From NCBI GenBank assembly GCA_029881725.1, contig JAOUMB010000031.1, positions 1 through 33,639 of the forward strand: a stretch of DNA of 33,639 bases, in the 5' to 3' direction. Origin of the DNA: Nitrospirota bacterium. Lineage in GTDB: Bacteria > Nitrospirota > JACRHL01. Of this stretch, positions 1 to 33,639 are shown piece after piece. A program made the position numbers and the translations under genes. Under the pieces are notes generated by a model. That model searched no databases, had not been told where the DNA came from, and worked only from the letters and a program-made list of their open reading frames with translations. Position 1 is the first letter of the stretch, and the number at the start of each line of letters is the position of its first letter.

Positions 1-61
1 GTATGTCCCGTCACCCGAAAAAAAGCCGCCCCGCGCCTCCGGCAAGGGACGTCCGGCCCCT

Positions 62-2140
62 GTGGACGACCTGCTGGCCCAGGCCCTGGCGCTGCATCAG
101 GGCGGGGACCTGGTCCGGGCCCGGCCCCTGTATGAACGGGTGCTCGCCGCCCGCCCGGACCACCCGGACGCGCTGCACTTTTTCGGGATTCTGTGCCACC
201 AGAGCGGCGACGACGCGCGGGCGGAGGAACTGATCCGCAAGTCCCTGGCGGTGCAGCCGCGCCAGCCCGGCGCCCATAACAACCTGGGCACGGTGCTGAT
301 GGCCATGGGACGGCCGGAAGACGCGGCCACCGCCTTTGGCGAGGCCCGGCGGCTGGACCCGACCCTGGTGGAGGCCGCCTTCAACCTGGGCAACGCCCTG
401 CTGGAAGCGGGCCGGGCGGATGCCGCGCGGGATGCATTTCAGGCCTGTCTGGCCCTGGCCCCCAACCACGCCGGGGCCTGGAACAACCTGGGCAGCGCCC
501 TGCGCGATCTGGAGCAGGGCGAGGCGGCCCTGCAAGCCTACGCACGGGCGGCGGCGCTGGCCCCCGGTCACGCGGGCGTCCACCACAACACCGGACTGAC
601 CCTGAACCGGCTGGGGCGCTACGCGGACGCGGCCAACGCCTTCCGCAAGGCCCTCTCCCTGGACCCCCACCATGCCCCGTCGTACATGTACCTGGGGGTG
701 GTCCTGCTGGTGAGCCGGCAGGAAGACGCCGCCATCGACGCGCTCACCCGTGCCGTGCAACTGGACCCGGAGCTTGCGGACGCCTGGTCCCACCTGCTGT
801 TGCTGTTGCGCAAGCAGTGCCGCTGGGAGCAGGCGGTGGAGGTGGAAGCCCGGGTGCGCGCCAACGTGCGCGCCGGTGACCGGGCCATGGTGCCGTTTCC
901 GCTGTTGATGCTGGAACTGTCGCCCCGGAAATTGGGCACCGCCATGCGCTGCTACGGGCGCACCCTGGAGATGGATGCGCCGCCCGCCGACCTCCCCCCC
1001 GCGGAGGACGCACCGGACGGGCGCATCACCATCGGCTACCTGTCCCCGGATTTTGGCGAACACCCGGTGGCCTACCTGACCGCGGAACTGTTCGCCCGCC
1101 ACGACCGGGAGCGGTTCCGGGTCATCGGGTATTCCCTGCGCCCCCGGGAATCCGGCCCCTTCCGGGACCGGCTGGAACACGCCTTTGACGCCCTGCGTGA
1201 CATCCACCACCTGACGCCGGATCAGGCCGCCCGGGCCGTGCGCGACGACCGGGTGGACATTCTGGTGGACCTGACCGGTCACACCCGAAATTCCTGCCCG
1301 GAACTGCTGGCCCGTCACCCGGCGCCGGTACAGGCCGGGTTCCTGGGCTACGCCTGCACCACCGGCACGCGCTACATGGATTACATCGTCACCGACCCGG
1401 TGGTGGCCCCCGCCGATCACCAGCCGTTCTATACGGAGCACCTGGTGCACCTGCCCCACTGTTACCTGACCTACGACGACACCGAGCCCGCGCCCACGCC
1501 GCCGGGACGGGCCGCGTGCGGGCTGCCGGAACACGGATTCGTGTTCTGCGGGTTCACCAACCCCTACAAGCTGAGCCGGGAGCTGTTCCGCCAGTGGCTC
1601 GCGTTGCTGGCCGACACCCCGGATTCGGTGCTGTGGCTGTCCCGCGCGGGGGAGGCGGTCATCGGCGCGCTGACGGCGGAGGCGGTGGCGCAGGGGATCG
1701 ATCCGGCGCGGCTGGTGTTCGCCGGGTGGACGGAACACCGGCTGGAACACGTGGCGCGGCTGGCCCATGCGGACCTGTTTCTGGACACCTTTCCCTACAA
1801 CGCCCACTCCACCACCCTGGATGCCCTGTGGGCCGGATGCCCGGTCCTCACCCGCATGGGCGAAACCTTTGCCGCCCGGGTGGCGGCCAGCGCCCTGACC
1901 GCCATCGGTCTGCCGGAACTGATCACCCACAGCGCCGCCGAATACCAGACGCTGGCCCTGGAACTGGCCCGCGACCGGGACCGGCTGGGCCAGCTGCGCG
2001 CGCGGCTGGAGCGGCAGCGCGCCACCTCCCCCCTGTTCGACGGCGTGGCCTTCGCCCGCCATCTGGAACAGGCCTTCACCACCATGTGGCGGCGGCACCG
2101 GGCCGGTGAACCCCCCGCCCCCATCCGGGTCACCCCATGA
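62..2140 (+). CDS. TPR-domain O-GlcNAc transferase-like protein (SPINDLY/GT41 family), possibly 5'-truncated by the window edge
   Basis: A predicted cytoplasmic glycosyltransferase that would move a sugar from a nucleotide-sugar to Ser/Thr of proteins. The first ~270 residues are tandem TPR units with the usual NLG, A-x-F and DP/AP spacing. Residues ~320-680 match the GT41 catalytic region. It keeps a GxxSPDFG..HP motif with His near residue 334, an FTNPYK motif with Lys near residue 503 (equivalent to the catalytic Lys of human OGT), and the late LDTFPYNAHSTTLDALWAG-type nucleotide-sugar motif followed by GET-A-RVA-S. The GTG at 62 has no good ribosome site, and the frame stays open to base 2, so the true start may lie outside the window. 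The stop overlaps the next start (ATGA), indicating translational coupling to the GH13 gene. Family is confident; acceptor proteins are unknown. Confidence 0.9.
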   Translation: MDDLLAQALALHQGGDLVRARPLYERVLAARPDHPDALHFFGILCHQSGDDARAEELIRKSLAVQPRQPGAHNNLGTVLMAMGRPEDAATAFGEARRLDPTLVEAAFNLGNALLEAGRADAARDAFQACLALAPNHAGAWNNLGSALRDLEQGEAALQAYARAAALAPGHAGVHHNTGLTLNRLGRYADAANAFRKALSLDPHHAPSYMYLGVVLLVSRQEDAAIDALTRAVQLDPELADAWSHLLLLLRKQCRWEQAVEVEARVRANVRAGDRAMVPFPLLMLELSPRKLGTAMRCYGRTLEMDAPPADLPPAEDAPDGRITIGYLSPDFGEHPVAYLTAELFARHDRERFRVIGYSLRPRESGPFRDRLEHAFDALRDIHHLTPDQAARAVRDDRVDILVDLTGHTRNSCPELLARHPAPVQAGFLGYACTTGTRYMDYIVTDPVVAPADHQPFYTEHLVHLPHCYLTYDDTEPAPTPPGRAACGLPEHGFVFCGFTNPYKLSRELFRQWLALLADTPDSVLWLSRAGEAVIGALTAEAVAQGIDPARLVFAGWTEHRLEHVARLAHADLFLDTFPYNAHSTTLDALWAGCPVLTRMGETFAARVAASALTAIGLPELITHSAAEYQTLALELARDRDRLGQLRARLERQRATSPLFDGVAFARHLEQAFTTMWRRHRAGEPPAPIRVTP

Positions 2141-3393
2141 ACCCCCCCATGAAACTCCCCATGCCCGCGCCACCGCTCATCTACAACCTGTTTCCCCTGC
2201 TGGCGGGACCGTTTCCCGACTGGATCCCGCATCTGGAGCGGGCGCGGGAGATGGGATTCAACCACCTGTACTTCAACCCGGTTTCCTACCCGGGTTTTTC
2301 CGGCAGCCTGTACTCGGTGAAAAACCATTACGGGTTCCACCCCATGCTGGCCCCGGAGGGCGACAAGGCCGCCGGGCGCGCCCTGGCCGAATTGCTGAAA
2401 CGCATGCGCGGGACGGGGCTCACCCCCATGATGGACCTGGTGATCAACCACACCGCCATCGACTGCCCGCTGATCGAGCACCACCCGAATTGGTATGCCC
2501 ACGATGCCAACGGCCGGGTGGAACGCCCCGGCGCCCTGCACGACGGCCACTGGGTGGAATGGGGCGATCTGGCCACGGTGAACAACGCCGCCTCCCCGGA
2601 CCGGGACGCCCTGTGGGACTACTGGGACCGGCTGGTGGCCCACCACCAGAATCTGGGCGTGCAGGCGTTCCGCTGCGACGCGGCCTATCAGGTGCCGGTG
2701 GACCTGTGGCGCCACCTGATCGGCCGGGCGCGGGAGCGGGATCCGCGGGTGGCGTTTTTCGCGGAAACCCTGGGCTGCCCGGTGGAGGACGTGATCGCCC
2801 TGGCCGGGGCCGGATTCGGCTACACCTTCAACAGTTCCGGCTGGTGGGACTATCAGGAGCCCTGGTGCCTGAAGCAATACGCGGAAACCCGCCCCCACGC
2901 GGCCACCGTGGCGTTTGCCGAAAGTCACGACACGGAACGGCTGGCCACCCGCGTGCACGGCGACACCGGGCTGCTGCTGGCGCGGCAGGCGTTCGCGAGC
3001 CTGTTCTCCACCGGCATGCTGATGCCCATGGGGCTGGAGTTCGGCAGCCGCACCCCGATGAACGTGGTGCGCTCCCGCCCGGAGGACCTGGACCGCCCCC
3101 TGGACCTGAGCGGCGCCATCGGCGAACTGATCCGCCTGAAAACCGCCCACCCGGTGTTTTGCGGGGAAGGGCCGATGCACGCCGTCGATGCGTCCCACTC
3201 CCATGTGACCGCCTTGCAAAAGGACGCGCAGACCGGCAGTATGGCGGCCCTCATCCAGGTTTCCCGCGACGGGCAGCGGGGCGTGCCGGAAGGGGCGCCC
3301 CCCGGCTGGCAGGACGCCGCCGAGGTGACCCCGGACTGCCTGCTGCTGCACGGCGCCCCCCTGCGGGTGTGGGTGCGCGGACAGGCCGGATGA
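2137..3393 (+). CDS. GH13 alpha-amylase-family enzyme, small cytoplasmic form
   Basis: A 418-residue (beta/alpha)8-barrel glucan-active enzyme. All four GH13 signature regions are visible: DLVINH (region I), FRCDAAYQVP with the nucleophile Asp181, FFAETLG with acid/base Glu210, and ESHDTER with the stabilising Asp265. No signal peptide is seen, so the substrate should be cytoplasmic, such as glycogen, maltodextrin or an oligosaccharide. The protein is shorter than most amylases because the C-terminal beta domain is reduced to roughly 90 residues. The first ATG overlaps the upstream transferase stop by 4 nt. ATGs at 2149 and 2161 are alternatives and none has a strong ribosome site. The early part faintly resembles maltosyltransferases of the GlgE type, but the length does not fit, so I leave the specificity open. 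Confidence 0.88.
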   Translation: MNPPMKLPMPAPPLIYNLFPLLAGPFPDWIPHLERAREMGFNHLYFNPVSYPGFSGSLYSVKNHYGFHPMLAPEGDKAAGRALAELLKRMRGTGLTPMMDLVINHTAIDCPLIEHHPNWYAHDANGRVERPGALHDGHWVEWGDLATVNNAASPDRDALWDYWDRLVAHHQNLGVQAFRCDAAYQVPVDLWRHLIGRARERDPRVAFFAETLGCPVEDVIALAGAGFGYTFNSSGWWDYQEPWCLKQYAETRPHAATVAFAESHDTERLATRVHGDTGLLLARQAFASLFSTGMLMPMGLEFGSRTPMNVVRSRPEDLDRPLDLSGAIGELIRLKTAHPVFCGEGPMHAVDASHSHVTALQKDAQTGSMAALIQVSRDGQRGVPEGAPPGWQDAAEVTPDCLLLHGAPLRVWVRGQAG

Positions 3394-3424
3394 ACAGACG
3401 TATTTTTTTGCAAGGGAGAACCCG

Positions 3425-3616
3425 ATGCCGTACATCAACGTAAGGGTCGCCGGCGCCTTGAGCGGCACCCAGAAAAAAGAGATCACCCGCCGCATCACCC
3501 AGGTGATGGAAGAGGTTGCGGGCAAGCCGCCGTCCGCCACCTACATCGTGATCGACGAGGTGCCGCGCACCAACTGGGCCAAATCCGGTGAGATGCTGGA
3601 AGATCCGGGGGATTGA
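3425..3616 (+). CDS. 4-oxalocrotonate tautomerase-family protein (DmpI-like)
   Basis: A 63-residue tautomerase-superfamily subunit. It begins Met-Pro, so removal of Met would expose the catalytic N-terminal Pro1. The beta-alpha-beta layout and the IVIDEV..NW segment resemble DmpI-type proteins rather than classical XylH: counting from Pro1, the positions of Arg11 and Arg39 of classical 4-OT are Leu and Tyr here, and Phe50 is Trp. It would act as a hexamer on an enol/keto acid, but the lost arginines argue against assuming meta-cleavage catabolism, and no catabolic neighbours are present. Start is clear: AGGGAG lies 7-8 nt before ATG. It follows the GH13 gene by 31 nt, probably in the same transcript. 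Confidence 0.85.
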   Translation: MPYINVRVAGALSGTQKKEITRRITQVMEEVAGKPPSATYIVIDEVPRTNWAKSGEMLEDPGD

Positions 3617-3867
3617 CGTGCGCGCCCAAAACCGTTAAAGTTCTCGTTTCGCTGACTTTGCCATTGGCTGAGACAGGCGGGCGTGGCGGACGGGCGCACG
3701 GTTTTTGTGGCACCCTCGGTCGCCCCGGACGGGTACTGGCGGCATAGGGCGCGGCCATCACCCAGGCCATCCATCCAGGCCATTTACGCCGGGCCCGGTC
3801 GGCGACGAACGATTTCTTTTAACCTGCGGACCCTCAAGGGGCGCGGCAGTCAGGAGCGATTTACCAG

Positions 3868-4071
3868 GTGACGGCGAACGTCGAAATCAGGGTTCACAGC
3901 AACCAGGTTGAAAAGGCGCTGAAAATCTTCAAGCGCAAACTGGCGCGCGACGGCGTGCTCAAGGACATCAAGCGGCTGCGCTACTTCGAGAAGCCCAGCG
4001 TGCGCAAGAAGCGCAAGATGAAGGAAGCCAAGAAGCGCCGCGACAAGCTGGACCGTTTGCTCGCCCGGTAA
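3868..4071 (+). CDS. rpsU: 30S ribosomal protein S21
   Basis: A 67-residue, very basic protein of the small ribosomal subunit, placed near the anti-Shine-Dalgarno end of 16S rRNA during initiation. Recognised by the N-terminal beta strand plus VEKALKIFKRKLARDGV helix, the YFEKPS motif and the Lys/Arg-rich tail. The start is GTG, supported by AGGAG about 11 nt upstream; no in-frame ATG gives a full N-terminus. The 251-nt gap before it (3617-3867) holds only a short CCAGGCCAT direct repeat (3762-3770, 3775-3783) and no promoter I trust. It is followed by a GC hairpin at about 4084-4102 (CCCGGCC/GGCCGGG) and then the terminator at 4140. Confidence 0.95.
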   Translation: MTANVEIRVHSNQVEKALKIFKRKLARDGVLKDIKRLRYFEKPSVRKKRKMKEAKKRRDKLDRLLAR

Positions 4072-4139
4072 CATGGGTTTCGCCCCGGCCCGCGCGGCCG
4101 GGAGCGCCCGTCGCCCGTGCCCTCAGGGCCGGTGACACC

Positions 4140-4173
4140 AAAAAGGGCCGCCCCCATCGGGGCGGCCCTTTTT
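4140..4173. terminator. Rho-independent terminator, probably bidirectional
   Basis: A perfect 15-bp inverted repeat (4140-4154 with 4159-4173) around a 4-nt loop. The GC core GGGCCGCCCC is flanked by A5 on the left and T5 on the right, so either strand gives a stem with a U-tract. It closes the rpsU transcript and could also stop minus-strand reading from the gene ending at 4297. Confidence 0.92.
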
Positions 4174-4245
4174 GATTTCCGGCACCGGACAGTGTGGGCA
4201 GGTATCGCCTACGGGCACCGGTTCCGGGAAATTGAATCCACGAAT

Positions 4246-4288
4246 GGATCCGCAAGGGATCCGGACGTTGGATCCAGGCGACGGATCC
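4246..4288. repeat. Short tandem array of four GGATCC palindromes
   Basis: GGATCC occurs at 4246, 4257, 4270 and 4283, with spacings of 11, 13 and 13 bp. The last units read like a 13-mer GGATCC(G/A)GG-CG-. It lies just downstream of the minus-strand stop at 4297 and is non-coding on both strands as far as I can tell. Confidence 0.8.
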
Positions 4289-4296
4289 GGGGGCGC

Positions 4297-4866
4297 CTAG
4301 CGGGAATCCGCCTCCAGCTCCGCCTCCGCCTCGGCAATCTGCTCCAGTTGCCGCAGCACGGCGCGCACGCCGGGATCCCCGTCCACCGCCCCCAGCCGCC
4401 CGTCATCGGACAGGGTGGCCACCCGCACCCCCAGTTCGCGCAGGCGGCCCTCCCGCTTCAGGGCCAGCGCATTGCGCTCCACCACCCGATACCAGCCGGA
4501 CCAGACGAAGGCCAGGGCATGGCCCAGCACATCCATGGCCCCCTCGCTCTCATGCCCCCAGGAATCATGCCGGGCGCCACCCGCATGGGTTTTCCCCCCG
4601 GCGGCAGCGGCCTCGTCGGCGGGCCCGGCCTCCGGCGCCTTTTCGGTGCGGAATGCGGCCCGGAAGCGGTCGGGGGTGACCCCGTCCTCTTCGGCACCCG
4701 TCTTCTTCCCCCGGCTGCGCGCCCGCGCATCGCCCCCCTCCGCCCCGGAAGGGGCGCCCGTCTCGGCGCCCAGGTGGGCCGACTGGTGCGCATCCTCTTC
4801 GGAAACCATCAGCGGCACATCGGCCCCCACGCCGCCCGCGTCCACGCTGTCCTTGCTGTTCGACAT
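4297..4866 (-). CDS. hypothetical protein with disordered N-terminus and helical C-terminal domain
   Basis: A 189-residue protein that I do not recognise. Residues 1-~105 are low-complexity (Gly/Ala/Glu/Asp/Lys-rich) and look disordered. Residues ~110-189 form a compact helical segment with WSGWYRVVERNAL, a likely turn at SDDGRLG, and an acidic helix LRQLEQIAEAEAELEA at the end. There is no signal peptide or membrane helix. The start was chosen at 4866 because GGAGG lies 6 nt upstream; a longer frame to 4884 lacks such a site. It sits 69 nt downstream of the GT2 gene on the same strand and may be co-transcribed. The coding status is supported by the ribosome site and codon pattern, not by homology. 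Confidence 0.65.
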   Translation of the reverse strand: MSNSKDSVDAGGVGADVPLMVSEEDAHQSAHLGAETGAPSGAEGGDARARSRGKKTGAEEDGVTPDRFRAAFRTEKAPEAGPADEAAAAGGKTHAGGARHDSWGHESEGAMDVLGHALAFVWSGWYRVVERNALALKREGRLRELGVRVATLSDDGRLGAVDGDPGVRAVLRQLEQIAEAEAELEADSR

Positions 4867-4935
4867 CCACAACCTCCACGCCACAGGGAACAGGTGAATT
4901 ATACCGGCGCCGGGGGGCTCCCGTCTCGTTCCGGA

Positions 4936-5613
4936 TCAATCGCGCACCGTACGGTACCATCGGGCCAGGCGGCGGGGCGGCACCCCCAGCAGGAACAGGC
5001 TTACCAGCAGCCAGTTGCGAACGGTGGTGAACAGGGGATTCTCCCGCTCCCAGCGGCGGGCGCTGGTCACCGCCGCCACCGGCAGCAGCACCACCCGCCC
5101 CTCCCGCTTCAGACGCCGGCCGAAGGCCACGTCCTCCATCAGCGGGAAGGGGTCGAACCCCCCCATGCGCACAAACACCTCGCGCCGCACGAACAGTGCC
5201 TGATCGCCGTAAAACACCCCCGTCAGCCGGGTACGCAGGGTGGCCGACGCGGCCACCAGCCCCAGAAACCGGTCCCTCGAGTCGATGGACAGCCGGAACC
5301 CGCCCCCCACCACCCGCGGATCCGCCAGCGCCCGCGCCACGTGCGCCACCGCATCCGGCGGCAGGCGGGTATCCGCGTGCAAAAACAGCAGCACCTCCCC
5401 GTCCGCCACCGCCGCCCCCGCGTTCATCTGGCCACCGCGCCCCGGAGGGCTCTCCACCACCCGCGCCCCGCCGGAACGGGCCAGGGCGCCGGTGCCATCG
5501 CGGCTGCCGCCATCGGCCACGATCACCTGGGCGATTCCGTCCGGCAATCCGGCCAGCACCCCGGGCAGGGAGGCGGCCTCGTTCAGCGTCGGAATGACCA
5601 CGGAGACGCGCAC
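4936..5613 (-). CDS. GT2 glycosyltransferase, TIGR04283-like ('rSAM/selenodomain-associated transferase 2' type)
   Basis: A 225-residue GT-A-fold family 2 transferase. Visible motifs are VVIPTLNEA (residues 5-13), VADGGSRDGT (32-41), GRGGQMNAGA (58-67) and a metal-binding LHADT (Asp81). A later FGDQ/G-x-F-YGDQALFVRR segment and a (M)EDVAFGRRL motif are typical of this subfamily, which is often found beside TIGR04282 genes; none is seen here. The C-terminal hydrophobic stretch LLVSLFLLGVPP may touch the membrane. The start is GTG at 5613 with GAGGGG about 8 nt upstream. The frame stays open through the 222-nt spacer to comF, but that part is not protein-like. Substrate unknown. Confidence 0.85.
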   Translation of the reverse strand: MRVSVVIPTLNEAASLPGVLAGLPDGIAQVIVADGGSRDGTGALARSGGARVVESPPGRGGQMNAGAAVADGEVLLFLHADTRLPPDAVAHVARALADPRVVGGGFRLSIDSRDRFLGLVAASATLRTRLTGVFYGDQALFVRREVFVRMGGFDPFPLMEDVAFGRRLKREGRVVLLPVAAVTSARRWERENPLFTTVRNWLLVSLFLLGVPPRRLARWYRTVRD

Positions 5614-5700
5614 CTCAACCACCCCTCGCCGGGACCGCCCGGCCCGGCCGGGGGCAGACGGGTAAACGGGACAGGCCGCCGCATGAAGTCTGAAATCCTG

Positions 5701-5728
5701 TTGACATGCTGTAAAATGTGTATATATT
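5701..5728 (+). promoter_or_regulatory. Consensus sigma70-type promoter facing away from both flanking genes
   Basis: TTGACA at 5701-5706 and TATATT at 5723-5728, separated by 16 nt, in a local AT-rich patch. Expected start near 5735. It reads plus while comF and the GT2 gene read minus, so it would make an RNA antisense to the spacer and to the 3' end of comF. The same patch read on the minus strand offers only a poor -35 for the GT2 gene. Confidence 0.6.
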
Positions 5729-5734
5729 ACTCGT

Positions 5735-5820
5735 TCCTTTTCGGGTTGGGCGCCGCCTGCGTGCGGTGCCCAGGCGCCGGGGCACCCCCCCACCCACCAC
5801 CCCGGCGCCACCCGGGTTTT
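5735..5820 (+). ncRNA. Candidate small structured RNA in the comF-GT2 spacer
   Basis: Placed by inference between the promoter at 5701-5728 and a GC hairpin (5773-5782 pairs with 5800-5809, 10 bp, perfect) followed by T4 at 5817-5820. An alternative stem, 5765-5770 with 5781-5786, competes with the first. No family is recognised; the terminator is imperfect because 7 nt separate the stem from the Ts. Confidence 0.3.
5773..5809. repeat. 10-bp perfect inverted repeat enclosing a G-quadruplex motif (minus strand)
   Basis: GGCGCCGGGG (5773-5782) pairs with CCCCGGCGCC (5800-5809). Read on the minus strand, 5803 to 5785 is GGGG-TGGT-GGG-T-GGGGGGG, which meets the four-run G3 rule with short loops. 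It lies in the mRNA between comF and the GT2 gene. Confidence 0.65.
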
Positions 5821-5822
5821 GC

Positions 5823-5856
5823 GCGCGGCAGACGGTCACAGGGCCGTCTGCCGCGC
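5823..5856. repeat. 13-bp hairpin holding the comF stop codon
   Basis: 5823-5835 and 5844-5856 are perfect reverse complements with an 8-nt loop. The comF stop codon (5836-5838) lies in that loop. Neither side carries a U-tract, so it is not a standard intrinsic terminator; it could act on mRNA decay or termination efficiency. Confidence 0.75.
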
Positions 5857-6603
5857 CACCGCCCAGGCATTCACCCGCACTGCCCCGGCGCGCATCAAGG
5901 CCCGCGCGCAGGCGCTCAGGGTGGCCCCGGTGGTAATCACGTCGTCCACCAGCAACACCGACTTCCCCGCCACGGAATCCGTATCGCACACCGCGAAAGC
6001 CCGCGCCACGTTGCGCAGCCGCTCCCGGCGTTTCAACCCCACCTGGCTGGCGGTGGCCACGGTGCGCTCCAGCAGGTGCCCCGCCACCGGCAGCCCCATG
6101 CGGCGGCCCACCGCCGCCGCCAGCCGGGCCGACTGATTGAAGCCCCGCTCGCGCAGGCGCGACGGGTGCAGGGGCACCGGCATCACCAGGTCCACGTCCC
6201 AGAACCCGTCCGGGTAGGCCCGCGGCCGGATGCGCCCGGCCAGATAGTTCGCCAGCGAGGTTTTTTCCCGATACTTGAGCAGCCGCACCGCATGGCCATA
6301 CAGGCCGTCGTACCCGCCCAGCACCCGGGCCCGGGCGAACGGGGGCGCCGCCCGCATGCACGCCCCGCAGCGCCACTCCGGCACCCGGGTTACGGTCTCG
6401 GAGGCCAGAAAATCACCGCACTGAAAACACACCCGGTGGTCCGCCTCCACCGCCCAGCACGGCCCGCAAAACCACGGGGTGGGCGCCCCCCGGAGGGGCG
6501 TGGCGCACACCTGGCACCCGGACGGGAACAAAAATTCCAGCGCCACCGACAGCGCATGGCCGGTCCGGCTTTGCTTGAGCGGCGCGGATTTCATATAATT
6601 CAT
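5836..6603 (-). CDS. comF: ComF-family phosphoribosyltransferase-like protein
   Basis: A 255-residue ComF/GntX-type protein, linked in several bacteria to DNA uptake or use of external DNA; the biochemical role is unsettled. The N-terminal third carries CxxC pairs typical of the double zinc-ribbon (C30/C33, C46/C49, then CFQC and CGAC). The C-terminal two-thirds is a type I phosphoribosyltransferase fold with PVPLHPSRLRERGFNQ and the PRPP loop LLVDDVITTGAT (Asp220-Asp221). Two starts are possible, ATG at 6603 and ATG at 6594; neither ribosome site is strong. The gene is divergent from argD, with only 21 nt between start codons, so its own promoter must lie inside argD. Confidence 0.88.
   Translation of the reverse strand: MNYMKSAPLKQSRTGHALSVALEFLFPSGCQVCATPLRGAPTPWFCGPCWAVEADHRVCFQCGDFLASETVTRVPEWRCGACMRAAPPFARARVLGGYDGLYGHAVRLLKYREKTSLANYLAGRIRPRAYPDGFWDVDLVMPVPLHPSRLRERGFNQSARLAAAVGRRMGLPVAGHLLERTVATASQVGLKRRERLRNVARAFAVCDTDSVAGKSVLLVDDVITTGATLSACARALMRAGAVRVNAWAVARQTAL
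6571..6599 (+). promoter_or_regulatory. sigma70-type promoter for the arg-lys operon
   Basis: TTGCTT (6571-6576), 17-nt spacer, TATAAT (6594-6599, exact consensus). Expected start near 6606, leaving a leader of about 19 nt that contains GGAG at 6614-6617 and the TTG start of argD at 6625. The element lies inside the first codons of comF on the other strand. Confidence 0.8.
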
Positions 6604-6624
6604 CTCTTTTTCCGGAGCCCCCAA

Positions 6625-7827
6625 TTGTCCAGCAGCAGCGCCATCATCCACCGGGCGGAACAGGTCCTGTTCGCCAATTATGCCCGCTACCCCCTCACCA
6701 TCACAAAGGGGCGGGATTGCCGCGTTTACGACCCGGACGGGCGCGAATGGCTGGATTTCACCGCGGGCATCGCGGTCACCAGCCTGGGGCACTGCCACCC
6801 CAAGGTGACCGTGGCCATCCAGAAGCAGGCCCAGCGGCTGGTGCACATCTCCAACCTGTTCTACACCGAGCCCCAGGTGGCGCTGGCCGAGGCGCTGGTG
6901 GCGGCGTCCTTTGCCGACCGGGTGTTTTTCTGCAACTCCGGCGCCGAAGCCAACGAAGCCGCCATCAAGCTGGCGCGCAAGGCCATGGGGCCGAAGCGGT
7001 TCGAAATCATCACCACCACCCAGTCGTTCCACGGGCGCACCCTCACCACCATGGCCGCCACCGGCCAGGACAAGGTCAAGCAGGGCTTCAACCCGCTGCC
7101 CCCCGGCTTCGTGCACGTGGCCTATGGCGACATGGACGCCATGCGGCAGGCGGTGGGCCCGCAAACCGCCGCCATCCTGGTGGAGCCGGTGCAGGGGGAG
7201 GGCGGGGTCAACGTGCCGCCCCCGGGCTATCTGGCGGACCTGCGCGCCCTGTGCAACCGGGAAGGCATCCTGCTCATGTTCGATGAGATCCAGACCGGCA
7301 TCGGCCGCTGCGGCACCCTGTTCGCCTATGAGCAGGACGGGGTGGCGCCGGACGTGATGACCCTGGCCAAGGGGCTCGGCAACGGCTTCCCCATCGGCGC
7401 CCTGCTGGCCCGGGCCGAAACCGCCCAGGCGCTGGGGCCGGGCACCCACGGCAGCACCTTCGGCGGCGGCCCGCTGGCCTGCGCCGCGGCGCTGGCGGTG
7501 CTGGAGACCCTGCGCGACGACCCGTGGATTCTGGAAAACACCAACCGCATGGGCCAACGCATTACCAGCGGCCTGGAAAAACTGGCCACCACCCACACGG
7601 TCATCCGTCAGGTGCGCGGACAGGGGCTGCTGATCGGCTGCGAACTGACCGTGGAGGCGCGGCCGGTGGCGGAGGCGTGCCTGGAGGCCGGGCTGCTGCT
7701 GGCCACGGCCGGCCCCCACGTGGTGCGCTTCATGCCGCCGCTCACGGTGCGGGATGCGGACGTGGATCAGGCCCTGGATATTTTCGCCACGGTGCTCGGC
7801 GGCATCCACGAGGCGGCACGGGCATGA
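6625..7827 (+). CDS. argD: acetylornithine aminotransferase
   Basis: A 400-residue class-III PLP aminotransferase that converts N-acetylglutamate semialdehyde to N2-acetylornithine using glutamate. Family signs are FCNSGAEANEAAIKLAR near residue 105, the EPVQGEGG motif, FDEIQTGIGR, and the PLP lysine Lys249 in TLAKGLGNGFPIGA, followed by HGSTFGG. Length is typical. The start is TTG, chosen because GGAG sits 7 nt upstream and no ATG or GTG gives a full N-terminus; a strong promoter precedes it. The stop overlaps argF (ATGA). ArgD enzymes often also act as succinyl-diaminopimelate aminotransferase, and the presence of lysA in the same operon makes that second role plausible here (inference). 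Confidence 0.96.
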   Translation: MSSSSAIIHRAEQVLFANYARYPLTITKGRDCRVYDPDGREWLDFTAGIAVTSLGHCHPKVTVAIQKQAQRLVHISNLFYTEPQVALAEALVAASFADRVFFCNSGAEANEAAIKLARKAMGPKRFEIITTTQSFHGRTLTTMAATGQDKVKQGFNPLPPGFVHVAYGDMDAMRQAVGPQTAAILVEPVQGEGGVNVPPPGYLADLRALCNREGILLMFDEIQTGIGRCGTLFAYEQDGVAPDVMTLAKGLGNGFPIGALLARAETAQALGPGTHGSTFGGGPLACAAALAVLETLRDDPWILENTNRMGQRITSGLEKLATTHTVIRQVRGQGLLIGCELTVEARPVAEACLEAGLLLATAGPHVVRFMPPLTVRDADVDQALDIFATVLGGIHEAARA

Positions 7828-8750
7828 CCCGCCACCTGCTCGATCTGGCCTGTCTGGGGCCGCGCGGCCTGGCCGACCTGCTGCTGCTGGCGGAGGAGGT
7901 GAAAACCCACCCGCGGGAGGCGCGCTACGCGGATGCGCTCAAGGGGCGCACCCTGGGCATGCTGTTCCACAAGGCCTCCACCCGCACCCGCATCTCCTTC
8001 GAGGTGGCCATGAACCAGCTGGGCGGCTCCGCCCTGCTGATCAGCACCAAGGACAGCCAGTTGGGGCGCGGCGAGTCGGTGGCCGACACCGCCCGCACCC
8101 TGTCCCGCTATCTGGACGGGCTGATGATCCGCACCTTTGAGGACGAGCGGCTGGCGGAGTGGGCGGAACACGCCACCATCCCCATCATCAACGGCCTGAC
8201 CGACCTGCACCACCCGTGTCAGGCGGTGGCCTACCTGCTCACCGTCAAGGAGCGTTTCGGCACCGTGCAGGGGGTGAGCATGGCCTATGTGGGGGACGGC
8301 AACAACGTGGCCCACTCGCTGATGGAAGCGGCGGCCCTGTCCGGCATGGACCTGCGCGTGGCCACCCCGCAGGGGTACGAGCCGGATGCGGAGGTCTCCC
8401 GCCGGGTGCGGGAACTGTGCGCCGAGGGCGGCGGCCGGGTGACCGTCACCACCGACCCGAAGGCGGCGGTGGACGGCGTCCGCGCGGTCTACACCGACGT
8501 GTGGGCCAGCATGGGGCAGGAGGAGGAAAAGGCCCGCCGCGAACGCGATTTCGCCGGGTTTCAGGTGGACGACACGCTGTTGGCGGGGGCGGCGGGAGAC
8601 GCGATTTTCATGCACTGCCTGCCCGCCTACCGGGGGCTGGAGGTGAGTGCCGGGGTGATGGACGGGCTGCGCTCGGCGGTGTTCGACCAGGCGGAGAACC
8701 GGCTGCACGCGCAAAAGGCGGTGCTGCTGACCCTGCTGGTGGGCGGCTAG
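7824..8750 (+). CDS. argF: ornithine carbamoyltransferase
   Basis: A 308-residue anabolic OTCase that makes citrulline from ornithine and carbamoyl phosphate in the cytoplasm. The carbamoyl-phosphate site STRTR is at residues 52-56, HPCQ at 130-133, and the ornithine-side HCLPA at 264-268, here continued by YRGLE. Length fits the trimeric anabolic enzymes. The ATG overlaps the argD stop by 4 nt, so translation is coupled. Next gene follows after 31 nt. Confidence 0.97.
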
Positions 8751-8781
8751 ACGATTTTGTGATTCGGGATATTTTGCAACC

Positions 8782-9984
8782 ATGAGCGACATCAAAAAGA
8801 TTGTGCTCGCCTACTCCGGCGGGCTGGACACCTCGGTCATCTGCCGCTGGCTGGTGGATACCTATCAGGCGGAGGTGGTCTGTTTCTGCGCCGACCTGGG
8901 GCAGGGGGAGGAACTGACCGGGGTGCCGGAAAAGGCCACCGCCTCCGGCGCCAGCAAGTGCCATGTGGACGACCTGCGCGCCGAGTTCGCCCGCGACTTC
9001 ATCCAGCCGATGATGCGCGCCGCCGCCATCTACGAGGGGTACTACCTGCTGGGCACCTCCATCGCCCGCCCGCTGATCGCCAAGCGGCTGGTGGAGATCG
9101 CCCGCGCCGAGGGGGCCCAGGCCATCTCCCACGGGGCCACCGGCAAGGGCAACGATCAGGTGCGTTTCGAACTGGCCGCCCTGTCGCTGGCGCCGGAACT
9201 GTCGGTCATCGCCCCCTGGCGCGAGTGGGACATGAAAAGCCGCACCGACCTGCTGGAATACGTGGCCAAGGCCGGAATTCCGGTGCAGGCCAGCCACGCC
9301 AAGCCCTATTCCATCGACGCCAACCTGCTGCACACCAGCTATGAAGGCGGCGTGCTGGAGGACCCCAACTGCGCCCCGGAGGAGGACATGTTCCTCACCA
9401 CCGTCAGCCCGGAGCGGGCCCCCGACACCCCGGAGGAAATCGAGATCGAATTCGCCGCCGGCGACCCGGTGGCCCTGAACGGCAAGCGCCTGGCCCCCCA
9501 TGAGTTTCTGGCCGAGTTGAACCGCCTGGGCGGAAAACACGGCATCGGCCGGGTGGATCTGGTGGAAAACCGCTTCGTGGGCATGAAGAGCCGTGGCGTG
9601 TACGAAACCCCCGGCGGCACCATCTGGTACCACGCCCACCGGGCGCTGGAGGCCATCACCCTGGACCGGGAGGTGCTGCACCTGCGCGACAGCCTGATCC
9701 CCCGCTATGCGGAACTGGTCTACAACGGCTTCTGGTTCGCCCCGGAGCGCGGCATGCTGCAGGCCGCCTTCGACCACGCCCAGCGCCACGTGACCGGAAC
9801 GGTGCGCATGAAGCTCTACAAGGGGAATGTGATCGTGGCCGGACGCACCTCGCCGGTCAGCCTGTATACCGCCGATCTGGCCACCTTCGAGGCGGACACG
9901 GTGTACGACCAGAAAGACGCGGAGGGCTTCATCCGCCTGAACGCCCTGCGCCTGAAAGTGGGCGCCCGGGCCCAGGGGGGGTAA
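8782..9984 (+). CDS. argG: argininosuccinate synthase
   Basis: A 400-residue enzyme that condenses citrulline and aspartate using ATP to form argininosuccinate. The nucleotide-binding AYSGGLDTS is at residues 10-18 and [13 protein letters not shown] starts at residue 118. Also visible are the [10 protein letters not shown] segment and the GRTSPVSLY region near the C-terminus. ATG at 8782 lacks a clear Shine-Dalgarno but is the only sensible start. It sits between argF and argH in the same direction, giving a complete ornithine-to-arginine route. Confidence 0.97.
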
Positions 9985-10022
9985 CCCGTTCCGTGGCGAA
10001 ACTGCCCAAAAAGGGGAACCCG

Positions 10023-11423
10023 ATGGCTGCAACACCGGACGCCGACCGGCCCAACCGCATGTGGGGCGGGCGCTTCGAGGAGGCGGTCACCGACGAGGTG
10101 GCCGCGTTCAACGCCTCCATCACCTTCGAACAGCGGCTGGCCCGGTTCGACATCGCCGGCAGCCGCGCCCAGGCGCGCGCCCTGGTGGCCGCCCAGGTGC
10201 TCACCGCCAGCGAAGGGCAGGCGGTGGAGGACGGCCTGTCCGAGGTGCTGGCGGAAATTGAATCCGGGGAGTTCCCGTTCTCGGTGCGGCTGGAAGACAT
10301 CCACATGAACGTGGAGGCGCGCCTGACCGAAAAGATCGGCCCGCTGGGCGGCAAGCTGCACACCGGCCGCTCCCGCAACGATCAGGTGGCCACCGACGTG
10401 CGCCTGTATCTGAAAAGCGAAACCGGCCGGGTGATGGAGCTGATCCGCGCCGCCCAGCGCGGGCTGGTGGCCTGCGGCCGCGCCCACCAGGAGGTGGCGT
10501 TCTGCGGCTACACCCACCTGCAAAAGGCCCAGCCGGTGCTGTTTGCGCACCACATGCTGGCCTATGTGGAAATGCTGGAGCGCGACCGGGGCCGCTTCGC
10601 GGATGCCCTGGCACGCATGGACCGGTCCCCGCTCGGCTCCGGGGCGCTCACCGGCTCCAACATCCCGGTTCCGCGGGACGTGTCCGGCGGGCACATGGGA
10701 TTCGCGGGGCTCACCCCCAACTCCCTGGACGCGGTATCGGACCGGGATTTCTCGCTGGAATTCCTGGCCGCCGCCAGCATCTGCATGATGCACCTGTCGC
10801 GCCTGTCCGAGGAACTGATCCTGTGGTCCAGCGACGAGTTTTCCCTGATCCGCCTGCCGGACCGGTTCTGCACCGGCTCGTCCATGATGCCGCAGAAGAA
10901 AAACCCGGACATGCCGGAACTGATCCGCGGCAAGACCGGCCGGGTGTATGGCGACCTGATCTCCCTGCTGACCACCATGAAGGGGCTGCCGCTGGCCTAC
11001 AACAAGGACATGCAGGAAGACAAGGAACCCCTGTTCGACGCGGTGGACACCCTCACCGCCTGCCTGTCCATCACCGCCGCCATGATGGCCGACGCCCAGG
11101 TGAACCGGGAGCGCGCCGCCGCCTCCCTGTCCGGCGGTTACCTGCTGGCCACCGACCTGGCCGATTACCTGGTCACCCGCGGGCTGCCGTTCCGGGAGGC
11201 CCACGAAGTGGTGGGCCGGGTGGTGCGCCACTGCATCGACAGCGAGCGGGAGATCTCCGACCTGACGCCCGCCGAATTCCGCACCTTTTCCAAGCAGTTC
11301 GGGGACGACATCGGCGCCTATGCCACCATTCCCGCCAGCCTTTCCCGCAAATCCCAACCGGGCGGCACCGCTCCGGACCGGGTGGCGGAGCAGCTCGACC
11401 ACTGGGAGAAAACCCTGAAATGA
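10023..11423 (+). CDS. argH: argininosuccinate lyase
   Basis: A 466-residue fumarase/aspartase-superfamily lyase that splits argininosuccinate into arginine and fumarate. The N-terminus has the MWGGRF motif, then HTGRSRNDQVATD, TH-Q-AQP, and the signature loop GSSMMPQKKNPD at about residues 285-296 with the catalytic Ser. Start at ATG 10023 is supported by AGGGGA 6-7 nt upstream; an in-frame GTG at 9993 has no such site. The stop overlaps the lptM start by 4 nt. Confidence 0.97.
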   Translation: MAATPDADRPNRMWGGRFEEAVTDEVAAFNASITFEQRLARFDIAGSRAQARALVAAQVLTASEGQAVEDGLSEVLAEIESGEFPFSVRLEDIHMNVEARLTEKIGPLGGKLHTGRSRNDQVATDVRLYLKSETGRVMELIRAAQRGLVACGRAHQEVAFCGYTHLQKAQPVLFAHHMLAYVEMLERDRGRFADALARMDRSPLGSGALTGSNIPVPRDVSGGHMGFAGLTPNSLDAVSDRDFSLEFLAAASICMMHLSRLSEELILWSSDEFSLIRLPDRFCTGSSMMPQKKNPDMPELIRGKTGRVYGDLISLLTTMKGLPLAYNKDMQEDKEPLFDAVDTLTACLSITAAMMADAQVNRERAAASLSGGYLLATDLADYLVTRGLPFREAHEVVGRVVRHCIDSEREISDLTPAEFRTFSKQFGDDIGAYATIPASLSRKSQPGGTAPDRVAEQLDHWEKTLK

Positions 11424-11554
11424 TCCGCCCCGTGGCCTTAGGCCTGCTGATGATCTGGCTGGTGGGCATCGCCCTGCTCACCGGCTGCGGCCACCGGGGA
11501 CCGCTCACCCCGCCGGGGGAGCGCCCGCAAACCGGTGAGTGGCGGGGCGGCTGA
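11420..11554 (+). CDS. lptM: LptM-like small lipoprotein (YifL family)
   Basis: A 44-residue lipoprotein. A single hydrophobic signal ends in LLTGC with the lipidated Cys at residue 23, followed by GHRGPLTPPGE, which matches the GCGxKGPLYxP hallmark of LptM/YifL proteins. In Escherichia coli LptM helps mature the LptD/LptE lipopolysaccharide translocon in the outer membrane. The position between argH and lysA is the usual one for this gene in many proteobacteria and supports the call. Start ATG overlaps the argH stop; lysA begins 1 nt after its stop. Confidence 0.85.
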   Translation: MIRPVALGLLMIWLVGIALLTGCGHRGPLTPPGERPQTGEWRGG

Positions 11555-11555
11555 T

Positions 11556-12824
11556 ATGCACCATTTCGAAACCATCGACGGCGTCCTGCACTGCGAGGGC
11601 ATCTCCGTTCCCGACATCGCGCGGGAGGTGGGCACCCCCTTCTACCTGTACAGCGCCGCCACCCTGCGCCATCACTTCCAGGTCTTCGACCAGGCCTTTT
11701 CCGACCTGCCGCACATCACCGCCTTTGCGGTGAAGGCGTGTTCCAACCTGGCGGTTCTGTCGCTGCTGGGGCGGGAGGGGGCCGGGGCCGACATCGTGTC
11801 CGGCGGCGAGTTGTTCCGGGCCCTGAAGGCGGGCATCCCCGCCGGGCGCATCGTGTTTGCCGGGGTGGGCAAGACCGGGCACGAGATCGGCGAGGCGCTG
11901 GACGCGGGCATCCTGCTGTTTTCCGTGGAGAGCGAGGCGGAACTGGAACTGATCAACCAGGTGGCCGGGGAACGCGGCGCGGTGGCGCCGGTGGCGCTGC
12001 GCGTCAACCCGGACGTGGACCCGAAAACCCATCCCTACATCGCCACCGGCCTGTCGGAGAGCAAGTTCGGCATCCCCACCCGCAAGGCGGTGGAGGCCTT
12101 CAAGCAGGCCAACGCCCTGCCCCACATCCGGGTGGTGGGCATGCACCAGCACATCGGCAGCCAGATCACCGAAGTGGCCCCGTTCGTGGAGGCCGTGCAG
12201 CACGCCGCCGACATGGTGAACACCCTGCGCGCCGCCGGGCTGACCATCGACTACCTGGACATCGGCGGCGGGGTCGGCATCCCCTACCACGCGGACACGG
12301 CGGAAAAGCCCCCCGGCCCCGGAGTCATGGCGGAGGCGGTCAAACCCCTGCTGAAGGCCCTCAACGTGACCGTGATCACCGAGCCGGGGCGCGGCATCGC
12401 GGGCAACGCCGGGATCTTCGTCACCGAGGTGCTGCGCCTGAAACAGAGCGGGGGCGAGAAGACCTTCGTGATCGTGGACGGGGCCATGAACGACCTGTTG
12501 CGCCCCAGCCTGTACAACGCCCATCACGACGTGCAGCCGGTGGTGAAGCCGGCCGCTTCCACCAGGAAGGTTCTGGCCGACGTGGTGGGGCCCATCTGCG
12601 AGTCCGGCGATTTTCTGGCCAAAAACCGCACCCTGGAGTGCCCCGCCCCCGGCGACCTGCTGGCGGTGATGAGCGCCGGGGCCTACGGCTTCACCATGGC
12701 CTCCAACTACAACTCCCGCCCCCGGGTAGCCGAGGTGCTGGTGGACGGCGACCGCTTCCACGTGGTGCGCCAGCGGGAGAACTATGACGACCTGATCCGC
12801 CGGGAGGAAATTCCGTGGGCGTAG
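11556..12824 (+). CDS. lysA: diaminopimelate decarboxylase
   Basis: A 422-residue fold-type III PLP decarboxylase that turns meso-diaminopimelate into lysine. The PLP lysine is Lys60 in FAVKACSN. Further motifs are the HQHIGSQI segment, DIGGGVGIPY, the EPGR loop, and GPICESGD with the cross-subunit Cys348. ATG at 11556 is preferred: it begins the usual HHFETIDGVLHCEGI N-terminus and follows the lptM stop by 1 nt. An in-frame GTG at 11535 would lie inside lptM. The next gene starts inside its last codons. Confidence 0.97.
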   Translation: MHHFETIDGVLHCEGISVPDIAREVGTPFYLYSAATLRHHFQVFDQAFSDLPHITAFAVKACSNLAVLSLLGREGAGADIVSGGELFRALKAGIPAGRIVFAGVGKTGHEIGEALDAGILLFSVESEAELELINQVAGERGAVAPVALRVNPDVDPKTHPYIATGLSESKFGIPTRKAVEAFKQANALPHIRVVGMHQHIGSQITEVAPFVEAVQHAADMVNTLRAAGLTIDYLDIGGGVGIPYHADTAEKPPGPGVMAEAVKPLLKALNVTVITEPGRGIAGNAGIFVTEVLRLKQSGGEKTFVIVDGAMNDLLRPSLYNAHHDVQPVVKPAASTRKVLADVVGPICESGDFLAKNRTLECPAPGDLLAVMSAGAYGFTMASNYNSRPRVAEVLVDGDRFHVVRQRENYDDLIRREEIPWA

Positions 12825-13333
12825 ACGAAACTCCGCAGGCCCCGCAGGCTCCTGACGTCCCGCGCGTTCCGCGCGTTCCGCGTCCGGGGGACCCGTTCGC
12901 GGGGACGGGCAGCGCTCCCCCCATGGACGCGGTGCCGGACACGGAGCCGAAAAAGAAACGCAAAAAGGGGCGGACCTTTTTCCTGGTGCTGCTGTTCACC
13001 GGCGCCGCGCTGGTGCTGGGCAGCCTGCTGCTGATGCTCACCGGGCGCAACCTGATCGTGAATTTCTACAAGGATTACTCGGTGCAGCGCGGCATCCCCG
13101 AGGCGCTGGCGGCGGACGTGCCGGTGGCGGAGGCGCGGGCCCTGATCCAGACACTGGATGCCTTCTTCGATGCCGCCGGGAAGCGCCAGTTGCCGGACGA
13201 GCAGGTGCTGGAGATGATCCACGCCATCGAGGAGGCCCAGGCGGACCGGGTCATCACCCGTGACGAGGCGGCGGAACTGGCCCGCCGGGCCCAGCTGGAC
13301 ACCCCCCGTACCGTCCCCGGCGCCGGAGGCTGA
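12815..13333 (+). CDS. hypothetical single-pass membrane protein
   Basis: A 172-residue protein of unknown function. The first ~45 residues are Pro-rich and low in complexity (PQAPQAP, PRVPRVPRP), written in 9-nt tandem repeats of the DNA. A basic KKKRKKGR patch then leads into one membrane helix, about residues 50-70 (FFLVLLFTGAALVLGSLLL). The C-terminal ~100 residues should lie in the periplasm and are helical, with an internal pattern of acidic and Ala-rich helices. Start GTG at 12815 has GGAGG 7 nt upstream and overlaps the end of lysA by 10 nt. Tight coupling places it in the arg-lys operon. Not recognised. Confidence 0.8.
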   Translation: MGVDETPQAPQAPDVPRVPRVPRPGDPFAGTGSAPPMDAVPDTEPKKKRKKGRTFFLVLLFTGAALVLGSLLLMLTGRNLIVNFYKDYSVQRGIPEALAADVPVAEARALIQTLDAFFDAAGKRQLPDEQVLEMIHAIEEAQADRVITRDEAAELARRAQLDTPRTVPGAGG

Positions 13334-13337
13334 AGCC

Positions 13338-14012
13338 GTGTTCGGGTTTATCGCCGCGCACCCGATGGACAGCTTCGCGTTTCTGGTGTTTGTCACCTTT
13401 ACCGTGATCTACCACGCGTTTTACACCTACCTGGTACGCAAACGCCCGGAGCTGATCTTCAAGGGCAAGATCAACCTGGTACGGCGGGCCTGGGTGAAAA
13501 AGATCTTTGACGAGAACACCGGCATCGTGGCGGTGCAGACCCTGCGTAACATCAACATGGCGGCCTCCTTCCTGACCACCGCCTCGGTGGTGCTGATCGG
13601 CGGGCTGATCTCCCTGCTGCTGAACCTGGAGACCACCCAGCACATCTTCCTGGGCAAGGACTCCGGGCAGGTGCAGGACTGGCTGCTGGCCCTCAAACTG
13701 GTCAACCTGATCGTGCTGTTCGTGGCCAGCCTGTTTTTCTTTTCCCTGTGCGTGCGGCTGCTGAACCACATCGGCATGCTGCTTGGCTCGCCGCCGCAGG
13801 CCATTCAGGACGCCATGGGGGAGGATCCGGTGGAGTTCGTGTACCGCCTGTATGCCAAGGCGGGGCGGCACTATACCTTCGGCATGCGCTCGTTCTATTT
13901 TCTGATTCCAGCGGTCCTGTGGTTTCTGGGGCCAACCCTGTGCATCGTGAGCACGGTGGCGGTGGGCTTCATCTGCATGAAGCTGGACTTCGGGCAGATG
14001 CCGGGGCGGTGA
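13338..14012 (+). CDS. multi-pass membrane protein, possibly DUF599-like
   Basis: A 224-residue inner-membrane protein with about four hydrophobic helices: near residues 9-28, 75-98, 119-143 and 187-215. The conserved-looking core VQTLRNINMAASFL and the S-L-FFFSLCVRLLNH segment recall DUF599-family proteins, but this is from memory of the pattern and is tentative. GTG at 13338 has GGAGG 8 nt upstream and lies 4 nt after the previous stop. It overlaps the following gene (GTGA). The function is unknown; its steady linkage with the preceding single-pass protein suggests they may work together. Confidence 0.82.
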   Translation: MFGFIAAHPMDSFAFLVFVTFTVIYHAFYTYLVRKRPELIFKGKINLVRRAWVKKIFDENTGIVAVQTLRNINMAASFLTTASVVLIGGLISLLLNLETTQHIFLGKDSGQVQDWLLALKLVNLIVLFVASLFFFSLCVRLLNHIGMLLGSPPQAIQDAMGEDPVEFVYRLYAKAGRHYTFGMRSFYFLIPAVLWFLGPTLCIVSTVAVGFICMKLDFGQMPGR

Positions 14013-14593
14013 GCCGGGTCACCCTGCTGCTGGTGCGCCACGGGGAGACCGAGGCCAACCGGGCGCGGCTGATCCAGGGCCGCAACGACACGCCGTTGAC
14101 CCCGGAGGCGGTGGCCGGAGCGGCGCGGGTGGCGGAAAAGCTGCGCAACCTGGGGGTGGCCCCCGGCGACGCCCTGTTCTGCTCCCCTCTGCCCCGCGCC
14201 CGGCACACCCTGGAACACCTGCGCACCCACCTGCCGCTGCCGCCGGAGGTCACCTACGACCCGCGCCTGCTGGAGATCGACTTCGGCGATTACACCGGCC
14301 GCCCGGTGGACGAGGTGATCCGCACCATCCTGCGCCACAAGAAACACCCTCACCTGCCCTATCCGGGGGGCGAAAGCGGCAACGACCTGAAGCGGCGGGT
14401 GCTGAATTTTATGGAGCGGATCACCCATCAGCACGCGGGCGGGCGGGTGCTGGCGGTCACCCACTTCGGGGTGATCGAAACCGCCCTGCGCCACGTGCGC
14501 AACCTACCGCTGGAGGAGCCGGTGCGGCCGGCCCATGATTCCGTGTTCTGTCTGGAACTGGGAGAGGGGACGCCGTCGGCCCGCGAGGTATGA
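14009..14593 (+). CDS. histidine phosphatase superfamily protein (phosphoglycerate-mutase-like)
   Basis: A 194-residue enzyme of the histidine-phosphatase clan. The phospho-acceptor motif LVRHGETEAN puts His11 in the active site. The companion motifs are QGRNDTPLT, SPLPRARHT, LLEIDFGDYTGR and the second catalytic His152 in VTHFG. Members include cofactor-dependent mutases, alpha-ribazole phosphatase (CobC) and broad phosphatases; with no cobalamin genes nearby I do not assign one. GTG at 14009 overlaps the upstream stop by 4 nt, making this the last gene of the operon. It converges on the GT4 gene with 7 nt between stops and no visible terminator. Confidence 0.88.
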   Translation: MSRVTLLLVRHGETEANRARLIQGRNDTPLTPEAVAGAARVAEKLRNLGVAPGDALFCSPLPRARHTLEHLRTHLPLPPEVTYDPRLLEIDFGDYTGRPVDEVIRTILRHKKHPHLPYPGGESGNDLKRRVLNFMERITHQHAGGRVLAVTHFGVIETALRHVRNLPLEEPVRPAHDSVFCLELGEGTPSAREV

Positions 14594-14600
14594 CCGGCGG

Positions 14601-15767
14601 CTAACCCAGTTCGGGAAACGCCCGTGCCAGCGCCTCGGTCACCTCGGCGCGCCGGTGGATGAGGGAAAAACGCTCCCCCACCTGCACCGCCCCGTCCCGC
14701 AGGCGGGCCAGTTCCTCCGGGTGGCAGATCAGCCGCCGCAGGGCGTGGGTCAACACCGGCACGTCCCGCGCCGGCACCAGCACGCCGTCCGTATCGTGTT
14801 CCACCAGATCGGGAATCCCCCCCACCCGGGTGGCAATGACCGGGGTGCCGCTGGACAGGGCCTCCATCACGCACACCGGGGTGCCTTCGTTGTGGGATGG
14901 CAGCACCAGCAGGTGCGCGGCGCGCATGCGCGCCGCCACCTCCCCGCGCGGCAGGGGGCCGGACAGGGAAACGGCGGTATTGACACCGGCCTCCTCCACC
15001 CGCCCCGCCAGACTCTCCCGCAGGGGGCCGTCCCCGATGATCTCGAGGGTGAAATCCAGCCCCTCGGCCGCCAGCGCCAGGGCCGCCTCGACCAGTTCCG
15101 GCACCCCCTTGGCGGGCACCAGATCGCCCACGAAGATCACCCGCGGCGGGCCCTCCGGGGGTGCTTCGGCCGGAAAGAAAGTGGCCGTATCCACCCCGCA
15201 CGGGATCAGCGACAGGCGCTCCTCCGGCACCCCCCAGCGGGTGGCGAGCCGCTCCCGGATGGGCTCGCTCACGGCAAACACATGGCGCGCGCGGCGCAGC
15301 ACAAAGCGGGTCAGCACGCGGTACAGGGCCGACTTGTCCGCGTATACGTTGATGTCGGAGCCGTGGGCATAGACGGCCAGCGGACGCCCGGTGAGCCAGG
15401 AGGCGGCGGCGCCGATCACCCCGGCGGGCACCACCCAGTGGGCGAAGATCACCCGCTGGCGCCGCGCCTGCCCGATGGTGGCCAGCAGCCCCCGGAACAT
15501 GTAGCGCAGCATCAGCAGAATGGGGGTTCCGCCATACTCCTTGAGCAGCACCCCGCGGGAGCCGAATTCGAAACGGGTGACCGGAATGCCGTTCCGGGTT
15601 TCGGCCCGCGGATCGTCCGGGTAGATGAGGGGGGCCACCGCCGTCACCGGCCAGCGTTCCCGCAGGCCGTGGGCGATGTCCTCCACAAACGCGCCCCGGG
15701 TGCGGGCGGTGGGGCTGGGGTAGGAGGAGGAGAGCAGCAGCACCCCGCCGCGGGCGTTGGTGGCCAC
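14601..15767 (-). CDS. GT4-family (group 1) glycosyltransferase
   Basis: A 388-residue GT-B-fold transferase that would add a sugar from a nucleotide donor to a lipid-linked or polysaccharide acceptor on the cytoplasmic face. The N-terminal domain opens with LLLSSSYPSP and includes HWVVPAG and a VYAHGSDIN acceptor-side motif. The C-terminal domain has FVGDLVPAKG, EIIGDGPLRE and the EGTPVCVME E-x7-E motif (about Glu294 and Glu302), then SGTPVIATRVGGIPDLV. The start is uncertain: GTG at 15767 lies 11 nt after the GT2 stop; GTG at 15743 is the alternative; neither has a good ribosome site. Last gene of the minus-strand cell-surface block. Confidence 0.87.
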   Translation of the reverse strand: MATNARGGVLLLSSSYPSPTARTRGAFVEDIAHGLRERWPVTAVAPLIYPDDPRAETRNGIPVTRFEFGSRGVLLKEYGGTPILLMLRYMFRGLLATIGQARRQRVIFAHWVVPAGVIGAAASWLTGRPLAVYAHGSDINVYADKSALYRVLTRFVLRRARHVFAVSEPIRERLATRWGVPEERLSLIPCGVDTATFFPAEAPPEGPPRVIFVGDLVPAKGVPELVEAALALAAEGLDFTLEIIGDGPLRESLAGRVEEAGVNTAVSLSGPLPRGEVAARMRAAHLLVLPSHNEGTPVCVMEALSSGTPVIATRVGGIPDLVEHDTDGVLVPARDVPVLTHALRRLICHPEELARLRDGAVQVGERFSLIHRRAEVTEALARAFPELG

Positions 15768-15778
15768 GGCGGCGGCGC

Positions 15779-16750
15779 TCAGCCGACCCGGTCCTGCACC
15801 GGCTGCCGCTCGTTCTCGAGTTGGCCGCGCACCAGCATTTCGCCCAGCAGGCCGATGGAGAAGAACTGGATTCCGATCAGGATCAACACCCAGCCGCCCA
15901 CCATGATCGGCCGCAGGCGCATGGGGTAACCCATCATCCACTGGGCGGCGAAAAACAGGCTGACCCCGGTGCCGGCCATCAGGCACGCCAGCCCCACGGT
16001 GCCGAACAGGTGCAGGGGGCGGCGGCCGAACTTGACCAGAAACATGACGGTGACAAAGTCGAACAGCCCCTTCACGATGCGCGAGGCGCCGTAGTGGGAG
16101 GCGCCGTAACGGCGGGCATGGTGGCGGACCACCAGTTCACCCACCTGGAAGCCATTCCAGAACGCCAGCACCGGCAGGAAGCGGTGCATCTCACCGTATA
16201 CGCGCAGGTTATCGGTCACCTCGCGCCGGTAGGCCTTGAACCCGCAATTGAAGTCGTGCAGCCGGAGGCCGGAAAAATAGCCGGTCACGCCGTTGAATAT
16301 CCGGCTCATGAAGCGCTTTCCGAACGGATCCTTGCGCTCCTTTTTCCATCCGGAGACCACGTCGTACCCGTGTTCGGCCATGGCTTCCAGCATGCGCGGC
16401 ACCTCGTCCGGGTCGTCCTGCAGGTCCGCGTCCATGGTGACGATCACCTCTCCCATGGCGGCGCGGAAACCGGCCTCCAGGGCGGCGGATTTGCCCCGGT
16501 TCTTGCCGAAGCGGAGGGCCCGCACCCGCGGGTCGTGGCGGTTCAGTTCGCCGATCAGGTCAAAGGAACCGTCGGTGCTGCCGTCGTCCACGAACAGCAC
16601 CTCGAACTGACAGCCAACCCGCTCGGTGGCGGCGCAGATGCGGCGGTGCAGCTCCTTGAGGGATTCACGCTCGTTGAGCACCGGAATCACGTAGGAAAGG
16701 CGCGGCAGGGCGCCGCTTTCATACCTGCGATGGGGAACCGTTTCCATCAT
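15779..16750 (-). CDS. GT2 glycosyltransferase with two C-terminal membrane helices (DPM1/GtrB-like)
   Basis: A 323-residue polyprenyl-phosphate-sugar-synthase-type enzyme. It would load a sugar onto undecaprenyl phosphate for use on the periplasmic side. Motifs are YVIPVLNE (residues 20-27), FVDDGSTDGS (53-62), GKNRGKSAALEAGF (82-95) and the metal-binding MDADLQDDP (Asp107, Asp109). The NCGFKAYRR segment follows. Two membrane helices near residues 230-255 and 270-300 anchor it, as in GtrB. It starts ATG-ATG and overlaps the upstream GT2 gene by 4 nt. Such enzymes normally feed GT-C transferases; the two TMTC-like proteins upstream in the block are candidates (inference). Confidence 0.9.
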   Translation of the reverse strand: MMETVPHRRYESGALPRLSYVIPVLNERESLKELHRRICAATERVGCQFEVLFVDDGSTDGSFDLIGELNRHDPRVRALRFGKNRGKSAALEAGFRAAMGEVIVTMDADLQDDPDEVPRMLEAMAEHGYDVVSGWKKERKDPFGKRFMSRIFNGVTGYFSGLRLHDFNCGFKAYRREVTDNLRVYGEMHRFLPVLAFWNGFQVGELVVRHHARRYGASHYGASRIVKGLFDFVTVMFLVKFGRRPLHLFGTVGLACLMAGTGVSLFFAAQWMMGYPMRLRPIMVGGWVLILIGIQFFSIGLLGEMLVRGQLENERQPVQDRVG

Positions 16751-17754
16751 CGGGAGTCCTCCTCGCTGGCGCTATCCGTCCCCGGTTTCCGGTAGGCCAT
16801 GCGCCGGGTCAGGTAAAGGACGTTTTCCACCAGCTTGCGGTTGTTGGCAATCAGGTCCGCCACCACCCCCAGCACGCACACCTGAAAGCCCATGATGATC
16901 AGGATGGCCGCCAGAATCAGCGACTGGATGTGCCCCTCCCCCTCCCCGATGGCGTACAGGTAGATAAAGCGCACCCCGGGAATCATCCCCAGCAGCAACA
17001 GAAGGCCGCCGATGAACGTAAACATGCGCAACGGCTTGTACATGGTGAAGACGCGCAGCATGGTGGAGGCGGAACGCTTCAGGTAGCTGGGAATGGAGCG
17101 GAACAGTCGGCTCTTTCGCAGCATGGGGTTGGTGCGCACCGGCACGTGGGTCAACGCCATCGACTGGCGCCCCGCCTGGATGATGGTTTCCAGGGTGTAG
17201 GTGAACTCGGACACCACGTTGATGCGCAACGCCGCCTCGCGGCTGTAGGCGCGGAAACCGGAGGTGGTGTCCGGCACTTCGGTGCCGGACAGCTGCCGCA
17301 CCACCCAGCTGCCCCAGAACTGGAGCTGCTTCTTGGCAAAGGAAAAGTGGGCGATGGTCTGCGGCTCCCGGTCGCCGATCACCACGTCGGCGCGCCCGTC
17401 GACAATGGGCCGTACCAGTTTTTCGATGTCGGGCCCGTAATACTGGTTGTCGGCGTCGGTGTTGACGATGATATCGGCCCCGTGGGTAAGGGCGTATTCC
17501 ATTCCGGCGCAAAACGCCCGGGCCAGCCCCTTGTTGGAGGTGAAACGGACCACGTGATGCACCCCCAGTTCGCGGGCCACCTGGCTGGTGCGGTCGGTGG
17601 AACCGTCGTCAATCACTAGGTACTCGATGCAATCCACTCCGTCCAGTTTCCGGGGCAGATCGCCGATGGTGACCGGGAGGGTTTCCTCCTCGTTCAGGCA
17701 GGGAATCTGGATGATCAGTTTGATGGGGGGGGTGACCGTCACAACGCATTCCAC
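16747..17754 (-). CDS. GT2 glycosyltransferase with C-terminal membrane helices
   Basis: A 335-residue GT-A transferase related to the next gene but clearly distinct. Motifs are IIQIPCLNEEETL (residues 14-26), VIDDGSTDRT (47-56), SNKGLARAF (73-81), the DXD motif NTDADNQY (Asp100, Asp102), and PDTTSGFRAYSREA. Two hydrophobic helices at about 247-270 and 283-308 anchor the C-terminus. Proteins of this form are usually dolichol/undecaprenyl-phosphate mannose-type synthases. The start is GTG, with GGAAGG 8 nt upstream; that ribosome site lies in the loop and stem of a hairpin (17759-17775). It overlaps the following gene by 4 nt. Confidence 0.9.
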   Translation of the reverse strand: MECVVTVTPPIKLIIQIPCLNEEETLPVTIGDLPRKLDGVDCIEYLVIDDGSTDRTSQVARELGVHHVVRFTSNKGLARAFCAGMEYALTHGADIIVNTDADNQYYGPDIEKLVRPIVDGRADVVIGDREPQTIAHFSFAKKQLQFWGSWVVRQLSGTEVPDTTSGFRAYSREAALRINVVSEFTYTLETIIQAGRQSMALTHVPVRTNPMLRKSRLFRSIPSYLKRSASTMLRVFTMYKPLRMFTFIGGLLLLLGMIPGVRFIYLYAIGEGEGHIQSLILAAILIIMGFQVCVLGVVADLIANNRKLVENVLYLTRRMAYRKPGTDSASEEDSR

Positions 17755-17758
17755 AAAA

Positions 17759-17775
17759 CGGGCCTTCCGGGCCCG
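17759..17775 (-). promoter_or_regulatory. Hairpin covering the ribosome site of the glycosyltransferase operon
   Basis: CGGGCC/GGCCCG stem (6 bp, 17759-17764 with 17770-17775) and a 5-nt loop. Read on the minus strand it is followed by T4 and then the GTG start at 17754. The GGAAGG ribosome site falls in the loop and right arm, so the stem could block translation or act as a weak terminator after the lipoprotein gene. Confidence 0.5.
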
Positions 17776-17785
17776 GACAAACCAC

Positions 17786-17807
17786 CGTTCCGCCTTTTAT
17801 CGGAACG
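17786..17807. repeat. 7-bp perfect hairpin downstream of the large lipoprotein gene
   Basis: CGTTCCG (17786-17792) and CGGAACG (17801-17807) with an 8-nt loop. It lies 39 nt after the minus-strand stop at 17846. There is no U-tract immediately after it on the minus strand, so termination would be weak; read-through into the glycosyltransferases is likely. Confidence 0.5.
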
Positions 17808-17845
17808 AAAACCCGCACACAAAACCGGTATCTTACGCATTTCCG

Positions 17846-20800
17846 TCACGGGGTGCACGGCGCGGCCGGATTGAGCGGCTCGCGCAGGCGCACCATGGTG
17901 TCGGACAGGTTGGCGGGCAGGATGATGTCATACACCCCCGCAACCGCCAGTTCCTCGGTGGACATAACACACCCTCCGGTGGCGGAGAACGTCACCTCGA
18001 TGCCCGACTGGGACGCACCCACCGCATCGGTCACCTTTCCCTGCAGCAGCACGCCGTCCGGATCCGATCCCACCAGCACGCTCATCCGCGCGAAGGAGGC
18101 CTCTCCCGCACGCACCATGAAGCGCCGGTTGCCATTGCTGCCATCCACCGCCGAGGCCCACACGTTTCCTGGCGGCACGTTCAGCGCAATAAAACGGCCC
18201 GATAAATCGGTGGTGGACCGGACGGCCAGATTGCCACCGCTGTCCAGGTAAAACAGATCCGGAACAGAATTGCCATCCACGTCGGCCACCTGCACGCGAA
18301 TGCCGTCCTGGGGGGGTTGGGTGCCGCTGAACACCGTCAGGTCGTGGGTGGTCTGGTTGGTAATCACCAGGTCGGATCCACCGCCCTCGTCGAAGTTGTC
18401 CACCACCACATCGGAGGGTGTCCCTCCGGTGGACAGGGCGGGCCTCCGGCATACCGGCAGATTGCACTGCCAATAAATGAACCGGGTCTGGGTCACGGGG
18501 TCCAGGTCCTGGCCCAGATACACGGTAACGGTATTGGTTCCGGGACACATCACCAGCAGGTCGGTCCAGCGGTCCGAGTTGATATTGGCCACCTTCATGC
18601 GGCGGGCGTTGCACCCGGGATCCAGGTTGATGGGCGCGACGATCTCCATGGACCCGGTGGGCAGGACATCCCACACCTGCACCTGATTGGCACCCCGGCT
18701 CAACACGATGTACTCCAGATCCCGGTCCACCTTGACATCGCCGTTCCGGTCCAGGTCGAGGCGCAGGATGTCGGAGGGGTTGGTGCCCGCGGACAAAAAC
18801 AGGGGCTGTTCCCGCACCAGGCCCGCACCGGTGTTGGCGTAGGTTTCCACCCGCTGATCCAGTTCCATGGAAACGATCACATCGTCACGGGGATTCGGGG
18901 TGGTGAGCCGCCCGGTGGAGCTTATCAGCTTGTGCACATCCCGCACCACCATGGCCGAAGGGGAGGTTCCGTCCAGGGGAAACGGCGAATAGTCCGCCTC
19001 CACGTAGCGGCGGTCCTCACCGCGGATGAAAATCGACAGGGAGGGGGAACCGCCGGCGTTCAACACCACCACGTCGTCCCGGTCGCCGTCGGCGTCCATA
19101 TCGCCCAGTTCGATGGCGATGGGGGTGGATCCGGTCAGCAGGCGGCGGCTGCGGTCCTCGCGGAAGGAGCCGCGGATGGTGCCGAGCAGCACGGTCACAT
19201 CGCCGGAACTGGCCCCCTGATTGAGCACCAGAATATCACCCACCGCATCCCCGTTGACCTCGGTTCCCACCAGGTCCACCGGGGTCAGCCCGACCGGGTA
19301 GGTTCCCGCAGTGGCGAAGCGCCCGTCCGGGGTCCCGAAATAGACGGAAACGTCGTCCGAGTCCCCATTTGCAACCAGCAGATCGGGAAGGTCATCGCCG
19401 TTCATGATGGAAGACGCCACGGCGGTGGGGCCGCGCACCCCGCCGGAGATTACCCATTCGGTTCCCGGGCCGTTTTTCCAGGTGCTCACCTGCACTTCTC
19501 CGATCACCACCCCCAGATTCGGATCTTGCACCACCGGGTTGCCGGATGCGGCCAGTTGCTGCTCCAGCATTGCCAGGCGCTGCTGCGACAACCCGACCAG
19601 TTCAACCCCGCCCTTGTTCGTGCCGCCGGTGGTGACCGCCAGATTGTGGGTGGGCAGATAGTTGCCCAGGGGATTGGCCGACACGATGAAGTCACCGGCG
19701 ATCCTGAGCCGCGCCTGAAAGGTGCCGTCTCCCTTGGTGAGTTCCGTCAGGTACCCGCCCTGGGATGTCAGATCGCGGGACGGCTCGCCCCGGAAGGTGA
19801 GGGGGGTGCCCCCGACGGGCATGCCGTCCAGATCCCGGAGCACGCCGGACAGGGTGATCTGTTCCTCCGGCGCATCGCCGACCACCAGGGATCCCATGGC
19901 CGTGACCCCGCCCGGATACACCCGAACGGTGCGGCTTCCGGTATCGTTATGGGACACCACGTGCACCAAAACCAACCCCGGCGGCACGTTGAACACCACA
20001 AATTCCCCCTGAAGGGAGGTGGACTGCAACCGCTGCGGCAGCCCGACGGAATCCAGATAGCGGATATCCCCCACCGGGATCCCGCTGTCGTTGTACACGC
20101 GCAGTTCGATGTCCGGGGTGGTGCCGAGAGTTCTGGAATTCAAAATCCGCCCCACCAGAATGCCCAGGCCCGGGTCCACCTGCACCCCCGCCACGGCGGC
20201 CATCGCCTCGATTTCCGAGCGGGTGAACACCTGAAGGTTACGCACCACCTCCGCCCCGCCGCTGGGCAGGAATTCCATGCCGCTGGTTCCCACCAACTGG
20301 TAGGTGTCCACATAGTTGGAGCGTCCCGGAAGGCTGCCCACCCTGGCCACGTAATCCCCGGCAATCGGCAGGTTCGAGGCGGTCAGATTGTATTGGTCGA
20401 ACGGGTCGGGACGGTACTGGGAAAGAATTGCATATTCACCACCGGAAAACACCGTACGCTCGCGGATCGGGCCGTCGTAACGGCCCGGTCCGGCGCTGTA
20501 TCCGCCAATGTCCACCACCACGTCGGAAACCGGCGTGGACAGGTCCGAGAGGGTCATGCTGCCGCGCAGGGAAAACTCGGTGACCCCCACGGGGGATTCG
20601 CCCTGTTTCGCCGAGGCCACCCTTACTTCCGCAAGTGTGGCCCCATCGGGAAACACGCTGACCACGGTGGCCCCGCTCTTAACCGTGCGCGATCCGCTCC
20701 CGTCCGTATATGCGCTGCCACGGACAAAGATCGGGCCGGGCGGAAGGTCAAAGGCGACAAAATAGGAGGTGCCTTCCGCCTGGGCCTTGTTGATTTGCCG

Positions 20801-21859
20801 GTCATACAGAATCGCCCTGCCCATTCGGTACTGGCCCACCGGCTGGCCATCGAAGGTGGAGAAGCTGAGGCGCCCGTGGACTTGCGGATTGTCCCCGGTA
20901 AAGACCCGGCCCAGAATCATGCCGGTACCCGGCTGTGGCGTGATGCCGGTATCCTGAAGCCATCCGGCCACCCGGTCGTCCGACAGCATGAAGAAGTCCC
21001 GGGTCAGGTCCACCGCCCCGTTCAGGTCCGCCAGGTAGGTGTTGATGAGCTGATAGGTGGGCACGTGGCCCTCGGCTTCGCCCTTGATCATGAACTGGCT
21101 GCTGGACGGAAGCTTGAAGCGGAACCCCACCAGCGGGGTCACCTGCAAAAATCCCTGGTCATCGGAAAAACGGGTATCGCCCTGCAGGCCGACACCGCTG
21201 ACGGACACCGGGAACACGTTGCCCAGGGTGACCCAGTCCTGGATGGCGCCGGTCAGGCCGATCTCCGCGATAATCACCGGCACCGTGGTCACCGGCTTGA
21301 CGGAAATGCTGCCCGCAAAGGACGCTACACGCCCCACTCCCAGTCCCCCCTTGGAGGCGATGACGAAGGTCTCTCCGGGGGGAACGTTGAACACGGTAAA
21401 GGACCCCTTGGCGGCAGTGCCTTCCTCGGCTCCGAAATCCGGGACCCCACCCAGGCCGTTGTAAAAGACATCCGGCAGCACATTGCCGTCAAAATCGCGC
21501 AGCTCCAGCAGCACCGACGGAATCGGCGTGGCCCCGAATACGGTATACCCGCTCAGCACGCCCCCGGAAACATCGGCGGACACGTTGGCGGCGGACAGCA
21601 GGTTGGCCAGGTCCGCATGGGAGAAAATACGCAGGTCCGCCCCCCGGTCGCGGCCGACCTTGCTGCCGCGATCCCGGTCGCCGGTGGGAAAATCAAAGTT
21701 GAACGTTTCCACAAATGGCACGTCGCGAACACCGGAGGACTCCGGGCTGCCCGGAAACGGCGCGGCGCCGCACCCGCTCAACGCGAGCGCAACCGCCAGC
21801 GCAAGCAGGGCGCCAAGCCCCCGGTGCCGCAGGTCAGAACTGGTACGCAACCTCAACAT
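17846..21859 (-). CDS. giant modular lipoprotein: four PPG modules, the last split by a seven-bladed FG-GAP propeller
   Basis: A 1337-residue lipoprotein. The signal ends in ALSGC with lipidated Cys30. Four related modules follow. Each begins with a short helix and a P-x-x-G-x-(I/V)-x-G-x-(V/I) strand (clear at ~307, ~562 and ~779; weaker at ~98) and has an (N/D)-(V/L)-PPG turn (158-162, 371-375, 624-628, 1227-1231) with Ig/carboxypeptidase-regulatory-like beta flanks. Residues ~811-1180 are seven FG-GAP/VCBS-type repeats with DxDxDG-like calcium loops, placed inside module 4. The DxDGNxxPDxFYxxxGG segment occurs in both modules 1 and 4. The start at ATG 21859 lies within the end of the DUF1302 gene (26-nt overlap), with only a weak ribosome site. 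Likely anchored in the outer membrane and exposed, as a binding or scaffold protein (inference). Confidence 0.88.
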   Translation of the reverse strand: MLRLRTSSDLRHRGLGALLALAVALALSGCGAAPFPGSPESSGVRDVPFVETFNFDFPTGDRDRGSKVGRDRGADLRIFSHADLANLLSAANVSADVSGGVLSGYTVFGATPIPSVLLELRDFDGNVLPDVFYNGLGGVPDFGAEEGTAAKGSFTVFNVPPGETFVIASKGGLGVGRVASFAGSISVKPVTTVPVIIAEIGLTGAIQDWVTLGNVFPVSVSGVGLQGDTRFSDDQGFLQVTPLVGFRFKLPSSSQFMIKGEAEGHVPTYQLINTYLADLNGAVDLTRDFFMLSDDRVAGWLQDTGITPQPGTGMILGRVFTGDNPQVHGRLSFSTFDGQPVGQYRMGRAILYDRQINKAQAEGTSYFVAFDLPPGPIFVRGSAYTDGSGSRTVKSGATVVSVFPDGATLAEVRVASAKQGESPVGVTEFSLRGSMTLSDLSTPVSDVVVDIGGYSAGPGRYDGPIRERTVFSGGEYAILSQYRPDPFDQYNLTASNLPIAGDYVARVGSLPGRSNYVDTYQLVGTSGMEFLPSGGAEVVRNLQVFTRSEIEAMAAVAGVQVDPGLGILVGRILNSRTLGTTPDIELRVYNDSGIPVGDIRYLDSVGLPQRLQSTSLQGEFVVFNVPPGLVLVHVVSHNDTGSRTVRVYPGGVTAMGSLVVGDAPEEQITLSGVLRDLDGMPVGGTPLTFRGEPSRDLTSQGGYLTELTKGDGTFQARLRIAGDFIVSANPLGNYLPTHNLAVTTGGTNKGGVELVGLSQQRLAMLEQQLAASGNPVVQDPNLGVVIGEVQVSTWKNGPGTEWVISGGVRGPTAVASSIMNGDDLPDLLVANGDSDDVSVYFGTPDGRFATAGTYPVGLTPVDLVGTEVNGDAVGDILVLNQGASSGDVTVLLGTIRGSFREDRSRRLLTGSTPIAIELGDMDADGDRDDVVVLNAGGSPSLSIFIRGEDRRYVEADYSPFPLDGTSPSAMVVRDVHKLISSTGRLTTPNPRDDVIVSMELDQRVETYANTGAGLVREQPLFLSAGTNPSDILRLDLDRNGDVKVDRDLEYIVLSRGANQVQVWDVLPTGSMEIVAPINLDPGCNARRMKVANINSDRWTDLLVMCPGTNTVTVYLGQDLDPVTQTRFIYWQCNLPVCRRPALSTGGTPSDVVVDNFDEGGGSDLVITNQTTHDLTVFSGTQPPQDGIRVQVADVDGNSVPDLFYLDSGGNLAVRSTTDLSGRFIALNVPPGNVWASAVDGSNGNRRFMVRAGEASFARMSVLVGSDPDGVLLQGKVTDAVGASQSGIEVTFSATGGCVMSTEELAVAGVYDIILPANLSDTMVRLREPLNPAAPCTP

Positions 21860-23636
21860 AGGCCCTCGAAGTGTTCTGGAAAAATCCGGCAAAATGGAAC
21901 TGCCCCGGCAGCGGCTCGCCCCGTGGCCCCACATCGGCGATGTCCCCCTCCATGATATCGGCGCCCACACTCAGCTTGACCCGCTGGGTCATGAGGATAT
22001 CCACCCGGGGACGCCACACCCACTCCTTGTCGTTGATAAAGTGAATCACCAGCATCTGGGCGGTCACGATGTTGTCCAGGAAGGTCTTGCGCACAAATCC
22101 GGCATGCACCGTATCCACCGGGTCGGCAATGATGGACGGGTGATAGTCGAGAATGGTCGCGCGCAGGTACTGGACTGAAAAATCGATCCCGAAATAGGCA
22201 AAGTCCGCATTCACCGCCCATTTGTAATAGTCGCGCTGCAACGCGCCGCCGGACGCGTCCGGCGGCAGCGGATACTTGGGGTCGAGGAAGGTGCCGAACA
22301 CCTTGCCGTGCACGTAGGCGGCCTCGGCGCTCATGATGAACGGGCCGATGGAGCGCGACATGGAAATACCGGGAATTTTCAGGCGCGGCGGCACGGGAAT
22401 AAAGTCGACGGTGGGGGTCTGACCGAACTCCGCGTCCGCCCCCACCCCGCGCACGGTGCGGAAAGCGGCCGGAAAGTCGTCCCAGGTGTCCAGATAGCTG
22501 GTGGTCATGTCCGCACCGAACAGGCTGAAGCTGTAGCGCAGCCCGTACTCCGCGTTTTCCACACCGGATTTCGGCACCCGCAGCCCGGGCAGGTACTGGA
22601 ACTGCTCGAACTCGGTCCCCACCGGAGCCGGCTTGTGAGGCTGCACCTCCGGAATCCACAGGAACTGCAGGCTGGAGTTGCTCAGGTAATAGTCGTAGCG
22701 CACCATGAACAGCGGCACGTAGCGGTCCACCACCTCGCGCAGGATGAATTCCTTGAAGTCCAGCGGGTTGACCTCGTCGGTCACGCGGGAGCCCTCCACC
22801 ACGCCCCAGCGCACAATCTGCCGCCCCACCCGCAGGTCGGAGGCACTGAAATGCACGTCCATAAACCATTCGCGCAGTTCGATCTGGGTTTGCACCACCT
22901 CCACCAGCCGCACGTTCTCCACGGTCAACTGGTCGATCAGTTCCGGGGTCTGCTCCTCGGTCAGGATGGTGGTGGGGCCGTGGCGGGGATGGATGGTATC
23001 CACATCCTCCAGGTCGTACACCGCATCGTAGGCGACCCGGGGCACGGTCTTCAGTTCCATCATGCCGCCGATGGGGGTGAAGGTTTCCATGCGCACCACG
23101 TTCAACACCTTGGAAAAAGCGGCCGGATTCACATAGCGGTAGGCGGTTTCGTTGCGCAGGTAACCGGTCACCGTGGTGCCGGTCGCTCCCAGGAACCGAT
23201 CGACCAGACCGCCGCCAGCCGCCTCCTCTTCGCCCAACGCGTCACTGCCGCCGACAAAAATATCGTCCCCACCCCCGCCACCACCGAAAAAAATATCGTC
23301 ACCGCCGTCATCCTGGCCGGAACCAGCGTCCTCGGCGGGTGCGCTGGGAGCGGGATAGGCATCGGCGGGCAACGCCGGAGCCGCCGGCGCCCGGAGCGAC
23401 TGCCCGGCCTGGGCCGGCACGGGGATGCCCCCCACCAGTACGCAGAGCAGCACCGGAACGGCCCACGCCCCACGCCTGAACCCGCCAAGCGGATGCACCA
23501 AAAGGGAAAACAGGTGCCGCCATTGGATGAAGACGGGCCGTTCCACGGAACGGGAGCCCCCCCCCTCGACCGCCGGATTACTGGCAGCCCGCGTGACACA
23601 CGCCCCGATGACGGGATTATTTCCCTTTGTTTTCAA
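21834..23636 (-). CDS. DUF1302-like outer-membrane beta-barrel protein
   Basis: A 600-residue barrel protein. A signal region (about residues 50-77) has two Arg, a VPVLLCVLVGG core and an AQA|G cleavage site. A low-complexity linker follows with two DDIF motifs (residues 113 and 124) in a Gly/Asp-rich stretch. From ~150 on, alternating amphipathic strands lead to a terminal Phe, and GRQIVRWG...DEVNPLDFKEF matches the core of DUF1302 proteins. Family members are often associated with DUF1329 proteins and lipid/RND export; no DUF1329 gene is here. The TTG at 23636 gives an overlong leader; GTG at 23546 (570 aa) or a start nearer the hydrophobic core is possible. The gene overlaps the lipoprotein gene, so the two products may form a pair. 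Confidence 0.82.
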   Translation of the reverse strand: MKTKGNNPVIGACVTRAASNPAVEGGGSRSVERPVFIQWRHLFSLLVHPLGGFRRGAWAVPVLLCVLVGGIPVPAQAGQSLRAPAAPALPADAYPAPSAPAEDAGSGQDDGGDDIFFGGGGGGDDIFVGGSDALGEEEAAGGGLVDRFLGATGTTVTGYLRNETAYRYVNPAAFSKVLNVVRMETFTPIGGMMELKTVPRVAYDAVYDLEDVDTIHPRHGPTTILTEEQTPELIDQLTVENVRLVEVVQTQIELREWFMDVHFSASDLRVGRQIVRWGVVEGSRVTDEVNPLDFKEFILREVVDRYVPLFMVRYDYYLSNSSLQFLWIPEVQPHKPAPVGTEFEQFQYLPGLRVPKSGVENAEYGLRYSFSLFGADMTTSYLDTWDDFPAAFRTVRGVGADAEFGQTPTVDFIPVPPRLKIPGISMSRSIGPFIMSAEAAYVHGKVFGTFLDPKYPLPPDASGGALQRDYYKWAVNADFAYFGIDFSVQYLRATILDYHPSIIADPVDTVHAGFVRKTFLDNIVTAQMLVIHFINDKEWVWRPRVDILMTQRVKLSVGADIMEGDIADVGPRGEPLPGQFHFAGFFQNTSRAYVEVAYQF

Positions 23637-23767
23637 TTAGCTACTTTACCGACTCCGGAGGTCCGACACGTACGTACATGATACTCTCCGGATAGAGAAG
23701 CAAAAACGATTCCTTTTTGCCCATCCGATGACGGTTCATCCGCCCTGGATCCGGGCACGGACGCCCG
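23637..23767 (-). promoter_or_regulatory. AT-rich spacer with hairpin and a weak promoter candidate
   Basis: The 131-nt gap before the DUF1302 gene is AT-richer than its flanks. GCAAAAA (23700-23706) pairs with TTTTTGC (23714-23720). On the minus strand a TATCAT box (about 23679-23684) could be a -10, but the -35 at 17 nt is poor. It may separate the TPR genes from the barrel/lipoprotein pair transcriptionally. Confidence 0.35.
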
Positions 23768-25594
23768 TCACCCGTTTCCACACCGGGCTTGTCCCTTGCG
23801 GATCAGCGCGGTAATGGCCCCGGCCAGTTGCGGGGTAACCGCCTCCCGGGGGATGGCCGCAAGCGCGGCCTTGGCCGCGTCGCAGTGGCCCAGGGCCAGT
23901 TCCGCACGGGCCAGATTGAGTCCCGCCGCAGGAGGTGCATCCACGCTGGCCACCGCCCGCGCAAAGGCGTCCCGCGCCTGTTCGGGCCGATGGCTCAGGG
24001 CATAGAGAACCCCCAGATTGTTCCACGGGTCGTAGGCCTTCGGCGCCAGTTCCGCGCCGCGGCGAAACGCGGCTTCGGCCTCCGCCGCGTCGTTCAGCGA
24101 CTGAAGCGCAATGCCCAGCCCCATCCAGGCGGCCAGATTGTCCGGCGCTCGCCGGGTGGATTCCAAATACAGGTCGCGGGACGCCGCCACATCGCCGGCG
24201 GCGCGGGCGGTGGCGGCGGCGGTATTGCGCGCGCTCACATCATCGGGAACCTGTTCCAGATAGCGCCGGTACATGTCCAGCGCCTCCTCGTTCCGCCCCT
24301 GCCCCCGGTAGGCCATCGCCAGGTTGTTATTCACCCGTGAACTGCCCGGAACCCGCTCCAGTTGCGCTTCCAGCACCGTCACGGCATTGGCGAAATCCCG
24401 GTTGCGGTCCCAGGTTCCCACAGCCAGCACCAGCAGCACCGCCACCCCGGCGGCCGGCGCGGCGCGGCGCAGGCCCGGATGCAGGGACGGCAGGCGGGCC
24501 AGGCCGATGCCGGCCAGCATGCAGAAGCCCACCGACGGCAGGTACAGGTAGTGCTCGGCAAACAACTCGTAATGGGGAATGATGTGCATCACCGGCACAT
24601 ACGTCATCCACAGCCAGTGCACCCCGAACATGGCCGCCCCGCCCCCCCGGCGCACCATCCAGGATCCGGCCCAGGCGGCGGCGCCAAGCACCGCCAGCGC
24701 CACCGCCAGACGCGGGTCCAGGGGCGAGGTCACCGGTGCAAACACCCCCTCGTAATCGAGCAGCAGTCCGGTGGGGAGGAACAGCAGCCGCAAGCCATGG
24801 GCCATGACCACGGCCACGGTCATGAAATTGGCCGGCCAGGAGCCGCCGTGCGGGGGATGCCCTCCCCCGGTGTTCTGGAACAGGAGCATGTACAGGATGA
24901 ACAGGGCCGCGGCCAGGGCCCCGGAACCGTACAGCCGCCAATGGGTGGTCAGCACCCGGCGGGCGGCGGCCACGGTACCCAGTTGTTCCCCGCGGGCGCA
25001 GCGGGCCAGATCCACCAGGAACCAGGCCCCGGCCACGGTGGCGGCCATCTCCTTGGTCATCACCCCGCACACCGCCCACAGCACGGCCCACCCGAACCAG
25101 CGGGTGCTCCGGGTATCACGGAACCGCAGGTAGGCGGCCACCGAGGCCAGATAAAACAGGGTGGACAGCACGTCCCGCCGCCCGGAAATGTAGGTGACCG
25201 AATCCACGTGCACCGGATGCACCGCAAACAGTGCCGCGCCCCACAGGGCGGCGGCACGGTTGCCGGTGATCCCGCGCGCGATCACGAACACCAGCCACGT
25301 GGTCAGCGCGTGGTAGATCAGGTTGAACAGGTGGTAGACGAACGGGTTCAGGCCACCGAGCTGGTAGTCCAGCATCTGCGACAGGTCGCGCCCGATGCGG
25401 TAACGGAAGGTGGCCTCCCCCCAGCCGAACAGTTGCGGCAGATGGGCAAACCCGTGGGCGCGGGTGTTGGTCAGCACGGTCGCCGTGTCGTCCCATACGA
25501 AGCCGCCCGACAGGCCGTTCACAAACGGCAGCACTGCGGCCAGCAGCACCAGCGGCACACCTAAACGCACGTCGATGGACCGCTCACCACTCAC
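23768..25594 (-). CDS. TMTC-like multi-pass membrane protein with C-terminal TPRs (putative GT-C O-glycosyltransferase)
   Basis: A 608-residue inner-membrane protein. About ten hydrophobic helices span residues 10-430. The first periplasmic loop carries GGFVWDD (Asp35-Asp36), the diacidic position expected for GT-C enzymes, and the next region has AVHPVHVDSVTYISGRRD (His126, His129, Asp131, Arg139), a pattern seen in TMTC proteins. Residues ~440-600 are TPR units (VNNNLAMAYRGQG, AWMGLGIALQSL, PWNNLGVLYAL). Eukaryotic TMTC1-4 are O-mannosyltransferases using dolichol-P-mannose; here an undecaprenyl-P-sugar from the GT2 enzymes would be the logical donor (inference). GTG at 25594 overlaps the upstream paralog stop (GTGA). 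Confidence 0.85.
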   Translation of the reverse strand: MSGERSIDVRLGVPLVLLAAVLPFVNGLSGGFVWDDTATVLTNTRAHGFAHLPQLFGWGEATFRYRIGRDLSQMLDYQLGGLNPFVYHLFNLIYHALTTWLVFVIARGITGNRAAALWGAALFAVHPVHVDSVTYISGRRDVLSTLFYLASVAAYLRFRDTRSTRWFGWAVLWAVCGVMTKEMAATVAGAWFLVDLARCARGEQLGTVAAARRVLTTHWRLYGSGALAAALFILYMLLFQNTGGGHPPHGGSWPANFMTVAVVMAHGLRLLFLPTGLLLDYEGVFAPVTSPLDPRLAVALAVLGAAAWAGSWMVRRGGGAAMFGVHWLWMTYVPVMHIIPHYELFAEHYLYLPSVGFCMLAGIGLARLPSLHPGLRRAAPAAGVAVLLVLAVGTWDRNRDFANAVTVLEAQLERVPGSSRVNNNLAMAYRGQGRNEEALDMYRRYLEQVPDDVSARNTAAATARAAGDVAASRDLYLESTRRAPDNLAAWMGLGIALQSLNDAAEAEAAFRRGAELAPKAYDPWNNLGVLYALSHRPEQARDAFARAVASVDAPPAAGLNLARAELALGHCDAAKAALAAIPREAVTPQLAGAITALIRKGQARCGNG

Positions 25595-27474
25595 GGTGTC
25601 CCTCCGTTTCCGGATTCCATGCCCGCCACCGCCGCCTCCCACCCGGGCAGACGCGGGTCCCCCGGCAGCCGCTCCCGGAGCCGGGCCAGGGCCGCACGCG
25701 CCTGTTCCACATCGCCGGACGCCCCGGCCACGTGCAGGGCCAGCATGTCGGAAACAGCCGCCTGCGGGCGGTGCTCCCGCAGCACCCGGATGCCGTGGCG
25801 GGCCGCGTCCAGACGCCCGGCGCGAATGGCCTGGCGCACCAGTTCGGTCACCGTGCGTTCCGGATCACCGGTATGAAAGTATTTGCGGGTACGTTCGTTC
25901 TCGATTTCCGCGTCCAGCAATTGCAGCAGGGTATCGGTGGCCTGCCCCGGACGGTTCAGGCGCGTATACACCTCGGCCAGCTGCACCAGATAACGGGGCT
26001 GGCCGGGGGCATCCGCAATGGTGCGGGACAGCAGCCGCTCCGCTTCCTCGAAGCGCTCCTGAATCACCCACACCCGGGCCAGGTTGTAGCGGGCATCCAG
26101 TTCCGTGCGGGTGGTGGCCAGCCGGTAAAAGATTCGCTCCCCCTCCTCCACGCGGCCCGCCATCACGTAGAACGCGGCCAGATTGGTCCACGCGTCGTAG
26201 GAGTCCGGGTCGTGCTGGACGGCATCTTCCCACAGGGGGATATTGCCGGCCCACACCCGCTGGCGCGCGCCGGTCACCACCAGGAACAGGACGGCCACCA
26301 CCCCGGCCGCTGCGGCCAGTTGCCGCCTGCGGGGGCGGGCCACCTCCCACAGGCGCGCAAACAGCACCGCCCCGGCGATGCAGATCCCGGCGGAGGCGGT
26401 ATAGCCCCGGTTCTCCAGCAGGATGGTGGTCAGGTGCACGAAGGTGGAGGGGGCAATCAGCAGCAGATACCAGGCGAACCCCACCGGCACCAGTGGCATG
26501 GTTCGGCGCACCCGCCAGGCGGCGATTGCCAGCAGACCAATCACCAGCAGGCTGAGCACGGTCTGCGGAGAGGTGAGTCCCACCGTGGTATCGATCGGAT
26601 GGGCCAGGGTCAGGCCGGTGGGGATCACCATCAGGCGCAGGTTTTCCGCCAGGCACCAGAATGCGGTGGCCAGACGCCACTCCTCGCCGGTGACCCGGGC
26701 CAGATAGTGGAACGCCCAGGTTACGTTGGGCATCACCGACAGGGCCACCACCAGGCCCACCGCATAGGGCGCATAGGGCGCCCACAGGCGCGGGGAATCC
26801 CAACGCAGGTTCAGGGCCGGGCGCAGCACCAGCAGGTCCAGTACCAGCAGCGCGGCGGGAACGGTGAGGGCGGTTTCCTTGGAGATCAGCGCGGCGCCCA
26901 GCGCCAGCAGGTGGACCGCGTACCAGGCCACCGCCCGCCCGCCGCGGGCGGCGCGCATGCGCACATACAGGGCCAGGGCCAGCATGGAAAACATGCCGCA
27001 CATGACGGCCGAACGGGCGGTCATGTAGTGCACCGCCTCCACGTTAAACGGCAGGATGGCAAACAGGGCCGCGGCGCCAAACGCCACTTCCGGATCCAAC
27101 CGGCCGGTCAGCCTGCCCAGTCCGGACAGGGCGAAGAACAGCGCCAGCACGGTGACGGCATGCAGCGTCAGCTGGGTGACCTTGAACGGCACCGTGCTGG
27201 CGCCCATGGCGTGGTTGATGGCGTAGCTTAAGGTCACCAACGGCCGATAGTGGCTGGTGGCAGTCACCGAATAGGTGGATACGTCGGTGAAAAACCGGGG
27301 CCACTCCGAAAGCGACTGGAGCGCCGGATTGAGCTGGATATAGGGCGCGTCGTCGTACACGAACTCCCCGGACAGCTCCCACATGTGAGCCAATACGGCG
27401 AGCGCCACCAGCAGCAATGGCAGCAGCCAGGGCCGCCGGCCATGGATCTGGCGGATATCCGGCGGTGTGCTCAT
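25591..27474 (-). CDS. second TMTC-like membrane protein with C-terminal TPRs, divergent motif
   Basis: A 627-residue paralog of the next gene: an N-terminal helix at ~16-30, GEFVYDD (Asp41-Asp42) in the first loop, about ten membrane helices to residue ~415, and TPRs from ~440 (AWTNLAAFYVMAG, ARYNLARVWVIQE, YLVQLAEVYTRL). The HPxH pattern of its neighbour is replaced by LPFN (141-144), while Glu146 and Arg154 remain. It may therefore be a specialised or inactive partner. Start is ambiguous: ATG at 27474 or GTG at 27489, neither with a clear ribosome site. It ends 4 nt inside the following gene. Together they look like a tandem duplication that has diverged. Confidence 0.84.
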   Translation of the reverse strand: MSTPPDIRQIHGRRPWLLPLLLVALAVLAHMWELSGEFVYDDAPYIQLNPALQSLSEWPRFFTDVSTYSVTATSHYRPLVTLSYAINHAMGASTVPFKVTQLTLHAVTVLALFFALSGLGRLTGRLDPEVAFGAAALFAILPFNVEAVHYMTARSAVMCGMFSMLALALYVRMRAARGGRAVAWYAVHLLALGAALISKETALTVPAALLVLDLLVLRPALNLRWDSPRLWAPYAPYAVGLVVALSVMPNVTWAFHYLARVTGEEWRLATAFWCLAENLRLMVIPTGLTLAHPIDTTVGLTSPQTVLSLLVIGLLAIAAWRVRRTMPLVPVGFAWYLLLIAPSTFVHLTTILLENRGYTASAGICIAGAVLFARLWEVARPRRRQLAAAAGVVAVLFLVVTGARQRVWAGNIPLWEDAVQHDPDSYDAWTNLAAFYVMAGRVEEGERIFYRLATTRTELDARYNLARVWVIQERFEEAERLLSRTIADAPGQPRYLVQLAEVYTRLNRPGQATDTLLQLLDAEIENERTRKYFHTGDPERTVTELVRQAIRAGRLDAARHGIRVLREHRPQAAVSDMLALHVAGASGDVEQARAALARLRERLPGDPRLPGWEAAVAGMESGNGGTP

Positions 27475-27507
27475 GGAACCGGGACACACAGGGGGACACC
27501 GTGTAAC

Positions 27508-28974
27508 TCAGCGGCGGACATACAAATCGACTCCGTCATGGCAGTGGGCAAAATGCGGCAGGTCCACGCCGCCCCGATGCATAAACCGGTTTTTCAGGAA
27601 TCCGAACAGGCGCGGGGAGGCGCAGGCGCGGGGACGCCCGGCGGGGTCCGGGCGATCACCGATGAGCACCAGCTTCTGCCCTGCGGACAAGCGCTCCAGC
27701 AGGGCCAGCACGGCGCTTTCCACGACGGAATCGTTCAGCACCCACGACACCATGACCACCTCCTCCGGACGGGGCCTGGCGTCGTGGAAATCCACCCGCT
27801 CCATGGGCAGAAAGCGGTGCCCGGGAAACAGGTCGCTGGCGCGAACATCCAGTGAGTGGTGGCGGCGCAACAGGGATTCCCAATATCCGTTGCCCGCGCC
27901 ATAGGAACCCACCGGGGCGCCGTCCACAAATGCGGCGATGGCATCCACCGCCTCGCGGGTGGGAATGGACCAGGCGAACACCCGGGTGAACACGCTGCGC
28001 AGCACCAGATCCGGGCAGGTTTCCGGGTTGAACCGGTCCAGTTGAGCCTGCCACCAGGCAGCGGTTTGCACCGTGTCCGGATCCAGCGCCCGCAGGGTGG
28101 CCACGGCGGCGTCAACCGGCTCCGGCTGGGGATGCGGGCAGGTGCGCGCCAGGGCCAGGGCCAGGTCCAGGGCTTGGGCGCCATTGGGGTACAGGTGCTC
28201 CTCCCCCAGACTCGCCAGCAGGGCTTTGCGCTCCGGGCTGCCGATCCGTGCCAGAACCAGTCCGTAATTGATCACCACCGAGAGGGTGTGCGGATCGGAT
28301 TCCAGCAGGATCCGATAGTGCCCCGCCGCATCGTCGAAGCGGTCGAGGGCAAACAGCAGGTCGGCAAAACCGGTGCGTACGAAAGCGTTCTCCGGCGCGT
28401 CCGCGACCGCCGCCTCGAACAGGCGCACAGACTCCTGAAAAGCCGCGTCCCGCCCCGGCCCGTCCAGATTGGGATCGAATTTGGCCTGATAGTGCAACGC
28501 CTTGGCCAGGCCGGTCCGGGTGGTGGGGCCGTTGGCGCCCAATGCGATGGCCTGGCGGAACGCGGCCACCGATTCCGCGTGGCGCCCGTTTTCCAGCAAC
28601 ACCGCGCCCAGTTTTTCGTGGGCCGGGGCAAATGCGGGCAACCGCTGGACCGCCTCGCGGGCAGCGGCTTCGGCTTCGGCCCAGCGCTCGCCGCGACCGT
28701 AGACCAGACACAGGTAATACACCGCTTCCCCTCGCTCCGGGGCGGTGGACGGCACCGGCTTCAGGTACGCCTCGGCTTCGGCGTCCTGCTGCCGCAGGAG
28801 GCACAGCTTGCCCAGACTCACCCGTGCCCCGGTATGCCCGGGGAACTGCTCCAAAAGGGTCCGGTAGCGTTGGGCGGCTTCGTTCAGTCGGCCGGCGCCC
28901 GCCGCGGCCGCCGCCTGCTGCTCCAGCCGGACGCGCCGGGGGTCTGGTTTCAACGTGTGTTTCATTGCCGTCAT
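27508..28974 (-). CDS. TPR protein with a C-terminal methyltransferase-like Rossmann domain
   Basis: A 488-residue protein with no signal peptide, so probably cytoplasmic. Residues ~15-250 are TPR-like helical repeats. Residues ~330-488 look like a class I SAM-dependent methyltransferase: VGSYGAGNGYWESLL (355-369) as the glycine-rich SAM loop, then DVRASDLFPG for the ribose-binding acidic strand end, EEVVMVSWVLNDS as motif IV, and KLVLIGDR as a later strand. The similarity is by pattern only, and the substrate is unknown. The ATG at 28974 lies 1 nt after the stop of the upstream barrel gene; ATG at 28965 is an alternative. A modification role on a glycan or on the partner proteins is plausible (inference). 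Confidence 0.82.
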   Translation of the reverse strand: MTAMKHTLKPDPRRVRLEQQAAAAAGAGRLNEAAQRYRTLLEQFPGHTGARVSLGKLCLLRQQDAEAEAYLKPVPSTAPERGEAVYYLCLVYGRGERWAEAEAAAREAVQRLPAFAPAHEKLGAVLLENGRHAESVAAFRQAIALGANGPTTRTGLAKALHYQAKFDPNLDGPGRDAAFQESVRLFEAAVADAPENAFVRTGFADLLFALDRFDDAAGHYRILLESDPHTLSVVINYGLVLARIGSPERKALLASLGEEHLYPNGAQALDLALALARTCPHPQPEPVDAAVATLRALDPDTVQTAAWWQAQLDRFNPETCPDLVLRSVFTRVFAWSIPTREAVDAIAAFVDGAPVGSYGAGNGYWESLLRRHHSLDVRASDLFPGHRFLPMERVDFHDARPRPEEVVMVSWVLNDSVVESAVLALLERLSAGQKLVLIGDRPDPAGRPRACASPRLFGFLKNRFMHRGGVDLPHFAHCHDGVDLYVRR

Positions 28975-28975
28975 T

Positions 28976-31900
28976 CTAGAAAGCGTAATTCATCGAAACC
29001 ACCACCTTCTGCTGTTTGTTGATATTGTCCTGCTGGATGTTGCCCGTAAGCTCCGCCTCCAGGTCGGATGGAATATCAATCGTCACACGGTTCTCCACCT
29101 GAACCAGTTCCACCACCCAGCGTGCCTTGTCGGTGGCCTGAAAGGTAAACCGCAGATTCACCGACAGGGCGCCCTGAACCTGTTCCGTTTCCACGTAGTT
29201 GGTTCCCCCCTCCGGGGTCGGAAAGGGTTGAAAAGTGCCCCTCACAAAGCGGCTGGCGCTCCAGGAGCCGGTCAGTGCTGCGGTCACCCGCGGATAGGGC
29301 CGGAACGAAAAGCTGCTGGAGGCATTGATCGCATCGATGACAATGGGCACCGGGGTGCGGTCGGGGTCGCCGGGACGCACGTTGGTCTTCCGATCTTCCC
29401 GGGATTTGCTGCGCCCCAGGTTCATGTTGAACACCCGCCCTTTGGACAGGGTGCGTTGATAGCCGACGGTGCGGGTGTCGGAGGTTTTTTCCACGTCCAG
29501 GATGGCGCTCACTGCCGTGCGGTGATCTATCCCCCCGGTCCATCCGACGGTAAACCGGTTGCTCTTGCCCAGCGTAAAATCATGCCCCAGGCGCATATCG
29601 AGATACTGTTGCAGATAGTTGTTGCGCGGGTTCAGGTAGGAAACGAATTCGGTGCGGGAATAGGACAGGCCCGTGGTCTTTGGGAACCCGATCCGCCCCG
29701 ACAGGGCGAGGCTTCCCAGATAGCTGACGCTGGTGGTGCCACGCTGGTTCCGCACCATGGTGACGTTGCTCGCCGGCGTTATGTTCAGGCGCGCAAGATT
29801 CACCGGCGCGCTGGCGCCCAATGTGCTGGTGTTTACATAGGTCTGAAAGGTGTAGTGCAACCGGTGGTTGGTGGAAAAGGAAAGCGGAAGGGACAGCCAG
29901 GAGGTGCGGAACGGGGTATAGGTGAGCGAAAGCGTGATATCACTAAATACCCCCGGCCGGGGGACGGTGGAATTGTTGGCGTTGGTGTTGAAGTTCAGCA
30001 CCGTCTGACTGAGGCGCACGTCCCATTTCTTGGCGGCGGCCAGCTTGGCCCGGGCATAGCCGGCCAGTTTGGCGTCCGATGGGCCGGCTATGGCGATAGC
30101 GCGCTGGAACCATTCCGCAGCGGTGGCATACTTGGGCTCCACACCCGTTGCCAACCCGTCCCCCCCTTCATCGATAGCCACCTTTTCCGCGGCCAGACCG
30201 CGCTCGATCAGCACCGCCACGGTCTCATCGTGTCCGGCAAGATACCAGTCGTACACCGCAGCGGCTTCGCTGTACCGCTCCGCACGGGAAAGCAGGCGCC
30301 CCTTGGCCAGCACCAGATCCACGTCATCCGGGCTGGCATCCAGCAGACCGGAAATCACCTCCACGGCCTCGTCGATGCGCTTCTGGGCCTCATACACCTT
30401 GGCCAGAAGGAGGGCCGAGCGCTGGTGCGTGGCACTGACGGCCAGCGCTTTTTTCAGCGCTTCCTCCGCCAGATCGTACTGCTCCCGTTTGTTGTATATT
30501 TGCCCCTGGTTGGACAAATAGGGAAGGTACTTCGGTTCCCGCCGGATTCCCTGATCCAGGTAATATAGTGCCTCGTCCTCCCGGCCCAATGCCATGAGCA
30601 ATTCCGACAGGACCTCGGTCAGCTTCCGGTGGGCGGGATCCAACTGATAGCCGCGCAAATAGGCGGTTATCGCCGCGTCCTTGTTCCCCGCCTTCAACAG
30701 GGAACGGCCGATCACAAGATAGGAAATCGCCTTTTCCTTTCCGTCCGCGGAGCCCCGCACCTCCGCCAGACGGCGGCGGGCCTCCTCCACCTCCGGCTCG
30801 TCGGTGCCGAATTCGAGCACCTTTTCAAACGCACCCACCGCCTCCTGGGCCACTCCGGCCATCAGGAAAAACAACCCGAGACGAAAATGGGACTGCACGT
30901 GATCCGGCTTGTATTTCACCGCTTCACGCAGTTCCTTGTAGGAATTCTGGGCCTGTTCCAGCTCCCAGTAGAAAATGGCCGCGTTGTAGTGGTAATAGGG
31001 GTTGGTCGGATCCAGTTGGATCGCCTTCTGGATGCGCTCGGATGCCGCCTGGAAGTTACCTTCTCCGGCCCGGTCCAGCGCCTCGAGGAAGGCGTCCCGC
31101 GACTCGCGCATGCCGGCGAATTTTTCAATGGTGTCCCGCAGCTCGCCGACCATGATGTCGGCCACCCTGCGGCGCGGATCGTCCCGCGGGGCCCAGCGCA
31201 ACACGTTCTGATAGCTTTCATAGGCCTGTTCAAACTGGCCGCTGCCGGTGTAAATGATCGCCAGACCGTAATGGCTCAAATAGTGTTGCGGATCCACCGC
31301 GATCGCCGCACGCAATTGCTCTCCGGCCTTGTCGTTATCGCCCTCCTGACTGTATACGGTGGCCAGGTTGTAGCGCGCCAGCACGTTGTTCGGAACCAGG
31401 GACAGAATTTCCTCCAGCAGTACCCTCGCGGTGGGCAGGTCGCCAGCACCCATCGCCTTCACCGCCAGGGAGGTGTTTTCACGCACCTTGCGGGCGGTTT
31501 CCACATCGCCGCCGAACAGTTCGATGCGGCGGCCCGCCTGCTGCGCTTCGCTGCTGTTGCCGCCGTAGCGGACCACGTCGCGAAACGCGGCCAGCGCTTC
31601 CGCCTCCCGTCCCGCGCTTTCGTGCAACAGGCCCAGCTGATGAATTGCCTTGAAATATTTCGGGTCCGCCTGCACGGCCCGCTTGAAGGCCGCCTCGGCA
31701 CCCGACGTGTCCAACTCCTGCAACCGGCTCAACCCAAGCAGATAGGACGCGTCCACGTTCCTGGGATCGAGTTGGACCAGTTTCCCGAACCATTCGGATG
31801 CCGTCTTGTAATCCCGGTCCTGGAAAAAGCTCAAGCGGCCGAGCGAAAACAGGGTGGGGGCATGCCTGGGCCACACCTTGATGATGTGCAGGTAAACGTC

Positions 31901-32602
31901 CCGCGCCTTTTCATTCAGGTTCGCCCGTTCATAGGCGGCACCCAGTTGGGTTCCCGCCTCGGCATCGTTCGGGCGCATGCGGAACACCTCCTCCAGATGC
32001 GGAAGAGCGTCCGCCTGCCTGCCCAACTGGATCAGGATCTGCGCCAGGTTGGTTCGGGCCGCGGCGTTTCCAGGGGCCAGACGCACGATTTCATCCAGCA
32101 CCTGGGTAGCCGCATCCATTTGCCGCGCCTGCATGGCCTGCTGCACCCGGGAGAAAAGTTGATCGATGCGGCGGGCGTCGTCCGCGGTGGCCCCGCGTTC
32201 CGCAAAAATCGCACCGATGCCCTGTGCCACGCCATCCGCGGGGTTTTCGTCCACCAGCGCCTGATAGACCGCATAGGCTGCATCCAGCTTGCCCTGGGCG
32301 GCCAGGGCGCCCCCCAGGACCAGGCGCGCCTCCCGATCCCCCGGATTGGCGGAAAGGTGCGCCTTCAACAGCTGCTCCGCCTCCGGCATCCGCCCCTTGC
32401 GCATCAGGGCATCCGCATCCTGAATTGGACCGGCCCATACCGGGGTGCTCACACAGATGGCCGAAACCACGGCAAGGAGCAAGGCTGCAAGGGATCGTAG
32501 GATCAACAGGGGGTCTCGGGGAAAAAATGACCGGGCCTTGGCAACCAAGGCAACAAAAACTGAAAATTTACCTGAACGTGACGAATCCTCCAAAGGATAC
32601 AT
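28976..32602 (-). CDS. large TPR protein with C-terminal outer-membrane beta-barrel
   Basis: A 1208-residue envelope protein. The signal peptide has a basic N-terminus, a LRSLAALLLAVVSAICV core and a VWA|GP cleavage near residue 57. Residues ~60-840 are a long TPR superhelix (repeats with YNLATVY, YHYNAAIFYWE, YLLGLSRL and DP/NP ends). From ~858 to the end, alternating aromatic/polar strands finish with NYAF, a typical barrel C-terminus. The plan (periplasmic TPRs plus a barrel) recalls exopolysaccharide exporters such as BcsC, PgaA and PelB, but I see no close motif match. Start at ATG 32602 was chosen because GGAGG is 5 nt upstream; ATG 32605 is too close to that site. First gene of the cell-surface block. 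Confidence 0.88.
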   Translation of the reverse strand: MYPLEDSSRSGKFSVFVALVAKARSFFPRDPLLILRSLAALLLAVVSAICVSTPVWAGPIQDADALMRKGRMPEAEQLLKAHLSANPGDREARLVLGGALAAQGKLDAAYAVYQALVDENPADGVAQGIGAIFAERGATADDARRIDQLFSRVQQAMQARQMDAATQVLDEIVRLAPGNAAARTNLAQILIQLGRQADALPHLEEVFRMRPNDAEAGTQLGAAYERANLNEKARDVYLHIIKVWPRHAPTLFSLGRLSFFQDRDYKTASEWFGKLVQLDPRNVDASYLLGLSRLQELDTSGAEAAFKRAVQADPKYFKAIHQLGLLHESAGREAEALAAFRDVVRYGGNSSEAQQAGRRIELFGGDVETARKVRENTSLAVKAMGAGDLPTARVLLEEILSLVPNNVLARYNLATVYSQEGDNDKAGEQLRAAIAVDPQHYLSHYGLAIIYTGSGQFEQAYESYQNVLRWAPRDDPRRRVADIMVGELRDTIEKFAGMRESRDAFLEALDRAGEGNFQAASERIQKAIQLDPTNPYYHYNAAIFYWELEQAQNSYKELREAVKYKPDHVQSHFRLGLFFLMAGVAQEAVGAFEKVLEFGTDEPEVEEARRRLAEVRGSADGKEKAISYLVIGRSLLKAGNKDAAITAYLRGYQLDPAHRKLTEVLSELLMALGREDEALYYLDQGIRREPKYLPYLSNQGQIYNKREQYDLAEEALKKALAVSATHQRSALLLAKVYEAQKRIDEAVEVISGLLDASPDDVDLVLAKGRLLSRAERYSEAAAVYDWYLAGHDETVAVLIERGLAAEKVAIDEGGDGLATGVEPKYATAAEWFQRAIAIAGPSDAKLAGYARAKLAAAKKWDVRLSQTVLNFNTNANNSTVPRPGVFSDITLSLTYTPFRTSWLSLPLSFSTNHRLHYTFQTYVNTSTLGASAPVNLARLNITPASNVTMVRNQRGTTSVSYLGSLALSGRIGFPKTTGLSYSRTEFVSYLNPRNNYLQQYLDMRLGHDFTLGKSNRFTVGWTGGIDHRTAVSAILDVEKTSDTRTVGYQRTLSKGRVFNMNLGRSKSREDRKTNVRPGDPDRTPVPIVIDAINASSSFSFRPYPRVTAALTGSWSASRFVRGTFQPFPTPEGGTNYVETEQVQGALSVNLRFTFQATDKARWVVELVQVENRVTIDIPSDLEAELTGNIQQDNINKQQKVVVSMNYAF

Positions 32603-32743
32603 CATCCCCTCCAAGTTTCATGCCAATCATGGGGCGGCAAGGGATGAGGATGAGAATCGGTTCCCTCCTCTCCAGTCCGATGATCGCCGCAGTGCATTTT
32701 CATGGTCTTTGCCATTCCCGCCCCATCATTCCCACCTCCCCCT

Positions 32744-32851
32744 GTAATTCCCGCGCAGGCGCGAATCCAGTGCCATCCGGTTGCCGGTCGGCCATTCCGA
32801 CTGGCTACGGGTTATGAACGACGGTTTGCCTGGAACTTGCGTGGGAATGGC
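32744..32851. repeat. Degenerate REP-like intergenic element of the 'IPAQAGIQ' type
   Basis: The left end TAATTCCCGCGCAGGCGCGA... (32745-32770) and the right end CTTGCGTGGGAATGG (32837-32850) are imperfect terminal inverted repeats sharing ATTCCC(G/A)CGCA(G/A)G. Translated on the plus strand, the left end gives IPAQARIQ, the well-known signature of a proteobacterial small palindromic repeat. The copy is decayed. Confidence 0.7.
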
Positions 32852-32923
32852 CGCGTCAGGCCTGTCGCACGGGTCGCATCCAACTTCTTTTTTTTCTCCC
32901 ACGTCCTTCCCGACCCCCCAATC

Positions 32924-33018
32924 GTGCTACGCGCACGGCGATATGGCTGGCGAGTCAAACCGTACTCCACCCCGGGACGGCACCAGATCGTCCGGAATTA
33001 TCGCCGTGCGCGTAGCAC
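32924..33018. repeat. Perfect 20-bp inverted repeat around a 55-nt loop
   Basis: 32924-32943 and 32999-33018 are exact reverse complements, starting GTGCTACGCGCACGG. The right arm also takes part in a tighter hairpin, 33002-33010 with 33019-33027 (9 bp, 8-nt loop). The motif ATCGTGCTAC at its left end (32921-32930) recurs at 33215-33224, and GTGCTACGC at 33548-33556. Confidence 0.85.
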
Positions 33019-33162
33019 CGCACGGCGGTATGTGACTGTAGAGGGCTGATTGGAGCTCTTTCGGTGGAAATGACCAGCCGCCTTGCATTCCGTATTGGCG
33101 ATCGTCGATGGGCCGCGCGGTAAGGAGGAGCCCCCCCTCCACAACGCCCCTTTTCCCCCACC

Positions 33163-33497
33163 TTTTCAACCGGTTCTGATTTTCCCCCCGGAAATCCCCC
33201 ATTAAAAAACCCGGATCGTGCTACCCACCCTCAGAACCCATTGATATTCCGTTCCGGCTCCACCGTGAACATGCGAAATTCACGGTGCGAAATGCCGCCA
33301 CAAACCGGATTTAGTCCAAACCTTTCAATTGGTTCTGAACACGAAAACCGTTATTTTTCACCGTGTTCCACTTCGCAGCCACAAATCCAAAAACACCCGC
33401 CTTTTCAATCGGTTCTGGGTTTTCCGTCGCCGGGGTTGCGAAACGCCATCGGGGCATCCACAATCGGCAAATAACATCGGAGTTTCAACCGCTTATG
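33163..33497. repeat. Decayed tandem repeat array, period about 80 bp
   Basis: A 16-bp block, consensus TTTTCAAYCGGTTCTG, starts at 33163, 33322, 33402 and 33482 (gaps 159, 80, 80). An inverted copy lies at 33232-33247. A second block, CCACAAWCCGG-like, starts at 33298, 33379 and 33458 (gaps 81, 79), so the ~80-bp unit is supported by two separate blocks. Confidence 0.65.
33261..33287. repeat. 9-bp perfect hairpin inside the tandem array
   Basis: CACCGTGAA (33261-33269) and TTCACGGTG (33279-33287) with a 9-nt loop. CACCGTG occurs again at 33359-33365. A symmetrical operator or a structured RNA element are both possible. Confidence 0.6.
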
Positions 33498-33639
33498 CCC
33501 CCGGTTTTCACCCCCCCACCGTTTCGCTTAGCCGTTTGCGGTGTGAAGTGCTACGCCATCCCCACCCAAAATCCCCCAAAATGGCCCGTTCACCGAACTT
33601 TTTTATCGTTATAAACCCGGCACTTGCGTCCTATGCGCT

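Follow-up and report, generated by a model that had tools for sequence, protein, structure and literature searches.

The minus strand of the window (the whole stretch analysed, 33,639 nt, which is the entire contig G000:C70 of a Nitrospirota MAG with a genome of 2.96 Mb in 126 contigs) carries a block of nine genes. ORF calling together with Pfam and NCBIfam scans found all nine in the order listed by the first-pass annotation (Table 1); the ORF start positions, including that of the GT4 gene, are guesses. As the window is the whole contig, the block is cut on its upstream side.

Table 1 Features of the minus-strand block and its upstream end, with the evidence for each assignment
Feature	Position	Strand	Basis
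TPR-barrel protein, core	28976..32605	-	Pfam TPRs, AlphaFold, barrel profile
TPR protein with methyltransferase-like C-terminus, variable	27508..28974	-	TPR matches, GxGxG-like motif by eye
GTC1, TMTC-like GT-C with C-terminal TPRs, optional arm	25591..27474/27489	-	PMT_2, TPR
GTC2, TMTC-like GT-C with C-terminal TPRs, optional arm	23768..25594	-	PMT/PMT_2, TPR
DUF1302 outer-membrane barrel, core	21834..23636	-	PF06980, E 3e-10
LIPO, giant lipoprotein, core	17846..21859	-	lipobox, CarboxypepD_reg-like domains, FG-GAP repeats
Two terminator-like stem-loops in the gap between LIPO and the GT trio	17759..17808	-	consensus matches only
GT2, AglJ-like polyprenyl-phosphate-sugar synthase candidate	16747..17754	-	PF00535, TIGR04182
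GT2, ArnC/PgfS-like polyprenyl-phosphate-sugar synthase candidate	15779..16750	-	PF00535, NF007986
GT4 glycosyltransferase	14601..15767	-	Glycos_transf_1, E 2e-32
Dispersed repeat upstream of the TPR-barrel gene, where the contig is cut	32910..33110		genome copies

From the TPR-barrel gene to the GT4 gene, the junctions measure 1, 18-33, -4, 131, -26, 91, -4, and 11 nt. Most had been described in the first-pass annotation as overlapping or 1-11 nt long, which is correct for five of the eight but not for those of 18-33, 131, and 91 nt. A single operon is not assured, because 131 nt precede the DUF1302 gene and the 91-nt gap after LIPO contains the two stem-loops. Terminator-like stems are, however, only slightly in excess in the region (22 vs 15.8 expected from shuffled sequence).

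To the left of the block, argDFGH, lysA, a DUF599 gene, and a histidine phosphatase gene are encoded on the opposite strand. The left end of the contig carries a GT41-type protein (62-2140, plus strand; TPRs and Glyco_transf_41, E 7e-80), a candidate cytoplasmic protein glycosyltransferase, followed by an ORF (2137-3393, plus strand) with a partial match over residues 22-118 to the amylase domain of glycogen debranching enzyme (E 2e-18). PHROGs gave no informative match.

TPR-barrel protein: This protein is predicted to consist of a periplasmic TPR superhelix and a C-terminal beta-barrel. In the AlphaFold model of residues 500-1212 (mean pLDDT 78, pTM 0.46), a TPR superhelix is followed by about 14-16 strands; this and the other structures are single-chain predictions built from 13-17 sequences. 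Foldseek returned mainly TPR proteins, and BcsC (9b8h) was the sole listed match across TPRs and barrel. Of four members whose barrel part was compared with Pfam, three gave no match and the fourth a single match at chance level. BcsC and PgaA likewise combine an N-terminal TPR superhelix with a C-terminal barrel, but the barrel in the window has no family match, no synthase accompanies it, and its neighbours are different. Both assignments were rejected as the profile matches are TPR-driven (TIGR03939, 71.5 vs 366.65 bits; NF008520, 52.9 vs 858). The protein is also similar to Slam of type XI secretion, in which TPRs and a barrel of ~14 strands are encoded near a surface-type lipoprotein; here, however, the TPR arm is far longer and a second barrel is always present. 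Slam was rejected because the barrel alone gave no DUF560 match (PF04575) up to E 1 and no TbpBBD was found; TPR_Slam matches reflect the TPRs.

TPR protein with methyltransferase-like C-terminus: The 175 C-terminal residues have no Pfam match and no PDB sequence match, and the one basis for calling them methyltransferase-like is a GxGxG-like motif seen by eye. The homologue in a related genome (G001) sits elsewhere, between the phosphatase and GT4 genes.

DUF1302 barrel: The family assignment is clear (PF06980, 40.0 bits vs a cut-off of 23.2). The AlphaFold model has ~18 strands; its likeness to porins, Occ channels, and AlgE comes with low TM-scores and indicates the barrel class only. A marginal PDB sequence match to CdiI (E 0.002, ~70 residues) was taken as chance.

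LIPO: A profile of this lipoprotein found 14 full-length relatives in 11 of the 246 Nitrospirota genomes, in six families. The lipobox in the window reads ...LALSGC, and a lipobox-like Cys is present in 14/14 sequences. The segment after this Cys is common to all of them, roughly C....FP....SG.R(D/N)VP(F/Y)..T(Y/F).F.F.TG, and is most divergent in G156 and G174. The PDB sequence search gave nothing useful. Outside Nitrospirota, the one named match, a Planctomycetales candidate (L050), was rejected as a homologue since its match is only partial, with 23% identity; in 199 genomes of its phylum, the profile of the TPR-barrel's barrel gave one weak partial match. Close relatives, found by a named scan, are MAGs labelled Nitrospirota/Nitrospirae bacterium and Nitrospira sp. 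That scan relied on two peptide patterns characteristic of the window's family and missed more distant Nitrospirota families too; hence, it does not establish absence outside Nitrospirota.

The core in other Nitrospirota

Locus stretches of 25-36 kb were examined in a sample of 246 Nitrospirota genomes, which is part of the phylum. LIPO is directly downstream of the DUF1302 gene in 14/14 loci, these being the best-scoring DUF1302 copies in the sample. Located with the barrel profile, the TPR-barrel gene is directly upstream of DUF1302, or fused to it, in each of the ten loci that do not belong to the window's family. As the neighbourhood is conserved in other genera and families, chance is excluded, and it is not credible from these gene orders that TPR-barrel, DUF1302, and LIPO are placed independently. 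The first-pass annotation had proposed an envelope system to which two barrels and a surface lipoprotein belong, a proposal that would suffer if the genes were scattered in other genomes; for these three genes the neighbourhood is retained, and this part of the proposal is upheld. For the whole set, we likewise found no named system.

Three other genera of the window's family share the neighbourhood. In G003 (L031) and G001 (L029/L030), the arg-lysA-DUF599-phosphatase genes face GT4-GT2-GT2-LIPO-DUF1302-GT-C, with most genes at ~50-86% identity, and in G002 (L032), the order GT-C-GT-C-DUF1302-LIPO reaches the contig end. The TPR-barrel gene lies on short contigs in G001 (L094, overlapping a GT-C gene) and G002 (L095, followed by two GT-C genes) and was not found in the G003 assembly. 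All assemblies of this family break in or near the TPR-barrel/GT-C part.

The full order in G156 is LolA-like, DUF1302, RND, OBB (a third, small barrel), secreted A, secreted B, TPR-barrel, DUF1302, LIPO, GT-C, GT2, and further GT-Cs. G118 has a similar order without the first DUF1302. In the sister family f8, LolA-like, DUF1302, RND, OBB, a secreted protein, TPR-barrel, and GT-Cs follow each other, and LIPO is missing. Families A and B often precede the TPR-barrel, in several families, and OBB is either a separate gene in LolA-like/RND cassettes or lies just upstream of secreted A. Because secreted A, secreted B, OBB, and the TPR-barrel's barrel have no or only sub-threshold Pfam matches, they are candidate new families. 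Judged by gene order and profiles, the core comprises TPR-barrel, DUF1302, and LIPO together with OBB and secreted A and B, which lie outside the window. That it represents an outer-membrane multi-barrel/lipoprotein module, apparently undescribed, is well supported by these comparisons.

A further, paralogous locus type occurs in G182:C7, G158:C106, and G174:C8. It contains Gly-rich and other small secreted proteins, DUF1302, OBB, and TPR-barrel (L108:2323-17617, L109:4807-19000, L110:1632-16220), as well as two large proteins whose N-termini resemble lipoprotein signals.

In a tree of 26 DUF1302 proteins, those linked to LIPO form one group (support 85/93) that stands apart from the DUF1302 of LolA-like/RND cassettes, with one label change against a shuffled mean of 9.0. 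This suggests that the partner changed once, probably from RND pump to lipoprotein, in a tree that is midpoint-rooted for drawing only.

Two genomes, G158 and G138 (G138b), encode the three barrel types in single open frames of 1578 and 1582 residues (L080:1618-6351 and L090:1754-6499, both minus strand). Sequence profiles place TPRs first, then the TPR-barrel's barrel (~480-788), OBB (~797-1095), and DUF1302 (~1108-1582); the second barrel-type domain matches the OBB family at E ~1e-82 or better. The two fusions pair at 100/100 in the DUF1302 tree. Since they were found in different genera, one fusion event is most likely and not an assembly artefact. G174, of the same genus as G158, keeps the genes separate, and the window's own TPR-barrel and DUF1302 are separate proteins. 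Fused genes often encode interacting proteins; hence, the fusion is the strongest hint that the barrels may form a complex. Such natural three-domain fusions are also a ready handle for structure work. Multi-barrel outer-membrane proteins, as far as they are described in the paper citing Solan et al. (2021) (PMC11494523), have more than one barrel domain per chain, e.g., GfcD, and the G158 and G138 proteins would, from their predicted domains, resemble them in this respect. By sequence profiles, the fusions differ in joining three different barrel-type domains to a TPR arm.

The glycosyltransferase genes

Both GT2 proteins look like polyprenyl-phosphate-sugar synthases and are candidates for this function. 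The AglJ-like protein scores 112 bits with TIGR04182 and the ArnC/PgfS-like protein 179 bits with NF007986, both below the cut-off, and the two end in two and three C-terminal TM segments, respectively. The GT4 gene is conserved beside the GT2 pair in G001 and G003. The GT2-GT2-GT4 trio beside LIPO was seen only in the window's family.

GTC1 carries the motifs FVYDD, SHYRP, and KETxxT, and the arginine of ERxxY is displaced (ENRGY). In GTC2, the motifs are FVWDD, RxD, and KE, and the same arginine is replaced by His (EHYLY). Like the O-mannosyltransferases TMTC1-4, both proteins combine a GT-C membrane domain with C-terminal TPRs and keep the DD and KE motifs. Strict TMTC membership was rejected because ERxxY is altered and no DUF1736 match was found with Pfam at E 0.01. 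Prokaryotic TMTC-like proteins have been noted (PMC7801869). The GT-C arm offers a bacterial setting for probing the function of TMTC-like proteins.

GT-C genes adjoin TPR-barrel or LIPO in four families (f1, f8, f22, and f28, including G118 and G156) and in f1 occupy the place between TPR-barrel and DUF1302. The window genome has three GT-C matches, two of which are inside the block. GT-C paralogues elsewhere in these genomes form large families. Among the GT-C arrays of L033 (1308-4268, minus strand), G118, and G156, we also noticed large membrane proteins that by eye look like spermidine-synthase/MFS fusions.

Eight of the ten core loci outside the window's family (G130 twice, G158, G174, G182 twice, and G138 twice) have no GT-C within the 25-36 kb examined. 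From this distribution, the GT-C genes appear as an optional companion of the core. As glycosyltransferase genes are missing beside most cores, the block is a composite, and the idea of one nine-part system put forward in the first-pass annotation had to be given up. Its pathway fared better in part: polyprenyl-sugar GT2s working with GT-Cs are plausible, but the glycosyltransferases are accessory. Since most cores are without GT-C and the trio is limited to the window's family, its term "glycan/glycoprotein" applies to an accessory arm only. On the same grounds, GT-Cs acting on exported beta-rich proteins would make a plausible, though accessory, arm. Its acceptors may be LIPO, the secreted proteins, or neither.

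Possible function of the locus

As the best explanation of the whole, with somewhat below even confidence, we propose that the nine genes make up the distal half of an envelope supercluster of Nitrospirota, which would be an export/display system with an attached, optional glycosylation arm based on Und-P-sugar and GT-Cs. The TPR-barrel, the DUF1302 barrel, and OBB would form an outer-membrane set that works with LIPO and the Sec-secreted proteins A and B. Secreted A and B and LIPO would reach the periplasm, where the TPR arm may capture them, and the barrels would then pass them to, or display them on, the outside. LIPO would stay tethered via the conserved stretch that follows its lipidated Cys. 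In certain lineages, that of the window among them, the GT2s would load polyprenyl phosphate with sugar, which the TMTC-like GT-Cs would then attach to these beta-rich proteins while they are still in the periplasm and not yet exported.

Export/display is favoured because LIPO follows DUF1302 in 14/14 loci and the TPR-barrel is upstream or fused in 10/10, because a three-domain fusion exists in two genera and the LIPO-linked DUF1302 proteins group together at 85/93, and because the segment after the LIPO Cys is conserved and A/B adjoin the TPR-barrel in several families. The glycosylation arm is plausible because GT-Cs adjoin the core in four families, DD and KE are kept, and GT2s are in the block. 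The sequences show directly which genes make up the set, that it is conserved, that three barrel-type domains are fused, and that lipidation signals and the main GT-C motifs are present; that the proteins form a complex, what they transport and in which direction, and that glycosylation takes place is what we infer from this. Several findings count against the proposal as a whole: most core loci are without GT-Cs; OBB, A, and B are outside the window; the TPR-barrel has no signature of Slam or another protein-translocon barrel; and the best-known DUF1302 relatives in the literature serve RND-linked handling of small molecules and not protein export. A, B, and LIPO could also be partners of a transporter rather than cargo.

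The main rival, which we consider unlikely but less so than the other alternatives, is a conduit for hydrophobic small molecules or lipids, in which cargo of the LolA-like/MMPL-RND cassette would cross the outer membrane through the barrels and LIPO would act at the surface as gate or receptor, not as cargo. It owes this rank to the studied DUF1302/DUF1329(LolA-like)/RND(MMPL) sets, such as AmeA-AmeD of Castellaniella defragrans and PP_0765/PP_0766 with PP_2018/PP_2019 of Pseudomonas putida, which share the DUF1302 family with the window and are linked to monoterpene and Tween20 metabolism (PMC6394551, PMC10866462). Similar cassettes, with LolA-like and RND genes recognised by Pfam, are found close to the core in relatives and, in the window genome, on contig C99, and LolA-like, DUF1302, RND, and OBB genes adjoin the TPR-barrel part in G156, G118, and family f8. 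The porin-like model of DUF1302 would also suit a conduit. In contrast to these cassettes, the DUF1302 gene of the window has neither a LolA-like/DUF1329 nor an RND neighbour, both of which were looked for in the window, and its group is tied to LIPO and TPR-barrel and separate in the tree. Moreover, the cores G130b, G182a, G182b, and G138a are without an RND gene in the stretch examined, and a conduit leaves the secreted proteins and GT-Cs unexplained.

A little less probable still is that the glycosyltransferase genes are no more than neighbours of the core and belong to a different pathway, such as glycosylation of lipids or of proteins in general, which would be compatible with either export or a conduit. 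The position of the trio, behind the 91-nt gap with its terminator-like stems and in the window's family only, is consistent with this, as are the large GT-C paralogous families elsewhere in these genomes. However, GT-Cs adjoin TPR-barrel or LIPO in f1, f8, f22, and f28; those of f1 are inserted between TPR-barrel and DUF1302, even overlapping the TPR-barrel gene in G001, and two-thirds of the GT-C matches of the window genome fall in the block.

A bolder form of the export/display proposal, in which the three barrels act as one complex or polypeptide that exports and displays secreted proteins around LIPO while a TMTC-like pathway glycosylates the cargo, is improbable as it stands. If the three barrels did work as one complex, few outer-membrane assemblies would be comparable, and it would belong to a phylum whose envelope machinery is little studied.

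Polysaccharide export, with the TPR-barrel as a BcsC/PgaA-type exporter and the GT2s and GT4 building the polymer, is very improbable: the TPR-plus-barrel architecture, the BcsC match spanning both parts, the AlgE likeness of DUF1302, and the presence of GT2 and GT4 speak for it, but in the window no processive synthase (only short ArnC/AglJ-type GT2s and GT4), no Wzx/Wzy, ABC, PCP, or OPX gene, and no genes of a known capsule/EPS locus were recognised, the PgaA and BcsC matches are far below cut-off, and glycosyltransferases are absent beside most cores.

In the window genome, contig C91 has the order A-MoaA-B at its right end, with A recognised by its profile at E 1e-42 and B at E 5e-15, and a LolA-like/DUF1302/RND/OBB cassette is on contig C99. 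B is expected just before the TPR-barrel gene of the window, and a join to C91 is suggested by synteny and the shared dispersed repeat (Table 1). Good copies of the repeat number about a dozen genome-wide. Several lie near contig ends, including one behind secreted A and B close to the right end of C91, and the repeat is probably an assembly breaker. Contig C91 (L091:1-16994) further encodes a giant PKD-like protein, which is 3,800 residues long or longer, and a lipoprotein with Kelch-like repeats, followed by secreted A, the MoaA-like radical SAM gene, secreted B, and the contig end. At three loci (L043:2390-15031, L037:5183-19405, and L093:395-13236), the LolA-like/DUF1302/RND/OBB cassette is regularly flanked by molybdopterin genes (MoaC-like, MoaD/E-like), parts of an ABC transporter, a small His-rich protein, and a methyltransferase, all identified by eye.

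Follow-up and report, generated by a model that had tools for sequence, protein, structure and literature searches.

Does the propeller of a large Nitrospirota lipoprotein stand between two repeat modules or inside one of them, and what would such a protein do at the cell surface, in a phylum whose outer-membrane export is little known? The protein is encoded on contig JAOUMB010000031.1, whose 33,639 nucleotides constitute the window analyzed here. The parts of the gene, all on the minus strand, are the following, with approximate limits for the B domains.

17846..21859, minus: gene of the 1337-aa lipoprotein with a nested propeller (ATG at 21859, stop at 17846)
21770..21859, minus: residues 1-30, comprising signal peptide and lipobox (...ALALSGC, with Cys30 as the lipidated residue)
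21299..21634, minus: module A1, unsplit, residues 76-187 (M3 profile, 9e-11)
20984..21298, minus: domain B1 of the second type, residues 188-292, limits approximate (from aligning it to B2 and B3)
20660..20983, minus: module A2, unsplit, residues 293-400 (M3 profile, 1e-8)
20240..20659, minus: second-type domain B2, residues 401-540, approximate (alignment of B domains)
19868..20239, minus: module A3, unsplit, the reference module, residues 541-664 (self-comparison and profile)
19589..19867, minus: second-type domain B3, residues 665-757, approximate (alignment of B domains)
19469..19588, minus: opening half of module A4, the split one, residues 758-797 (a helix and the first strand, VVIGEV)
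18320..19468, minus: seven-bladed FG-GAP propeller, residues 798-1180 (Pfam FG-GAP_3, blade HMM, integrin-alpha model match)
18074..18319, minus: closing half of module A4, after the propeller, residues 1181-1262
17849..18073, minus: C-terminal domain B4 of the second type, residues 1263-1337, limits approximate

Organization of the lipoprotein

The gene overlaps by 26 bp with the 3' end of its upstream DUF1302-like neighbour. Its product had been described as a lipoprotein, and pattern matching and inspection bear this out, with a lipobox (ALSGC, Cys30) in the window protein and a lipobox-like motif containing Cys near the start of its relatives. Judged from its sequence, the protein, a predicted outer-membrane lipoprotein, is composed of four repeats, each consisting of a carboxypeptidase-regulatory-like module (A) and a domain of a second type (B). 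The four homologous modules proposed in the preliminary description were recovered by self-comparison of the protein, which paired residues 596-635 with 1199-1238, 148-187 with 1217-1256, 112-151 with 1183-1222, and 280-319 with 533-572, and the unsplit ones also by the M3 profile. The near-identical motif that modules 1 and 4 had been said to share is likewise present (DFDGNVLPDVFY and DVDGNSVPDLFY). The Pfam family for carboxypeptidase regulatory-like domains, PF13620, scored 22.0 bits on the window modules, against a cut-off of 32.3 that is exceeded in homologues L067 (37.2 bits) and L070 (34.7 bits); in L067 the highest-scoring stretch falls on the second half of module 4 and matches the profile from position 13. 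Domain B4 was delimited from a match of the N-terminal-region profile extending to about residue 1292, a weak Big_1 match, and its conservation in orthologues. A structure prediction of A3 and B3 (three alignment rows) had a mean pLDDT of 45.3 and matched nothing in the PDB at E 0.001, and was therefore uninformative on the fold of the module.

The propeller lies within the fourth module

Nesting of the propeller was assessed with separate profiles for the two halves of module A4, the left-half profile being built solely from the unsplit modules 1-3 and controlled with 4200 shuffled sequences. In the window protein, the left half was matched at residues 767-787 (12.6 bits, a score reached by 0 of 200 shuffles) and the right half at 1179-1256 (2e-17). 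Among the 21 homologues, the left-half profile matched just ahead of the propeller in 20, with 34 of the 4200 shuffled controls reaching such scores, and the right half began immediately past the propeller in all 21 (E 3e-22 to 3e-6). In homologue L062 the first half can be made out by eye; its score, reached by 32 of 200 shuffles, lies within chance. The claim that the propeller is inserted inside the fourth module was thus upheld, with adjusted boundaries: the first half extends from a helix at about residue 758 to a strand that ends near 788, and the second opens at about 1181-1184, a little ahead of the residue 1192 proposed earlier. Taken together, the profile matches make it almost certain that the module is split, with the propeller in the loop that leads from the first strand of A4 into the remainder of its sandwich.

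The other arrangement, in which the propeller would stand between two complete modules as an independent domain, draws on the residues just past the propeller (VADVDGNSVPDLFY), which resemble an FG-GAP blade and on which alignments of FG-GAP proteins place one. The same residues, however, align with modules 1 and 3 and fall within the right-half match, and the first half of the module is missing directly before them, where the search gave a chance-level result (2084 of 4200 shuffles), and present before the propeller. Two independent domains are accordingly very improbable. An apparent complete module past the propeller in homologue L073 was dismissed as an over-extended alignment; in this protein, too, the first half precedes the propeller.

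The layout with the propeller in the fourth module is kept in all 21 members of the family, which belong to one bacterial phylum, probably Nitrospirota. Three propeller-free paralogues (L090, L091 and L099) have unsplit modules and zero blades, and in each case the next gene encodes a distinct protein with Kelch (propeller) repeats. Their operon is like the window locus in containing DUF1302, TPR-barrel and a lipoprotein of the same modules, with secreted proteins upstream, and differs from it in its unsplit, bladeless modules and in the Kelch-repeat gene. A propeller is therefore supplied either in cis or by the next gene. The window protein is a clear, conserved natural case of a whole propeller within one loop of a repeat module and, since unsplit paralogues are available for comparison, the origin of nested propellers is open to study. 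Searches elsewhere returned, from GTDB contigs, FG-GAP proteins of organisms such as Hymenobacter and zero family members, no matches to A1 and A3 in viral contigs, and no usable match in the PDB by sequence for either part of the lipoprotein or for the two partner proteins.

Blades and fold of the propeller

Pfam FG-GAP_3 (PF13517) matched three stretches in the middle of the window protein with 55.1 bits (cut-off 26.9) and reached up to 140.8 bits in homologues. Blades start at residues 811, 860, 913, about 966, about 1028, 1087 and 1148. The blade HMM gave clear starts at 811, 860, 913, 1087 and 1148, and sub-threshold pieces only for the blades that had been placed at 966 and 1028. The earlier count of exactly seven FG-GAP-like repeats agrees with the seven regular blade matches in 18 of the 21 family members, the window protein having five clear blades and two degenerate ones. 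Residues 798-807 are probably the closing strand of the propeller. The calcium motif DxDxDG of loop AB is intact in blade 3 of the window protein (DMDADG), partial in blade 5, and degenerate elsewhere.

A structure prediction of residues 740-1265, aligned with FG-GAP rows, had a mean pLDDT of 62.7 and a pTM of 0.64. Its best structural match was integrin alpha, with a Z of 30.6 and an rmsd of 2.7 over 317 aligned residues, which supports an integrin-like fold for the modelled propeller. The model was used for the fold only, and not for closure or blade numbering, because its alignment drew module residues into the propeller by setting VADVDGN against the relatives' last blade. The window propeller shares its seven FG-GAP blades with integrin alpha and bacterial FG-GAP (VCBS) propellers, and differs from them in its mostly degenerate calcium motifs and its nesting in a bacterial lipoprotein module.

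The preliminary description called this architecture unusual. This holds for the module type, since we know of no propeller nested in a module of type A, and does not hold for nesting as a principle, which is not unique, as prolyl oligopeptidase illustrates. In that enzyme, hydrolase stretches 16-48 and 465-608 lie in sequence around a propeller given as 193-209 (PMC12325989). Prolyl oligopeptidase (S9 peptidases) and the window protein are alike in having a seven-bladed propeller inside another domain. The former has as its host an alpha/beta hydrolase bearing a catalytic triad, whereas in the window protein the host is a small beta-sandwich module, here carrying an FG-GAP-type propeller, and Pfam found no alpha/beta hydrolase domain in the lipoprotein. 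No description of the nested-propeller architecture or its operon was found in the literature.

A conserved outer-membrane locus

The neighbouring genes, also on the minus strand, are as follows.

28976..32614, minus: TPR protein whose C-terminal part is probably a beta-barrel; third component of the locus (Pfam TPR)
23768..27489, minus: two TPR-containing membrane proteins resembling TMTC, encoded between the TPR-barrel and DUF1302 genes
21834..23636, minus: outer-membrane protein of DUF1302 type, the conserved partner (40 bits with Pfam DUF1302, against a cut-off of 23.2)
16747..17754, minus: GT2 glycosyltransferase, encoded immediately downstream and kept in the window's family where flank is present

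A DUF1302-type gene adjoins the lipoprotein gene in 21 of 21 members. Across homologous loci the TPR-barrel gene usually precedes the DUF1302 gene, and outside the window's family its homologues are adjacent or fused to DUF1302 in all 16 loci with enough flank. In four loci (L064, L066, L068 and L075) the two are fused as one protein, DUF1302 scoring 47.1 bits in L064 and 48.1 in L066. Gene order and fusions show that the components of the locus are the TPR-barrel protein, the DUF1302-like barrel and the lipoprotein. Both the TPR protein, whose barrel region matched no Pfam family, and the DUF1302 protein would adopt barrel folds, and the three may form a physical complex. A second DUF1302 gene of the window's genome (contig C99) was considered as a further copy of the system and discarded, as it adjoins apparent LolA-like and MMPL/RND genes.

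In nine loci, small secreted proteins, which we regard as candidate substrates, are encoded directly upstream of the TPR gene. One type, followed in 23 genomes, is confined to operon-bearing genomes and lies mostly beside the operon. In the window's own family secreted candidates are not adjacent to the operon, and one profile finds none in its four genomes. The locus is a conserved multi-gene outer-membrane set with fusions and candidate substrates, for which family databases say just DUF1302 and TPR.

Two known systems are comparable in part. PorE (PG1058) of type IX secretion is an outer-membrane lipoprotein with a propeller, a carboxypeptidase-regulatory-like domain and TPR (PMC5053529). 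It pairs the same two kinds of domain as the window lipoprotein and acts in protein export. In PorE, however, the domains are serial with an OmpA-like end, while the window lipoprotein, from another phylum, has no TPR or OmpA match in Pfam, its TPR being on another protein and its propeller nested. Slam proteins, for their part, have secreted or lipoprotein substrates. Slam, or the type 11 secretion system (DUF560), is a TPR and outer-membrane barrel protein (PMC8406197), as is probably encoded in the window locus. The latter differs in an extra DUF1302 barrel protein and the propeller lipoprotein, and in its barrel: DUF560 (SlipAM, PF04575) had zero matches in the window's genome, its sole match in five genomes being at another locus. 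The Slam-type TPR domain PF24575 scored 25.6 bits in the window (cut-off 35.2), and 57.8 and 46.2 in fused homologues, TPR cross-matching being likely.

Possible roles of the lipoprotein

Since the layout and the outer-membrane partner are kept in all 21 relatives, the lipoprotein is probably part of an unstudied cell-surface machine. We give about even chances to its being the third part of a conserved outer-membrane locus in which the propeller acts as the docking surface of an export or assembly unit. The two barrel proteins (TPR-barrel and DUF1302-like) would form the transport or assembly unit, the lipid would anchor the lipoprotein beside it, and the A/B repeats could serve as a stalk. 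The propeller, its position proposed to be fixed because the split module holds both its ends, would offer a docking or recognition surface for an exported substrate or a surface ligand. A fuller version, put forward tentatively, is a dedicated, hitherto undescribed outer-membrane export or assembly system made of TPR-barrel and DUF1302 barrel, at times in a single chain, and a lipoprotein with a nested or Kelch-neighbour propeller, with its own small, secreted, beta-rich substrates, which may form fibres on the surface.

The lipoprotein could instead be a surface receptor or adhesin, displayed outside, whose propeller binds carbohydrate, protein or metal, the barrels serving only to export it. 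The integrin-like model match is in keeping with this, as both lectins and calcium-binding forms occur among VCBS/integrin propellers (PMC8023676), and so is the resemblance of TPR plus barrel to Slam, an exporter of surface lipoproteins (PMC8406197), with TPR_Slam above cut-off in fused homologues L064 and L066. We nevertheless consider a receptor unlikely, given that the Slam barrel domain is unmatched in the window's genome and that separate upstream secreted proteins and strict DUF1302 pairing would be left unexplained. Export of a polysaccharide or glycoprotein, with the TPR-barrel acting like PgaA/BcsC and the lipoprotein in an accessory role in a pathway for surface glycans, seems distinctly improbable. 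It would account for the GT2, GT4 and TMTC-like genes that flank the locus in the window's family and for the sub-threshold matches of the TPR protein to PgaA and BcsC models, zero of which reached cut-off. However, families f24, f25 and f31 are mostly devoid of GT or TMTC-like neighbours, and several of their loci carry secreted-protein genes instead.

Domain organization of the lipoprotein

17846-21859, minus strand: lipoprotein gene, 1337 codons, ATG start

The lipoprotein gene shares 26 bp, beginning at its ATG, with the 3' end of the DUF1302-like gene upstream. Its product has a signal peptide as well as a lipobox, ALSGC with Cys30, in agreement with the lipoprotein nature proposed in a preliminary description, and the repeated homologous modules postulated there were recovered by self-comparison of the protein, the strongest pairs being 596-635/1199-1238, 148-187/1217-1256 and 112-151/1183-1222. 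FG-GAP_3 exceeded its Pfam cut-off in the middle of the protein, outside of which all other Pfam matches were sub-threshold (carboxypeptidase-regulatory-like and Ig-like); NCBIfam gave no match in the window lipoprotein. A fourfold repeat, each unit consisting of a carboxypeptidase-regulatory-like module A and a second domain B, describes the protein best.

With a blade HMM derived from the family's own sequences, 18 of the 21 members showed seven blades and two (those of loci L070 and L072) six. In the window protein five blades were clear, at 811, 860, 913, 1087 and 1148, and sub-threshold pieces in 966-1085 accounted for two degenerate ones, matching almost to the residue the seven repeats previously listed (starts near 811, 860, 913, 966, 1028, 1085 and 1148). 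The predicted model of residues 740-1265 was a propeller, as anticipated for the inserted region, and of integrin-like type (match to integrin alpha with Z 30.6, 317 residues, rmsd 2.7); it was used for the fold only, and set aside for blade count and closure because the alignment had pulled module residues into the last blade. The propeller is a member of the VCBS/integrin group (PMC8023676).

The propeller interrupts the fourth module throughout the family

Orthologues in three genomes of the same family showed 47-60 percent identity and the same architecture, one of them being cut by a contig end. A profile restricted to residues 45-780, hence devoid of the propeller, was run on 395 genomes of the phylum and matched in 16, belonging to 13 genera and six families, several with two copies. 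Despite this propeller-free query, the propeller was present in all 17 additional homologues examined (1272-1444 aa). The lipoprotein of L064 (4707-8813) has in addition C-terminal Thrombospondin type 3 repeats at residues 1313-1351, with no match in the window protein.

The claim that the propeller lies inside the fourth module was upheld by two profiles: one of 32 positions for the first half (helix and first strand), built from 39 unsplit modules 1-3, and one of 86 positions for the second half. Across the 21 members, the first-half match ended 18-47 residues upstream of blade 1, and its score was reached by 34 of 4200 shuffled windows, 32 of which came from the L062 homologue. When the first-half profile was applied, as control, to the 75 residues that immediately precede the second half, its score was reached by 2084 of 4200 shuffles, the level of chance. 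These tests place the first half before the propeller rather than beside the second half. In 21/21 members the second-half profile was matched immediately behind the propeller, from profile position 4-9 onwards (E 3e-22 to 3e-6; 2e-17 in the window protein). In the L067 homologue PF13620 passed the Pfam cut-off, its best stretch being the second half of module 4; the match started at profile position 13, that is, with the first strand absent. Homology suggests that both halves pack together; the predicted model of an unsplit module had low confidence (mean pLDDT 45).

Nesting of a propeller in another domain is a principle already known from prolyl oligopeptidase (PMC12325989). PorE, an outer-membrane lipoprotein of the type IX secretion system, has TPR, propeller and carboxypeptidase-regulatory-like domain in series (PMC5053529); its parts are similar to those of the window lipoprotein, but their arrangement is different.

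A conserved gene set accompanies the lipoprotein

The DUF1302-like gene adjoins the lipoprotein gene, upstream and on the same strand, in all 21 cases. Among loci outside the window's family with enough flanking sequence, a TPR protein whose C-terminal part is a probable barrel precedes DUF1302 as a separate gene in 12 and fused to it in four. The fusion chains, of ~1580-1600 aa, possibly hold two outer-membrane barrels in one polypeptide. In the window, TMTC-like and TPR genes lie between the two partner genes.

L064, 8832-13553: TPR + probable barrel + DUF1302 fusion
L066, 10619-15361: the same fusion
L068, 1634-6427: the same fusion
L075, 8755-13509: the same fusion
Window, 28976-32614, same strand as DUF1302: TPR-barrel gene

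Tandem TMTC-like membrane proteins with TPR adjoin TPR-barrel genes, two in the window (23768-27489) and four or more in genome family f8 (L100, L101).

In nine loci the TPR gene is immediately preceded by genes for one or two small secreted proteins, and comparable proteins occur in f8 and in a second, propeller-free operon type (L090, L091, L099).

L061, L062, L064, L066, L067, L068, L070, L072, L075: small secreted proteins upstream of the TPR gene
L093-L095, L098: further small secreted-protein loci

Those tested had no Pfam or NCBIfam match; inspection revealed recurring hydrophobic-x-hydrophobic-x-Q-x-hydrophobic motifs. They are often in tandem. One type, searched in 23 genomes, was found only in operon-bearing genomes, mostly beside the operon, and had no match in the window's family. 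These proteins are possible fibre subunits or export substrates.

Unsplit paralogues adjoin Kelch-repeat proteins

The second operon type was found in three genomes by searching with the DUF1302 partner, and a fourth relative of its lipoprotein in genome G253. The propeller-free lipoproteins (908-934 aa) have the same modules as the nested-propeller one. No blades were detected in those of L090, L091 and L099, and in L090 and L099 the second half of the module followed the first by ~12-15 residues where both matched. The next gene in all three operons encodes a protein with Kelch repeats above Pfam cut-offs, and thus a propeller of another family, together with PKD and LamG-like domains. Since a propeller is either nested in the lipoprotein or encoded beside its unsplit paralogue, it seems to be needed, in cis or from an adjoining gene. 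Large proteins in which Kelch repeats follow PKD and LamG-like domains adjoin the propeller-free lipoprotein at L091 (16108-18615), L103 (395-3901) and L104 (1136-4633), two of them also having fibronectin or phosphatase-type domains.

Proposed function

The TPR-barrel and DUF1302 proteins may be barrels working together in the outer membrane, with the lipoprotein as their accessory, the propeller as a docking surface and the small secreted proteins as substrates. Anchoring the propeller at both ends in a rigid module would be a simple means of keeping its face in a set position with respect to the membrane partners. The proposed gene set resembles the Slam/type 11 secretion plan of TPR and barrel with secreted substrates (PMC8406197), but the Slam barrel family, PF04575, had no match at the locus. 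Full-text searches of open-licence papers, judged by title and abstract, turned up no description of this locus. Alternatively, the lipoprotein could be a surface receptor or adhesin, or its locus part of glycan export, a reading in keeping with the glycosyltransferase and TMTC neighbours in the window's own family.

Additional genes

Directly downstream of the lipoprotein gene of L061, 10066-11433 encodes a 456-aa Cyc2-type porin-cytochrome-like protein with N-terminal FARKYDMDCNHCHT. On contig C99 of the window's own genome (L081, 3480-8361), another DUF1302-like gene, with 37 percent identity, is clustered with genes that seem to encode a LolA-like protein and a transporter of MMPL/RND type; this cluster recurs in f8 and others.
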